Source: a virus. From it: DNA of 52,791 bases. The DNA is taken from positions 1 through 52,791 of the IMG/VR virus record IMGVR_UViG_3300020055_001962; one strand, 5' to 3'. Positions 1-52,791 of this stretch are shown here, in pieces (position 1 is the first letter of the stretch; every line of letters starts with the position of its first letter). A program made the translations under genes and the position numbers. The notes beneath the pieces were generated by a model. The model had not been told where the DNA came from, ran no database searches, and saw only the letters and a program-made list of their open reading frames with translations.

Positions 1-2
1 AC

Positions 3-3000
3 TATACAGTAGACGGTCGCCAAATTGACGATTGGTCAGATTCTGCAAAAGAATTTTTGTTCTGGACCACCCAAGGTTGGGCTTCTGGGACTGTTCTTTC
101 AATAAGTGCTTCAGCAAATAGGTTGTACTTTGACAAAGACTATAATGTAGTCGATGATCTATCAGATCCTTTCTATGGATATTCTGTATTTGACGAAAAC
201 GGTTCGCCGCTTGAAGCAGATACTAGAAGCATTTTAAGAGACCAAAATAGTTTTGGAATAGAAACAATCGGAACAGATCACGGTTTATATCATGTTGCAC
301 TTCCTACTGTACAAAAAGAGCATGTTGTAATTTTTGATAATAAAACTGTTTTTAACGACATTTTATATCAGCCATCATCAGGATATAGACAAGAACGCTT
401 AAAAGTTAATGCTTATAGAACAGCAGATTGGCAAGGTGGATTTAATGTTCCTGGGTTTGTATTTGATGATGCACGTTATTCAACATGGACAGAATACAAA
501 GATTATCAAATTGGCGACTTAGTAAAATATAGACAATATTATTATGTTGCTACTACTAATATCATAGGATCAAATATATTTGATAACACTGTTTGGTATA
601 GACTAAGCGAAGAACCAGAGAAGAAATTGTTAACAAACTTTGATTATAGAATTAATCAATTTATGGATTTTTATGATCTCGACAGTGTCGGGTTTGACGA
701 ATCACAACAAGAGTTGGCACAGCACTTAGTCGGATATCAAAAACGTCAATATCTAGCAAATATTATCAATGACGATGTTAGCCAGTTTAAGTTTTATAAT
801 GGATTTATTCAAGACAAAGGAACAGCAAACTCTGTTAAAAAACTTTTTGATTCGTTAGCAGGAAATACAGAAGAAAAGGTTGAATTGTTTGAAGAATGGG
901 CAGTTCAAGTTGGTAGATATGGTTCTACTGAGAATGAAAAACAAATAGAATATAAGTTAACCGATTCTAAGTTAGAAGAGTCTCCGCAGATTTTTGAACT
1001 TGCAAATTCTCGTCCAGCAGAGTTTGATAAAATTTATAGAATATATCCATCTGAAGTTTATGATAAACCACAAGGGTATGTGCATACTTCTGCATTGCCG
1101 GTAAAATCTTCAATAAATGAATATTTAAAAACAGGCGGGTATGTAAACGAAAATGATGTTACTTTTGTAAGTTATGATAAACAAGAATTATTTGGCGCAG
1201 ATATAAATCAAGTTGAGTTAGGATCTTATATTTGGTTAGTAGAAACAGGTGCAGACGATTGGACAGTTTACCAAATTATTGATACAGATATTAAGGCAAT
1301 TGATTTTGTAAAAGAAACTGGACTGTTTACTGATAACGGAGAACCCCTGTCAGAACTAACATTAGATCAGTGGACAAATGCAAGAATCGAAGAGAAAGAA
1401 TACTTTGGTATACTAAATGCGTTTAGATTTAACATAAGCGGAATATATGAAGTATACGATGCTACACTTAATAAAATACAATTTAATTCGGGTGAAGATG
1501 CAATTAACTTTGAAGACCAAAACTTTTCACTAGTTAAACTAAGAAAAGTTAGAGTTTCTAATTTAGCAACATTAAATGATTTAGTTCAAGAAAAGCAATA
1601 CGACGGACAAAAGTTTTGGGTAGACAATTACTCTAACGGTGTTTGGAACGTTGTTGAAAATAATCCTGTCTTTTCTCAAAGACAAGTAATGTCAAATCCA
1701 AGCGAGTATGACGGAACTAATCACGAATTTGGAAAAAATATTGCTGTTAGTGCTAATAACAGAGTGCTAGTTGTAGCATCACCAAATGACGAAAATGGAA
1801 AAATTAATGTTTATGTAAGACCTAGAGAAAATAGCAACTATGTTGTTAAACAACAGATACAATTTGTTGATTCAACACTACTTGATGTTAATAATACAAG
1901 ATTTGGACATAGTGTAGATATATCACCTGACGGTGAATATATTGTTGTTGGTATGCCAAGAGCATCTGGTGTTAAAACAAGATATGAAGGCGACTTTGAT
2001 CCAACATTACAGTATACTAAAGGAGATGTTGTAAAATACAGAGAGAGCCTTTGGCAAGCTCTAAGAACAATTAATCCACAAACCGGAAGCCAATCATTCA
2101 CAACATTTGACTCTTATCAGTCATTGGTTGCGTTTGAAGATACTGACTCGACAAACAGCGTGTTATTAGTTGCAGGTAATCCAGGATTACCTAATAATGT
2201 TGTTGACCATCTTTTAGTTAGAGCTCCGCTTGATATGTATCTTGGAACAAAAGCAAGAGATTTTGCTGCTGATACTCCTGGAGATCAAATTTTCTTAGAT
2301 TGGAACTTAAGAAGTTATGCTAATCCAACACTAGACGACTATTATCCTTTTGATAACAACCTAACAGGAATTACACCTTCGTGGCTCGGAAGAACCCAAG
2401 GTCACGAAATTATTTTCAAAGTTGACTACATTATGTATGTTGATACTTTTATAGCATTACCGGCAGTCGGCGAATTTGTAACAACTAATACAGGCCGCGC
2501 CGAAGTTGTTTATGTTGACACTAGCGAAGATAGTGCTGTTATATATGTAAAAGATACAAATGGTGTATTTGATATCTCAGGTGAATTGTTTATTGAAGAC
2601 GAAGACTTTGTTGGATTATATACTCTGGAATCAACTTATACAACAAGTGAACAAGTTGGCGGCTATTGGTTAATCAAAACATATAACAGCGATGATCGTC
2701 CAGCAGTTGATTGGGAAAGTGAAATATCTGATGGCGATGGATTTACTTATGATAATGCTGAAACTTGGTACGATGCAGGTAGAGGTTTAGTATACTCGGA
2801 TGTTTTACTAGCCGAAGGCGGCAGAGATCCAAATGAGTATTACAACATTCAAACAACAGTAAGTGCAATCGGTACGTATATTCTTAATAAAAATAGAACA
2901 AGTTGGGGAACTCAATTATCTTTCCGCGGAGATCCTACTATTGATGAAAACGATGGACAAGATGGATTTGAAAGATTTTGTCAATCTAACTATTGGGTAC

Positions 3001-6000
3001 TAAGAGTTGGTAAAGAATTTTCAGATACACTCAACGGCGACGAAACATTTAATCTACAGTTTTATGACTTAGAAAATAGAGAAGTAGATTACGAAGCCGC
3101 TGCACTAACAGATGCTATTGTAAATGCACAACAAACAATAGTAGACATGTGGGACGGGTATATTGATTTTGAACTATCAAGATTTGATGCTTCAGGTTTC
3201 CCTTTCCAACCGCAGCCAAGATGGTATCACGAAGCAGACGGTACATTAAACACAACTGATAGAGCTCAGGGCGATGTAATTATTGATGTTCAGACAGCAA
3301 GCGATGGCGCCGGCGGTCTTGCTATAAGCCCACTGTCTCCAACCAGTGCTGCTGAAGTAATCTACTTGCAAAGAGACTTCAATAAGATTAGAGTCTACGT
3401 TAAGATTCTTGAAGAACATAATGGAATAACTTACGGCGGAGATTTTACACAACTTAATAATATTGGTAGATATGAACTAAGACGTATCGGAAATGAAGAT
3501 TTAAGAGGCGCAGGAGATGTTGACAGAACGTTTGCTGAAATAGATGATGCTAACAACGATATTGTGGTTGGCACAACTCAAGTTGGCAAATTACTAGTTT
3601 TCCAAGAAGACAGTATTTCAACTTTCAATAATAATATTAGTTGGGAAGATACTGTTGAATTTATTGATGAAGAATATTATTTCTTCAATGAAAATACAGA
3701 AAGCGGAATTACTAGACCTGCTAACCCTCCATATGGGCTAAACAAAGATTATAAACAAATTTATCATTTGCCTGCAAATTCTACAGGTGTTGCTGGTCCA
3801 GATCTTTCTGGTGCTATTGCAATTTATAGAAGACGTAAAGAAGGATCTTATGAATTAAAACATACACTAACTAGTTTGTTTTATGATGAGAATAGACAGT
3901 TTGGACACAAAGTAAAATTAGTACAAACTGATCGAGATTATACGTTATTTGTAGGAACTAGAGGTTTAGATGCTCCAGAAGAGTTAGGAGATTCAACTAT
4001 TGGTAGAAGAGAACATCCAGGCGAGATTGAAATTTTCCGTCATGGAGTTACTCCAACTGATAACTTTGCAGGACAGTACCAAGATAGAGCATATGTAGAA
4101 GATGAAATTGTAACATATGAAGATCAATATTTCAGAGCAATTAGAGCAGTGCCTGTAGGTATTAATCCTCAATCTCCAGAATATTGGAATGATATTAGTT
4201 GGAAATACGGAAAAGACATTAATTATAGAGGAAACTGGGATAATTCTTACAGTTATGCTGAAGGTGCTATTGTTATTAGAGAACAAACAAAAATTTGGCT
4301 TGATGGATTAAATGGCGAACCACTTGCTGGCCAAAGCATAACATTCACTTCAGTTGATGATTCTACTATTATTGTTAAAACAATAAATGCTGTTGACGGC
4401 AATGCTGTTATAATTGACGGCAACCATTACGCAGAATTTTTAACATTTGATTGGTCTCCAAAAAGTATTGTTACAATTAATGGGTTTGATACTATAACTG
4501 CAACTGGAATACAAAACGTTTCAGTTATTAAAAAATTGTATCAAGCTCAAACAAATATTGGAGTAGGAGCAGAGTTTTCTAATACTGGATGGTCCCAACT
4601 AAGCAATAAAATAGACTACCTAGGATATTTGCCAAACTTAACAGGGCAGAGTTTGTACGATGAAGAAGTTTTTGATCCCGTACAAAATATTATTGATTTT
4701 AGTGAAACGTTTGATGTAAGCAACGACAGACAAGTGCTTATAGTCAAAGCCAATCTCAAAGAATCAGATAGTACTACAAAAACAAGATTAGTAGTATATA
4801 GATTAAATGATAACAAGTATCAACTAGACCAAGTAATTTCTGCACCGACAACAATTTTTAAAACTGTAGAAGAAGTCACCGATCAAATTGTCATTGACAT
4901 ATCTGATATATTAATATCTAATACTACAAGAGAAGATGACATAATTCTTAGAATAAATGATCAACGTAAAGGATATGTTGGCGGCAGATGGACCCTAGAT
5001 AACAACTTAATTACAGTCAATGATGTTGCTAAAAATGATGTAATTGAAATAACTGTTTATAACGAAACAACTGCTTGGGGCGAACGTGTTAGCCTTAACG
5101 ACAGTGGCGATAAATTTGCTGTTAGTGCTAAACTTGATGATACTGCTGGAACCGATAAAGGTGTAGTATACATTTACAAACAAATTAACGGAAGATTCCA
5201 AGTTGACCAAATATTAAGATCTCCACAAAACGAAGTAGCAGAGCAATTTGGTCATGGATTATACTTTGGATCTGATAACTTAGTTGTTTCTAGTTTAAAC
5301 GGAGATCAAATAATTCCAACAACATTTGACGGAACGTCGATAGGAAACACTGAACCTCAAACAACATTTGATAATAAGTTTACTTCGTTTAGAAATATTA
5401 AACTAGATAAAGGTGTAGTATATGTTTACGAAGACTTAGAAAATCAATTAGTGTTCGGCGAAAAATTAATCTATCCTTCAGTGCAAACAACATTTGGTGA
5501 AAATCTGTTTAGTTACGGCAACCATATATATGCTGGCATACCACGTCAAACTAACGAAAAATCTGTAGGACAAGTTATTGATTTTAGAAAAAATGCTGGT
5601 TATACTGCTTGGTCGTCAATCGATCAACAAATATTACCTGTAGATGTTGATAAGATTAGTGGCTTAATGTTATACAACAAACGTAAAAATGAACTCATTA
5701 GCAGACTAGATTATATTGATCCTCTACAAGGAAAAATAGCAGGTGTTGCTGAACAAGAAATTGACTATAAGGCAGGATTTGACCCAGCAGTATACAATAC
5801 AGGACTTACAAACGACTTTTTAGTTGATCCTGCAAGATTCTGGGGAAATGAACACGTTGGCGAAATATGGTGGGCAACAAACACTGCTAGATTTGCTTAT
5901 CCTTATAAGGGATCAGTTAACTCTCAAAAGAAAGATTGGAATAATTTAATAGTTGGATCTAACATTGATATTTTTGAATGGGTAGAAAGTGAATTTGTTC

Positions 6001-9000
6001 CATCTGGATGGGATGAGCTTGCTGATACAGATGAAGGTTTGAAAAAAGGAATAAGCGGTCAGTCATTATATGGCAATACAAGATATACCACTCAATTAGA
6101 ATACGATAAACTTGCCCAAAATTTCCGTGCAAAATATTATTTCTGGGTGCAAGGCAAAAGAACGAAACCTACAACTCATAAGCCTAAAAGAAAACTTAAT
6201 ACTATTGACATTGCAAGATTAATCGAAAATCCTAGATTACAAGGATATAGATATGCTTCGCTTATTTCAGAAAATACATTTATTCTTAATAATTGTAATG
6301 ATTTAATCCAAGGCGATGATGTTGTACTACAAATTAGATACAAAGAAGATGAAACACAAAATATAAACCAGCACAAAGAATACCAAATTTTAAGTGAAGG
6401 TCTAGAATCAAGTGTTCTGCATCCAACTATTGAAAGAAAGTGGTATGACAGTTTAATTGGGTTTGATTTAAACAACAGACCAGTACCTGATATTAATGTT
6501 CCGTCAAATAAGAGATACGGAATTCAAAATGTTCCTAGACAAAGCATGTTTCAGAATAGATTTGAAGCATTAAAACAAACTATTGAACGAGCTAACATTG
6601 TATTAGGCGAACAGTTATTAATTGATACATACGATTTAAGCGAACTTCAAAGAAAAGAGCCTTTGCCTTCAAGCGTTTCAGGCGAATTTGATCTAAGTAT
6701 TGCAACATATGATGATTTAAGATTTGTAAGCACTAACAAAATTACACAAGCAGAAATTGAATTAATTATTAGTAATGGACGTATTATTAGTACAAACATT
6801 ATTAATCCAGGACGTGGCTATAAAGTTGCACCTTCATATAACTTAGAAGGTCCTGGATCTGGCGCAATTATTGACTTTGAAATAAATTCTCTAGGACAAA
6901 TTACCAATGTTATTATTGGCAATAGCGGCACAGGGTATTTAGAAAATACCAAATTGATAGTACGTCCATTTAGTGTATTAGTACAAACAAACGAAACACT
7001 ATACGGTAAATGGGCAATATACAGTTGGAATGGTACTTCTTGGTTTATTCGAAGCATACAAGATTACGATGTAACTAATTATTGGGATTATGTAGACTGG
7101 TATGCAGACGGTTATAACCAGTTTACAACAATCAATTACACAGTTCCTGGAACTTACATACTTCCGACAATATCAGATAGAACTGGAGATATTGTCAAAG
7201 TTGAGTCTGTTGGCTCAGGCGGTTGGGTTCTTTTAGAAAAGGTTGCTAATTTTGATACTGAAGATTATACACAAAATTATAAAGTTGTAGGTAGACAAAA
7301 TGGAACTATTCAATTCAAAGAAACTTTGTATAATTACGAAGTAAATCCTGTGGGTTATAGTAACAGAAGTTTCGACAGTTATTTTTACGACAATAACCCA
7401 GTAACTGAATTACGAATTATTTTTGCAGCATTTAGAGATGACTTGTTAGTTGGGGATCTAAAATCTGAATACAACGGATTGTTCTTTGTAGGTGTTCGCT
7501 ATGCGATTGCTGAACAAAAGGGTATTGATTGGATATTTAAAACAAGTTTTGTAAAAGCAAAATATAATGTAAGCGAATTAAGAAATGATGTTACATTTAA
7601 CAGCGATAATTTAAAAAGTTTTGAAGATTATCTAAAAGAAGTTAAGCCTTACAAAACTAAGATTAGAGAATATGTGGATGTGTATAGTAAGGTAGAACCT
7701 ACTAATACAAGTGTAACAGATTTTGATTTACCACCATATTATAGTTTGGCAGACGGATCTATTATTCCTAATAGATCTGTTATAACAGATGGAGTTATAG
7801 ACGACCCAGACGGAGATTTTAATTCTTATCCACGAAAACATTTTATTGAAAATGTTGGATACCAATTAAAAGAAATTCAAATAAAAGATGGCGGTTCTGG
7901 ATATACTCTAACACCAAAAATAGAAATTATTGGCGACTGCGAAGAACAAGCAACTGCTGTTGCTTACATCGGATATGGTAAAATTACTAGTGTTAAAATT
8001 ACAAATCCAGGTAAAGGGTACTTAACAAGACCAATTGTTGAAATTACCGGATCACAATCAACTGGTAGTACACCTGCTAGAATGAGTGCTATACTTGGTT
8101 ATAGTCCAGTTAGAACTCCTCATATTAGAGTTAAGTTTGATAGATATTCCGGCGAAGTTTATATCCAAGAATTACAAGAAGTACAAACATTTACTGGCAA
8201 TAATGTTCAAGCAAAATTTGATCTTGAATGGCCTATGGACTTAGATAATAAAAAAGTCAAAGTTTATATAGATGGCAAAGAAATGTTACGTAGTACATAT
8301 ACTTACGAAAACATTGATAATACTGAGAAAAGTTATTCAAGACAAAATGGTCGAATAACTTTTGCAAAAATTCCTGCCACAGGTGCAGCAATTGAAGTTA
8401 GATATTATAAGCCAATCGATATGCTTTCAGCACAGGATAGAATTCATCATTTCTATGAGCCGACTGTAGGTATGCTAGGTAAGAGTTTTTCTCAGTTAAT
8501 GAAAGGTATCGATTACGGTGGCGTTGAAGTTAAATCATTTGGATTTGAAGGCGCAGCAGGTTGGGATACACAAGGTTGGTTTACAGATACTTGGGATGTC
8601 TTTGATAATACATACGAAGATGAAGTATTTGTTGCAGACGGCAGTACAATTTTCATTCAACTAACACAACCACTAGAAAATGGTGTTACTTATAATGTTT
8701 ATAAAGGAACTTCAGGATCTGTTGATTTAACTAGAATAGATGATCCTAACTATGGGACTGCTCAGCAAGTAAATGAAAATGCTATTATGAATAGTTTAGT
8801 CGGTGACGGCGTACAAACTATAATCGATCTTGATACATTGGGTGTAAGTTTTGATGATGGCGAAACTATTATTGTAAGAAAAACTACCAGTGATGGGTCA
8901 ATAACACCTGATCCAACAAGTTATGATACACAACTTCAAGGCGGAGACTTACCTTATGCAACTGCAAAAGGAGTTAATGCAGAAGATATTATTGTTGATG

Positions 9001-11048
9001 GTGACGGATTTGTTAATCCTATAACACATGCAGGACCAGAAGAACTTGTTCCCGGATTAATAACTGATTCATTAGATATAAAAGTCTATACTAGAGCAGG
9101 TGACGGAAATGGGGTTATACATAGCCAAAACTATACAACAGATGGATTAAAAACTGAATTTGATTTAGGTGTAATTCCTTCTACTAACGAAGCAGTATGG
9201 GTTAAGGTAAATGATATAAAAATTGCTGATACCGAATATACAATTGATTGGACAACAAACGTTCTTACGTTTAATGCAGCACCAGCAGCAAACCAAGAAC
9301 TTAGTATTATTAGTCAAGCCGCAGGATATGATGATTTATTAGACTATGGTAAAACAATAGCCGACGGATCGACAACTGAAATTATTACTACTGTTGATTG
9401 GAGAACCGGTGTACAAGCAAGCGCCACTGTCAACGGTGAAGCAGTTGAAGTAGTTGTGTTTAATAGCAATGAATGGGGATATGATTTAACCAATCCAAAA
9501 GTTGGTATTAGAACTTCGGAAGTAATTAATGAAGGTAGTGTTGTACATTACGCTGTTCTTTCTAACAGTGAAGAAACTAATTACAGCCGAGTTATTGTTA
9601 GTAATTTTGAAGGTGACGGGCTTATATCTCAGTATACACTAACTGATGTTCCGTTTTATGAAATACCATTGGAACATAGAATAATAGTTAAAGTAGATAA
9701 CCAAATTCTTAAACCAGGATATAATGCTAAGTTTACAATTCCAGAAAATAATCAACGTACATATAGTTTTGAAGATTTCCAATATCCTGCAGGCGACTTA
9801 GATGTAGAAGAACTTAAAGTTTATCTAAATGGTGAAGAAATCGCAGTTCCATCTCAATGGCGTTATGACGTTGCAAACACTTCTATATTGTTAACAGATG
9901 ATACTGGTGTTCCAGGAGATACGGTTGAAATATTTGCAGTAGCCAGAGGTGACTATGCGTTTGGTTACCTTAACGGTGATAGTGTTTGGATCGACACTCC
10001 GGGTACGTTGCATTTAAGTACAATACCAAGTCTTGGAGCAAAAATAGAAATTTATCAATTTAGTAACCATGATATACTTGGGTTAGAAAGAGTTAATTAC
10101 AATGTAGTAAACAGATCGTCAGTTAGTGTTGCAAGTGAACTGACAACATATAGACTACTAAAATCAGGTATTATTTCATTAAGAGATATTGCAGTAGATG
10201 CACAATATGTATGGGTTAGCAAGAACGGAGAGTTACTAACTCCTAGCGTTGATTACTATGTAACAGATGATAGAAGCCAAGTTAGACTAACTGAAATTCC
10301 TGCTAATAACGATGTTATAGATTTGCTGCATTTCTCTGCTCCTGTTGCAACCGAAAAATTTGCATATAGACAGTTTAAAGATATGCTTAACAGAACACAC
10401 TATAAGCGTTTAGATAAGGCTGAAGTAACACTTCGTCAACCACTTAATTATTCTGATTTGCGTATTGAAGTTACTAACGGTGCAGTTCTTGCTGAACCAA
10501 ACAAAGGACTCAATCTACCTGGTATTATTTGGATTAATGGCGAACGTATTGAATACTTTGTTAAAGAAGAAAACACACTACGTCAATTGCGTAGAGGAAC
10601 ACTTGGTACTGGCGTTAAAAATATACATGCTACTGGATCAAAAGTTTATGACCAGAATTCGAGCAAAACTGTGCCATATCAAGACATTACGTATAGTAAA
10701 GAATTTATTGCTGACGGAGTAACATCAGATTTTGAACCTGGATTTGATATTGGAAGTATAAATGAAGTAGAAGTATTTGTAGGCGGTAGAAGATTGCGCA
10801 AAACTTCTATAGAAGTATTTGACCCTGTACTAGCGATGGATAGTCCAGAAGGCGATACAACCGTTAGTGCAGAATTTAGTGTAACAGACAACATAATTAC
10901 TGTAAACAGTATTCCTGTTGACGGTGAACAGGTTATGATAGTTAAAAAGATAGGTGAAATTTGGAGCCCTATAGGACAACAATTAGCATTGACAGATAAT
11001 GCCATTGCAAGATTCTTACGTGCAGGCACAAGTGAGTTACCAGAATAA
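3..11048 (+). CDS. Giant virion structural protein / tail adhesin, 5' end outside the window
   Basis: The frame is open from the first in-frame codon, so the true start lies upstream; an in-frame TTG at 57 is only the first possible start seen. At least 3,680 residues are visible and no transmembrane segment stands out. It is a mosaic of beta-rich repeats. FG-GAP-like propeller blades (FG...V..S....LVV...G.V.VY) lie near nt 1725, 1900, 3890, 5065, 5235 and 5485. CBM5/12-like motifs (Y..GD.V.Y....Y.A) lie near 500, 2010 and 4090, with a weaker one near 4250. GxGYxxxP repeats lie near 6800, 7885 and 8005. From about 8190 to 10970 there are at least six V.V..NG..L...Y.V....L.F...P..G..I domains. 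It probably sits in the tail or baseplate and contacts the host surface. It heads the virion module. Family identity is inferred from size, repeats and neighbours. Confidence 0.85.
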   Translation, partial: YTVDGRQIDDWSDSAKEFLFWTTQGWASGTVLSISASANRLYFDKDYNVVDDLSDPFYGYSVFDENGSPLEADTRSILRDQNSFGIETIGTDHGLYHVALPTVQKEHVVIFDNKTVFNDILYQPSSGYRQERLKVNAYRTADWQGGFNVPGFVFDDARYSTWTEYKDYQIGDLVKYRQYYYVATTNIIGSNIFDNTVWYRLSEEPEKKLLTNFDYRINQFMDFYDLDSVGFDESQQELAQHLVGYQKRQYLANIINDDVSQFKFYNGFIQDKGTANSVKKLFDSLAGNTEEKVELFEEWAVQVGRYGSTENEKQIEYKLTDSKLEESPQIFELANSRPAEFDKIYRIYPSEVYDKPQGYVHTSALPVKSSINEYLKTGGYVNENDVTFVSYDKQELFGADINQVELGSYIWLVETGADDWTVYQIIDTDIKAIDFVKETGLFTDNGEPLSELTLDQWTNARIEEKEYFGILNAFRFNISGIYEVYDATLNKIQFNSGEDAINFEDQNFSLVKLRKVRVSNLATLNDLVQEKQYDGQKFWVDNYSNGVWNVVENNPVFSQRQVMSNPSEYDGTNHEFGKNIAVSANNRVLVVASPNDENGKINVYVRPRENSNYVVKQQIQFVDSTLLDVNNTRFGHSVDISPDGEYIVVGMPRASGVKTRYEGDFDPTLQYTKGDVVKYRESLWQALRTINPQTGSQSFTTFDSYQSLVAFEDTDSTNSVLLVAGNPGLPNNVVDHLLVRAPLDMYLGTKARDFAADTPGDQIFLDWNLRSYANPTLDDYYPFDNNLTGITPSWLGRTQGHEIIFKVDYIMYVDTFIALPAVGEFVTTNTGRAEVVYVDTSEDSAVIYVKDTNGVFDISGELFIEDEDFVGLYTLESTYTTSEQVGGYWLIKTYNSDDRPAVDWESEISDGDGFTYDNAETWYDAGRGLVYSDVLLAEGGRDPNEYYNIQTTVSAIGTYILNKNRTSWGTQLSFRGDPTIDENDGQDGFERFCQSNYWVLRVGKEFSDTLNGDETFNLQFYDLENREVDYEAAALTDAIVNAQQTIVDMWDGYIDFELSRFDASGFPFQPQPRWYHEADGTLNTTDRAQGDVIIDVQTASDGAGGLAISPLSPTSAAEVIYLQRDFNKIRVYVKILEEHNGITYGGDFTQLNNIGRYELRRIGNEDLRGAGDVDRTFAEIDDANNDIVVGTTQVGKLLVFQEDSISTFNNNISWEDTVEFIDEEYYFFNENTESGITRPANPPYGLNKDYKQIYHLPANSTGVAGPDLSGAIAIYRRRKEGSYELKHTLTSLFYDENRQFGHKVKLVQTDRDYTLFVGTRGLDAPEELGDSTIGRREHPGEIEIFRHGVTPTDNFAGQYQDRAYVEDEIVTYEDQYFRAIRAVPVGINPQSPEYWNDISWKYGKDINYRGNWDNSYSYAEGAIVIREQTKIWLDGLNGEPLAGQSITFTSVDDSTIIVKTINAVDGNAVIIDGNHYAEFLTFDWSPKSIVTINGFDTITATGIQNVSVIKKLYQAQTNIGVGAEFSNTGWSQLSNKIDYLGYLPNLTGQSLYDEEVFDPVQNIIDFSETFDVSNDRQVLIVKANLKESDSTTKTRLVVYRLNDNKYQLDQVISAPTTIFKTVEEVTDQIVIDISDILISNTTREDDIILRINDQRKGYVGGRWTLDNNLITVNDVAKNDVIEITVYNETTAWGERVSLNDSGDKFAVSAKLDDTAGTDKGVVYIYKQINGRFQVDQILRSPQNEVAEQFGHGLYFGSDNLVVSSLNGDQIIPTTFDGTSIGNTEPQTTFDNKFTSFRNIKLDKGVVYVYEDLENQLVFGEKLIYPSVQTTFGENLFSYGNHIYAGIPRQTNEKSVGQVIDFRKNAGYTAWSSIDQQILPVDVDKISGLMLYNKRKNELISRLDYIDPLQGKIAGVAEQEIDYKAGFDPAVYNTGLTNDFLVDPARFWGNEHVGEIWWATNTARFAYPYKGSVNSQKKDWNNLIVGSNIDIFEWVESEFVPSGWDELADTDEGLKKGISGQSLYGNTRYTTQLEYDKLAQNFRAKYYFWVQGKRTKPTTHKPKRKLNTIDIARLIENPRLQGYRYASLISENTFILNNCNDLIQGDDVVLQIRYKEDETQNINQHKEYQILSEGLESSVLHPTIERKWYDSLIGFDLNNRPVPDINVPSNKRYGIQNVPRQSMFQNRFEALKQTIERANIVLGEQLLIDTYDLSELQRKEPLPSSVSGEFDLSIATYDDLRFVSTNKITQAEIELIISNGRIISTNIINPGRGYKVAPSYNLEGPGSGAIIDFEINSLGQITNVIIGNSGTGYLENTKLIVRPFSVLVQTNETLYGKWAIYSWNGTSWFIRSIQDYDVTNYWDYVDWYADGYNQFTTINYTVPGTYILPTISDRTGDIVKVESVGSGGWVLLEKVANFDTEDYTQNYKVVGRQNGTIQFKETLYNYEVNPVGYSNRSFDSYFYDNNPVTELRIIFAAFRDDLLVGDLKSEYNGLFFVGVRYAIAEQKGIDWIFKTSFVKAKYNVSELRNDVTFNSDNLKSFEDYLKEVKPYKTKIREYVDVYSKVEPTNTSVTDFDLPPYYSLADGSIIPNRSVITDGVIDDPDGDFNSYPRKHFIENVGYQLKEIQIKDGGSGYTLTPKIEIIGDCEEQATAVAYIGYGKITSVKITNPGKGYLTRPIVEITGSQSTGSTPARMSAILGYSPVRTPHIRVKFDRYSGEVYIQELQEVQTFTGNNVQAKFDLEWPMDLDNKKVKVYIDGKEMLRSTYTYENIDNTEKSYSRQNGRITFAKIPATGAAIEVRYYKPIDMLSAQDRIHHFYEPTVGMLGKSFSQLMKGIDYGGVEVKSFGFEGAAGWDTQGWFTDTWDVFDNTYEDEVFVADGSTIFIQLTQPLENGVTYNVYKGTSGSVDLTRIDDPNYGTAQQVNENAIMNSLVGDGVQTIIDLDTLGVSFDDGETIIVRKTTSDGSITPDPTSYDTQLQGGDLPYATAKGVNAEDIIVDGDGFVNPITHAGPEELVPGLITDSLDIKVYTRAGDGNGVIHSQNYTTDGLKTEFDLGVIPSTNEAVWVKVNDIKIADTEYTIDWTTNVLTFNAAPAANQELSIISQAAGYDDLLDYGKTIADGSTTEIITTVDWRTGVQASATVNGEAVEVVVFNSNEWGYDLTNPKVGIRTSEVINEGSVVHYAVLSNSEETNYSRVIVSNFEGDGLISQYTLTDVPFYEIPLEHRIIVKVDNQILKPGYNAKFTIPENNQRTYSFEDFQYPAGDLDVEELKVYLNGEEIAVPSQWRYDVANTSILLTDDTGVPGDTVEIFAVARGDYAFGYLNGDSVWIDTPGTLHLSTIPSLGAKIEIYQFSNHDILGLERVNYNVVNRSSVSVASELTTYRLLKSGIISLRDIAVDAQYVWVSKNGELLTPSVDYYVTDDRSQVRLTEIPANNDVIDLLHFSAPVATEKFAYRQFKDMLNRTHYKRLDKAEVTLRQPLNYSDLRIEVTNGAVLAEPNKGLNLPGIIWINGERIEYFVKEENTLRQLRRGTLGTGVKNIHATGSKVYDQNSSKTVPYQDITYSKEFIADGVTSDFEPGFDIGSINEVEVFVGGRRLRKTSIEVFDPVLAMDSPEGDTTVSAEFSVTDNIITVNSIPVDGEQVMIVKKIGEIWSPIGQQLALTDNAIARFLRAGTSELPE

Positions 11049-11051
11049 ATA
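11044..11051 (+). promoter_or_regulatory. Late-promoter-like box AATAAATA
   Basis: AATAAATA overlaps the TAA stop of the giant protein and lies 16 nt before the next start codon. It matches NATAAATA, the late motif described for T4-like cyanophages and close to T4 TATAAATA. It is a short AT-rich word, so it could occur by chance; its place in a gene junction supports it. Confidence 0.5.
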
Positions 11052-11067
11052 CAGTATAGGAAAAGTG

Positions 11068-11667
11068 ATGAGTAACATGCAAGACACAAACAATTTTTTG
11101 GTGCAAGGACATATTAAGATCTTTGACCCCGAAACCCAAGAAGTGCTAATAAACAAGCGCAATGCAATTCACTACGAGAATATGAGTATTGCAATGGCCG
11201 AAAGTTTAGGTAACGAAGGGCAAGGATATATAACCACTATGAGCTTTGGAAACGGCGGCACTAGTGTTGATCCTACAGGGATTATTACATACCTTACACC
11301 AAACTCAACCGGAACAAACGCAAGTTTGTACAACGAAACATATTCAAAAATTGTAGACGATAGGAATGTAAACAATACAGATCCTGCACGTAACAAAATT
11401 GAAATACGCCATTTGAGCGGAACTAACTATACAGATATAGTTGTAAGTTGTTTGCTCGACTATGGTGAACCAAATGGACAACAAGCATTTGATACTGCAA
11501 GTAATGCAGACGATGCATATGTATTTGACGAGCTAGGCTTAAGAAGTTACTCATCCAGCGGCACTGGCAGATTGCTTACACACGTTATTTTCCATCCAGT
11601 TCAAAAATCACTTAACCGTCTAATCCAAATTGATTATACAGTACGAGTACAGAGCTTAACAGGGTAA
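11068..11667 (+). CDS. Small virion structural protein (probable tail/baseplate component)
   Basis: This 199-residue protein begins at the ATG at 11068, after AGG in TATAGGAAAAGTG. The open frame reaches back to 10999, but that part lies inside the giant gene and would be an overlap of about 50 nt. The protein has no signal peptide or membrane segment. An early part reads QGHIKIFDPETQEVL and is followed by a Gly/Ser/Thr-rich middle (SFGNGGTSV) and a beta-rich C-terminus, as in tail accessory proteins. It lies between the giant adhesin and the fibre paralogues and carries a late-type box upstream, so a virion role is likely. I do not recognise a specific family. Confidence 0.75.
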   Translation: MSNMQDTNNFLVQGHIKIFDPETQEVLINKRNAIHYENMSIAMAESLGNEGQGYITTMSFGNGGTSVDPTGIITYLTPNSTGTNASLYNETYSKIVDDRNVNNTDPARNKIEIRHLSGTNYTDIVVSCLLDYGEPNGQQAFDTASNADDAYVFDELGLRSYSSSGTGRLLTHVIFHPVQKSLNRLIQIDYTVRVQSLTG

Positions 11668-11677
11668 GGATTAAGAT

Positions 11678-13732
11678 ATGGCATACGAAATAAACTATAC
11701 TGACTCTGTAAACAAAGGTGCAATAACAATTGAAGACGGCACAATCAACCAGTCAACTTCTTTGGCATTTCCTGGGCGAACAACAACATCTTACGGTCAA
11801 GCAATTAATGAAAACTTTTTGCATTTACTAGAAAACTTTGCTAACTCGTCTGCACCTAATAGTCCTGTCGAAGGGCAATTATGGTATGACAATTCCGACG
11901 GTGTTGACCAACTTAAAATTTATGACGGAACTAACTGGGTAACAGCCGGCGGCTTGAAAAAAGCAGCATCTGCACCTGAAGTAGCAAATTCTAACCCAGG
12001 AGATTTATGGGCTAATACTGATACTCAACAGTTATATTTGTTTACAGGATCAAACTGGATTCTTATTGGTCCTGAATTTAGTGATGGTTTGCTTACTGGT
12101 ACTTCTGCAGACAACATTTTGGGCGACGATGACGTAGCATATAACATACTAACTGTAAAAATTGAAGATCAAATAGCAGCAATTTTTAGTAGTCAGGCCT
12201 TTGTTCCAAAAACTACTATTCCTGGATTTAGAGCAGGACTTAACGCTGGTTTAAATTTAAGTACTGAAGCACTTGTAGGTACAGAAATATTAAAATATTG
12301 GGGCACCGCTGAAAAAGCAGAAAGTTTAATTATCGGTGGAGAAGCAGTTGCAGCATCAAACTTCTTGAGAGGCAATGCAAGTTCAACAACAAACTTTGAT
12401 TTAAAAGTTAAAAATAACGAAGGTATACAAGTTGGTTCAGGTGGACAACTTAGTATGTTTATTAGTGGTGAAGCAGGTGTAATACAGCACAATGTTTCGG
12501 GATCTAATATTGACTTCCGTTTAAGAAATGGAGACTTAATACCAACAGTTTTAAGACTCGACTCAGCAGGAAACGTGGGTATTAATACAGGTGCTCCTGA
12601 AGAAAAATTAGAAATTTCCGGCAACATTAAAATAACTCCAGAAACAGGAGTTCCGGATAGCGGATTTATACAAGTTGAAAGTACTGTGCAATCATCAAAT
12701 ATTAGCACAGGTTCGATAAGAACAAAAGGTGGTGTCGGTGTTGCAAGAGATGTACATATAGGCGGAAATTTATATGTAGAAGGTGCAACGACTATTGCTA
12801 ACCTAGCACCAGATGCAAACTCATCTAGAAATATTGGTACTGCTAGTAATAAGTTCGATCAAATATATGCTAATACCTTCATTGGAAACATACAAGGTAA
12901 CGTAAGCGGTACAGTTTCTGGCAGAGCAGGTAGTGCAGATAAACTTGCCAGTGCTACAACATTTGCAGCAACAGGTGATGTAGATAATGTAAGTTTTGAG
13001 TTTGATGGTCAAACCGGCGGTTCGACAAAAACATTTAGTTTGCGTATTGCTAACAGTTTTATTAGTAACAAAGAGGTTACTTATGATGCAGGAAACGCAG
13101 ACGAACTATTATTAAACAAAACAACAGGTGATACGGGTGTCTACAGGATTACAAAGCGTAATTTCTTAAAAACTATTCCGCTAGTTCCTGCAGGAACGAT
13201 TGTACCGTTTGGTGGAGAAGAAGCACCCGATGGTTGGCTTATCTGTGATGGTGCCGAAGTTAAAAAATCAGATTACACTACTTTGTTTAATGTAATCCTG
13301 TACAATTTTAAAGATGCAAGTTTGCTTTCTGACGCTGGTGTTAATACTTTTGCATTGCCTGACCTGAGAGGAAGATTCCCACTAGGACTTGACAATATGG
13401 GCGGCCCAAGTGCTAATAGAGTAACAAACATTGCTGCTGATGCAATCGGTGGTAACGCTGGAACAGAAGAACAACCAATTAATACTAATAACTTGCCAGA
13501 ACACGAACATGACATGGAAGGCGATTCTGGGACACAATACTATGCAATGCGTGTTGGTTCTGGAGGAGTACTTGATGATGATGCTGTTCCGTTAACTATT
13601 GAACCAGGAGCAGGCGGCACACAAGGTTTTGCATCAAGTGGTGGTATCAAAACTACTGGAAGTTTAGGTGATCCGTTAGGAATTATGCCTCCTTATTTGG
13701 CATTGAATTATATAATTTATACTGGAGAGTGA
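11678..13732 (+). CDS. Tail fibre protein with C-terminal phage tail-collar domain
   Basis: This 684-residue fibre-like protein has three parts. Residues 1-150 form a domain shared with the next two genes, with the features GRTTTSYGQ, NENFLHLLENF, GQLWYD, YDGTNW and a W.LIGP ending. The middle holds structural repeats such as NVGINTGAPEEKLEISGNI and GGVGVARDVHIGGNLYVEG, which are common in phage fibres and appendages. Residues from about 505 on read IVPFGGEEAPDGWLICDG and later FALPDLRGRFPLG, the hallmark of the phage tail-collar domain (Pfam PF07484 family). The ATG follows AAGGATTAAGAT. It probably acts as a distal fibre or receptor-binding subunit. Tandem paralogues suggest that different C-termini were added to a common attachment domain. 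Confidence 0.88.
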   Translation: MAYEINYTDSVNKGAITIEDGTINQSTSLAFPGRTTTSYGQAINENFLHLLENFANSSAPNSPVEGQLWYDNSDGVDQLKIYDGTNWVTAGGLKKAASAPEVANSNPGDLWANTDTQQLYLFTGSNWILIGPEFSDGLLTGTSADNILGDDDVAYNILTVKIEDQIAAIFSSQAFVPKTTIPGFRAGLNAGLNLSTEALVGTEILKYWGTAEKAESLIIGGEAVAASNFLRGNASSTTNFDLKVKNNEGIQVGSGGQLSMFISGEAGVIQHNVSGSNIDFRLRNGDLIPTVLRLDSAGNVGINTGAPEEKLEISGNIKITPETGVPDSGFIQVESTVQSSNISTGSIRTKGGVGVARDVHIGGNLYVEGATTIANLAPDANSSRNIGTASNKFDQIYANTFIGNIQGNVSGTVSGRAGSADKLASATTFAATGDVDNVSFEFDGQTGGSTKTFSLRIANSFISNKEVTYDAGNADELLLNKTTGDTGVYRITKRNFLKTIPLVPAGTIVPFGGEEAPDGWLICDGAEVKKSDYTTLFNVILYNFKDASLLSDAGVNTFALPDLRGRFPLGLDNMGGPSANRVTNIAADAIGGNAGTEEQPINTNNLPEHEHDMEGDSGTQYYAMRVGSGGVLDDDAVPLTIEPGAGGTQGFASSGGIKTTGSLGDPLGIMPPYLALNYIIYTGE

Positions 13733-13733
13733 T

Positions 13734-15641
13734 GTGAGCTATCAATTAAACAAAACAAACGGAGACTTGTTAACTGAACTGGTAGATGGCCAGATAGATA
13801 CTAACTCTACAAATTTAGTTTTGGTTGGTAGAAATTATTCCGGGTACGGTGAATATTTTAATGAAAATTTTATTAAACTTTTAGAAAATTTTTCAAACAC
13901 AGCGGCTCCAACTAATCCTCTTTCAGGCCAACTTTGGTGGGATACTGCTGAACAACGTTTAAAAGTTTATGATGGAGAACAATGGAAAGCCTCAGGTGGA
14001 CCTTTTGTACAAACTGATTCGCCTACATTGGTTGCGGGAGATCTTTGGATAAATCCAAATGATAACCAACTATATGCTTTTGATGGTGAAGATCTTTTCT
14101 TAGTCGGCCCGCAATACACAACAGGCCAGCAAAAAAGCGGTTTTGAAATAGATAGTCTACTTGACGAGCAAAGTCGTTCGCGTAGTATTGTTAAATTATT
14201 TATAGCAAATAATCTTGTTGCTGTAATTAGTTACTTAGATTTTACACCAATTTATTCTCAACGAATTTTAGGATTAGTTACAGACAGTAATCCAGACGGT
14301 AGAATTTATACTGGTTACAATATTATTGATACTGAGAATTTTAAATTTAGAGGCATAGCAAGTTCTTCAAACGCACTTGTTTCTGAAACAGGCGTAGTAA
14401 GAACTGCTGACTCCTTTCTACCATCGGATGCAAATGGTGAAACAGTTGGTACATTAAAGATACTTAACAATGGTGGTTTAACAATTGGTGCTTCCCAAGC
14501 AAACGTACAAAAGATTGTTGGACCTCGTTTTTATATAGAAAACCAACTTAACGACAACGATATAAGTTTGCGTGTTGCATCATCTCTATATGGTAGTATT
14601 ACAGTTGATGCATTGTATATTGACGCAAGTACAGGGCGTGTAGGTATTTTTAATGTTGGTAGACTCCCTCAATATACATTAGATGTTGAAGGTGACTTGC
14701 GTGTTACTGGAGACTTATTAATTGAAGGCGATGCAACAAGTCTTGATGTTGCTACTTTGCGTGTAGAAGACAAGAACATCGAATTAGCAAAAACAGCCGA
14801 CGGTACAGTGCTTGATGGTGTTGATGCAGACGGCGCAGGTATAACATTAGATACGAATGATGTAGGAACAAAAACATGGACATGGTCTGATACAGAAGAT
14901 GCATGGCAATCAAATGTCCATATAGATTTATCAGACAATACTAAAACATATCAAATCGGTGGTCAAGATAAACTAACAAATACTAGTTTGACAAATATTA
15001 CCGATATAACAGATGTAGTAAGAATTAGTTCAACACTAGAATATCTTAATATCGACGACATAAACATAAATGGTGCTACTATAACAAATAGTGTAACAGC
15101 ATTAAGTCCGTTAGCACTAACTTCGTCAACAGGATTGAATATTACTGCTGGCGGCAACATTGCAATCCAAGATAGTCGAAAAATTACCGGACTTGCTGAT
15201 CCAACAGCGAATCAAGACGCTGCTACGAAATATTATGTAGACAATGTTGTTGCTACAGAAACTATCGTATTTTCGTTAGATATTACAGGATTAAGTTCTC
15301 CAAATGTTGTTGGAGTAGGAGATGGACCTATCAATGATGTTAGAGATATTTTAAATTCTTTGTATCCAGCAGCAACGGAAAATACCGGAAAAGTAGCAAA
15401 GATACATACTACTTCATATGCTGGAGCATCAGCAACTTTGGCTGCTGGCGATATTAACTCTGCTATTAACTACAGTAGAATTGATGTTGACAGCAACGGA
15501 ACACAAAACGAATCAGTTGTACAAGATTTTACTTTTGATTCAATTACAGGTGCAGTTACACTAGCACCTAATAGATATACAATGACATTCACATCAAACG
15601 GGACAGCATGGGAACATGATACAACAGTACTGTATACGTGA
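13734..15641 (+). CDS. Tail fibre paralogue 2
   Basis: This 635-residue protein starts at GTG 13734, one base after the upstream stop, in the string TGATGTG; GGAGAGTGAT serves as the ribosome site. Its first 140 residues repeat the N-terminal domain of the gene before it (GRNYSGYGEYFNENF, LSGQLWWD, VYDGEQW, LVGP). The middle has GRVGIFNVGRLPQYTLDVEGDLRV and SLDVATLRVEDKNIELAK, which are coiled/beta fibre-type repeats. Near residue 500 it reads DPTANQDAATKYYVD, like tail-fibre repeat motifs. The C-terminus has no collar domain and differs from both neighbours. It is probably a fibre or receptor-binding subunit, with translation likely coupled to the upstream gene. Confidence 0.85.
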   Translation: MSYQLNKTNGDLLTELVDGQIDTNSTNLVLVGRNYSGYGEYFNENFIKLLENFSNTAAPTNPLSGQLWWDTAEQRLKVYDGEQWKASGGPFVQTDSPTLVAGDLWINPNDNQLYAFDGEDLFLVGPQYTTGQQKSGFEIDSLLDEQSRSRSIVKLFIANNLVAVISYLDFTPIYSQRILGLVTDSNPDGRIYTGYNIIDTENFKFRGIASSSNALVSETGVVRTADSFLPSDANGETVGTLKILNNGGLTIGASQANVQKIVGPRFYIENQLNDNDISLRVASSLYGSITVDALYIDASTGRVGIFNVGRLPQYTLDVEGDLRVTGDLLIEGDATSLDVATLRVEDKNIELAKTADGTVLDGVDADGAGITLDTNDVGTKTWTWSDTEDAWQSNVHIDLSDNTKTYQIGGQDKLTNTSLTNITDITDVVRISSTLEYLNIDDININGATITNSVTALSPLALTSSTGLNITAGGNIAIQDSRKITGLADPTANQDAATKYYVDNVVATETIVFSLDITGLSSPNVVGVGDGPINDVRDILNSLYPAATENTGKVAKIHTTSYAGASATLAAGDINSAINYSRIDVDSNGTQNESVVQDFTFDSITGAVTLAPNRYTMTFTSNGTAWEHDTTVLYT

Positions 15642-15645
15642 TAAG

Positions 15646-15653
15646 GATAAATA
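15646..15653 (+). promoter_or_regulatory. Late-promoter-like box GATAAATA
   Basis: GATAAATA sits in the 40 nt gap between fibre paralogues 2 and 3, 28 nt before the ATG. It fits NATAAATA and agrees with three similar boxes in this virion module. Confidence 0.55.
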
Positions 15654-15681
15654 ATACTGTAACACTAGGGGTTAAGCACAA

Positions 15682-17187
15682 ATGGCATATCAAATTGACA
15701 GATACAACAACACACTGTTAACCATAGTTGAAGATGGAACAATTGATCAGACAACTGATCTTAAATTTATCGGTAAAAACTATGCTGGTTACGGTGAGAT
15801 ACAAAACGAAAACTTTTTATACTTGCTAGAAAATTTTAGCGGCGCTAATCAACCACCAAGACCACTGAGTGGTCAAGTTTGGTTTGATAGCGGAACTAGC
15901 AAGATGAGATTTTATGATGGGGTGCAATGGCGCACTATCGGTGGTGCAGAGGTTTCAGAAACTGAACCAACTGGATTAGCAATTGGTGATTTATGGTGGG
16001 ATTCTGTAAATGAGCAGTTGTATGCACTAGGTGCAAGCGGTTGGGTACTAATTGGCCCGCAAAACGCAGGCGAAGGTATTACCCAAATGCAAAGCCTGGA
16101 AGTTAGAGATAACGCAGATGCTACCCATATTATTATTGCAGCAACAATTGAAGACTCGATAATTTTCATTATTAGCCCCGATGAATTTGATCTAAGTACT
16201 ACACATGCGCTGTCAGTTTCAGTAAGAAGCCAAGGTTTTGATAGAATCAAAAAAGGTACTACCTTAAAGTGGACTAAGGCAGCAGATAACGGTGTTACAA
16301 ACAGTGCAGGCGAAGCAGGAAAAGATTTTTACTACTGGGGTACAGCATCTAATGCTGATAAACTAGGCGGCATTTCAGCAGCAAATTACTTAACATCTAG
16401 TTCACCTTCATTTAGTTCAGCAGTTGAATTTCCAGATGCTGGTATATTAATTGGTGACGATCAAGATTTACATATTAAAATCGAAGATGGCGATGATGCG
16501 GTAATCCAAAATGTTACTGGAACAAACAGTATTATTAAATTAAAAGCAACCAACGGCGCAGGTGCAATAACACATGCTCTTACTATTGATGCAACAGGTA
16601 TTAAGGCTGCAAGCGATAATGCATTTGACATAGGTGCAAGCGGAACAGCGTTTAGAGATATGTATGCTTATAGTTTTGTAGGTGAAGCAACTAAAGCAGC
16701 AACCTTGCGTGTAGGTACAGATTTCCGTTCTGCAAGTGTAAGTGCATCTAATAATACTGTTGCTGTACGTGATGCGACAGGTAACCTAGCAGCAAACCTA
16801 TTCCAAGGTACTGCTACTCAAGCACGTTATGCTGACTTAGCAGAAAAATACACAACAGATGAAGAATATCCAGTTGGTACTGTAATGGCTGTTTGCGAAC
16901 ATGGCGAACACGAAACAGAAAGTGCTGGAGTAGGAAGCCATGCAATTGGTGTCATTAGTGACAAACCGGCTTATTTAATGAACTCAGAAGCCGAAGGTCA
17001 AGCAATAGCACTTAAAGGGCGTGTTCCTGTAAGAGTAAAAGGTACAGTAAACAAAGGCGAAGCAGTGTATGTAGATGCAGACGGCTGCGCCAGCACAGCA
17101 ATCAATGGAGGATCGATTGTAGGTATTGCACTAGAGGCCAGTGACAAGCCAGAAGAAAAATTAATCGAGTGTGTACTCAAGGTATAA
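15682..17187 (+). CDS. Tail fibre paralogue 3
   Basis: The protein has 501 residues. The N-terminal domain again reads DGTIDQTTDLKFIGKNYAGYGE, NENFLYLLENF, LSGQVWFD and DGVQW, followed by GDLWWD and WVLIGP. The middle has the fibre-like HALTIDATGIKAASDNAFDIG and a GTAFRDMYAYSFVGEA segment. The last 110 residues form a distinct globular module starting about RYADLAEKYTTDEEYPVGTVM and containing GRVPVRVKGTVNKGEAVYV. A module of this type ends many marine phage fibre-like proteins, and its biochemical role is not evident from sequence. The start is ATG 15682 after AGGGGTTAAGCACAA. It is a likely virion appendage or receptor-binding protein with its own late-type box. Confidence 0.83.
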   Translation: MAYQIDRYNNTLLTIVEDGTIDQTTDLKFIGKNYAGYGEIQNENFLYLLENFSGANQPPRPLSGQVWFDSGTSKMRFYDGVQWRTIGGAEVSETEPTGLAIGDLWWDSVNEQLYALGASGWVLIGPQNAGEGITQMQSLEVRDNADATHIIIAATIEDSIIFIISPDEFDLSTTHALSVSVRSQGFDRIKKGTTLKWTKAADNGVTNSAGEAGKDFYYWGTASNADKLGGISAANYLTSSSPSFSSAVEFPDAGILIGDDQDLHIKIEDGDDAVIQNVTGTNSIIKLKATNGAGAITHALTIDATGIKAASDNAFDIGASGTAFRDMYAYSFVGEATKAATLRVGTDFRSASVSASNNTVAVRDATGNLAANLFQGTATQARYADLAEKYTTDEEYPVGTVMAVCEHGEHETESAGVGSHAIGVISDKPAYLMNSEAEGQAIALKGRVPVRVKGTVNKGEAVYVDADGCASTAINGGSIVGIALEASDKPEEKLIECVLKV

Positions 17188-17190
17188 ATA
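17183..17190 (+). promoter_or_regulatory. T4-type late promoter box TATAAATA
   Basis: An exact TATAAATA overlaps the stop codon of fibre paralogue 3 and lies 35 nt before the next ATG. TATAAATA is the T4 late-promoter consensus. The gap also contains an AT-rich GTATATAATA stretch. Confidence 0.6.
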
Positions 17191-17225
17191 AGTACGTATA
17201 TAATAAACACTCATAAGGAAGTAAA

Positions 17226-18158
17226 ATGGCTATCATAGACTCAGCAAGGTTTAACAACCTGCAATCAAGAATTGAGCTTATTTTAGGTAATGGCGCCGGA
17301 CAAAATGGGTACGGACAGACAGTTGCAAGTGCAAATGTTACTAGTGACGGAAGCGATGTTGTCGAAGCATCAGACCTAAATAACATCTATACTGATATGT
17401 TAAAAGCAAGGGTTCACCAAGTTGGACCAAATGATATCAGTATCGCAGAAGTAATCCAAAATTTAAACGTAGTTGCAGAAGATACTAGTTTCTTTGTCGA
17501 CGATGACGGTAACGAAACAGCAGATCCGGACGGAACTAAAAAAGGCGTTGCTGATTTTGAAGACTTAATGTCATCTATTGAAACAGACAAGTTTATAGTT
17601 CATACAAGTCAAGCAACAGTTGAGCCTGCAATTAATAGCGTTAGAACAGCAAACTGGAACGGTTTAATTTATCACGAAGTTGCTGTAACATTTGTTGACG
17701 AAGACGCTAGAAGACATTTTTTTAACACAGGCGGTCAAATAAGATTTAATGCATCTAACACACTTGCTTCAACAGCAAAAGGATTAGACTGGGCTGCACT
17801 TTGTTCTGAAATTGGAACAGTTGTGTTCAACTATGATTCAACAATTTCAACAGGTGATGGTTCAGGTTCGGCTATCGGAAATTACGATCTAAACGGTTCT
17901 CTACAAATAATTTATCAAAAGGTAGGAGCTGGCACATACAGCGGTATCTATGCTGGTAACCTATATACTATTAAAGCAAGAATAGATACTAATAATAGAA
18001 TTATTTTCCGTATTGAGTTTAATGACGTAGTAACAGATCCTGCTATTGACAACAATGTAGATGGAAGACTTGAAAGTACAGTACAACATTACCGAGCAAT
18101 TGGTAGTTATGTAGAGGTTCCTGCACCTAGTTATTACAATGAACACACATTAGCGTAA
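17226..18158 (+). CDS. Virion structural protein, paralogue pair member A
   Basis: This 310-residue protein starts at ATG 17226 after ATAAGGAAGTAAA. Its order of motifs matches the next gene: an N-terminal ARFN.L piece, NGYGQT, an LNNIYTDMLKARVHQ helix, SSIETDKF, a NWNGLIYHEVAVTF strand, HFFNTGGQIRFNA, and a late RIEFND strand. No catalytic motif, signal peptide or membrane segment is visible. The location after three fibre genes and the late-type box point to a virion component, for example a tail-tip or fibre-associated protein. I do not recognise a named family. Regular pairing with the next gene suggests duplication within the module. Confidence 0.75.
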   Translation: MAIIDSARFNNLQSRIELILGNGAGQNGYGQTVASANVTSDGSDVVEASDLNNIYTDMLKARVHQVGPNDISIAEVIQNLNVVAEDTSFFVDDDGNETADPDGTKKGVADFEDLMSSIETDKFIVHTSQATVEPAINSVRTANWNGLIYHEVAVTFVDEDARRHFFNTGGQIRFNASNTLASTAKGLDWAALCSEIGTVVFNYDSTISTGDGSGSAIGNYDLNGSLQIIYQKVGAGTYSGIYAGNLYTIKARIDTNNRIIFRIEFNDVVTDPAIDNNVDGRLESTVQHYRAIGSYVEVPAPSYYNEHTLA

Positions 18159-18200
18159 ATTTCTTCTTGCTCTTTTGTATCCTTTGTGTTATTATATACA

Positions 18201-18208
18201 AATAAATA
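18201..18208 (+). promoter_or_regulatory. Late-promoter-like box AATAAATA
   Basis: AATAAATA lies in the 67 nt gap, 17 nt before ATG 18226 and just upstream of the ATGGAGAAG ribosome-site region. The remainder of this gap is pyrimidine-rich with no clear stem-loop. Confidence 0.55.
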
Positions 18209-18225
18209 TCATGGAGAAGTGATTT

Positions 18226-19230
18226 ATGGCTACAACTACACCAATTACGGCAGCCCGTTATAACACTCTTAGAGCCCTAACAAACAAGGTTCTAGGGTCT
18301 TCCGTTACGGCAACACCAGATTATGGCTATGGCCAGACGTTTAACACCACTGCTGTAACAGGTGATTATGACACAAATTTAGCACTTACAGACAAAGTTA
18401 CAGCCCAGCAATACGAAGATCTATACATTGACTTGATAAGATTACGAGCCCATCAAATAGGAACCGGTTCCTTAACTGTTGATCCATTTGTTGTTGGTGA
18501 TTATGATACAAATCTTAGTGCTACAGATAAAGTTGAACTTGCATACATGCAAGGTTTGGAAACACTAGCGTCAGACATTGAAACTGATCGATTTGAAATT
18601 GACACTGTTGGACAAGCACAAGTTGTTGATCTACAAGATAGTGGCGGCACACAAATTGAAAGTTCTAGACTAAATTCAGTTAGCGGCAACTGGAATGGCA
18701 CAATTAACCATATTTTTACTTGTACGTTTACTTCTGCACAGCGTAGACGAGAATTTTTTAATGCAGGCGGACAGGTAAGATTTAGTGCTAGAGTTGTATA
18801 CTCAGGAGCGCAAGCAAAGACAGTTGATTGGCAGAACCAAATGTCTACTATGGGTGTTAACAGTTTTAAAGCCTATGAAACTATTAATAACAATTCTGTT
18901 GGTAGCGGCACTGCTAAAGGTAATTTTAATATTGGTACAACATACACACTTTGCTATACAAAGGCAGGCGGCGCAACGTATGCCAGAAACGATTATAGAA
19001 TTTATGCTCAAAACGTAAGCACAACACAAATTAGATTCAAAGTTGAATTTAACGATAATGCTCCTAACAATACAACATGGGGTATTGATGAACCAGTTTT
19101 TGGTGATTTTTACAGCACTATTGAATTACTACAACCGGACGGTTCTGTTACAATTAACGGAACAGTATACGATTCAGTTGTTATTCCTACGGCTGCACTA
19201 CCAGTTGGTGCAACAACAGCCGGTCTATAA
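18226..19230 (+). CDS. Virion structural protein, paralogue pair member B
   Basis: This 334-residue protein begins at ATG 18226 after GGAGAAGTGATTT. It is a clear paralogue of the gene upstream: AARYNTLRALTNKVLG, YGYGQTFN, YEDLYIDLIRLRAHQIG, DIETDRFEI, SGNWNGTINHIFTCTF, REFFNAGGQVRFSA and RFKVEFND occur in the same order. The central strands and the C-terminal SVTINGTVYDSVV piece suggest a beta-sandwich. It is the last gene of the virion block; its TAA stop forms the left arm of the stem-loop that separates this block from the accessory island. A structural role is inferred from context only. Confidence 0.75.
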   Translation: MATTTPITAARYNTLRALTNKVLGSSVTATPDYGYGQTFNTTAVTGDYDTNLALTDKVTAQQYEDLYIDLIRLRAHQIGTGSLTVDPFVVGDYDTNLSATDKVELAYMQGLETLASDIETDRFEIDTVGQAQVVDLQDSGGTQIESSRLNSVSGNWNGTINHIFTCTFTSAQRRREFFNAGGQVRFSARVVYSGAQAKTVDWQNQMSTMGVNSFKAYETINNNSVGSGTAKGNFNIGTTYTLCYTKAGGATYARNDYRIYAQNVSTTQIRFKVEFNDNAPNNTTWGIDEPVFGDFYSTIELLQPDGSVTINGTVYDSVVIPTAALPVGATTAGL

Positions 19231-19251
19231 AATTCTGGTTGACAGAATTTT
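19229..19251 (+). terminator. Stem-loop at the end of the virion block, overlapping a -35 box
   Basis: AAAATTCTG and CAGAATTTT form a perfect 9 bp stem with a GTTGA loop. The stem starts in the stop codon of the last virion gene and ends in a short T run. The stem is AT-rich, so termination may be weak. The loop and right arm contain TTGACA, the -35 element of the next promoter. Confidence 0.45.
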
Positions 19252-19267
19252 TAACTTAGTATATACT
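19239..19267 (+). promoter_or_regulatory. Sigma70-type promoter opening the accessory island
   Basis: TTGACA (19239-19244), a 17 nt spacer and TATACT (19262-19267) give a near-consensus host-type promoter. The predicted start is near 19274, with AAAGGAG ahead of ATG 19291. It is one of three similar promoters found in the island, none of which has a NATAAATA box. Confidence 0.85.
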
Positions 19268-19290
19268 AAAGAGACTAAAAGGAGTGACAA

Positions 19291-19638
19291 ATGGACGAAA
19301 AACTTTCCAAGGCGTTACAGTTCGCTAACTACACAAGAACTTTTGAAGATCAGAGACGTCTTCTTAAAGAAAAATACTTTGACAGTTTAGTTTTTTATCA
19401 TGCCGGTGGGCAGTTTACTATTGATAAAACGCTGTTGTCTTTTGTAGATCTTATTCTAAAAAAACAAACATCAGCAGTATTAATCGATGATAACGATAAT
19501 CCAATTCAAGTTGACGATCTACAATCTTTTTACGATGATATCCTTAGTTTGTATTTTGAGTCAAGTAATAACTTTTTTACAAAAATTACTAACTTAAAAA
19601 CTAAGAGATCTGTAGAAAAATTGGTGGATTATGACTAA
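19291..19638 (+). CDS. Small phage protein of unknown function, first gene of the island
   Basis: The protein has 115 residues, is soluble and mixed alpha/beta, and has no recognisable catalytic motif. Features include the helical start DEKLSKALQFANYTRTFEDQRR, a FHAGG-like turn (FYHAGGQF), the segment SAVLIDDNDNPIQVDD and a helical C-terminus. It starts at ATG 19291 after AAAGGAGTGACAA, directly under the sigma70-type promoter, and overlaps the next gene by 8 nt. A sense-strand frame from 19043 also reaches into this region but has no independent support. Being promoter-proximal it would be made at the highest level in the operon; its role is unknown. Confidence 0.75.
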   Translation: MDEKLSKALQFANYTRTFEDQRRLLKEKYFDSLVFYHAGGQFTIDKTLLSFVDLILKKQTSAVLIDDNDNPIQVDDLQSFYDDILSLYFESSNNFFTKITNLKTKRSVEKLVDYD

Positions 19639-20473
19639 AGGATATTTGTTAATTGCACACAACAATAGTGCAAACGATTACTTAAAACAAGCAGTACATT
19701 GTGCAGAAAGAATAAAACAATACTGCAAAGGTGCGTCAGTATCTATTATTACAAACAGCAAGTCTTATTTGAAAAAGAATTATGATCATAAAGTGTTTGA
19801 TCATATTATTAATGCAAAAAAGATTTCTGGCTTACATGCTAATAATAGAATTATTTTTGACGGAGCACTTTCGAAAAAAACAGTTCAATGGAAAAATGCT
19901 GGCAGAGACCAGGCATATGAACTGACACCATACGATGAAACTATTCTTCTTGATACAGATTACATTTTTTCAAATAATAATTTAGATAATTGTTTTGGAA
20001 GTGTAAATGATATTATGATGTATAAAAAATCGCAATATCTTGGACATCAAGAAGTAAAAGAATTTAATCGTTGTGCAGATGCAAGTATTGACTTTTACTG
20101 GGCTACTGTTATATATTTTAGAAAAAGCGAAAAGGCCGAACGTTTGTTTGAGCTAGTAACCCATATTAGAGAAAATTGGTTTTACTATAATAATCTATAT
20201 AATATGAACAGTCCTAATTTTAGAAACGATTATGCATTTAGTATTGCAATACACACACTAAACAGTATGTTGTCAAATGGAAATTATGTTGCTCAATTGC
20301 CGGGCAAGATGTATTATACTAAAGATCAAGATTTTCTTGAAAATATTAAAGATGATAAACTAACATTTTTAGTAGGAAAAAAAGATCACTTAGGCGAATA
20401 CACAATGTTATCTTCTACCGGACTAAATGTACACGTTTTAAATAAAGCAAGTTTGGAGAGAGAAATTGGATAG
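19631..20473 (+). CDS. GT-A-type glycosyltransferase-like protein
   Basis: This 280-residue protein starts at ATG 19631 within the end of the previous gene. It begins GYLLIAHNNSANDYLKQAVHCAERI, followed by a strand of the type VSIITNS and, near residue 106, ILLDTDYIF, a DxD-type motif that would bind a nucleotide-sugar and metal in the GT-A fold. The later region includes the acidic tract YYTKDQDFLENIKDDK. The next gene is a paralogue with the same plan, VMDTDML at the same place. The likely reaction is sugar transfer to an unknown acceptor. Donor and acceptor cannot be read from sequence. A nucleotidyl-diphosphate-sugar transferase-like fold without activity remains possible. Confidence 0.68.
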   Translation: MTKGYLLIAHNNSANDYLKQAVHCAERIKQYCKGASVSIITNSKSYLKKNYDHKVFDHIINAKKISGLHANNRIIFDGALSKKTVQWKNAGRDQAYELTPYDETILLDTDYIFSNNNLDNCFGSVNDIMMYKKSQYLGHQEVKEFNRCADASIDFYWATVIYFRKSEKAERLFELVTHIRENWFYYNNLYNMNSPNFRNDYAFSIAIHTLNSMLSNGNYVAQLPGKMYYTKDQDFLENIKDDKLTFLVGKKDHLGEYTMLSSTGLNVHVLNKASLEREIG

Positions 20474-21305
20474 AGGAATTGTATTAGTAGCTCAAAACAA
20501 TGGAGAGCATGATTATGTAGAACAAGCAACAGCTCTAGCCATGAGTTTAAAGAAACATAACAACGTAAATGTTTCTATAATTACAGATGATTATGTTACT
20601 CCAAATCAGCGAGAATATTTTGATCAAGTGTTACCAATTAGTTGGGGAGACATGGCAGACGGCAAGACTTGGAAAATTGAAAACAGATGGAAAGTCTTTT
20701 ATCAAACACCGTATAAAGAAACTATTGTTATGGATACTGATATGTTAGTTATGCGTAACATTGATCATTTATGGGATTTTTATTCTAATTATGATTTATT
20801 TTTTACAACTAGTCCAGTAACTTATCGAAATGAAAAATTAACTTCTCTCTATTACAGAGAAATTTTTGAAAAGAATAAATTGCCTAACATATATTCTGCA
20901 TTATACTATTTTAAAAGAACTCCGTTTAGTCATAACTTCTTTTCTTTTTTAGAATGTGTTGTTAAAGATTTTGACAGTTTCCAAGAACTGTTGTGTCCTA
21001 ATATGAAACAAGAAAGTCTAAGTATGGATGTCGCTATTGCTATGGCTATACAAGTAGCAGACATTGAAGACAAGGTTACAAATAAAAATTCTGATGTTTC
21101 TACTTTTGTGCATATGAAACCTTACGCACAAAACTGGCGTCAGCCTCGTTCGTCATGGCAACACACTGTTAATTCTTATTTTACAAACGATCTTGAGTTG
21201 TATGTTGGAAACTATAAACAAGAAGGTATCTTTCATTATACGGAAAAAGATTTTTTGGATAATGCAAATATTATAGATAAACTAGAGAGTTCTGAAGATG
21301 AGTGA
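20466..21305 (+). CDS. GT-A-type glycosyltransferase-like protein, paralogue of the upstream gene
   Basis: The protein has 279 residues. TTG 20466 (overlapping the upstream stop by 8 nt) is the chosen start because the sequence from there, RGIVLVAQNNGEHDYVEQATALAMSL, aligns with the start of the preceding paralogue. It has the strand NVSIITDDYV and the metal-binding type motif ETIVMDTDMLVMRN near residue 90. Aromatic-rich segments follow, and HMKPYAQNWRQPRSSW lies near the C-terminus. It is predicted to be a cytosolic sugar transferase acting with the upstream protein; a heteromeric pair is possible. The specificity is unknown. Confidence 0.7.
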   Translation: MDRGIVLVAQNNGEHDYVEQATALAMSLKKHNNVNVSIITDDYVTPNQREYFDQVLPISWGDMADGKTWKIENRWKVFYQTPYKETIVMDTDMLVMRNIDHLWDFYSNYDLFFTTSPVTYRNEKLTSLYYREIFEKNKLPNIYSALYYFKRTPFSHNFFSFLECVVKDFDSFQELLCPNMKQESLSMDVAIAMAIQVADIEDKVTNKNSDVSTFVHMKPYAQNWRQPRSSWQHTVNSYFTNDLELYVGNYKQEGIFHYTEKDFLDNANIIDKLESSEDE

Positions 21306-21885
21306 TTTACTTGACTTAATAAAACGTCTAAAGGTTGACAGCGAGCAATCTAATAAACATTATGTTTATTTTGATGAAGAAACATTAAAGATCCATAAAA
21401 TTTCTCCTCGTAAAGAAGAAGGAGATATGACATTTTTTGAAACAGACACTTCTACTGTAGAACCTATTCTTAAAGGAATTTACGGGTTAGACAAATATTC
21501 AGCATACTACGATTTTAAAAATAAAAATTATAGTATTAAGCAAAACGAACAAGAAAGTTTTGCAAATGTAAATGTCTTAGAAGTAAAACCTAATAGCGGA
21601 ACAACAGATTTAACTTTGGTACTAGGTGATAAAAGTATTAAGTTTGAACTTGATGAAAACTTAAAAGATCACGTTAAGAAAACTAGACAACATTTGTTTT
21701 TTGTATTGACCGAGAAAAATAATCCTTATAAAATCTATTCTAAGTTAAATTTTGATAGTAGTACCTTATGCAACGATACATTCGAACTTCAACATCAACT
21801 TTCAAAGAAACAACTTCGAAAAGGAGTAAGTATTTTTACAAATAAATTCTTTTCTTCTTATAAAAGGAAAATAGCAGTTAAATGA
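21298..21885 (+). CDS. Protein of unknown function in glycosyltransferase operon
   Basis: This 195-residue soluble protein begins at ATG 21298 and overlaps its neighbours by 8 and 4 nt, so translation is probably coupled. It starts with a helical segment SDLLDLIKRLKVDSEQ, then runs of short strands rich in Lys, Asp and Glu (YVYFDEETLKIHKISP, TDLTLVLGDKSIKFELDE) and ends in a very basic tail SSYKRKIAVK. No catalytic motif, Cys cluster or membrane segment is seen. It may be an accessory protein of the flanking glycosyltransferases; this rests on position only. Confidence 0.65.
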   Translation: MSDLLDLIKRLKVDSEQSNKHYVYFDEETLKIHKISPRKEEGDMTFFETDTSTVEPILKGIYGLDKYSAYYDFKNKNYSIKQNEQESFANVNVLEVKPNSGTTDLTLVLGDKSIKFELDENLKDHVKKTRQHLFFVLTEKNNPYKIYSKLNFDSSTLCNDTFELQHQLSKKQLRKGVSIFTNKFFSSYKRKIAVK

Positions 21886-22814
21886 ATACATTCCGTCCAG
21901 TTGATCATGATATCATCTATCTGTCCTACGATGAACCTAACGCAGAAAAAAACTATGCAGATTTGTGTTCAAAAGTTCCGTGGGCAAAACGTGTACATGG
22001 AATAAAAGGTTCAGATGCTGCACACAAGGCTTGTGCTGAAATGAGCGAAACTGATCATTTTATTACCATCGACGGTGATAACAGAATTAGAGACGGATTT
22101 TTAGACCAAGAAATTAAATTAGATGAAAATGATATTTTACAAAATTCAGTAATTAGTTGGTGTGGTCAAAATGTAATTAACGGATTAATATACGGCAACG
22201 GTGGGATTAAATGTTGGCCTAAAGAATATGTTCGACGAATGAGAACACATGAAAATGCAGATCCTGCTAATAAACAAGCACAAGTAGACTTTTGTTGGGA
22301 CGCACATTATATACAACAAAATAGTTGTTTTAGTGATGTTTATAATAATGCTACTCCTCTTCAAGCATGGCGAGCTGGTTTTCGAGAAGGTGTAAAGTTA
22401 GCCCTTGATCGAGGAAAAAAATTAGAAAAAGAAGAGTTTGTAAGAAAAGCCCACTGGCGTTGCTTGCACATGTTATACATTTGGACAATGGTAGGTGCAG
22501 ATGTTGAAAACGGACTATGGGCGATTTATGGTGCAAGACAAGGTTTGTTTATGACAATGTGTTCTGACTGGGATTACGTTAATGTTCGTGATTTTGAATA
22601 TTTGAATGATATGTGGCAACATGAAAAAGAGAAAGAAGATGGACTGCTTATACAAATACAAGCATTAGGAAATGATCTAATTAATAATTTAGATATTCCT
22701 ATTGATCCTAATCCTTTGTTGCCTAACCAGAGTAAGTTTTTTAAAACAGTTTACAATAATCCTACCCGTGATTTAACAAAGCTCATAGACATCGAAGAAG
22801 GTGCAAATGGATGA
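21882..22814 (+). CDS. Glycosyltransferase-like protein (family with DGD motif), copy 1
   Basis: The protein has 310 residues. The N-terminus reads DIIYLSYDEPNAEKNYADL, then AKRVHGIKG, and near residue 65 ITIDGDNRI, a DxD-like acidic motif. A second gene, at 27269, has the same plan (FISYKEPNAEDNW, AKRVNGVKG, VVDGDAEI). Later segments pair as well, for example AWRAGFREGVKLA here and TWKSAFRECAKL there. A GT-A-like fold is inferred from the motif and order of strands. It starts at ATG 21882 (ATGA overlap with the gene before) and overlaps the first radical-SAM gene by 4 nt. Substrates are unknown. Confidence 0.6.
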   Translation: MNTFRPVDHDIIYLSYDEPNAEKNYADLCSKVPWAKRVHGIKGSDAAHKACAEMSETDHFITIDGDNRIRDGFLDQEIKLDENDILQNSVISWCGQNVINGLIYGNGGIKCWPKEYVRRMRTHENADPANKQAQVDFCWDAHYIQQNSCFSDVYNNATPLQAWRAGFREGVKLALDRGKKLEKEEFVRKAHWRCLHMLYIWTMVGADVENGLWAIYGARQGLFMTMCSDWDYVNVRDFEYLNDMWQHEKEKEDGLLIQIQALGNDLINNLDIPIDPNPLLPNQSKFFKTVYNNPTRDLTKLIDIEEGANG

Positions 22815-23962
22815 GCGAAAGTTCAAGACCCTACAGTAAACTTTCTGATGGTAGAACTGTAGATCCTTTGTTTGGTCCTATTTGGATCAAAGAAACAAAG
22901 GGCATGTCTGATAATAAAAAAGACTTAAAAGGAAGATACTGTCCTAAGTTGTTTACTTGGTTAGAAGTAGACATGTTTGGAAAAGCATGGCTATGTTGTC
23001 CTAGTTGGTTGCCGTATCCTATTGGAAATGTTTTAACAGATAGTTTAGAAGAAATGTGGAACGGTGAACGTGCAAAAGAATTGCGTAACCAAGTATTTAC
23101 AGGAGATTGGAAATATTGTCAGCATGACTTTTGTCCTTCTATAGTGGCTGACTTATTACCTAATGTTAATGAAGATACTCCAAAAACTACTACTGCTGAA
23201 TTACCTACTAGTATAAATTTTTCAAATGACGAGAGTTGCAATTTAAAATGTCCTAGTTGTCGTGTAGATAAACTATTGTATACTGAAGGTCCTCTATATG
23301 AAAGACGCAAAGAAGTAAACGATAAGTTATATGATATGCTTTTTTCTACGCCAACAGATAGAAATTTTAGTATTAATGTTACTGGTAGTGGCGATCCTTT
23401 TGCTAGTAAAATTTACAGAGATATGCTTTCTAAAATTGATGGAAAAGATTTTCCAAACTTAGAAGTAAATTTACAAACTAACGGAGTAATGTTTACACCT
23501 AAAAATTGGAATCGTATATCTAAGATTCATTCTAATTTAAGACGATGTGCTATAAGTTTTGATGCAGGTACAAAAGAAACTTACGAAAACAAAACTAGAG
23601 TTGGCGGCGATTGGGAATTACTTTTAGAAAACTGTAAATTTCTTGATAAACAAGTAGAACAAAATCCAAACTTTTATATGGTTTATGAGTTTGTAGTACA
23701 AGTAGATAACTACAAAGAAATGCGCCGTTATGTTCGTTTAGTTGATAACTTGTTTCCAAATGCTTCGAGTATTACGTTTAGCCTTGTTACCGACTGGGGT
23801 ACGTGGCCTAAAGATGTTTATGAACAAAAGTGTATTTGGAAAAATACACATCCAGAATATTCTAATCTTTTAAAAGTATTACAGGACAATATTTTTAAAC
23901 ATCCTAAAGTAAGATTAGGAAATCTTACAAATATATGGAAAGAAGCAAATGGATTGGGATAA
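22811..23962 (+). CDS. Radical SAM protein with N-terminal SPASM/twitch-like Cys cluster, copy 1
   Basis: This 383-residue protein has its Cys-rich auxiliary-cluster region first: YCPKLF near residue 44, WLCCPSW near 62, GNVLTDSLEEMWNG, then YCQHDFCPS near 106. The radical SAM core follows with C143-x3-C147-x2-C150 in ESCNLKCPSC. The core motif cleaves S-adenosylmethionine to give a 5'-deoxyadenosyl radical. The order, auxiliary cluster before core, is opposite to classical SPASM enzymes. The C-terminus contains an additional EFVVQ strand and aromatic residues. The start is ATG 22811 with ATGA overlap. It forms a pair with the next gene. The substrate, whether peptide, sugar or other, is unknown. 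Confidence 0.85.
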   Translation: MSESSRPYSKLSDGRTVDPLFGPIWIKETKGMSDNKKDLKGRYCPKLFTWLEVDMFGKAWLCCPSWLPYPIGNVLTDSLEEMWNGERAKELRNQVFTGDWKYCQHDFCPSIVADLLPNVNEDTPKTTTAELPTSINFSNDESCNLKCPSCRVDKLLYTEGPLYERRKEVNDKLYDMLFSTPTDRNFSINVTGSGDPFASKIYRDMLSKIDGKDFPNLEVNLQTNGVMFTPKNWNRISKIHSNLRRCAISFDAGTKETYENKTRVGGDWELLLENCKFLDKQVEQNPNFYMVYEFVVQVDNYKEMRRYVRLVDNLFPNASSITFSLVTDWGTWPKDVYEQKCIWKNTHPEYSNLLKVLQDNIFKHPKVRLGNLTNIWKEANGLG

Positions 23963-25238
23963 ATCACCTCAAGAAATTTACGAGTCTACAAAGCACTATT
24001 GTCCTTTGTTATGGAATCATCTTCATGTTAATACGTTAGGAGATGTGCAACCGTGCTGCATGGCACCGTTCGGAACATCAATGGGTAATATAAACGAAAA
24101 GCCACTTGATGAAATATGGAACGGTAATGCAATGAAGAAGGCAAGGCGGCGTTTGTTAAAAGACTTGCCTCTTAATACTTGTGAAGGTTGCTATGACAAA
24201 GAACGAAGTAGTAACTGGAGTTTGCGAAAAGCAAGTATTGTAAAATATCACGATAGTGTAAAAGGTCTTTTAGAAACAACATATCCGGACGGTACAAGTT
24301 TAGATAGCAAACCAACTTATTTAGATATAAGATTTAGTAATATATGTAATATGCGTTGTCGTATGTGTGGACATTTTTCTAGCAGTAAATGGTTTAATGA
24401 TGCTAAACGTTTAAGTAAGGAATTTGATAACCATCGTTATATTGGTAGCGATAGTAAGCATGCAATTATACACGCAGTAGATGATGTTGCTAAGTTGTTG
24501 TCTAGGTTAGACGAGTATTTGCCGCACGTACAAGAATTGTATTTTGCCGGCGGCGAACCAATGATAATGGAAGAACATTATCGTATACTTAAAAGATTAG
24601 AAGAATTAAAACTGTATAATACTTTTATTAGGTATAACACTAATTTCCTGCAATTATATTACAAAGATAAAGACATATTAGAATTATGGAAAAAATTTAC
24701 AAATATACACTGTAGTATAAGTGTTGATACATATGGAGAACGTGCTGAAATTTTAAGACACGATACCGTTTGGTCAAAAATAGAAGAAAACATAGTACGT
24801 GTTAAAAAAGAAGTTCCACATGTTAGATTTAACATAACTCCGACAGTACAAATTTTAAATATTTTAACTATTACTGATTTACACAAAGATTGGTGTGAAA
24901 AAGGATGGGTAGGACCTAATGATTTATTTTTAAATATATTACATACTCCATCTTTTTACAATATAAAAGCATTGCCACATCATTTAAAATTAGAAGCAGA
25001 GAAAAAATTCAAAGATCATTTAAAATGGTTGAGTGAAAATTATGCAGATAATTTATTCAGCGTAACTAACACTATAAATAACTCTATAAGTTATATGATG
25101 GGAGAACAATTGAGCGAAGACCATTTAACAGAGTTTTGTAAACAAACTAGTCAACTAGACTATATACGGAAACAAGACAGTCATAAAACGTTTCCGGAGT
25201 TAGAATATATATGGAGCAACTATGATAAAAAAGATTAA
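23949..25238 (+). CDS. Radical SAM protein with N-terminal SPASM/twitch-like Cys cluster, copy 2
   Basis: The protein has 429 residues. The auxiliary region comes first: HYCPLLWNHLHVNTLGDVQPCC, GNINEKPLDEIWNG, then TCEGCYDKE. The radical SAM triad is C133-x3-C137-x2-C140 in NICNMRCRMC. FAGGEPMI near residue 200 is the GGEP-type motif that contacts SAM. The gene begins 14 nt inside its upstream paralogue-like neighbour and overlaps the downstream oxygenase by 17 nt, so the three are likely translated as one unit. Divergence from copy 1 is high, which suggests different substrates. It is confidently a radical SAM enzyme; the reaction is not known. Confidence 0.87.
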   Translation: MDWDKSPQEIYESTKHYCPLLWNHLHVNTLGDVQPCCMAPFGTSMGNINEKPLDEIWNGNAMKKARRRLLKDLPLNTCEGCYDKERSSNWSLRKASIVKYHDSVKGLLETTYPDGTSLDSKPTYLDIRFSNICNMRCRMCGHFSSSKWFNDAKRLSKEFDNHRYIGSDSKHAIIHAVDDVAKLLSRLDEYLPHVQELYFAGGEPMIMEEHYRILKRLEELKLYNTFIRYNTNFLQLYYKDKDILELWKKFTNIHCSISVDTYGERAEILRHDTVWSKIEENIVRVKKEVPHVRFNITPTVQILNILTITDLHKDWCEKGWVGPNDLFLNILHTPSFYNIKALPHHLKLEAEKKFKDHLKWLSENYADNLFSVTNTINNSISYMMGEQLSEDHLTEFCKQTSQLDYIRKQDSHKTFPELEYIWSNYDKKD

Positions 25239-25758
25239 GTTAGACTATGATTTTAGTGTGTTTTTAAATGCTGATTATAGTAAGCACTATGGTAGTTGCA
25301 TTAGTTATCAAGTACGTGAACAAGAAGATATACACCAAAAAGTTGGCGGCTTTCCAAAAAGTTACCACGAAGATAATACACGTATACAGCAGTTATGGTT
25401 TGATGATGGAGATATAGATTATTCTTTGCTTGGCGAAAGATTAGGTATGGAAGTAATTACAGTTAGCTCTATTTTACAACCACCGGGTAATGTTATTACA
25501 CTCCATAGAGATACATTTTTTCAAATTAATAAACAATATCCTAATGATACTAGAACAAAAGTACGTGCAAACGTATACTTAGAAGAATGGGCTCCTGGCC
25601 ATTTAATTAATTATCAAGATGAAAATTTCGACTGGCAAACAAGTACGCACTGGAATCAAGGCGAAGGATTTATTTGGGATAGCCAACACTTGCATTTAAG
25701 CGGAAATGCAGGATTAGTTCCTAAGTATACACTACAAGTAAGTGGATTTTTAAATTAA
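25222..25758 (+). CDS. 2OG/Fe(II) oxygenase-fold protein
   Basis: This 178-residue protein has the pieces of a double-stranded beta-helix iron site: H95-R-D97 in ITLHRDTFF and a distal His in SQHLHLSG (H156 or H158), with a GFIWD turn before it. The ending YTLQVSGF is typical of the last barrel strands. The expected reaction is 2-oxoglutarate-dependent hydroxylation, releasing succinate and CO2; the 2OG-binding basic residue was not placed with certainty. It starts at ATG 25222 inside the upstream radical SAM gene and its 3' end overlaps the convergent minus-strand gene by 9 nt. It is the first of eight such folds in the window. Confidence 0.72.
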   Translation: MIKKIKLDYDFSVFLNADYSKHYGSCISYQVREQEDIHQKVGGFPKSYHEDNTRIQQLWFDDGDIDYSLLGERLGMEVITVSSILQPPGNVITLHRDTFFQINKQYPNDTRTKVRANVYLEEWAPGHLINYQDENFDWQTSTHWNQGEGFIWDSQHLHLSGNAGLVPKYTLQVSGFLN

Positions 25759-27177
25759 TTTTTTAAATCTTGCTTTTTTAAGTTCGGTTATCCAAAATCT
25801 TGGAGCCTGTTTTGAATAATATAAAATTAATTGTTGATTATGATCTAGCACTTCTTGCATTTCGTGCCACATCTTTTTACATTCTATATCATTCATAGAA
25901 TCTATTTTTTTAATAACATTTATAATTTTATTAATATGAATTTTTATATTACCGTCTTTTGAAAAACTCTCATCCCACCATCTATCAAAAGTAATAAATC
26001 CTAATCTTTTAAGTTCTTCATAAAACCCTGGATTTGCACTACAAATAAAAGGCCTTCTAGCAAGCAAAGGCTTACAAATTTTTTCCGTTATGAATAAATC
26101 GTTATGGTATGGCCCTTCACGTTCGTTATACGTTTCGCAACTTATATCTATGAATGCTCTAGAATAGTGTGTTGGGTTAGGAAGCCAAAAATATTTTAAG
26201 AAATGATAATTTATATTATCTTCTTGGATAGGTTCTGGAAAGGTGTTTATTGGAAGTTTGTCATATAAACTTATTATTTTTTGTCTATCTTCTTCGTGAT
26301 AATAACTTTTCCTATCATATCTAATTTGGTAATTTCGTTGATAGGTCATTATTTCGTTTATTTCATCAATGTGGTCTTTTATGTCGTCTGGTTTCGAAAC
26401 TTTTAACCATACGTGATTTTGATTTATTTCTTCTAACAGTCTATTCAAGTACAGCCATCTTGCTGGTCGAAATCTTCCTGAATAACACAAAAATCTTCCC
26501 TGTTTAAAAAGTGGTGTTCTCTTTGACAATCGAACAATCTCATCTATATGATTGTGATCCATAGTGTGTGTTACAAATTGTAACCAGTGGCTTGTTCCTA
26601 AAAGTACTAGCCAGTCAGGAATTGAATATACAGAATTACTATACACTGTATCACTTCTAACACGCGAATCTAAAAACACAAATTTATTAGAAAATTTATA
26701 CTGTTTTCTTTTTACAATTAAACTAGGAATTGTGACAAAGTCTCTTGAACTAATTGCCTTTGCTTCGTGCGGATCGTGAAATACTATGGCACAGTCTGGA
26801 TGAGCATGCAAAAACTCCATAGTTCTGTCCGGCAAATGATTAAACGGACATAGATCCGGATGGGTAAAAACCTCATCGTCTCCTGCAACAATGCGTATAG
26901 GGAATATGTTGATGTCTCTGTCACTATAAGAGTTTTCATCTCTAGTTATAAATTTTATTTCAGTTTCGTTAGTAAAATTTTCCCAAGTGTGCCATACGGG
27001 ATCGGATCGAAAACTGTATCGACCTATATCACGTTCTCCCTTAAAAGTGTCCATTTCCTTGATAACATTAAGCACACTGTGGTTTTTTAAACGTAACCAT
27101 GGAAAATAATTAGACAAATGTCTATTTATGTGTGGATTAGGAAGATCATCTACGTACCATTGAACTACTCGTGTCAT
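25750..27177 (-). CDS. Glycosyltransferase-like protein, fucosyltransferase/exostosin-type C-terminus
   Basis: This 475-residue protein is the only minus-strand gene inside the island. The C-terminal region reads FIDISCETYNE, LFITEKICKPLLARRPFI, NPGFYEELKRLGFITF and DESF, a pattern found in GT10/GT47-like transferases of phages and viruses, where TEK and the Pro-Phe segment lie in the nucleotide-sugar site. The N-terminal 300 residues are weakly characterised and include LLGTSHWLQFVTH. The start is ATG 27177, 6 nt below a TATAAATA box and without a ribosome site. It overlaps the 3' end of the upstream oxygenase by 9 nt. Probable function: transfer of a sugar to a surface or virion glycan. The acceptor is unknown. 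Confidence 0.7.
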   Translation of the reverse strand: MTRVVQWYVDDLPNPHINRHLSNYFPWLRLKNHSVLNVIKEMDTFKGERDIGRYSFRSDPVWHTWENFTNETEIKFITRDENSYSDRDINIFPIRIVAGDDEVFTHPDLCPFNHLPDRTMEFLHAHPDCAIVFHDPHEAKAISSRDFVTIPSLIVKRKQYKFSNKFVFLDSRVRSDTVYSNSVYSIPDWLVLLGTSHWLQFVTHTMDHNHIDEIVRLSKRTPLFKQGRFLCYSGRFRPARWLYLNRLLEEINQNHVWLKVSKPDDIKDHIDEINEIMTYQRNYQIRYDRKSYYHEEDRQKIISLYDKLPINTFPEPIQEDNINYHFLKYFWLPNPTHYSRAFIDISCETYNEREGPYHNDLFITEKICKPLLARRPFICSANPGFYEELKRLGFITFDRWWDESFSKDGNIKIHINKIINVIKKIDSMNDIECKKMWHEMQEVLDHNQQLILYYSKQAPRFWITELKKARFKKLI

Positions 27178-27183
27178 GCATTA

Positions 27184-27191
27184 TATTTATA
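27184..27191 (-). promoter_or_regulatory. Late-type TATAAATA box in front of the minus-strand glycosyltransferase
   Basis: On the minus strand TATAAATA ends 6 nt before the ATG at 27177. A T4 late promoter would start transcription about there, giving a very short or absent leader. The box overlaps a TTATAT-GCGT-ATATAA inverted repeat at 27187-27202. Confidence 0.45.
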
Positions 27192-27233
27192 TGCGTATAT
27201 AATGACAGTTTTGACTTACTGGTAATTTTTCGC

Positions 27234-27262
27234 TTGACATATATGAAGATAGGCAGTACAAT
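27234..27262 (+). promoter_or_regulatory. Sigma70-type promoter with almost no leader
   Basis: TTGACA (27234-27239), a 17 nt spacer and TACAAT (27257-27262) lie directly before ATG 27269. The expected transcription start, about 7 nt past the -10 box, coincides with the start codon, so the transcript may be leaderless. No ribosome site is visible. Confidence 0.8.
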
Positions 27263-27268
27263 AATACT

Positions 27269-27970
27269 ATGTTTGAAATAGTGTTTATATCGTATAAAGA
27301 GCCAAATGCAGAAGATAACTGGAATCGCCTGCGTTCAAGATTTCCGTTAGCAAAGCGAGTTAATGGAGTAAAGGGTATTAAGCATGCACACATCAAAGCC
27401 GCTGAAATGTGTTGGACAAAGATGTTTTGGGTAGTCGATGGTGATGCAGAAATTTTAGAAGATTTTGACTTCAGTTATAAACCTACCGAGTGGGATCTTG
27501 ATACAGTACACGTTTGGCATGCTAAAAATCCTATTAACGATCTTGTGTATGGTTACGGAGGAGTAAAATTACTTCCTACTAAACTTACTAAATCTATGGA
27601 TAGAACTGTAATTGATTTAGCAACTAGCATAAGTCCTAAATTTAAAGTTATAGAAGAAATATCAAATATTACAGCATTTAACACAGATCCGTTTAACACA
27701 TGGAAAAGTGCATTTAGAGAGTGTGCTAAATTAAGCAGCAAAATTATTGTTAGACAAGAATCCGGAGAAACAGATGAAAGACTTAATACATGGACGACTG
27801 CTGGAGGAGATCGAGAGTTTGGTGAATATGCGATTCGAGGTGCTCTTGCTGGTATGGAGTTTGGCCTTTCTCGGAGGAATGATTTGGGGCTAATAAATGA
27901 TTTCAAATGGCTTAAAGATCACTACAACAACACTATAAATAGAACTGATATGGAGAACAACAATGACTGA
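27269..27970 (+). CDS. Glycosyltransferase-like protein (DGD motif), copy 2
   Basis: This 233-residue protein is a shorter paralogue of the 310-residue protein at 21882. Shared motifs in order are FISYKEPNAEDNWNRL, AKRVNGVKG, FWVVDGDAEI, DLVYGYGGVKL, and TWKSAFRECAKL. The C-terminus adds TTAGGDREFGEYAIRGA. The start at ATG 27269 is supported because FEIVF aligns with the first strand of the paralogue; no better downstream ATG exists. The ATG sits at the predicted transcription start. It is followed within 8 nt by the nitroreductase fusion. It is probably a GT-A-like enzyme, but the acidic motif is the only mechanistic clue. Confidence 0.6.
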   Translation: MFEIVFISYKEPNAEDNWNRLRSRFPLAKRVNGVKGIKHAHIKAAEMCWTKMFWVVDGDAEILEDFDFSYKPTEWDLDTVHVWHAKNPINDLVYGYGGVKLLPTKLTKSMDRTVIDLATSISPKFKVIEEISNITAFNTDPFNTWKSAFRECAKLSSKIIVRQESGETDERLNTWTTAGGDREFGEYAIRGALAGMEFGLSRRNDLGLINDFKWLKDHYNNTINRTDMENNND

Positions 27971-29288
27971 TATTATTGGTAAAACAAGGACCATAGAGCC
28001 TATGAAACCTTGTGAACTGGCAGCAAAGACCTTAACAGCTCATCAGGCATCACTTGCTGAAAAGACAACACAATGGGTAAGAACAAACTATCCTGAACGA
28101 ACAAAGGAATATGACAAGTGTACTAGAGATGTAGGACATTTGATCAAAACATTGGTTTATTGTTTAAACGACGGCACTTATGCTCCAATGGATCATCTTT
28201 CTCGTATGTTTTTCCATAGAGGACAACTACAACTTAAATCTTATCATGTAGAATTTCAGGCTTATGATTACTTGCTAGATGAGATTGATACTCTATTTGC
28301 ACAAACTGAAGGGATTGAAGCAGGTGCTGTAGGTCGTTGTAGTACAGCAATCGAATTATTGAAGCGAGCAATGCGTGGAAGTGTAATAACAGAAAGAGAT
28401 GAAATCCATGCTGGTATTACAGATTTTGAAACAAGAACAAAACATGTATTATATGGATGGGACGACGAACAAGAAGTAATGCGCAATATGCAACGTTGTC
28501 AGCGTAACTGGATGCATAGTGTACCGATTCCTAAAGATGCTGTAGATTATTTGTTGTGGACTGCTCAAAATGTTCCTTCTAAGCAGTATGAAGGATATTA
28601 TGATGTTTATTATTCCACCGAAAGAAAAAGCATTGAAGGATTATATCAATATGCATGGGGAAGTACACACACTAGAAATCCTCCTGCATGTTGGCGTAAT
28701 TCTCAAATGAATGCACCAATGTATATGATTTTTGTATGTAAGCAACCGTCAACAATGTATAATTGTAATAACGATGGAACCGACCAAGACCATTTCGGCG
28801 CATCTCGTTGGGAAAACTCAATTATTCAAGTTGGAATGGCAATGGGTCTAGTTATGAGAGCTGCTAACAAAATGGGACTGCGTACTGGACCTAATAAGAT
28901 TGTTGACTTAGGACCTGATTATAACTATGAATGGGAAAAGAAATTAGGTATCTATGAAGAAGTTAAAGCCGGTAGACAAAAATTATACTACGGTTTAGGA
29001 ATTGGAGTGGCAAATAGAAATCGTCCTCGTTGGGAGTCAGACGATTACGAATTGGCGCTAGGTGCATCAAATGGTCATAACATAACTGTGAAAAGCCCAG
29101 ATGATCCAGATTGGGTTCCTGTTAATCATAAAGGTGATGAAAAACGCCGAGTAAAAATTATTGACATTAGAGACCATGCTGGAGAAACAATTCAAGATCA
29201 TTATGGAAATATGCATCTAATTCCGGAGACACACGAAATTAAAATTAATACGCCAAAACGCCGAGATATTAAAGTTAAACGTTTCTAA
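27963..29288 (+). CDS. Nitroreductase-family protein fused to an N-terminal helical domain
   Basis: The protein has 441 residues. From about residue 185 it has the nitroreductase fold signature: an AVDYLLWTAQNVPSKQ helix with the PSKQ turn, a central QMNAPMYMIFVC strand, a NSIIQVGMAMGLVMRAANKMG helix, and GLGIGVANRN near the C-terminal side. These flavin enzymes reduce or oxidise substrates using FMN and often NAD(P)H. The first 175 residues are a separate helical domain (CTRDVGHLIKTLVYCLNDG, DHLSRMFFHRG) weakly similar in style to pieces of marine phage structural proteins. The last 80 residues are a basic tail with KGDEKRRVKI. It overlaps the upstream gene by 8 nt and is followed by a minimal radical SAM gene 2 nt on. 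Confidence 0.68.
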   Translation: MTDIIGKTRTIEPMKPCELAAKTLTAHQASLAEKTTQWVRTNYPERTKEYDKCTRDVGHLIKTLVYCLNDGTYAPMDHLSRMFFHRGQLQLKSYHVEFQAYDYLLDEIDTLFAQTEGIEAGAVGRCSTAIELLKRAMRGSVITERDEIHAGITDFETRTKHVLYGWDDEQEVMRNMQRCQRNWMHSVPIPKDAVDYLLWTAQNVPSKQYEGYYDVYYSTERKSIEGLYQYAWGSTHTRNPPACWRNSQMNAPMYMIFVCKQPSTMYNCNNDGTDQDHFGASRWENSIIQVGMAMGLVMRAANKMGLRTGPNKIVDLGPDYNYEWEKKLGIYEEVKAGRQKLYYGLGIGVANRNRPRWESDDYELALGASNGHNITVKSPDDPDWVPVNHKGDEKRRVKIIDIRDHAGETIQDHYGNMHLIPETHEIKINTPKRRDIKVKRF

Positions 29289-29289
29289 C

Positions 29290-29910
29290 ATGTCAATACA
29301 TACCGGAAAGGCACTTAATATTGATATTAGTACTAGGTGCGCACTAGAATGTCCTGCATGTCAGCGTACTATTTTTAGAAAGGCAGGAAAGCGTGTTCCT
29401 GGCAAAGATGTTACGTTGGCGCAATTTGATAAGATAAGCGATCACTTTGCTAATGGTGGCAGAATTAGTTTTTGTGGAACTTTTTCTGATCCAATATTTA
29501 ATCCAAATTTTATTGATATGTTAAAGATGTGTCATAAAAAGCGGATTAGAGCAGAAGTACATACAGCAGCATCTCAAAAGCCGGAAAGATGGTATCAGGA
29601 AGCGTTTCTTGCAAATCCGGAAGCAAGTTGGTGGTTTGGAATTGACGGCCTTCCTGAGCAAAGTCATCAATATCGAATAAACCAGGATGGTGTAAAACTT
29701 TTTAATATCATGTTGCAAGCAAAGAAAAAAGTTAGAGAAGTTATTTGGCAATATCTTATTTTTGACTACAACAGACCTCAAATTAAAAAAGCAAAATTGA
29801 TGGCAAGAAAATATGGAGTATCGATTTTGTTTATTAACACACTAAGAGATGGAAAAAGAAATGAAGGAAGAGCGAGTCGGCGCAAGACTCGGAAAGCCTC
29901 TACGGAGTAA
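29290..29910 (+). CDS. Minimal radical SAM protein, module 1
   Basis: This 206-residue protein is little more than a radical SAM core. C17-x3-C21-x2-C24 lies in STRCALECPACQR. The segments VPGKDV, SDPIF, FLANPEASWWFGIDGLPEQS and YRINQDG are shared with the two other short radical SAM genes at 32867 and 35398. The SPASM-like auxiliary-cluster region, usually C-terminal, is absent here and encoded by the next gene, which overlaps by 62 nt in another frame. The C-terminus becomes very basic (RNEGRASRRKTRKASTE). The start is ATG 29290, one base after the nitroreductase stop codon. The likely substrate is unknown; a peptide or sugar is possible. Confidence 0.83.
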   Translation: MSIHTGKALNIDISTRCALECPACQRTIFRKAGKRVPGKDVTLAQFDKISDHFANGGRISFCGTFSDPIFNPNFIDMLKMCHKKRIRAEVHTAASQKPERWYQEAFLANPEASWWFGIDGLPEQSHQYRINQDGVKLFNIMLQAKKKVREVIWQYLIFDYNRPQIKKAKLMARKYGVSILFINTLRDGKRNEGRASRRKTRKASTE

Positions 29911-30214
29911 TAAAAAAATAAATCCTAAATGTCTACATGGTAGAGACTTAGGGTATGCAATCACCGGACATATGACTCCTTGTTGCTGGACAAATGTATC
30001 ATGGAATGATACCTGGCTTTCCAAGTTTTTCACACCTGAAATGCATATTGATAATTTTGATACTATCGAAGATATTCTAAATTCTGAAGTTTGGGTTAAT
30101 TTTTTTGAAATGTTAGAAAATGACAATACAAAGGCTCCTCTAATTTGTAAGCAGATGTGTAGTGGTGCTGTAGAAGACGATCCAGAAGCACTTGATAGTA
30201 GGTTGATAGAATGA
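29849..30214 (+). CDS. Stand-alone SPASM/twitch-like Cys-cluster protein, module 1
   Basis: This 121-residue protein has a Cys pattern like the auxiliary Fe-S domain of SPASM radical SAM enzymes: C near residue 28 (INPKCLHG), HMTPCCW, a DTIEDILNSEVWVNFFEML segment, and late Cys in ICKQMCSG. No radical SAM CxxxCxxC core is present. The N-terminus is basic. The coding start is ATG 29849 (a second ATG lies at 29861), inside the preceding radical SAM gene. A frameshifted fusion is not required, since the two other copies are cleanly separate genes. It probably forms a complex with the preceding core protein. The next gene starts within its stop codon (ATGA). Confidence 0.78.
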   Translation: MEKEMKEERVGARLGKPLRSNKKINPKCLHGRDLGYAITGHMTPCCWTNVSWNDTWLSKFFTPEMHIDNFDTIEDILNSEVWVNFFEMLENDNTKAPLICKQMCSGAVEDDPEALDSRLIE

Positions 30215-31065
30215 CAATTAATATTGTAGTTACGAGTAAACCAGTAGACGGATTATTATACTACAGTTATGAATACTGTTCTTATCTAAACTCTATTGGC
30301 GTAGATTCAAAAGTTATTATAGTATGTCATAGACACTATCCTAAAGAAGAATATATTAAATCTATCGATCAAAAATATATTCATTGTGAAAATATTATTT
30401 TTGATGATTTTATTCCAGAAGAGGATGACGTAACATTAATTATGGGTCGTAGTATGATGACCCTGTCTTGGAAAGATTTTCGCTCTTATAGATTAGAACA
30501 ACAAGACACACTAAGACGTGTTTTTGCAGATAAAGTCATTGCTGTATATTCAGAAAATCATCCATTAGAATATCCAATGGCATTAGAGTTTTACGCACCG
30601 AAAAACATTGTTGACTTATGTGATACAGAAGTTTATGTTAATGGTGTCGGAAAGCATTTTGAAAAGACAATCAATTTTAGCATATACAAGCCGCACGTTA
30701 ATAACATAAAATTTAAACATTTGTTTTTAGGAACAAACGACAAGTATTATGCAACTATTGAAAAGGTAATAGATCAGTTTCCTGATCATGGTATATTGAC
30801 ATACAAAGCAGACTATGTTAATATAGATAATAACAATATCTATGTGCCGGTAGAAAGTCTAATGAGTATGTTTGAAACATATGTTTATACAAAAGATACA
30901 TTCGATCCTGCACCTAGGATTTTTCAAGAATGCAAGTATTTTGATAAGGATGTAATTTATTTGCGAGACAAAACTATACAAGACGGTGGCAGTGTTTACT
31001 GGAAGCGTGATATAACTGAGCCAGATGTTACTGAAATATTAAATGCAGTTAAAAATTTAACATAA
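30211..31065 (+). CDS. Probable GT-B-like transferase of unknown specificity
   Basis: This 284-residue soluble protein starts at ATG 30211 (ATGA overlap). Its N-terminus is NIVVTSKPVDGLLYYSYEYCSYL, where a short strand then a helix resembles the first unit of a GT-B glycosyltransferase. The late region reads LMSMFETYVYTKDTFDPAPRIFQECKYF, followed by DVIYL, which resembles the donor-binding side of such transferases. No classic DxD is present. It lies between a SPASM-like gene and a PLP aminotransferase gene. A role in sugar transfer is plausible but the assignment is weak; an unrelated phage fold is possible. Confidence 0.5.
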   Translation: MTINIVVTSKPVDGLLYYSYEYCSYLNSIGVDSKVIIVCHRHYPKEEYIKSIDQKYIHCENIIFDDFIPEEDDVTLIMGRSMMTLSWKDFRSYRLEQQDTLRRVFADKVIAVYSENHPLEYPMALEFYAPKNIVDLCDTEVYVNGVGKHFEKTINFSIYKPHVNNIKFKHLFLGTNDKYYATIEKVIDQFPDHGILTYKADYVNIDNNNIYVPVESLMSMFETYVYTKDTFDPAPRIFQECKYFDKDVIYLRDKTIQDGGSVYWKRDITEPDVTEILNAVKNLT

Positions 31066-31076
31066 GAGGAACTAAA

Positions 31077-32156
31077 ATGATATCTTACGATGCATGGGAT
31101 AGAGAATACAAAGAAAATAAAGAAACCTACTTAGAATTATTTGATAATTTTATGAGTCAAATGAATTATGAAAATAATGAAGAATTTGAAGGGTTGTTCG
31201 CAATAAAAATTGGACGTAAACATTGCGTTAGTGTAGCAAGTGCTACTGATGCATTACATTTTGCTCTATTAGCACATGGCATCGGCCCGGGCGACGAAGT
31301 ATTAGTAACAGACTTTTCTTGGATTTCGTCTGCGTCTTGTGTTGACATGGTAGGTGCAACACCTGTATTTTGTGATATTGATCTAGACTCTTATCAAATG
31401 TCGTTTGAAAGTATCAAACGTATGTACAGCGAAAAAACAAAAGCCATCGTATATGTACACTTGTTTGGTAATATGGTTGATACAACAAACATACAAAACT
31501 TTTGCAAGGAAAAAGGTATTCTATTTATTGAAGATGCTGCACAAAGTTTAGGTAGTACACTACAAGGAGTTGCAGCAGGAACTATCGGCGATTGTAGCGT
31601 TTACAGTTTTAATAGTAATAAAGTTATTGCTGGAATTAACGGAGGCGGCGTAGTACTGACAGACAATGACGAAATTGCTAAAAAACTAAAAATGATTAGA
31701 CGTCATGGCAAGGATAAGACATTTGATGTATTAGGATTTAATAGCCGTATGTACGTACTTAATGCACAAATTATTAATCATAGATTAAGCAGTATGGAAG
31801 TTAATCAAGAAAAACGACAAAAAATTGCTTACAAGTATAATGAAGCATTTAAAGATCTACCAGTGTATACACAAAAGTCTACTAACGGGTTAAATCATAA
31901 TTACCACAAGTATACACTACGTTTTAAAAACAAAGATACACGTAAACGTGTTAAGACAGCATTAAATGCTTCTATCCATTATGAAAGACCGTTGTCGGCT
32001 AATTCAATGTATGATAACACAAATTATCGAAAAGATGACTGTGTTAATTCTAAATTAGTTTCTGATACTATTTTGTCTTTGCCTATTCATGCTTGGTTAA
32101 CAGATGAGGAAGTTAATACAGTAATTAATAAAGTAAAAGAGTCAATATACGATTAA
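31077..32156 (+). CDS. DegT/DnrJ/EryC1/StrS-type PLP aminotransferase
   Basis: This 359-residue protein is a clear member of the sugar aminotransferase superfamily. It shows the early helix with SATDALHFAL, the DEVLVTDFSW loop, IEDAAQSLGS with the PLP-contacting Asp, and NSNKVIAGINGGGVV with K182 as the Schiff-base lysine. Members transfer an amino group from Glu or Gln to a keto-sugar, giving amino sugars found in glycans and natural products. Length is typical of the family (about 360-400). The gene starts at ATG 31077 after AGAGGAACTAAA and lies between a GT-like gene and a nitroreductase gene. No partner dehydratase is visible, so the sugar substrate probably comes from the host. Confidence 0.92.
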   Translation: MISYDAWDREYKENKETYLELFDNFMSQMNYENNEEFEGLFAIKIGRKHCVSVASATDALHFALLAHGIGPGDEVLVTDFSWISSASCVDMVGATPVFCDIDLDSYQMSFESIKRMYSEKTKAIVYVHLFGNMVDTTNIQNFCKEKGILFIEDAAQSLGSTLQGVAAGTIGDCSVYSFNSNKVIAGINGGGVVLTDNDEIAKKLKMIRRHGKDKTFDVLGFNSRMYVLNAQIINHRLSSMEVNQEKRQKIAYKYNEAFKDLPVYTQKSTNGLNHNYHKYTLRFKNKDTRKRVKTALNASIHYERPLSANSMYDNTNYRKDDCVNSKLVSDTILSLPIHAWLTDEEVNTVINKVKESIYD

Positions 32157-32166
32157 GAGAAAAGAA

Positions 32167-32865
32167 ATGCCAGATAGACAAGTAGATGAAATTTTAGAAA
32201 AACATCGCCATGTCATGAAGTACGATACTAGTAAAGTACCGTCTGATAGCGTTATTGATGAATTATTACAACGCACTTGGAAGGTAACTCCTGCTAAAAA
32301 TCAGGTTATGCCATACAGTGTTTTTGTTTTAGGTCCTAAACATCAAGAATACAAAGATGAGATTTTTCGTTTGTGTTCATTTAATGAAGACGAACAAAAT
32401 CAAAGTAATCCAAAGGAAGATGTAAACAAGGGAAACCGTAAAGGACAAAATTATAAAAATATACTTACTTGTTCACATTTGCTTATTTTTACATTACGTT
32501 TAAACACTAAGCCTAATGAATTCCAAAAAGAAATGTTGGCTAAAGGAATATATTATGATCCGTTTTTTGAAGAAGGACTTGAAGATAGTGTTCCGGCAAT
32601 TTCTGTAGAATGTGGAATATTTAGCAATACATTTAGAGCTCTTTGTATAGACAAAGGTATTGATACATCGTATACGCTTAATTTTCCTCGTAAGGTTTCT
32701 CGATGGAAAAACATACCTTTTGTAGAAAGGAAAGTTCTTTTAATGATGACGGTAGGTTATAAAGAGTGGTACCGAACTGAAACTATCGAAAAATTTCATC
32801 TGTTCGGAAAACCTGGTGATGATTTAAAACCAGATTACCATGAAATAGTAAAATTTGTTGAATAA
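32167..32865 (+). CDS. Nitroreductase-family protein, module 2
   Basis: This 232-residue protein matches nitroreductase order: an early EKHRHVMKYDTSKVPSD loop, the helix LLQRTWKVTPAKNQ followed by a VMPYSVFVLG strand, a central SHLLIFTLRL strand, VECGIFSNTFRALCIDKGI and late KVLLMMTVG. The paralogue at 33953 has the same plan (RRYVRRYD, LLQRTWRVTPSKN, YLIIPTLRL, LILMTVG). The expected cofactor is FMN and the expected activity is NAD(P)H-dependent oxidoreduction; the substrate is unknown. The start is ATG 32167 after AGAGAAAAGAA. It lies just before the second minimal radical SAM gene. Confidence 0.8.
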   Translation: MPDRQVDEILEKHRHVMKYDTSKVPSDSVIDELLQRTWKVTPAKNQVMPYSVFVLGPKHQEYKDEIFRLCSFNEDEQNQSNPKEDVNKGNRKGQNYKNILTCSHLLIFTLRLNTKPNEFQKEMLAKGIYYDPFFEEGLEDSVPAISVECGIFSNTFRALCIDKGIDTSYTLNFPRKVSRWKNIPFVERKVLLMMTVGYKEWYRTETIEKFHLFGKPGDDLKPDYHEIVKFVE

Positions 32866-32866
32866 T

Positions 32867-33502
32867 ATGCAAGAAGAATTTAAAAATAGAAACTTTCGTA
32901 ATAAAGTTTTAAATATCGAAAACACTCCTCGTTGTACTTTGGCCTGTCCTTCTTGCAAGCGTGTATCTTATTTAAATAAGCATGGATGGAAAACTAAAAT
33001 ACCTGGAGATGATCTAACACCGGACCAATTCAGAAAAATTATAAAATATTTTCGAAAAATTAATTGGTGCGGACAACTTTCAGATCCAATATACGGAAAA
33101 CATTTTATTGAATTATTAGAGATATGTTATGAAACAGACACGTGGTGCAAGGTAGCAACTGCTGCATCATCTCGTTCAAAAGATTGGTATACAAGAGCAT
33201 TCAAGGCAAATCCGAAGGCTGAATGGATATTTGGAATTGACGGTCCGCCGCATCTAAGTCATCTGCATAGGATAAACCAAGACGGCGAGCATTTGTTTAA
33301 AATGATGTGTTTAGCAAAAGATTTAGGATTAGATCCTGTATGGCAGATAATTGTTTTTAGTTTTAATGAAAATTATCTTGAAGAGTGTATGACGAAAGCA
33401 AAAGAACATGACTTAAAAGTTGATGTTATTATATCGTCAAGAGATGTTCCAAAAGATCTTTTACCAAAAAATCCAAAGTATAATGTTGATCAAAGGATAT
33501 AA
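32867..33502 (+). CDS. Minimal radical SAM protein, module 2
   Basis: The protein has 211 residues from ATG 32867, one base after the upstream stop; an earlier TTG at 32855 would add four residues and overlap the stop. The core has C23-x3-C27-x2-C30 in PRCTLACPSCKR. It shares with modules 1 and 3 the order IPGDDLT, LSDPIYG, FKANPKAEWIFGIDGPP, HRINQDG and WQIIVFSFNE. No C-terminal auxiliary cluster is present; it is provided by the next gene. The SAM-dependent radical reaction is certain from the motif; the target is not known. Together with the nitroreductase on its 5' side it forms the second of three equivalent units. Confidence 0.84.
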   Translation: MQEEFKNRNFRNKVLNIENTPRCTLACPSCKRVSYLNKHGWKTKIPGDDLTPDQFRKIIKYFRKINWCGQLSDPIYGKHFIELLEICYETDTWCKVATAASSRSKDWYTRAFKANPKAEWIFGIDGPPHLSHLHRINQDGEHLFKMMCLAKDLGLDPVWQIIVFSFNENYLEECMTKAKEHDLKVDVIISSRDVPKDLLPKNPKYNVDQRI

Positions 33503-33503
33503 A

Positions 33504-33920
33504 ATGGGGAAAGAAGAAAGAAAATTAACAAAAAATCAAAGGCGGTTAGAAAAACAGGCTAAGAGAAATAAAAAGCCTCTTTCTCGTCCTAAGCGTGTAC
33601 TTGATCCAAAATGTATCAATTCAGAACAACAAATTTGCTTATCATCTCAAGGATATTTCACTCCTTGTTGTTGGTTTGACGACAATTTAAAAAGAACTGA
33701 AGTATGGGTGCGTAATTTCTTTGAAGAGCATTTGCATATTAATAATAATAATGACATAGAAGACATATTTAACAGTAAGGAATGGACAGAATTTTATGAT
33801 ATGATAGTAAACAGTCCAAATTCTGCACCTAGAACATGTTGGGAAATGTGTGGTAGTAACTTAATTACAGAAAAGTTACTAGATACCAACGACAGTATCG
33901 AAGTTAGGATTAGACATTGA
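33504..33920 (+). CDS. Stand-alone SPASM/twitch-like Cys-cluster protein, module 2
   Basis: This 138-residue protein starts at ATG 33504 after AAAGGATATAAA, one base past the radical SAM stop; in-frame ATGs further upstream overlap that gene and lack a good ribosome site. It has a very basic N-terminal linker (TKNQRRLEKQAKRNKKP), then LDPKCINS, GYFTPCCW, DIEDIFNSKEWTEFYDMI and CWEMC, with the Cys placement of a SPASM-like cluster. It has no radical SAM core. Positions and spacing match the genes at 29849 and 36024. The charged linker could tie it to the core protein, or to nucleic acid; this is inference. Confidence 0.78.
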   Translation: MGKEERKLTKNQRRLEKQAKRNKKPLSRPKRVLDPKCINSEQQICLSSQGYFTPCCWFDDNLKRTEVWVRNFFEEHLHINNNNDIEDIFNSKEWTEFYDMIVNSPNSAPRTCWEMCGSNLITEKLLDTNDSIEVRIRH

Positions 33921-33952
33921 GAAATAACATAAGTACTACACAGGGGATAATT

Positions 33953-34639
33953 ATGAGCATAGACGAAATACTACAAAAAAGAAGATATGTTAGAAGATAT
34001 GACAAAAACGCCAAAATACCAGAATCGTTGATAAACAGTCTTTTACAAAGAACTTGGCGTGTAACACCTTCTAAAAATAATTTTATGCCTTATATGGTCC
34101 ATGTTATAGGTAATAAGCCTGAACATCAGAAATATAAAGAAGCAGTGTATCTTAATGCAGCTCAAAACGAAGGTAACCACGACGGCGTTCCGGATCCTCT
34201 TAACGAACGTTATAGTGAAAATTTACCTAACTATCATAATATTCTAAATTGTTCTTATTTAATCATTCCTACATTAAGATTAGAAGACAAGCCAAATAGA
34301 TTTCAACAATACCTAATAAAAAGAGGACACAAGTACGAAGCAACAGATCCTAAAGCAGTTGATAATTTATATGCTTCAGCTGCTTTTGAAGTGGGGCTAT
34401 TTTGTGATACATTTAGTGCATTGTGCCTTGAAAATGATATTGATGTATCTTTTACAGGATGTTTTTCAAAAAACATGTCGACATGGACAGAACTACCTTT
34501 CTTGAAAAAACCTCCATTAATATTAATGACTGTTGGTAAGGGAGAGTTGTACAGGCAAGAAGATCCAACAATGGCTCATGTTCTTAAAAACGATCTACGG
34601 CCGGACTATGATCGAATTGTTAATTTTGTTCGTTCATAA
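33953..34639 (+). CDS. Nitroreductase-family protein, second copy in module 2
   Basis: This 228-residue protein is a paralogue of the one at 32167 and shows EKRRYVRRYD-type start (QKRRYVRRYDKNAKIPES), the helix LLQRTWRVTPSKNN, a SYLIIPTLRLEDKP strand, AAFEVGLFCDTFSALCLEN and LILMTVGKG. ATG 33953 after AGGGGATAATT is chosen; the open frame extends back to a TTG at 33917 that would overlap the SPASM-like gene. FMN-dependent redox chemistry is likely. It is the last gene before the third sigma70-type promoter. A duplicated nitroreductase around one radical SAM pair suggests two successive redox steps or a heterodimer. Confidence 0.8.
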   Translation: MSIDEILQKRRYVRRYDKNAKIPESLINSLLQRTWRVTPSKNNFMPYMVHVIGNKPEHQKYKEAVYLNAAQNEGNHDGVPDPLNERYSENLPNYHNILNCSYLIIPTLRLEDKPNRFQQYLIKRGHKYEATDPKAVDNLYASAAFEVGLFCDTFSALCLENDIDVSFTGCFSKNMSTWTELPFLKKPPLILMTVGKGELYRQEDPTMAHVLKNDLRPDYDRIVNFVRS

Positions 34640-34642
34640 TTC

Positions 34643-34671
34643 TTGACAAACTCTTTTTTAGAGCGTATAAT
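34643..34671 (+). promoter_or_regulatory. Sigma70-type consensus promoter
   Basis: TTGACA (34643-34648), a 17 nt spacer and TATAAT (34666-34671) are exact consensus elements. Transcription should begin near 34678; AGAGGT precedes ATG 34695. It opens the third module of the island. Confidence 0.9.
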
Positions 34672-34694
34672 AATATTAATAGTAGAGGTATTCG

Positions 34695-35405
34695 ATGAAA
34701 GATACAATAAAAAGTGCAGTTGATATAGCTCAAAGAGCTCAAAGAAACTATGACTTATCCAAGTCAATTCCTAGTGACGATCTACAAACTCTAATTTATG
34801 CTGCGACTAACTGCCCATCGAAACAAAACGAAACACACTATCAGTTAAAAGTTTACACAGATCAAGATATCATAAGAAGTATATACAACACTACTAAAAA
34901 GTTTACTATGCGTAATAGAGATCATCTTAACGAAATGTATGCAGTAGATGGAAAACTTATAGCAAAAGATAAGGCAATACATAACTCTCAGATACTAGCA
35001 AATGCATTATTTGTGTATATAGAAGATGACGGTCAAGCCCGCGGAGGCACTCACTTAAGAGCGCAAAAAAATCGTAGTACTTCGCCGATGCGGACATACG
35101 AAGAACAAAGAAATTTTTCAATTGGCATATCAGTTGGACAACTAACACTAACTTCTGCACTGCTAGGTTATAGAACAGGAGTTTGTTCAGCATATGAACA
35201 AGATGAAGTAAGAGAAATTACAAAATCAACCCGTAATATTAAATTATTAGTTGGAGTTGGGTATGAGAATGTCGGAGTAGATCGACAACTACATGCCGAA
35301 ACGTTAAACAAAGATATATGGGAACCTTTGCGTAACGGAGATCCTGACGAGCTTTGGAGATTTCCTAGTTTCCCCAAAAACATAAGAGTGACTATCAATG
35401 AATAA
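34695..35405 (+). CDS. Nitroreductase-family protein, module 3
   Basis: This 236-residue protein has the nitroreductase signature: the AQRNYDLSKSIPSDDLQTLI start, AATNCPSKQNETHYQLKVY (PSKQ as in the fusion at 27963), a long ALFVYIEDDG strand, FSIGISVGQLTLTSALLGYRTGVC, and the late strand IKLLVGVGYEN. It is predicted to bind FMN. It overlaps the next, radical SAM, gene by 8 nt. It resembles the C-terminal domain of the 27963 protein more than the pair at 32167 and 33953, so the three modules use two nitroreductase subtypes. It is under the consensus promoter just upstream. Confidence 0.8.
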   Translation: MKDTIKSAVDIAQRAQRNYDLSKSIPSDDLQTLIYAATNCPSKQNETHYQLKVYTDQDIIRSIYNTTKKFTMRNRDHLNEMYAVDGKLIAKDKAIHNSQILANALFVYIEDDGQARGGTHLRAQKNRSTSPMRTYEEQRNFSIGISVGQLTLTSALLGYRTGVCSAYEQDEVREITKSTRNIKLLVGVGYENVGVDRQLHAETLNKDIWEPLRNGDPDELWRFPSFPKNIRVTINE

Positions 35406-36027
35406 ATCTATTCAAAAGTTTTTTGCACGAAGATCGGTTAATATAGATATTACACATCGTTGTTCGTTAGAATGTCCGAGATGTCCTAGACAATACTTGT
35501 TTAAGGATAAAGGGCTTACAGTACCCGGCGACGATCTTAGTATGGAAAATTTTAAAAAAGTTTTGCGTTTTATGAATCACATAGACTTTGAAGGACAATA
35601 CTCAGATCCAGTACACCATCCTAAGTTTATTGAGTATTTAAAAATGTGTCGAGACAAGGTTTCCTGTGAAATACATAACGGATCATCACAAAAACCTAAA
35701 AGATGGTATATTGAAGCATTTGAAGCAAATCCAAATGCTCATTGGGTATTTTCAATAGATGGCCTTCCAGAAGAAAGCCATATCTATCGTGTAAACCAAG
35801 ACGGAAAAAAGTTATACGATATTATGAAAGAGTCAACAAAGTATCTGAAAAGAAAACCAACTTGGCAATATATCATATTCAGTTACAATGAAGATCATAT
35901 AGATCAGGCAATTGAATTAGCAAAAGAAGCAGGTGTTAACTTTTATCTTTTACAAAGTTCGAGATGGCTCAACGACGATGATCCGTTAATTCCAAAAAAC
36001 CCAAAATATAGGATGTCAACAAAATGA
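35398..36027 (+). CDS. Minimal radical SAM protein, module 3
   Basis: The protein has 209 residues from ATG 35398. The core triad is C22-x3-C26-x2-C29 in HRCSLECPRCPR. It then has the motif order of modules 1 and 2: VPGDDL, YSDPVHHP, FEANPNAHWVFSIDGLPEES, YRVNQDG and WQYIIFSYNE. The C-terminus ends soon after the last barrel strand, so no auxiliary Cys domain is fused. The next gene supplies it and overlaps by 4 nt (ATGA). It is likely co-transcribed and coupled with the nitroreductase before it. The substrate is unknown. Confidence 0.85.
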   Translation: MNKSIQKFFARRSVNIDITHRCSLECPRCPRQYLFKDKGLTVPGDDLSMENFKKVLRFMNHIDFEGQYSDPVHHPKFIEYLKMCRDKVSCEIHNGSSQKPKRWYIEAFEANPNAHWVFSIDGLPEESHIYRVNQDGKKLYDIMKESTKYLKRKPTWQYIIFSYNEDHIDQAIELAKEAGVNFYLLQSSRWLNDDDPLIPKNPKYRMSTK

Positions 36028-36389
36028 GTGAAGAAAAAGTAATTTTAGATCCAATGTGTTTTTACGGTGATTTTCCTTTGTCAATTACTAATACAGGAGA
36101 ATTAATTCCTTGTTGTTATTGCGACGATCCTGATACGTTGAACGATCCGTCATTTAAAAAACTTTTAGCAGTAAGTAATATAAAAGATTACGAACGCTTA
36201 GAAGATATTATGAATACAAAAGAATGGCGCAAGTTTGCAAAAAGGTTAACAAAAAATCAAGGACCTCCTGCATGCATTAACACTTGTAGACGCAGAGAAG
36301 ATCCAGAAGACATTATAAGAAAAGATACTTGGATAAATCCAAACGATACTACAAAAACAAAAACAAGAAGAGCAGGACCACAAACATGA
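36024..36389 (+). CDS. Stand-alone SPASM/twitch-like Cys-cluster protein, module 3
   Basis: This 121-residue protein starts at ATG 36024, overlapping the radical SAM stop. Cys pattern: ILDPMCFYG, then LIPCCYCDD, the EDIMNTKEWRKFAKRL helix, and ACINTCRRRE. It lacks a radical SAM core and is the counterpart of the genes at 29849 and 33504, with a less basic N-terminus. The C-terminal 30 residues are a Lys/Arg/Thr-rich tail. The next gene starts at ATG 36386 inside its stop codon. It is probably an Fe-S partner of the preceding core protein. Confidence 0.78.
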   Translation: MSEEKVILDPMCFYGDFPLSITNTGELIPCCYCDDPDTLNDPSFKKLLAVSNIKDYERLEDIMNTKEWRKFAKRLTKNQGPPACINTCRRREDPEDIIRKDTWINPNDTTKTKTRRAGPQT

Positions 36390-37225
36390 TTACACTAGCA
36401 GATCTTAAAGGATCAGAATACTTAACAGTAGACTTTTATTTGTCAAAGTCCTGCAATAAGAATTGTCATTATTGCACAGCATGGACACTTGAAATGCGTA
36501 ACTTAGATGTTGATATGGATTTTGTAAGAAATACAGTCAAGTATCTAAGTCCGTATAAGACTAGAATTTGTTTGCTTGGTGGCGAACCAGGTTTGATTAA
36601 AAACCTAGATGAGGTTATTGCTGAGATTAAGAAATATCCTAATCTTATAGTACAGGTTCTTTCCAATTCTCTTGTAAGAAAGTTTTATCCGCACATATTA
36701 GAAGATCCGGACATTATCTATATTGAACATCTGGTTCTTGATTTTTATGAAGACAGAATCGAAAAACTAGGTAATTATGATTTCTTTGAAGAAAACGATA
36801 AAAATAATTACAACTTGATTATCAAAACACCAAATTACTTCAAATACAGAGAAAACTTTGATTTGTCTGTAGTAGATCATAAAAATACAGAATTTAAAGA
36901 ATATAATTCACGTTCTCCGAAGTTCTTCAAAGATCATACACTTGTACAAGCACCTGAACTTAACAGAAGAATTTGTGCTAAGTTTCCACTAGTACCAGTA
37001 GTTGACTTTGAAATTAAAAAGATTAGACATTGTAGCCGTAAGGCAATTAATGGCTCGAGAGAATTTGATGTTACAAAAGAAAATATTGACAAAATGATGA
37101 ACTTTGATTTGTTTGAATTTGAAGAATACTGCAAAGTTTGTATGGACGAGATTCCAAGACGTCCGGATATTATTGTTAATAAGATACTTGAAAAGATTGA
37201 TGTTGTTGAAGAGGCGGTAGTATGA
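36386..37225 (+). CDS. Radical SAM protein with C-terminal Cys-rich region
   Basis: This 279-residue protein starts at ATG 36386 (ATGA overlap); an ATG at 36329 would overlap the upstream gene by 61 nt. C23-x3-C27-x2-C30 lies in SKSCNKNCHYC and LGGEPGLI follows, as expected for the SAM-binding GGEP motif. The final third has Cys in RRICAKF, RHCSRK and EYCKVCMDE, suggesting one auxiliary Fe-S cluster on the same chain. Unlike the three modules it is one polypeptide. It directly precedes the carbamoyltransferase gene. The chemistry is SAM-dependent radical formation; the target is unknown. Confidence 0.83.
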   Translation: MITLADLKGSEYLTVDFYLSKSCNKNCHYCTAWTLEMRNLDVDMDFVRNTVKYLSPYKTRICLLGGEPGLIKNLDEVIAEIKKYPNLIVQVLSNSLVRKFYPHILEDPDIIYIEHLVLDFYEDRIEKLGNYDFFEENDKNNYNLIIKTPNYFKYRENFDLSVVDHKNTEFKEYNSRSPKFFKDHTLVQAPELNRRICAKFPLVPVVDFEIKKIRHCSRKAINGSREFDVTKENIDKMMNFDLFEFEEYCKVCMDEIPRRPDIIVNKILEKIDVVEEAVV

Positions 37226-38736
37226 AGAAAATTTACTCGGTAGCAGTAAATATACATGACCATAATTCTTATGACGGTGAATTCCACTATCAAGCCGAAC
37301 GCTATACTCGTAGAAAACATAACCTAAATAGAGAAAACTCTCATGATCCTACTTATAGTAGAGAGTTCTTTTCCAATCTATTCTTACCAAAGTATAAAAA
37401 TCAAGGCAAAGATGAAATTTTTGCATTTACAGTTTCAAATTTAGGACAACAATTTGTTATTGACCTTATTGAAGAAAATATGTCTGACAAAGATTTCTTA
37501 GATTTTATGCCTGAAAACCTATGGGATTATTACCAAACAGATTCTTATTATTATATTGATCACCATCAGTCACATGCTGCTTATGCATTTTTAAGTTCCG
37601 GCTACGAAGAATCAGATATTTTAGCAATTGACGGCAGAGGCTGGCAGTTTAATTGTATTTTTATTGACAAAGATGGTAAGATTACTAACTTAAACAAAGA
37701 ACTGTCAGTTGGCGGACTTTGGAATAGATTGTCACAAGACATTGGGCTTGGATACTTGGGCGCAGGTAAGACAATGGGATTGGCAGCATATGGCGGATAT
37801 AACGCAGAAATACATGATATGATTAATCAGTATTTAGATAACCCTAACCATAGACTTCCAGACGGCTCTAAAAAAATACTAGAACGTATTCCTAAAGAAG
37901 ATGTAGCATTTACATTACAACTTGTAACAGAAGAACTAGTTAAAAAACATGTATATCCGTTAAAAACTTGCGATAGTCTTTGTATTGCAGGAGGCGTTGC
38001 ATATAACGGCTATATGAATGAAGAGTTTACAAAGCATTATACGAACGTACATGTACCACCAGCAGCAGGAGACGAAGGCCAAGCAATTGGAACATACATG
38101 CATGCTGATTACATTCTTAATAAGAACATTCATGTTCCGACAGTTTATGCTGGGCAAGAATATGAAGTAGATACTAGCATTTTTCAAGGACTAAACTTTG
38201 AAAAATTACCATTTGATAAACTTGTTGTACATGTTGCCAACGGAATTGCTAACGGAAAGATTGTAGGATGGCATCAAGGTAAGTCTGAAAGTGGTAATCG
38301 TGCATTAGGTAACAGAAGTATTTTAGCAGACCCAAGAAATCCTGATATAAAAGACATTATCAATAGTAAGATTAAACTGCGTGAAGACTTTCGTCCTTTT
38401 GCTCCTTCTGTTTTAGAAGAGCATTACGAAGAATACTTTGACACTAACCAAACAAGTCCGTATATGAGCCGTATTATGCCTGTTATTAGTGATAAGATTC
38501 CTGGTGTTACACACGTAGACGGTACAGCACGTATACAAACTGTTACAAGAGAGTTTAATGAACGCTATTATGACCTAATTAATGAATTTTATAAACTAAC
38601 AGGCATTCCTATGTTACTCAATACCAGTTTTAACTGTCAAGAGCCTATTGTAGAAACTCCGGAAGATGCTATAAACACTTTTAATAAGTGTGGATTAGAT
38701 TGGCTTGTTATTGGCGACTATATTGTAAAGAAGTGA
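37222..38736 (+). CDS. Carbamoyltransferase of the NodU/TobZ/CmcH family
   Basis: The protein has 504 residues, near the family's usual 500-600. The N-terminal part shows IDHHQSHAAYAF and ILAIDGRGW, the metal- and nucleotide-binding region, followed by LGYLGAGKTMGLAAYGG and LCIAGGVAYNGYMNE. The C-terminal part reads GWHQGKSESGNRALGNRSILADPR, REDFRPFAPSV, and MLLNTSFNCQEPIVETP. Such enzymes use carbamoyl phosphate and ATP to form a carbamoyl-adenylate and transfer the group to a hydroxyl. GNRALG replaces the usual GPRALG. The start is ATG 37222 with a 4 nt overlap upstream. The target could be an amino-sugar made with the aminotransferase at 31077. Confidence 0.9.
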   Translation: MKKIYSVAVNIHDHNSYDGEFHYQAERYTRRKHNLNRENSHDPTYSREFFSNLFLPKYKNQGKDEIFAFTVSNLGQQFVIDLIEENMSDKDFLDFMPENLWDYYQTDSYYYIDHHQSHAAYAFLSSGYEESDILAIDGRGWQFNCIFIDKDGKITNLNKELSVGGLWNRLSQDIGLGYLGAGKTMGLAAYGGYNAEIHDMINQYLDNPNHRLPDGSKKILERIPKEDVAFTLQLVTEELVKKHVYPLKTCDSLCIAGGVAYNGYMNEEFTKHYTNVHVPPAAGDEGQAIGTYMHADYILNKNIHVPTVYAGQEYEVDTSIFQGLNFEKLPFDKLVVHVANGIANGKIVGWHQGKSESGNRALGNRSILADPRNPDIKDIINSKIKLREDFRPFAPSVLEEHYEEYFDTNQTSPYMSRIMPVISDKIPGVTHVDGTARIQTVTREFNERYYDLINEFYKLTGIPMLLNTSFNCQEPIVETPEDAINTFNKCGLDWLVIGDYIVKK

Positions 38737-38740
38737 AACT

Positions 38741-40546
38741 ATGATTGAACGTGACGATTTAGGATTTTTAGAAAATGTTTTTAGTTTACAACCTAAAACG
38801 ACGGATGTTGACTTATTTTTCTTAAGATCTATCTTAACAGCGATGAGAGACAACGAAGAAAGGTCAGAAGATATTAAAGACTCTTTCAGTAGAAATCAAT
38901 ATGCTGCAAAAGAAAAACTTGTTGGATTACTCGATCAAATTGGAGTATTTGATAAACCTGTAAATGCAGTTATCTTTGGTTGTTGGTATGGAAGTGTTAT
39001 TATACCCATGCTAACAAAGAAGAAAGTAAAAAGTATAGTTGGTATTGATCAAGATGAAGATGTAATACGTATTGCAAAAAACAAGTTTTGGGCAAACAAC
39101 GAAAAAGTCGAGCTTGTTAATGGTAATGTGTTTGGCGAATATCGTAAAAAATATGAAAAAGCAAACCTTTTTATAAACACATCTTGTGAACATATGCCTC
39201 CAATGAAAGATTGGCCTTTCTGGTCAAAGTTAAGGCATGACACTTATTTTGCATTTCAGTCAAATAACATGTACGGAATTGAAGGTCATATCAATTGCGT
39301 TAAAACTATTGAAGATTTTAAAGATCAGTTGCCAGAGCATGCAGAAGTTTTATTACAAGATGAACTAGAAGATGAAAGAGGAACTCGATTTACTCTTGTC
39401 GGAAGAATATTTAATCCAGAACATGATATTGTAACTCCAGATCTTGTTCCTGCAATGATAACAGATTCTTTTAGAAATAACCATTTTAGATCTAAACAAA
39501 GACTTGTATCGTTTTTAGAAAAAAATAAGATTTTAGACAGAGGCGTAACTAACGTAACAGTGTTTGGTGGCTGGAATGGAAGTTTAGTAGCATCATTTCT
39601 ATCAGAAAAGGTAAAAGATATAACATTAATTGATAGTAATAATCTTGTACTACGGAATGTTAGAAATCAAGTGTTGTCCAATTATAAAAACATAGATTAT
39701 ATTTTTGGTGATGCGTTTAGCAAAAGTAATTTAAAACGGTTAGAAGAAAGTCACGTTATAATTAATACAGCATGTGAACACATGCCGCCAATGAAATATT
39801 GGCCTTTTTGGAAAAAAATGAAACCCGGAACTTATGTTGCATTTCAGTCTAACAATATAAAAAAAGACGGGCATACAAATGCTGCTAAATCACTAGAAGA
39901 TTTTAAAAATCAGTTACCATCAAACTTAATCATTCTCTATGATGACGAAATACGAGAATCATTTGGAGATAGATATACTATTGTAGGAATGTTACCAATT
40001 CCTGATGGAACACCAAATTATATAATAAGACAAAAACAAGACAGCGAAAATAAAAGAAATAAACTACTTTCTAAAATTAAGGGTTTTGAAATTAATAATG
40101 AAACTGAAGTTGTAGTTTTTGGTGCAAAGTCAAGTTCTAAATTTATATTAGATTTAGCATCCAATGCAAAGCGGGTGACATTATTAGACCTTGATGATGA
40201 TTTAACAAAATATCTTGAAAAAGACATTTTTACAGATCTTAATAATGTTGATTTTATACACGACAATGCATGGACCAAAGATGCTTCAAGATATAAAGAT
40301 GCTGGAGTGTTTATTAATACAATTTGTGAACACATGCCGCCAATGAAGGATTGGCAAATAATGCCTTGGTTCCAGCCAGGCACATATGTTGTTTTTGAAT
40401 CAAATAATAATCCAAACGAGTTGCATACTAATGGTGTAGGTTCTCTAAAAGAATTTAGAGAGCAACTGCCTAAAAACATTAGAGTTTTAGCAGAAGATGA
40501 TACAGATAATTTAATTATTGTAGGTAAAATTTTGGAAGGCAAATAG
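38741..40546 (+). CDS. Protein of three tandem Rossmann methyltransferase-like domains
   Basis: This 601-residue protein contains three homologous units of about 185-195 residues. Each begins with a Rossmann strand and loop, VIFGCWYGSV (residue 75), VTVFGGWNGSL (271) and VVVFGAKSSSKF (455), then an acidic motif (GIDQD, LIDSN, LLDLDD). Exactly 69 residues after the first strand comes INTSCEHMPPMKDW (144), INTACEHMPPMKYW (340) or INTICEHMPPMKDW (524). AFQSNN (FESNN in unit 3) follows. The pattern fits class I SAM-dependent methyltransferases of phages. In unit 3 the glycine-rich loop is degenerate, so this unit may not bind SAM. The gene begins 4 nt after the carbamoyltransferase stop. The acceptor is unknown. 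Confidence 0.75.
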   Translation: MIERDDLGFLENVFSLQPKTTDVDLFFLRSILTAMRDNEERSEDIKDSFSRNQYAAKEKLVGLLDQIGVFDKPVNAVIFGCWYGSVIIPMLTKKKVKSIVGIDQDEDVIRIAKNKFWANNEKVELVNGNVFGEYRKKYEKANLFINTSCEHMPPMKDWPFWSKLRHDTYFAFQSNNMYGIEGHINCVKTIEDFKDQLPEHAEVLLQDELEDERGTRFTLVGRIFNPEHDIVTPDLVPAMITDSFRNNHFRSKQRLVSFLEKNKILDRGVTNVTVFGGWNGSLVASFLSEKVKDITLIDSNNLVLRNVRNQVLSNYKNIDYIFGDAFSKSNLKRLEESHVIINTACEHMPPMKYWPFWKKMKPGTYVAFQSNNIKKDGHTNAAKSLEDFKNQLPSNLIILYDDEIRESFGDRYTIVGMLPIPDGTPNYIIRQKQDSENKRNKLLSKIKGFEINNETEVVVFGAKSSSKFILDLASNAKRVTLLDLDDDLTKYLEKDIFTDLNNVDFIHDNAWTKDASRYKDAGVFINTICEHMPPMKDWQIMPWFQPGTYVVFESNNNPNELHTNGVGSLKEFREQLPKNIRVLAEDDTDNLIIVGKILEGK

Positions 40547-41170
40547 ATGTATGAAAATTCTACACTATATTCTGCATTAACAAGATTTGGAGATTATTAT
40601 CCTCTAAGGCTTGAATACAATGTAGACAATATTATTGAAGAACTAGAAGAAAAATTTGAGTGGGTTCAGTACAACCCACGTAAAAAGAATGATCGATACG
40701 GATTAAGTATTACTAGTTTAGACGGAGGTTTGTCAGGAAGACCTGATCTTGACTCCTTGTACGAATATTATAATGAAACAGGTATTGCTCTACACGATTG
40801 GGACTTCAATAAAAAAACTCCAATATATTCATATTTTGAACAATGGCTAAATCCTTTCGAAAAATGGTTAGGACGTACCCACGTTATTAAACTTAACGCA
40901 GGAGGGTTCTTTCCTCCACACCGAGATCACAAGCATGCTAACATTGATTCTTTCAGAATCTTTTTGCCGCTAAATTATAACACCCGTGCTGCTTTCTTTT
41001 TACTAGAAGATAAAAGAATGGAATTTAAGAATGGAACAATGTATTTTATTGATACTGCTAAAATGCATACCCTATTCAACACATCAGAAACTCCTTTCTA
41101 TTTTGTTGTAGGAAACATCACACTAACTGAGGAAAGTGTCGAAACAGTGGCTAAACACTTGTTTGGGTAA
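40547..41170 (+). CDS. 2OG/Fe(II) oxygenase, aspartyl/asparaginyl hydroxylase-like
   Basis: This 207-residue protein has an iron site of the double-stranded beta-helix type: H125-R-D127 in FFPPHRDHKH and distal H174 in DTAKMHTLF, with FRIFLPLNY between them and FYFVVGNI after. The pattern resembles aspartyl/asparaginyl beta-hydroxylase-like phage proteins; 2OG is the likely co-substrate. The start is the ATG immediately after the preceding stop codon. Soluble, no signal. It follows the triple methyltransferase and precedes the desaturase gene by 26 nt. The protein or small-molecule substrate is not predictable. Confidence 0.75.
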   Translation: MYENSTLYSALTRFGDYYPLRLEYNVDNIIEELEEKFEWVQYNPRKKNDRYGLSITSLDGGLSGRPDLDSLYEYYNETGIALHDWDFNKKTPIYSYFEQWLNPFEKWLGRTHVIKLNAGGFFPPHRDHKHANIDSFRIFLPLNYNTRAAFFLLEDKRMEFKNGTMYFIDTAKMHTLFNTSETPFYFVVGNITLTEESVETVAKHLFG

Positions 41171-41196
41171 CTAAATATTTTATAGACGGTAAACAT

Positions 41197-41931
41197 ATGG
41201 AAAATACAACCAAATTATTAGTTAATCATGCATTTTGTCATTTACTACTTATTCCGGCCTTCATTTACGGTGAGTGGTGGATGTTTCTTGCTGGATTTGT
41301 TTGGTGGTACGTAGTTGCTATTGTTGCTATTAGTGGCGGCTATCACAGATATTACTCACACCGTTCTTTTTCAACTGGCAAGTGGTATCCTTATATTGTT
41401 AATTTATTAGGTATGTTTAGTGGCGCTGGCCCTGTACTTTCTTGGGTAGGAGCACATCGTATGCATCACGCACATAGTGACACTGACAAAGACCCTCATA
41501 GTTATACTTTTAAAGGTTTTTGGTCAATATACTTGAATACTTGGGGGTATTCAACCCGCATTGATCGCAAGTATATGCGAGATGTTTTAAAAGACAATAC
41601 TGTACGCTGGTTTTATAAAAACTATTTTAAAATTAATTTATTAATTATTGTAGTGTTTTTTCTTATTGATCCATTGTTCTTAATTTTTGGTTATGCATTA
41701 CCTACAGTTTTTGCATTTCATGGTTATGGCTTATTAAACACTCTAGGGCACAAAAATGCACAACCAAGAAATACTTGGGTTGGAAATATTTTAACAGCTG
41801 GCGAGGGATGGCATTTAAATCACCACAAACAAGGATGGAACTGGAGACTAGGCCGAGATTGGTGGCAGTTTGATCCAACAGCAACTTTTATAAGGATGAT
41901 AAAACATGACACTACCGTATCTGGAAATTAA
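41197..41931 (+). CDS. Membrane fatty-acid desaturase / hydroxylase-type di-iron enzyme
   Basis: This 244-residue protein has the three histidine boxes of membrane desaturases: HRYYSH (H50 and H55), GAHRMHHAH near residue 86, and GEGWHLNHH near 210. Hydrophobic segments lie at about 12-46, 60-75 and 145-175. These enzymes use O2 and electrons from ferredoxin or cytochrome b5 to introduce double bonds into acyl chains, or hydroxylate them, in the membrane. It is short against typical 270-390 residue acyl-CoA desaturases, but all motifs are intact. The start is ATG 41197 after GACGGTAAACAT. It has no cognate partner in the window and would draw on host electron donors. Confidence 0.9.
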   Translation: MENTTKLLVNHAFCHLLLIPAFIYGEWWMFLAGFVWWYVVAIVAISGGYHRYYSHRSFSTGKWYPYIVNLLGMFSGAGPVLSWVGAHRMHHAHSDTDKDPHSYTFKGFWSIYLNTWGYSTRIDRKYMRDVLKDNTVRWFYKNYFKINLLIIVVFFLIDPLFLIFGYALPTVFAFHGYGLLNTLGHKNAQPRNTWVGNILTAGEGWHLNHHKQGWNWRLGRDWWQFDPTATFIRMIKHDTTVSGN

Positions 41932-41961
41932 AAATAAAATAGCACAAACGGAGTATGCACT

Positions 41962-42552
41962 GTGAAAGTTATAACACTTGAAGAATATGGTGAAAAAGAA
42001 TTTCTTTCTGAATTAAAAAGAATAAAAGAAATGAATTATGCCGGAGATCAACGTAATATAGATTGGTTTGATCGTATACCTGAAATTTATAAAACTAGAT
42101 TTCCGAATTGGTGGTTTTTAATGGATCGCAACGACAAACTTGTAATGTTTGCTACTGTACAAGAATTTTATCAAGGATGCTGGCGTTTGTTAACAAGATC
42201 GTATATTCTTCCAGAATATAGAAGACCAATTTTGCCTGATAGAGATACTATGAAAAGCCCTAGTATGTATATTATACAAGAACAAATGAATTATTTGCAA
42301 AACGTAGATTTAAGCCTATTTGGAAACGAAGTTAATACATATTTTATTTCTATGCAAGACTTAAAACGTCGGAAATCTTTGGATAGATATAGAAAAAAGT
42401 TAGGTCCAAATTGGAAATTACTTCCAACAATGATGCAAACTTGCAAAGAATGTGATGACTTAAATTGCTGGCAAAATATAATTTATACAGGAGAAGTTCC
42501 AAGAAATAATACTATGTCACTTGAGGAATGGAGAGAAAAATTTGAAGGATAA
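41962..42552 (+). CDS. GNAT-like protein of unknown function
   Basis: This 196-residue protein starts at GTG 41962, after CGGAG in the 30 nt gap. A strand series reads WWFLMDRNDKLVMFATVQEF, then CWRLLTRSYILPEYRRP, which is like the central strands of the GNAT acyltransferase fold; the expected acetyl-CoA loop (Q/RxxGxG/A) is not seen. The later half is charged and helical (DLKRRKSLDRYRKKLG) and contains CKECDDLNCW, which might bind a metal. It overlaps the beginning of no neighbour and ends 4 nt before the next ATG. Acyl transfer is only a possibility. Confidence 0.5.
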   Translation: MKVITLEEYGEKEFLSELKRIKEMNYAGDQRNIDWFDRIPEIYKTRFPNWWFLMDRNDKLVMFATVQEFYQGCWRLLTRSYILPEYRRPILPDRDTMKSPSMYIIQEQMNYLQNVDLSLFGNEVNTYFISMQDLKRRKSLDRYRKKLGPNWKLLPTMMQTCKECDDLNCWQNIIYTGEVPRNNTMSLEEWREKFEG

Positions 42553-42556
42553 TACT

Positions 42557-43210
42557 ATGACAGAAAAATGTTTAGTCGAACGCACAAGAAGAGACCGTGT
42601 TAATGGTACAGGCCCGAAAAGAAACCAACTAGTAACTTTTAAAAAACTAGGAGAAGTTTCGGATGAAACATATGAGTATCTTAACAAATTTTTAATTGAC
42701 AACCCGCACAGTGACATTGGTAGTGATGACTATTCTATCAGTCGTAGTTGTAATTATGAAAAAGTATTTAATGTAGGACAGAGTTATAGACAGGTCATAT
42801 TGCAGAGAAATTCTTCAAATAATCATTACACAGTTGATGAGTACATTTATAAGAAATGGATACCAGGTAGTGAAATAGTACAAGAAGAAATGAAAGGTTT
42901 TTTCAATAACGTTTATAGATTCAGACTAAGTGAAATGCAGCCAGAACATACGCTTAATTGGCACATAGACGCTGATACAAGCGTCATATGCCGTGCTCAA
43001 ATATGTTTGAACGAAAACAATAGTACTTTTTTGTTTAAGGATAAGCAGGGCGTACACGAGTTTCAAATGAAACCAAAGGAACTTTGGTTCGTAAACACAG
43101 GGTGGTCACACACTGTAACAAATGATGCTGGTAATGTAAGAAAAGTTGCAATACTAGGATTTCACTATGATGATTTAAGACCAGATTTACAAAAGGAGAT
43201 AACTCTATAA
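42557..43210 (+). CDS. 2OG/Fe(II) oxygenase, aspartyl/asparaginyl hydroxylase-like
   Basis: This 217-residue protein runs from ATG 42557; a longer frame from 42521 overlaps the previous gene without a better ribosome site. The iron facial triad is H136-I-D138 in LNWHIDADT and H185 in TGWSHTV, with RAQICLNEN between and KVAILGFHYDD after. MQPEHTLNWH is like the entry strand of aspartyl/asparaginyl beta-hydroxylase proteins. It is the first of five 2OG-type genes in a row. The stop and the next ATG overlap as TAATG. Its substrate may be a protein side chain or a sugar. Confidence 0.78.
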   Translation: MTEKCLVERTRRDRVNGTGPKRNQLVTFKKLGEVSDETYEYLNKFLIDNPHSDIGSDDYSISRSCNYEKVFNVGQSYRQVILQRNSSNNHYTVDEYIYKKWIPGSEIVQEEMKGFFNNVYRFRLSEMQPEHTLNWHIDADTSVICRAQICLNENNSTFLFKDKQGVHEFQMKPKELWFVNTGWSHTVTNDAGNVRKVAILGFHYDDLRPDLQKEITL

Positions 43211-44055
43211 TGGAAGTAGTTCGTTCGTTACCTGGAGTAGGTATAGAATATAAATTAAATTTTAATTCTATGACCAAAGACGAAATAAAAGAATTTGGCA
43301 GACGCATACCAAAAGATAATGTTATTGTTGTACGTAACCAAGATCTTACAGATGAAAAAGTGTTAGAAGTTTGCGAAACAATTGGTCGTTGTATGAAACC
43401 AAAACAATTTTTTATGCACAACAAAGTACCAGGTTTATTTAGAGTTACTAACGAAAGAGATGAACATGGTGAAAAAACAGGACTGTTTGCAGACAAAGAA
43501 CTAGACTGGCACAGCAACGGCAACGGACGTCCAAGCGGAATGGAAGCATGTGTAGCACTATATTGTGTTAGACCCGGTGTAGACAGCGTTACGAGCTTCT
43601 GTGACACCAGACAAGCATACATTGACTTGCCTGATGATATCAAAGAAATAGTAGATGATGTAGAATGTTTGTTTAAATTTGAAAACAATACATTTTACGA
43701 TCTAGAAGAAGATGACAAAGAGCTAGTTATATTTGAACAGCATCCTGACTTTGTAGATGGGGTTAACAAGAGTCTAGTATATACACATCCGTGGACTGGA
43801 GAAAAAGGTTTGTATTTTACGTTCCATTATATTAGAAAAATGTGGCGCAAAGATGGTACACCCCTCGACCAAGAATGGCTCAAACAATATCTGTTAGATC
43901 ATGTTTTCCAAGAAAAGTACATTTACCATCACGATGATTGGAAACCAGGTGATTTTGTGTTCATGGATCAGTTCCATAGTATTCATAAACGCAATGAAGT
44001 AAAAGGTGATAGATTGCTGTATAGACTATCTTTTGACTATAAGAAGGTGTTTTAA
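43210..44055 (+). CDS. TauD/TfdA-type dioxygenase with an H-x-N iron motif
   Basis: This 281-residue protein has the TauD/TfdA plan: VIVVRNQDLTDE strand and helix, ELDWHSNGNGRPSGMEACVALYC, then DFVFMDQFHSIHKRN with H256 and RLLYRLSFD with the 2OG-binding type arginine. The proximal pair is H101-S-N103, where the family has H-x-D. The codon is AAC, so this is real in the read. An Asn at this position is unusual and could alter or abolish hydroxylation; halogenases of this superfamily have Ala or Gly there. The gene begins within the previous stop (TAATG) and ends directly before the next ATG (TAAATG). Confidence 0.78.
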   Translation: MEVVRSLPGVGIEYKLNFNSMTKDEIKEFGRRIPKDNVIVVRNQDLTDEKVLEVCETIGRCMKPKQFFMHNKVPGLFRVTNERDEHGEKTGLFADKELDWHSNGNGRPSGMEACVALYCVRPGVDSVTSFCDTRQAYIDLPDDIKEIVDDVECLFKFENNTFYDLEEDDKELVIFEQHPDFVDGVNKSLVYTHPWTGEKGLYFTFHYIRKMWRKDGTPLDQEWLKQYLLDHVFQEKYIYHHDDWKPGDFVFMDQFHSIHKRNEVKGDRLLYRLSFDYKKVF

Positions 44056-44688
44056 ATGAGAGAGTTACGTTATAGATATGAAGATAGGTTTGCAGAAACA
44101 CAAGGATATGATGATTTTCAAGCAGACAAACTAGAACTTCTAGAGTTTTACGAAACAAAAGTTAAGCCTAAATTTGAAGCATCACACGATGTTCTTAAGC
44201 GTGATCAAGACGACCAAATAGTACATCATTTGTGCTATGATTGTAATATGAATCTTTGGAGAGAGGTTTACGAACGTGTAAAAAATATTGCTGATAAGAG
44301 TGGAGTATACATTAACTGGGAGCAAATTAAACATGTAATAAAATTTACATTTTTAGGACAACCTCCAGGTGGATATTTCATGCCGCATGTTAATTACAAC
44401 TTGTTAGCATTAAGTGCATTTAATATACCATTAAAAGGAAAAACTGAAATAGCATTGTTTCAGGATAATGAAACTGAAATAACACGTCATGAATATTTTA
44501 ATCCTTGCTTTTTAAATGTTAATAGACCTCATGCTGTTTTTAACGATATGCCTACCGAACGTCTAATATTAAAAACACACATGACAGTTGTGCCTTGGCA
44601 CAAACTAGTAGAAACTTATGAAACAGGAAATAAGTTTGAACTTTTTGATGAACCAGCACCTTGGGAATCAGTTGAAAGAAGGTGGTAG
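44056..44688 (+). CDS. 2OG-oxygenase-fold protein with an H-x-N motif
   Basis: This 210-residue protein is similar in style to its Asp/Asn hydroxylase-like neighbours. It shows GGYFMPHVNYNLLALSAF with H111-V-N113 at the iron-site position, LKGKTEIALFQD, and FLNVNRPHAVFNDMPTERLILKTH with H159 and a later Arg. The Asp of the H-x-D pair is Asn, as in the adjacent TauD-like protein. The N-terminal 80 residues are helical. It starts at ATG 44056, directly after the upstream stop. It might be catalytically altered, a scaffold, or bind a different metal. The next gene starts one base after its stop. Confidence 0.68.
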   Translation: MRELRYRYEDRFAETQGYDDFQADKLELLEFYETKVKPKFEASHDVLKRDQDDQIVHHLCYDCNMNLWREVYERVKNIADKSGVYINWEQIKHVIKFTFLGQPPGGYFMPHVNYNLLALSAFNIPLKGKTEIALFQDNETEITRHEYFNPCFLNVNRPHAVFNDMPTERLILKTHMTVVPWHKLVETYETGNKFELFDEPAPWESVERRW

Positions 44689-44689
44689 A

Positions 44690-45364
44690 ATGGATTTTAC
44701 ATTTTGTGCTATTGACATAGGCATTACACAGGACGAAAAGCAAACAATTTTAGAAGAACTGTTAACAGTACCGGATGAGTTTTATCAGTCTAATAGTTTT
44801 AGAGGATGTCGAATTTTACCTATATACAATGGCGGTGGACTTAGAGGTCAAAGAGAAGAAACAGGCGATACTACTGTAGGTGATTTTGTTTATACAGATG
44901 TTGAACCATTCATACAAAAAAGTATAAAAATATTTGAAGAAAAAATATTCCCATGGATGGAACCAGTTGGCAGATTAAATTTGTTGCGTACAGCACCCGG
45001 CTTAGGTCTAAACACACACTTAGATACAAAAGCAGAAGAAGTAGGAACAAGACAACACAAATATAGATTAGTACTTAATGGAAAAATTGATAAATTATTC
45101 TTTCTAGATAAAAATGGAAACAAAATTTATGTTCCACAGTGTTATGACAGTTATGTATTAGACGGAAGCCACCCTCATAGTTTAGATCCAGGCGAAGAAG
45201 AAAAAATTACACTTTGCATAGGAAGACCTTGGGACGGACATCCAACAGATAAGTACACAGAATTTTTACAAAATGCACTTTTTACAATGAAAGTTAGCAG
45301 ACCAGAAAAAATAGAGGAGAGCTGGGTTGACCCATATTTCAGATACACCACAAGAGATTCTTAA
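44690..45364 (+). CDS. 2OG/Fe(II) oxygenase, aspartyl/asparaginyl hydroxylase-like
   Basis: The protein has 224 residues. ATG 44690 with GAAGGTGGTAGA before it is chosen; the longer frame from 44618 overlaps the previous gene. The iron site is H110-L-D112 in LNTHLDTKAE and H161 or H163 in GSHPHSLDPGEE. The strand YRLVLNGKIDKLFF lies between, and KITLCIGRP follows. This is an intact facial triad, unlike the two preceding genes. The 3' end overlaps the TTG start of the next dioxygenase by 38 nt. Hydroxylation of a peptide, protein or sugar is the likely role. Confidence 0.75.
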   Translation: MDFTFCAIDIGITQDEKQTILEELLTVPDEFYQSNSFRGCRILPIYNGGGLRGQREETGDTTVGDFVYTDVEPFIQKSIKIFEEKIFPWMEPVGRLNLLRTAPGLGLNTHLDTKAEEVGTRQHKYRLVLNGKIDKLFFLDKNGNKIYVPQCYDSYVLDGSHPHSLDPGEEEKITLCIGRPWDGHPTDKYTEFLQNALFTMKVSRPEKIEESWVDPYFRYTTRDS

Positions 45365-46112
45365 TAAGTGTCAATGGGACGGCTTTTGGATTCAGCGTGG
45401 CATTGATTTTAATAGACAAGAGTTTTTAGATTTTTGTAGCAGTGTTTCTACACCATGGACTGAAAATATATACGAACTGCACTCTGAATCAACAGATGAA
45501 GATGAGTTAGTATTATGGTCGAGTAAATCTAGATTTGGAGGTCTTAGTCTTCCTTGGCACTCAGATAATGCTTGGCATCCTGAATACAGATTTCCGTTAA
45601 GGGTTTTATATGCTATAACTACACATTCTGATGATGAAATTCATTTTTTAAATACTGCTAAATGGTTTCACGATCAATCAGAAGACATGCAAGAATATTT
45701 AAGATCGTTAAAAGTTCTAACACAGTGTTACAAAGGTGGATGTCAGCCTTTTTGGGGACCTTTCATTAAAAAGCATCCTATTACAGGTAGAGAAAATTTT
45801 CATTGGGGAGCAATGAGAGTTGGCGGCAGAAATGTTTTTGGTTTGCAACATCCCGAAGGCTGGCCGGCTCCTAGATTTAGTTTTACAATGGCAATAGAAA
45901 AGCCTAATAGAGATTTAGTATTAGACGATGAAATTTGTGATTGGTTTGAATCTATGTTAGATGAAAAGTATTTTTACACACATAAATATCAAAAGGGCGA
46001 TATTGTTATCATCGACAACTCAGTTTCTATGCACTATCGAGGACCTCTTGTTGAAGATACTGAACGGCTTTTTTGGCGTAAAACGTTATTACAACCTTGG
46101 CAAACATTATGA
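45327..46112 (+). CDS. TauD/TfdA-type 2OG dioxygenase
   Basis: This 261-residue protein begins with a TTG at 45327 with GAGGAGAGC 9 nt upstream; the 38 nt overlap with the previous gene makes this start less certain. The core has LSLPWHSDNAWHPEYRFPLRVLYAI with H78-S-D80, and IIDNSVSMHYRGP with H236, followed by TERLFWRKTL with the arginine. This is a complete TauD-type triad. The middle contains the Trp/Gly-rich GGCQPFWGPFIKKHPITGR. 2OG-dependent hydroxylation is expected. The last gene of the oxygenase run; its stop overlaps the next ATG (ATGA). Confidence 0.82.
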   Translation: MTHISDTPQEILNKCQWDGFWIQRGIDFNRQEFLDFCSSVSTPWTENIYELHSESTDEDELVLWSSKSRFGGLSLPWHSDNAWHPEYRFPLRVLYAITTHSDDEIHFLNTAKWFHDQSEDMQEYLRSLKVLTQCYKGGCQPFWGPFIKKHPITGRENFHWGAMRVGGRNVFGLQHPEGWPAPRFSFTMAIEKPNRDLVLDDEICDWFESMLDEKYFYTHKYQKGDIVIIDNSVSMHYRGPLVEDTERLFWRKTLLQPWQTL

Positions 46113-47476
46113 AAATAGCATTAGTATCGATGCCTAGTCAAAATTACTGGCATCCTGCACCTAGTATAGTATTTTTAAAAGGACTTCTTAATAGAGAAGG
46201 AATTAACAGTACTTGCTTTGACTTGAATCATGCATTTCTAACTGAGTTTGGTGACGATGCTATTGACTGGTGTGAAACAGCACAAAATTATAATCCAAAG
46301 TATGCAGATTTTGTTGAAGAATACGCAGAGCGTTTTGTTGGTTATGATTACATTGGTGCTAGTGTGTTTACACTAAACAGTCAAATATTTACTAGATTGT
46401 TTTGTAGAATTATTCGAACAAAGTTTCCTAACACTAAAATTATTTTAGGTGGCGCAGGCATTACTAATAATCATAGTGACCTTAGCGATATAAGTATGCA
46501 TTTTGGCGAAGATATGTTAAAAGCAAACTTAGCAGACTATGTTGTTAAGGGTGAAGGAGACAAAGCATTACCTGCATTACTTAGAGGTGAAAAATATGAA
46601 TTTCCTCAAATGGATGATTTATCGAATCTTCCAATACCGGATTATAGTGATATTGACTTTGCTTTGTATTCTAAACCTACTCTTGTTGTTACGGGAAGTA
46701 GGGGCTGTGTAAGACAATGTACTTTTTGTGACGTACACGCAAATTGGAAAAAGTACCGTTATCGCCCAGGTGAAGAAGTTGCTAATGAAATTATTCATCA
46801 GTATTATACATATGGTATTAAGCATTTCCATTTTAGTGATAGTTTAGTAAATGGTTCTTTGAAAGAATTTAGAGTGTTTTGTAAAACACTTGCAAAGGCC
46901 AAACTGCCTATAGAATGGAGAGGTCAGTTTATTTTCCGTAGTGGTATGACTGAAGAAGATTGGGATAATCTAGCAGCAAGCGGTTGCAAAGGACTTTGGA
47001 TAGGAATTGAAAGCGGCAGCGATGCTGTACGCTGGCATATGAAAAAGAAGTTTACTAATAAGGATATGTACGAAAGTGTACATGCCCTTGGTAAACGCAA
47101 AATTAATATGTTATATCTTCTTATAGTAGGTTATCCTACAGAAACAGAAGAAGACTATGAAGAAACATTAGAGCTGCTAAGACAGTCAGTTCCTTACAAA
47201 GACTATGTTGAAGTTAGATGTAATATTGCAATGCTTATGCCTGATACAGAAATATTTGAAGATAAAAACCTATGGCACGGCGAAGTACAATTATGGCGTA
47301 GTTGGACCAAAGACGGTGAACTTACTTATAGAGTAAGATATGAGCGTTGGAAAAATTTGCACAATCTTGTAAAAGAATTAGGATTAACTGGCGATAAACG
47401 TATTAAGCAACAAGAAAAACTAATATTGCGTAAACTGGAAAAAGAAAATGAAAGAATATTACTTAACAACGTTTGA
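46109..47476 (+). CDS. B12-binding-type radical SAM enzyme
   Basis: This 455-residue protein starts at ATG 46109 (ATGA overlap); a TTG four codons before is less likely. Residues 1-140 form a cobalamin-binding-like domain: MKIALVSMPS, the YDYIGASVFT strand, and KIILGGAGI; the DxHxxG motif for lower-ligand histidine is not present, as in several subfamilies. C200-x3-C204-x2-C207 lies in GSRGCVRQCTFCDVH. Further radical SAM strands include WIGIESGSDAVRWHM and YLLIVGYPTETEED. Enzymes of this class often methylate unactivated carbons or rearrange rings. The protein may methylate a product or intermediate of the island. It overlaps the next gene by 29 nt. Confidence 0.85.
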   Translation: MKIALVSMPSQNYWHPAPSIVFLKGLLNREGINSTCFDLNHAFLTEFGDDAIDWCETAQNYNPKYADFVEEYAERFVGYDYIGASVFTLNSQIFTRLFCRIIRTKFPNTKIILGGAGITNNHSDLSDISMHFGEDMLKANLADYVVKGEGDKALPALLRGEKYEFPQMDDLSNLPIPDYSDIDFALYSKPTLVVTGSRGCVRQCTFCDVHANWKKYRYRPGEEVANEIIHQYYTYGIKHFHFSDSLVNGSLKEFRVFCKTLAKAKLPIEWRGQFIFRSGMTEEDWDNLAASGCKGLWIGIESGSDAVRWHMKKKFTNKDMYESVHALGKRKINMLYLLIVGYPTETEEDYEETLELLRQSVPYKDYVEVRCNIAMLMPDTEIFEDKNLWHGEVQLWRSWTKDGELTYRVRYERWKNLHNLVKELGLTGDKRIKQQEKLILRKLEKENERILLNNV

Positions 47477-47900
47477 AACCAAATACGGTGATTTCTTTCA
47501 AGATTATTTAACAAACAAACAGAAAAGATTTCAAACTTTTTTACAAGGTGAAGATTTTTGGAAAACATACGTAAGTACATACAAATGGGCAAAAAAGCAA
47601 GGAATACTGCTTTTAAGAGCCAAAGTAATAGAAGGTAACGAATTCACTTTGTTTCAAATTTGGGAAAGTGAACAGTCTAGAAAAGAGTTTGATAGCAAAG
47701 TAGACGAAGATTATTTTTTAGAAAACTTCAAGTTTGAATATACTAGAAGCAATAAAACAATAAATGAAAAGCAAAAACTAGAACTAATAAAACAAATTAT
47801 GTCTAGTAATTCAATCTTACAATGGGTACATCCAGATCATAGAGTAACCGGTATGACTATTGGTGACCCTCTTAAGAATGATTCTTTGGTAACGGTATAG
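47448..47900 (+). CDS. Small protein of unknown function at the end of the island
   Basis: This 150-residue protein starts at ATG 47448, inside the end of the B12-type radical SAM gene. It is charged and mostly helical at first (YLTTFETKYGDFFQDYL), with strands LLLRAKVIEGNEF and TLFQIWESEQSRKEF in the middle; the middle is faintly like the ferredoxin-like antibiotic-biosynthesis-monooxygenase domain. No catalytic motif is present. Its 3' end overlaps the 3' end of the minus-strand oxygenase by 29 nt, which makes this the convergence point of the island and the right-hand operon. Function unknown. Confidence 0.6.
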   Translation: MKEYYLTTFETKYGDFFQDYLTNKQKRFQTFLQGEDFWKTYVSTYKWAKKQGILLLRAKVIEGNEFTLFQIWESEQSRKEFDSKVDEDYFLENFKFEYTRSNKTINEKQKLELIKQIMSSNSILQWVHPDHRVTGMTIGDPLKNDSLVTV

Positions 47901-48423
47901 TATCTGTTGTTATAGTTGTTGCACCAACTATATGAGTGCGTAAAAACGGATCTGCATTAGCATTAAGGAATGTATGCGGTACTGTAGTATCAACTAAGTA
48001 AACACCACCGTCAGCAGGAATACGATACACACAGTCAGTTTCGTCGTTGTGTCCGTCTCTTATAATCCACATATTGTGTTCATTGGTATACAGTGGAATA
48101 TGTATTCTTGGACTATTATCTAAATGCCATGCGTATGTAAATTTTTCATGCATCCACATTTTTCTAGTTCTGAGCATTTTGTATTCTATAATAATAGAAT
48201 TTAAATAAGGAAATTCGTCATCAGAATATATTAGTGTGTCGTAATCAAACTCGTCTGTTCTTAAAACAAAATTTGTGCCTTTTGACTCTTCTGCATCATT
48301 TGCGTCTTTCTTTTTTTGAAAAGGAAACTGTCTTGGACCTTCAGTTGGCTTCTCAATGTGTCCTATTTCTTTCATAAGACGCTCTAAATCAATTTCACCT
48401 ATCTTTTCAATTGGCCAGCTCAA
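47872..48423 (-). CDS. 2OG/Fe(II) oxygenase, aspartyl/asparaginyl hydroxylase-like, in the tail operon
   Basis: This 183-residue protein carries an intact site: H100-L-D102 in YAWHLDNSPRIHIPLY, H150 in DTTVPHTFLN and R162 in FLRTHIVG. The first 60 residues are charged and probably disordered. It is the distal gene of a minus-strand set of fibre-like genes and its ATG overlaps the stop of the fibre-like gene at 48420 by 4 nt, so both are probably translated together. This ties the oxygenase to virion proteins, which may be its substrate. Its 3' end overlaps the + strand gene ending at 47900. Confidence 0.78.
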   Translation of the reverse strand: MSWPIEKIGEIDLERLMKEIGHIEKPTEGPRQFPFQKKKDANDAEESKGTNFVLRTDEFDYDTLIYSDDEFPYLNSIIIEYKMLRTRKMWMHEKFTYAWHLDNSPRIHIPLYTNEHNMWIIRDGHNDETDCVYRIPADGGVYLVDTTVPHTFLNANADPFLRTHIVGATTITTDTIPLPKNHS

Positions 48424-48932
48424 ATTTCTTCTCCTATACTAATCTTTTTCCATTTTTCGTTTATGTATATGATTAGTCCATGATCTTCTGATACTACAAT
48501 CATACCATTTTGCGGAACAGTATTTTTTAAGTCTTCTTCGGATAACACAGGTAAACAAAGTGTGCCGTGTATAGTACCTTTTACATCTAACTCGTGTTTT
48601 GGTACTGTAGTACCTATACCTAATTTACCGTTTCTAAACGTAAGAGTTGATTTGTCGTCATCTATGATTCCGTTGTTTGTAGTTGCGAGAAGTATATAAT
48701 CTTCTCCGCCAAGAATCATACTTTCGGTCCAAACACCTTGAACATCGTGACGTTCAAAGTATATTCCGCCGTATGAAGTTATATCGTTGGGGTCGTTATC
48801 AAGAGAATTGCGCCGCAGTTTTAAAACACTTCGATCATCGTTATTATGAATAACTAGATTAGTGCGATTTGCGGGTGCATCGTTTAAAATGTGTAAATTA
48901 CTGTTTTTAGGATCTACATGCAATACTGTCAT
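48420..48932 (-). CDS. Fibre-like virion protein
   Basis: This 170-residue protein has the phrase GKLGIGTTVPKHELDVKGTIHG, a repeat common in phage fibres and appendages, and the end GLIIYINEKWKKI, like the YVNGxW terminus of many fibre proteins. The start is ATG 48932 on the minus strand. No ribosome site is visible; instead the intergenic 18 nt is a perfect palindrome. It follows the larger fibre-like gene and precedes the oxygenase. It is likely a short fibre tip or accessory structural subunit. Confidence 0.72.
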   Translation of the reverse strand: MTVLHVDPKNSNLHILNDAPANRTNLVIHNNDDRSVLKLRRNSLDNDPNDITSYGGIYFERHDVQGVWTESMILGGEDYILLATTNNGIIDDDKSTLTFRNGKLGIGTTVPKHELDVKGTIHGTLCLPVLSEEDLKNTVPQNGMIVVSEDHGLIIYINEKWKKISIGEEI

Positions 48933-48950
48933 TACATAATTAATTATGTA
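48933..48950. repeat. Perfect 18-bp palindrome filling the gap between two fibre-like genes
   Basis: TACATAATTAATTATGTA is its own reverse complement and covers exactly the bases between the stop of one gene and the start of the next. It could be an operator, an mRNA structure or a chance AT-rich palindrome. Confidence 0.7.
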
Positions 48951-50069
48951 TTAAGCAGCAGTACCATCGTCTATATTGATCCAAGCACCGTTTTGGTAAC
49001 CTTGGAATCTATTATCGCTTGAATTATAAACAACCATCCCGTTCGCTGCAGAAATTGCGTCACGCTCAGCAGTTGTATAACTACCAAATTGTACAAATCC
49101 TTGTGCTGTAATTGTACCACCAATAGCATCAACAATAGGAGTCGAATCGTCTGCTACTAATGAACCTCTAAAACTTGCAGCATCAACTTGGCCACTAACT
49201 ACAGCATTACCTCTTACATCAAGTTTTTCTTGAGGATCGTCGCAGTTGATACCTAGTCTACCTTGTCTGTTAAACACCATAACATTGCTGATACCTGTAG
49301 CGCCGGATTCATCAAATGTTAAGAAAATAATTCTACCTGGTGAAACGCCGTCGCTTACAGTGGTATACTTGTCAACTGCTAGTTTAATAACTGCTGTAGT
49401 TGAATGGTCAGTACCTGTCCAGCCAGCACCAACCAAGTCAATAATAGTGTCGCCCGGCTGTACTGGATTTGGAGCAGTAAGTGAATCTCTTGCTGCAAAA
49501 AAGTCTATATTTGAACCGTTGCTGCCCGGAGTTAGTGTATTAAAAGTTGCTAGTGTTGGTTGTATAACACCGTCGGATTGTACAAGTAAGTATTCTGTTT
49601 GTGTTTGTACGTTATTAACAACGCCAATAACTAGATTATTAACGCCATCTACAAGTAAACTAGAGTCGTCGCCAAATACACTACCAGTAAGTTCACCGTC
49701 AAAAGTATCTGCTAGTGGATAGTTTGCCGGGACAAACGCTTGTGCAGTAGCATCCCATACTAGAACTTGACCGTCAAGAATTCCAAGCGCATTAACATCA
49801 GAAAGATCAACCAAAGGAAGTTCACCAGCAACCCAGTCTCCTGTTGGACTATCGTACTGAAGAACGTCACCGTCTTGCGGTAATGCAGCATCTACATCGT
49901 TTAATTGACCTAGTTCATTAACAACTTCGCCGGTAATTCTAACACCACCAACTGTTGTTCCATCACCAACATAAATTTCGTTAGTGTCTGTAATATATAC
50001 TAGTTCGCCTTCGGCAGGCGTAATTAATGCTCTTTGTGCATCTGTACCGCGTCTTAATCTAAGGGCCAT
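48951..50069 (-). CDS. Tail fibre-like protein with Mtd-type N-terminal repeat
   Basis: This 372-residue protein starts at ATG 50069 after AGGAGTTCAAAGG on the minus strand. The N-terminus, LRLRRGTDAQRALITPAEGE, then LVYITDTNEIYVGDG, is like the N-terminal domain found in phage tropism and fibre proteins (Mtd_N type). The centre has repeated strands with ADTFDGELTGSVFGDD and GRLGINCDDPQEKLDVRGNA. The C-terminus VYNSSDNRFQGYQNGAWINI is a typical fibre ending. A virion fibre or receptor-binding subunit is likely. A GATAAATA box lies 31 nt upstream on the minus strand. Confidence 0.82.
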   Translation of the reverse strand: MALRLRRGTDAQRALITPAEGELVYITDTNEIYVGDGTTVGGVRITGEVVNELGQLNDVDAALPQDGDVLQYDSPTGDWVAGELPLVDLSDVNALGILDGQVLVWDATAQAFVPANYPLADTFDGELTGSVFGDDSSLLVDGVNNLVIGVVNNVQTQTEYLLVQSDGVIQPTLATFNTLTPGSNGSNIDFFAARDSLTAPNPVQPGDTIIDLVGAGWTGTDHSTTAVIKLAVDKYTTVSDGVSPGRIIFLTFDESGATGISNVMVFNRQGRLGINCDDPQEKLDVRGNAVVSGQVDAASFRGSLVADDSTPIVDAIGGTITAQGFVQFGSYTTAERDAISAANGMVVYNSSDNRFQGYQNGAWINIDDGTAA

Positions 50070-50100
50070 CCTTTGAACTCCTGAAATGTTCTGTTATATA

Positions 50101-50108
50101 TATTTATC
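50101..50108 (-). promoter_or_regulatory. Late-promoter-like box GATAAATA, minus strand
   Basis: On the minus strand GATAAATA lies 31 nt before the ATG at 50069 and fits NATAAATA. It would make the two fibre-like genes and the oxygenase downstream one late transcript. Confidence 0.55.
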
Positions 50109-50110
50109 TC

Positions 50111-50422
50111 TTACTTACGTTTCTTCAAAAACTGCCGAGTTCGATTCTTAACATCTTTTATAACTTTTTGTGTATCTAATCTGAAGTCTATATTAGCAAT
50201 ATGCTCACTATATTCATCGAAAAAGGTAGCAAGACTAGTTTCTAAATCTTCGTTACTAGCCTTAGCAGTCTTTTCTAAATCAATTTCCCACATTTTTCCG
50301 TCCTTAAATTCAACACGGACGGAAACTAGATATTCAACAGGAATAGTCTGTATCTCTACATCCTTAAATACCTCTGGCCAGTGTCTTACTACTTCGGGGG
50401 GAAAACGACCACTTTTAGACAC
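50111..50422 (-). CDS. Small conserved phage protein of unknown function
   Basis: This protein has 103 residues if it starts at GTG 50422, which overlaps the preceding stop by 8 nt; an ATG at 50461 would add 13 basic residues encoded within the upstream gene. The sequence SKSGRFPPEVVRHWPEVFKDVEI recalls a small protein common in T4-like marine phages. The core has VEFKDGKMWEIDLEK, and the end is basic (KNRTRQFLKKRK). No enzymatic motif is seen. It is co-directional with the genes at 50415 and 51031. Confidence 0.68.
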   Translation of the reverse strand: MSKSGRFPPEVVRHWPEVFKDVEIQTIPVEYLVSVRVEFKDGKMWEIDLEKTAKASNEDLETSLATFFDEYSEHIANIDFRLDTQKVIKDVKNRTRQFLKKRK

Positions 50423-51029
50423 TTTCTTCTGTTTTCTTCGTTTTCTTCTTAGTAGGAACAAGTTCTTCTGCTTGTTCTCTTAAGGCCTTTGCTTCCTTAA
50501 AAAGTGCATCTGCTTGTGAACGATACTGTGCGGCCAACTGCTCGTCTGTAAGTACACCATCACTGGCTGCAACTGGTGCTGTTTCTTCTGTATACAACGC
50601 AGCCGCATCTACTGCACCTTCCGGTGCTGGAGCAATTGACGGTGTTGTACGCATTGCTAAATCGCCTACAGTAACACCTTTCTGTTGTGCAATTACTTCG
50701 TTAAGCTCAGAGAGTTTAATAGTAGTATTTGCGTTAGGTGTCATTTCTACGTCTGCTGTAGGAACTTTGCGCATCTTACCTGTTGTATGGAAGCCTGCAA
50801 GCATGTTGCGTCCGTCGGGCAAGTATGCACGAGCCATTGCTACTGCAAATTCTTCTGCTTCTTGTCCAGCGGCAGATTCAACAGCTCTCATTAGAGCATC
50901 GTGTTCGTCTGCTGATAAATTTTCTGTAGTGATAACTACGCAGTTCTCTGGTTCATCTGGAACTACGCGATATGCAACTACAACTTTTCTTCTATTTGCG
51001 GCAATTCTACCGACATGTTTTAGTGCCAT
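50415..51029 (-). CDS. Conserved phage protein of unknown function
   Basis: This 204-residue protein starts at ATG 51029 after CAAGGAGCG (minus strand). The N-terminal half is compact: GRIAANRRKVVVAYRVVPDE, then the helix DEHDALMRAVESAAGQEAEEFAVAMARAYLPDGRNML. The C-terminal 80 residues are Ala/Pro/Thr-rich and then coiled (EQLAAQYRSQADALFKEAK), ending KKKTKKTEESV, probably flexible. I associate this type of gene with the structural region of marine T4-like phages. Function unknown; it is tightly linked with the genes on each side. Confidence 0.72.
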   Translation of the reverse strand: MALKHVGRIAANRRKVVVAYRVVPDEPENCVVITTENLSADEHDALMRAVESAAGQEAEEFAVAMARAYLPDGRNMLAGFHTTGKMRKVPTADVEMTPNANTTIKLSELNEVIAQQKGVTVGDLAMRTTPSIAPAPEGAVDAAALYTEETAPVAASDGVLTDEQLAAQYRSQADALFKEAKALREQAEELVPTKKKTKKTEESV

Positions 51030-51030
51030 A

Positions 51031-51279
51031 TTACGCTCCTTGTTGTGGCTGTGCCTTGGCTACTGCATCTAGGAATGTTTCTAGTTTTGCGTATGTTTGA
51101 CCAACCGTCATCATTTCATTCGGTTTAAATGCACCACGCTGACTTGCAACATCAATAATTGATTTTAAGTTCTGCAAATCTTGTACAGTTAAATCCGGAC
51201 CTTGTTGTGTAGGTGCTTCAGGTGCAGTTGCAGCCTCTGGTGCGGCTGTTGCTTCGGAAACTTTTTTCTCGTCGCTCAT
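51031..51279 (-). CDS. Small phage protein with Ala/Pro-rich N-terminus
   Basis: This 82-residue protein starts at ATG 51279 with AAGGAG 9 nt upstream. The first 30 residues are Ala/Pro/Glu-rich and probably disordered. The rest is a helical unit with LTVQDLQNLKSIIDVASQRGAF and MMTVGQTYAKLETFL. A small protein with this kind of C-terminus occurs in T4-like marine phages; no activity is known to me. Its last codons hold the ribosome site for the downstream gene at 51029. Confidence 0.75.
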   Translation of the reverse strand: MSDEKKVSEATAAPEAATAPEAPTQQGPDLTVQDLQNLKSIIDVASQRGAFKPNEMMTVGQTYAKLETFLDAVAKAQPQQGA

Positions 51280-51318
51280 ATTTTTAAACTCCTTACGTTA
51301 TATATATGCGTACTTTAT

Positions 51319-51609
51319 TTAATTATATTTCAAATGTGGACACGCCAACATGAAATAACTCATGTCTTTGTTCTCTTCAAACCCTACTGTAACAACATTA
51401 ACCATTTTTCTTTGGTCGTCTAGTGTTACATTACGGCTTAAATAGAACCTTTTCTTACAGTTCTTTTTAATCCACTTAGCAATACTTTGCTCCATATTGT
51501 AAGTATAGGGTAAATTAATATATTCAAAGTGAGGTGGTGCTGATTTTACCTGCCTCACGTTGAAAACGTTTAATGGATTTGGATCTTTTCTATGCAGCAT
51601 GTTCTTCAT
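51319..51609 (-). CDS. Small phage protein of unknown function
   Basis: The protein has 96 residues from ATG 51609, overlapping the end of the metallopeptidase/VWA gene by 20 nt. It has a basic, aromatic composition: HRKDPNPLNVFN, then LPYTYNMEQSIAKWIKKNCKKRFYL and a strand MVNVVTVGFEE. No motif points to an activity. Co-transcription with the upstream gene is likely from the overlap. Conservation of this pair in marine T4-like phages is my expectation, not a tested fact. Confidence 0.65.
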   Translation of the reverse strand: MKNMLHRKDPNPLNVFNVRQVKSAPPHFEYINLPYTYNMEQSIAKWIKKNCKKRFYLSRNVTLDDQRKMVNVVTVGFEENKDMSYFMLACPHLKYN

Positions 51610-52791
51610 AGTGTGCAGTTATACCAAATGGTGCTTGTACGTTTTTGTCATGGTGTGAATGTAGCACAAAAATAGTATCGCAGTAATTGTCATCACCCCA
51701 ACTATCCCAAGCATAACCGTCTGTGAACATGATAAACTTTTTAGGAATAATGTCGTTTTCTTTCATATACTCCCAGTTACACATGAAGTCGGTGCCACCA
51801 CCACCCATAATTTCATAATCACTAAGATCATCGCCGCTATCTGCGCTGTAATCTTGTTCGTTATAAACTTTAGTGTCAAAACACCAAATTTTAACATTGT
51901 AGTCTTTGAACTCGTCCATAATACCTTTGACTTCACTCAAAAACACTTTTGCCTGTTCGTCGCCAATTGACCCTGACATATCTAATGATACGCAAATATC
52001 AATCTGTTGTGCAAAGTTTTGTCCAGGCAGGATAGCACCAGTGTGCCAACCTTTGCGTGAAGGACGACTAAATGTAAAATCATGTCTAATAGTAGACTGA
52101 ATCTGTTGGCGCAGTATTTCACGCCAGTTCATTTTAGGTTCTGTAAGTTCTTTGATCATACGTTCGACACCTGCAGGAACATTACCAGCACCAGCAGTTT
52201 GTGCCGCTGAGATCATATTTTCTTTAATCTCGTCACGAATTTTACGTAGATCTTCTTTAGAATATTTAGGACGTTTTTTGCTAATCTTGTTGCCGTTTGA
52301 ATCTTCACCTTCGGAACCACTGTCGCCTTCGCCTTCGTTATCGCCCCAATCAAGGTGTTCGTCTAAAAGTTCACCTAGTTGTTTTAATTGTTCTTCGTCA
52401 TACTTGCCAAAAATGTCGTCGTATACTGCTTCAGAAGTCCAGTTTTCGTATTTGAAATCTTGGAAGCAGTCAACAAGTTTAGGCATTTCGCCAATACGAT
52501 CACGAACAAGTGTATTGTTCACAATGTAGTCAGCGGCAATATTATAAATTTGTGGATCGCGATCTTCTCTGCGTTCTAAGTGATCAAATACACAGTGCAA
52601 GATCTCATGTGCAATAACGAACTCAATTTCTTTGTTCGACATTGCATTAAAAAATTGTGTGTTGAAGTATAAATTACGACCGTCTACAGCCGCAGTAGGA
52701 CACCAATCATCTGCAGACATAATACGTAAACGAGTTGCCATGTTGCCAAAAAATGGATGACGAAGTAGCAAGCCTACTCGTGCAACAATAA
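51590..52791 (-). CDS. Metallopeptidase/VWA-like domain protein, 5' end outside the window
   Basis: The frame stays open to the right edge, so the start is missing; a TTG at 52771 is merely internal. The N-terminal part reads LLRHPFFGNMATRL, then FVIAHEILHCVFDH with the HExxH zinc motif and third His. The middle is acidic and likely flexible (GDNEGEGDSGSEGEDSNGN), and the C-terminal part is a VWA-like domain with SLDMSGSIGDE, the metal-ion-dependent DxSxS site, and FIMFTDG. Putative metallopeptidases of this two-part plan occur in bacteria and in T4-like marine phages. Role unknown; it might act in virion maturation. Confidence 0.82.
   Translation of the reverse strand, partial: IVARVGLLLRHPFFGNMATRLRIMSADDWCPTAAVDGRNLYFNTQFFNAMSNKEIEFVIAHEILHCVFDHLERREDRDPQIYNIAADYIVNNTLVRDRIGEMPKLVDCFQDFKYENWTSEAVYDDIFGKYDEEQLKQLGELLDEHLDWGDNEGEGDSGSEGEDSNGNKISKKRPKYSKEDLRKIRDEIKENMISAAQTAGAGNVPAGVERMIKELTEPKMNWREILRQQIQSTIRHDFTFSRPSRKGWHTGAILPGQNFAQQIDICVSLDMSGSIGDEQAKVFLSEVKGIMDEFKDYNVKIWCFDTKVYNEQDYSADSGDDLSDYEIMGGGGTDFMCNWEYMKENDIIPKKFIMFTDGYAWDSWGDDNYCDTIFVLHSHHDKNVQAPFGITAHYEEHAA

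Follow-up and report, generated by a model that had tools for sequence, protein, structure and literature searches.

The window analysed here, 52,791 nucleotides of marine giant phage DNA in which a set of enzyme genes adjoins tail-fibre genes, contains a recurring syntenic core of ~12.6 kb (27963-40546). This core encodes a GT-B glycosyltransferase, radical SAM (rSAM) proteins with separate twitch/SPASM proteins, a DegT-family aminotransferase, nitroreductases, a BtrN-like rSAM enzyme, an O-carbamoyltransferase and a methyltransferase. The enzymes probably produce a modified sugar of an unusual kind and attach it to an acceptor. We give somewhat better than even chances to the core being a phage-encoded glycan-tailoring operon, for which we infer substrates, order of steps and acceptor. 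The original prediction of a redox-rich, glycan-type biosynthetic locus within a tail-fibre region was borne out by Pfam, profiles and structures. A single pathway of 28 kb was not; instead, the conserved core is accompanied by a variable shell.

Genomic setting

Genes are named below by their first position in the window. The left border is formed by a giant virion structural protein (3-11048, + strand, 3681 aa, running off the edge of the window; phrog_10938, E 1.7e-134) with relatives in PBECO4/121Q-like jumbo phages (tblastn with 900 aa; phrog_10938), and by the tail collar/fibre-type genes 11678, 13734, 15682, 17226 and 18226 (11678-19230, +). Gene 11678 matches PHROGs tail families, 13734 matches PHROGs virion structural families, and 15682 is related to both; 17226 and 18226 have no PHROGs match and are called fibre-type from position and from homology in contig G005. 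On the right, a tail-fibre gene with an Mtd N-terminal domain lies on the minus strand (48951-50069; PF18454, E 1.1e-11). Pfam and PHROGs place tail-fibre-type genes on both flanks, and the island does sit between a fibre block and a minus-strand fibre gene, as predicted.

The assembly is sound, since a contig from another IMG/VR dataset (G002) repeats window positions 15312-52791 at 99.98% identity and spans both borders. A further contig (G001) equals 39138-52791 at 99.94% identity and spans the right border only. This comparison, made in place of read mapping, gives no indication of a chimera. GC content per 2 kb is 0.30-0.37 inside the island and 0.32-0.40 outside, and G005, which carries the same jumbo-type structural gene, shares the window's layout from border to border. 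Because composition is uniform and the layout is kept, a recent insertion, as "inserted" had implied, is unsupported.

Enzymes of the core and its surroundings

The seven rSAM cores that had been predicted all match Pfam Radical_SAM (22811, 23949, 29290, 32867, 35398, 36386 and 46109). By Pfam domain order, two are full-length and carry a SPASM/twitch domain at the N-terminus (22811-23962 and 23949-25238, +), and the second is a full member of the N_Twi_rSAM family NF033640 (367.9 bits against a cut-off of 170). NF033640 proteins are one chain, whereas in the core the twitch and rSAM parts are separate ORFs. Three such split pairs were found by Pfam and alignment, the third also by NCBIfam: rSAM 29290-29910 with twitch/SPASM 29849-30214, rSAM 32867-33502 with twitch/SPASM about 33498/33504-33920, and rSAM 35398-36027 with twitch/SPASM 36024-36389 (all +). 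The short rSAM proteins score under the curated Pfam cut-off (E 1.2e-4 to 3.5e-3), are mutually alignable and retain CxxxCxxC. The three separate SPASM-like proteins, also predicted, match Pfam SPASM, 36024 above the cut-off, 29849 and 33498 slightly under it. The 36024 protein, which stands alone, also matches the N-terminal part of NF033640 (E 2.3e-6); unlike 23949-25238, the split pairs do not give one chain above the family cut-off. Across loci, the rSAM gene comes first in 47 pairs and the twitch gene in 36, and 11 rSAM ORFs are without a neighbouring twitch ORF. Fused forms exist as well, since 4 ORFs across 229 loci match both profiles. The split pairs would make a useful model for the role of the auxiliary cluster.

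Protein A2 (36386-37225, +) is a twitch-type rSAM of BtrN-like fold. Among PDB structures BtrN ranks first (Foldseek E 7.9e-7; Z 14.6; 17% identity when structurally aligned), tied in Z with BlsE (14.4) and SuiB (14.2), with SpeY and DesII at about 12; the peptide-acting SuiB and anSME fit nearly as well as BtrN. All 69 rows keep the CxxxCxxC cysteines 23, 27 and 30 as well as cysteines 197, 216, 249 and 252. The latter four fit a BtrN-like auxiliary cluster, which in BtrN is described as held by four cysteines (PMC9012708), and A2 may bind such a cluster. BtrN acts with its aminotransferase in butirosin synthesis, and here likewise a DegT gene lies in the same operon; unlike in the butirosin pathway, no 2-deoxy-scyllo-inosose synthase was recognised in the window.

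A1 (30211-31065, +) is a GT-B glycosyltransferase by its predicted fold (AlphaFold2, pLDDT 94.6), with two Rossmann-like domains and GT-B enzymes as top structural relatives (PimA 2gej, Z 16.2, rmsd 4.0 over 252 residues; T4 alpha-glucosyltransferase, Z 14.0). GT4-type retaining enzymes carry an acidic-x7-Glu motif; in A1, D232-x7-E240 is invariant in 66 of 66 rows, though Asp stands where Glu is usual. Upstream, 19631-20473 and 20466-21305 (+) have no Pfam match and are GT8/glycogenin-like GT-A glycosyltransferases by family profile (PDB glycogenin, E about 2e-6), with D90 and D92 invariant in 19 rows. The paralogues 21882-22814 and 27269-27970 (+; family A12) are putative GT-A glycosyltransferases, a weak GT2 match being found in one of 21 members. 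Several glycosyltransferase-like proteins had been predicted; A1 now stands by structure and the 19631/20466 pair by profile, the A12 pair weakly. Among 56 loci of at least 15 kb, supported (GT8-/glycogenin-like) families occur near the core in 28, or in 39 if three further glycosyltransferase-looking families with little or no support are added; a second supported family is absent from 28.

The DegT-family sugar aminotransferase (31077-32156, +; Pfam E 7.9e-91, 305 bits) is nearest to 7b0d, QdtB and WbpE in PDB and to PseC, LegC and ArnB in NCBIfam, each under its family cut-off. Lys182, which from the family motif we take to be the Schiff-base lysine, is conserved in 73 of 73 rows. The O-carbamoyltransferase of the NodU/TobZ family (37222-38736, +) has both its N- and C-terminal domains, PF02543 and PF16861, above cut-off (E 1.7e-67 and 8e-20), and its PDB profile matches are GdmN, NovN and TobZ. 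H114, H118 and D137, presumably the conserved family residues of known role, are kept in 61 of 61. It is not NodU itself, since it scores 131.9 against an NCBIfam equivalog cut-off of 1000. The same enzyme family includes the NodU-type carbamoyltransferases of cyanophages and is widespread among marine phages: the window's protein has matches in 144 of 50,697 phage records, the majority from Synechococcus phages. Identity is 55.8% for the pelagiphage Mosig and 31-40% for the others among the matches listed. With the desaturase described below, these two enzymes had been predicted and all exceed their Pfam cut-offs. The triple methyltransferase-like protein (38741-40546, +) is indeed three fused copies of one domain (Pfam, alignment); a single copy is found in 147 of 155 matching ORFs, here and elsewhere.

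The four predicted nitroreductases fared unequally. The protein of 34695-35405 (+) lies above the Pfam cut-off (E 4.3e-8), and that of 27963-29288 (+), nitroreductase-fold with an N-terminal extension, just below (23.4 against 23.5 bits; Mosig homologue at 46%). Without a Pfam match, 32167-32865 and 33953-34639 (+) are nitroreductase-like by homology to Mosig 60990-61565 (E 6e-16 and 7e-23), a gene annotated as nitroreductase.

The variable shell (40547-47900, +) was defined by Pfam, motif and recurrence in loci. It contains Asp/Arg-hydroxylase-like 40547 (Pfam Asp_Arg_Hydrox, above cut-off) and 42557 (below), desaturase 41197 and TauD proteins 43210 and 45327 (all above), 2OG-like 44056 and 44690 (HxD...H-like pattern by eye), and the B12-binding rSAM 46109 (Pfam Radical_SAM). 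Genes 25222 and 47872 (-) show the HxD...H-like pattern by eye only. Of the predicted 2OG oxygenases, 43210, 45327 and 40547 exceed the Pfam cut-off; 42557 falls below it, and 25222, 44056, 44690 and 47872 are called by motif. The 2OG oxygenases, desaturase and B12-binding rSAM occur in a minority of loci, and the outer shell, including further glycosyltransferases, varies between loci.

Recurrence, constraint and relation to known phages

Of 102 dereplicated clusters, one of them the pelagiphage Mosig and all retrieved with core families as bait, 78 contain at least four of the seven families A1-A7 (nitroreductases uncounted). An iron-sulphur-rich enzyme set thus lies in the tail-fibre region of many marine phages: the genes are found together in many uncultured ocean phages and in one isolate, Mosig. 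Among A2-anchored clusters, 27 reach 18 kb or more; all 27 contain DegT, carbamoyltransferase and methyltransferase, 25 contain A1, and each half of a split pair is present in 23. Two myovirus lineages that are distant from each other carry the operon, the Mosig-like pelagimyophages and the PBECO4/121Q-like jumbo phages (including the window), with gene order largely retained across both. This conservation implies a benefit during infection, which most likely lies in surface recognition or competition. Among the 50,697 phage records, A1, A2 and the twitch protein were matched in Mosig only.

Probable catalytic and cofactor residues are invariant in 61-83 rows, except for two glycines (78 of 83 and 58 of 61). 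Median dN/dS is 0.11-0.28 for A1, A2, A3, DegT and carbamoyltransferase; values for the methyltransferase (0.46, maximum 0.83) and the twitch protein (0.61, maximum 1.23) are weak evidence of constraint.

As predicted, no obvious precursor is encoded, and among ORFs of at least 35 aa no widespread candidate precursor gene was found beside the core. Fourteen short families (median at most 110 aa) reach 13 clusters or more; 12 of them overlap genes of the core, and the remaining two the window's A12-type gene. A further seven families, each present in 8-10 clusters, sit clear of core genes. One is a ~105-aa sense-strand gene between DegT and A2, or beside DegT, in 8 clusters; because Mosig carries this protein fused to the C-terminus of DegT (BLASTP E down to 6e-18), we read it as an accessory part rather than a precursor. 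The other families of 8-10 clusters are annotated or placed near tail genes, or antisense to the + strand core.

Pelagibacter phage Mosig EXVC030M (MT647606) has the same core at 60990-72519, flanked by tail-fibre and baseplate genes and encoding proteins 24-59% identical to those of the window. It has one rSAM/twitch pair where the window has three, a single methyltransferase domain instead of three, and a DegT with the fused small part. Its locus also includes an epimerase, three glycosyltransferase-like genes, of which one narrowly misses the Pfam GT8 cut-off and two are so called by inspection, and an SGNH-like gene, likewise called by inspection. The structural genes flanking the island have no match among Mosig ORFs at E 1e-4. 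The core is annotated gene by gene in GenBank MT647606; the announcement text gives the record as 75.73% complete, and no comment on these genes was found in it (PMC7892664). As Mosig is an isolate on Pelagibacter ubique HTCC1062, the operon is directly testable.

The earlier remark that no described phage pathway with this set was known needs qualifying. The setting was published in 2020 as the hypervariable pelagimyophage 'host recognition cluster', likewise a sizeable island among structural genes that combines tail fibres with glycosyltransferases and radical-SAM cassettes, for which it was proposed that the glycosyltransferases alter the host O-chain (PMC7029224). By text search, its main text mentions no carbamoyltransferase, nitroreductase or aminotransferase, and no description of a conserved operon of this kind was found there; as a unit, the operon was not found in open-licence literature. 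The window represents another, jumbo-type lineage with different borders. The pelagimyophage cluster lies between VrlC and gp14, whereas VrlC has no match in sister contig G002 (G002 and the window being fragments), and the window has a jumbo-type border instead.

Possible product and alternatives

In a glycan-tailoring operon, A2, like BtrN, would oxidise an alcohol, here of a sugar or cyclitol, to give a ketone, which DegT would convert to an amine. The carbamoyltransferase would place a carbamoyl group on a hydroxyl, and the methyltransferase domain(s) would methylate; the split pairs and nitroreductases might carry out further redox steps on the same sugar. A1 and accessory GT8-type enzymes would then attach the product to an acceptor that is synthesised or exposed in the course of infection. 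Pfam recognised no set of genes for NDP-sugar synthesis in the window, so the host would have to supply the donor. A surface glycan is the likeliest acceptor, on either the envelope of the infected cell or the tail fibres themselves. We lean slightly towards the envelope, where receptors could be changed or masked against competing phages. More tentatively, and with the chances rather against it, this might be a phage-only pathway for a sugar unknown from cells, using two-subunit rSAM enzymes with the auxiliary iron-sulphur domain in trans, and exchanged between pelagimyophages and jumbo phages as the sugar decides host recognition or competition.

It is unlikely, though the least so among the alternatives, that the twitch/SPASM rSAM enzymes, nitroreductases and 2OG oxygenases act on a tail-fibre protein or peptide. 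Nitroreductase-fold enzymes occur in peptide pathways, A2 has SuiB, anSME and EpeE among its structural neighbours, and the ~105-aa gene beside DegT or A2 could be read as a substrate. Against this, its fusion in Mosig is accessory-like, the widespread short families overlap core or A12-type genes, and a sugar aminotransferase, GT-B enzyme and carbamoyltransferase have no obvious place in such a pathway.

Slightly less probable is a diffusible aminocyclitol- or nucleoside-like metabolite, made during infection and hitting competing phages or neighbouring cells. A BtrN/SpeY-like rSAM, DegT, carbamoyltransferase and methyltransferase do resemble an antibiotic-tailoring set, but in the window Pfam recognised neither an enzyme that would form the scaffold nor an exporter or a gene for self-resistance, and the common neighbours are glycosyltransferases and tail genes.

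We regard as improbable a hypermodification of phage DNA, with a sugar-like group on the bases protecting against restriction and A1 as a DNA glycosyltransferase. Such systems combine glycosyltransferases, carbamoyltransferases, aminotransferases and rSAM enzymes, and the DNA-modifying T4 enzyme is among the structural matches of A1. Searches for entry enzymes lean the other way, though the IMG/VR records searched are, or could be, fragments and the Mosig record is itself incomplete: Tet_JBP matched 0 of 20 records, a weak result as the control gave no match and the records are incomplete, and the Thymidylat_synt/dCMP hydroxymethylase family matched 2 of 20, not including Mosig (control, 9 of 14).

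A patchwork without joint function, held together by a recombination hot spot, is least credible and already disfavoured: the island's outer half does vary and the region has been called hypervariable (PMC7029224), but the core families co-occur, in an order largely kept across two lineages and with conserved catalytic and cofactor residues.

The conserved core operon and its variable shell

The unit that recurs among phages is the operon at 27963-40546. BLAST of the window genes against Pelagibacter phage Mosig (MT647606) and eleven IMG/VR contigs, with matches listed for six, found relatives of these genes in most of the larger contigs, and fewer for 40547-47900 and the left part. Profiles of eight families were searched in 229 fetched loci and Mosig, dereplicated at 93% identity over 1500 bp into 102 clusters, one of which is Mosig alone. 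Similarity searches with core families supplied these loci (the best 80 of 241, 266 and at least 539 relatives), which are a sample rather than a census, from contigs that themselves come to an end. Where loci with four or more families were counted, the window and the near-identical contig L038 were both included.

Among 28 clusters of at least 18 kb anchored on the GT-B protein (30211-31065), the BtrN-like radical SAM protein (36386-37225) is present in 22, the split radical SAM protein, its twitch partner and the DegT aminotransferase in 24 each, the carbamoyltransferase in 23, the methyltransferase in 20 and a nitroreductase in 25; all seven core families (nitroreductases not counted) occur in 14. 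When 27 clusters of the same minimum length were anchored on the BtrN-like protein, DegT, carbamoyltransferase and methyltransferase were found in 27/27 each, the GT-B protein in 25, the split radical SAM and twitch proteins in 23 each, a nitroreductase in 25 and all seven families in 21. For the split radical SAM protein, 46 clusters of any length contain the twitch protein in 45 cases, the GT-B protein in 31 and the BtrN-like protein in 30. A usual gene order runs from the GT-B gene through the twitch/radical SAM pair, DegT, nitroreductase(s) and the BtrN-like gene to carbamoyltransferase and methyltransferase; it has variants, of which the window is one.

Shell families are sparser in loci of at least 15 kb (40547-type oxygenase 24/56, desaturase 12/56, TauD family 11/56). 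A patchwork that never recurs, the outcome named in the original prediction as fatal to a single 28 kb island at 19231-47900, is ruled out for the core by family co-occurrence in anchored clusters and accepted for the shell. A PP-loop ATPase-like protein (L042:15981-16763 and relatives), with weak, below cut-off matches to QueC and TilS, lies near the core in 24 of the 56 loci; the window has no member. The dN/dS values are simple pairwise estimates from 25 hand-picked loci, with pairs of saturated or tiny synonymous change dropped; for the radical SAM and twitch proteins, paralogues may have been paired.

The predicted enzyme list was upheld by Pfam, with the reservation that several members lie below cut-off or lack Pfam support. 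Of the seven radical SAM cores encoded in the window, three fall below cut-off, as do two of the three separate SPASM proteins. Nitroreductases are recognised once above cut-off, once just below it and twice by homology, and 2OG oxygenases four times by Pfam and four times by motif only. The DegT aminotransferase is accompanied by a desaturase, a carbamoyltransferase of the NodU family and a three-repeat methyltransferase-like protein. Fibre-type genes flank the island on both sides, and a tRNA search of the window found none. Chimeric assembly, the other stated concern, is ruled out by collinear contigs from other datasets: at the level of assemblies, G002, from a different IMG/VR dataset, covers the left and the right border (99.98% identity), and G001 covers the right one (99.94%). 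The minus-strand gene at 25750-27177 has no meaningful match in Pfam, PHROGs or PDB and is weakly related to one protein of G005, a second jumbo-type contig.

Phage lineages and relation to known islands

Among 50,697 phage records, the GT-B, BtrN-like, twitch and methyltransferase proteins and the nitroreductase at 27963 were found in Mosig only. For the split radical SAM protein, three Campylobacter phage records match at 28% in addition to Mosig; the carbamoyltransferase family occurs in 144 records. Megablast of 19231-44200 against phage records gave a single match of 72 bp, to Mosig.

The GT-B protein matched three loci in GTDB, all in MAGs and all collinear with Mosig; collinearity of L267 includes annotated tail-fibre genes, and that of L269 extends up to the gene beside the neighbours of VrlC. 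The operon is present in L267, L268 and L269, whose MAGs are titled Planctomycetota, Candidatus Pelagibacter and Rhodobiaceae; their collinearity with Mosig makes them look like phage contigs that ended up in bacterial MAGs. In the order to which G065 (a MAG titled Candidatus Pelagibacter) belongs, 297 genomes were sampled, and one of them, G065 itself, has the BtrN-like protein, on a contig already found (L268/L270). On these scans, of the GT-B protein across GTDB and the BtrN-like protein in one order, a host origin was rejected; bacterial relatives of the pathway may exist.

The giant structural protein at the left border and the 51590 protein have their best matches in jumbo phages (PBECO4, 121Q and relatives; Phosso, PA5oct, Atu_ph07). 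The latter (51590-52789, minus strand) carries the PHROGs label HNH endonuclease (phrog_1314), which looks wrong; HEILH and DMSGS motifs, seen by eye, suggest a metallopeptidase-plus-VWA protein. Fifty core-bearing contigs were typed at E < 1e-40 by a 2015-residue part of the giant protein and by Mosig-type VrlC: 20 have a relative of the former, 11 have VrlC and 19 neither. No contig has both at this threshold, with weak second matches in G059 (1e-5), G056 and G015 (9e-4 each). Gp23 was found in 8/20 records, strongly (E 1e-147 or better) in Mosig, G014, G016, G017 and G023 and more weakly in G013, G015 and G020; the five Gp23 records also typed by VrlC or giant protein show the same split. 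In a tree of 64 carbamoyltransferases, 35 of them unlabelled and the window's labelled by its own border gene, 17 jumbo-type rows and 12 VrlC-type rows fall on opposite sides of one branch (SH-aLRT 99). Given the marker split and this tree, the sequences are compatible with one exchange between the lineages, in either direction, followed by long retention. G005 has the window's layout reversed: fibre genes, glycosyltransferases, core, oxygenases, Mtd-type fibre gene and 51590-type gene.

PMC7029224 already describes a host recognition cluster, hypervariable and equipped with glycosyltransferases and radical SAM cassettes, and suggests an altered host O-chain. The operon is not mentioned in the portions consulted of the Mosig announcement (PMC7892664); those of PMC12619734 describe four glycosyltransferase groups, without radical, oxygenase, carbamoyl or aminotransferase terms. 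The published culture of Mosig, a laboratory isolate on P. ubique HTCC1062, contained two phages. In the open-licence PMC literature, no paper was found that combines radical SAM and phage with the core enzyme types. Since the island type is published, the combination was not found and most core families are confined to Mosig among phage records, what is new here is a defined conserved operon, an additional phage lineage and split twitch radical SAM enzymes.

Split radical SAM enzymes

The protein encoded at 23949-25238 is a full member of NF033640, and the small SPASM protein at 36024 matches that family in its N-terminal part. Cysteines 12, 30, 31, 84 and 88 of the twitch protein are conserved in 83/83 rows. 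The genes of a pair touch or overlap in 75/83 cases, with radical SAM first in 47; a frameshift origin of the split is ruled out, because the twitch gene comes first in the other 36. Eleven ORFs of the split radical SAM type have no adjoining twitch ORF, and four match both profiles (L042, L157 of the same contig, L110 and L198). The split radical SAM protein at 35398-36027 is distantly related to a protein of Campylobacter phages CP220 and F379 (28% identity).

Proposed pathway and its setting

Sequence searches with the GT-B protein gave nothing above cut-off in Pfam and, at the thresholds applied, nothing in PHROGs, NCBIfam or PDB. Its model (pLDDT 94.6, 64 sequences) resembles PimA (Z 16.2, rmsd 4.0, 252 residues), and by predicted fold it is a GT-B glycosyltransferase. 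The model at 36386-37225 (pLDDT 87.5, 67 sequences) has BtrN as best Foldseek match (E 7.9e-7), with BtrN, BlsE and SuiB tied by Z; BtrN oxidises 2-deoxy-scyllo-inosamine and has an auxiliary cluster with four cysteines (PMC9012708). The nearest relatives of the window's DegT protein are sugar aminotransferases, and those of its carbamoyltransferase are GdmN, NovN and TobZ.

The methyltransferase-like protein at 38741-40546 has three fused copies, the third seemingly without its glycine-rich motif, by eye; relatives L050, L079 and L108 have two. Across 155 ORFs, some of them repeats of one contig, 147 are single, six double and two triple, both triple ORFs belonging to the window's sister contig. 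Eight clusters have a sense-strand gene of about 105 aa that either adjoins DegT or sits between it and the BtrN-like gene (L244:12941-13261, L107:13642-13983 and relatives), and in Mosig this part is fused to the DegT end (L002:24095-25354); the families listed include no window member. We read it as a probable accessory part of the aminotransferase step.

An enzyme that probably dehydrogenates a sugar or cyclitol occurs here with a sugar aminotransferase, with O-carbamoyl- and methyltransferases and with glycosyltransferases, and this set points to the synthesis of a modified amino sugar, which the operon would also attach. The product could end up on the host envelope, the virion, DNA or a peptide, or stay a free metabolite; envelope and virion fit the tail-fibre setting best. 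Among the 56 loci of at least 15 kb, 29 have a tail/fibre-annotated gene (four families), 28 a supported glycosyltransferase (two families) and 18 both, rising to 35, 39 and 28 with less supported families added; gene absence is uninformative, as each locus reaches no further than 10 kb from its match, or less where the contig stops first. In Mosig the operon continues into three glycosyltransferase-like genes and then an epimerase gene. Towards the neck genes, still within this region of Mosig (MT647606 39650-44735), annotated bilin reductase, heme oxygenase and ferrochelatase genes lie among several 2OG oxygenases.
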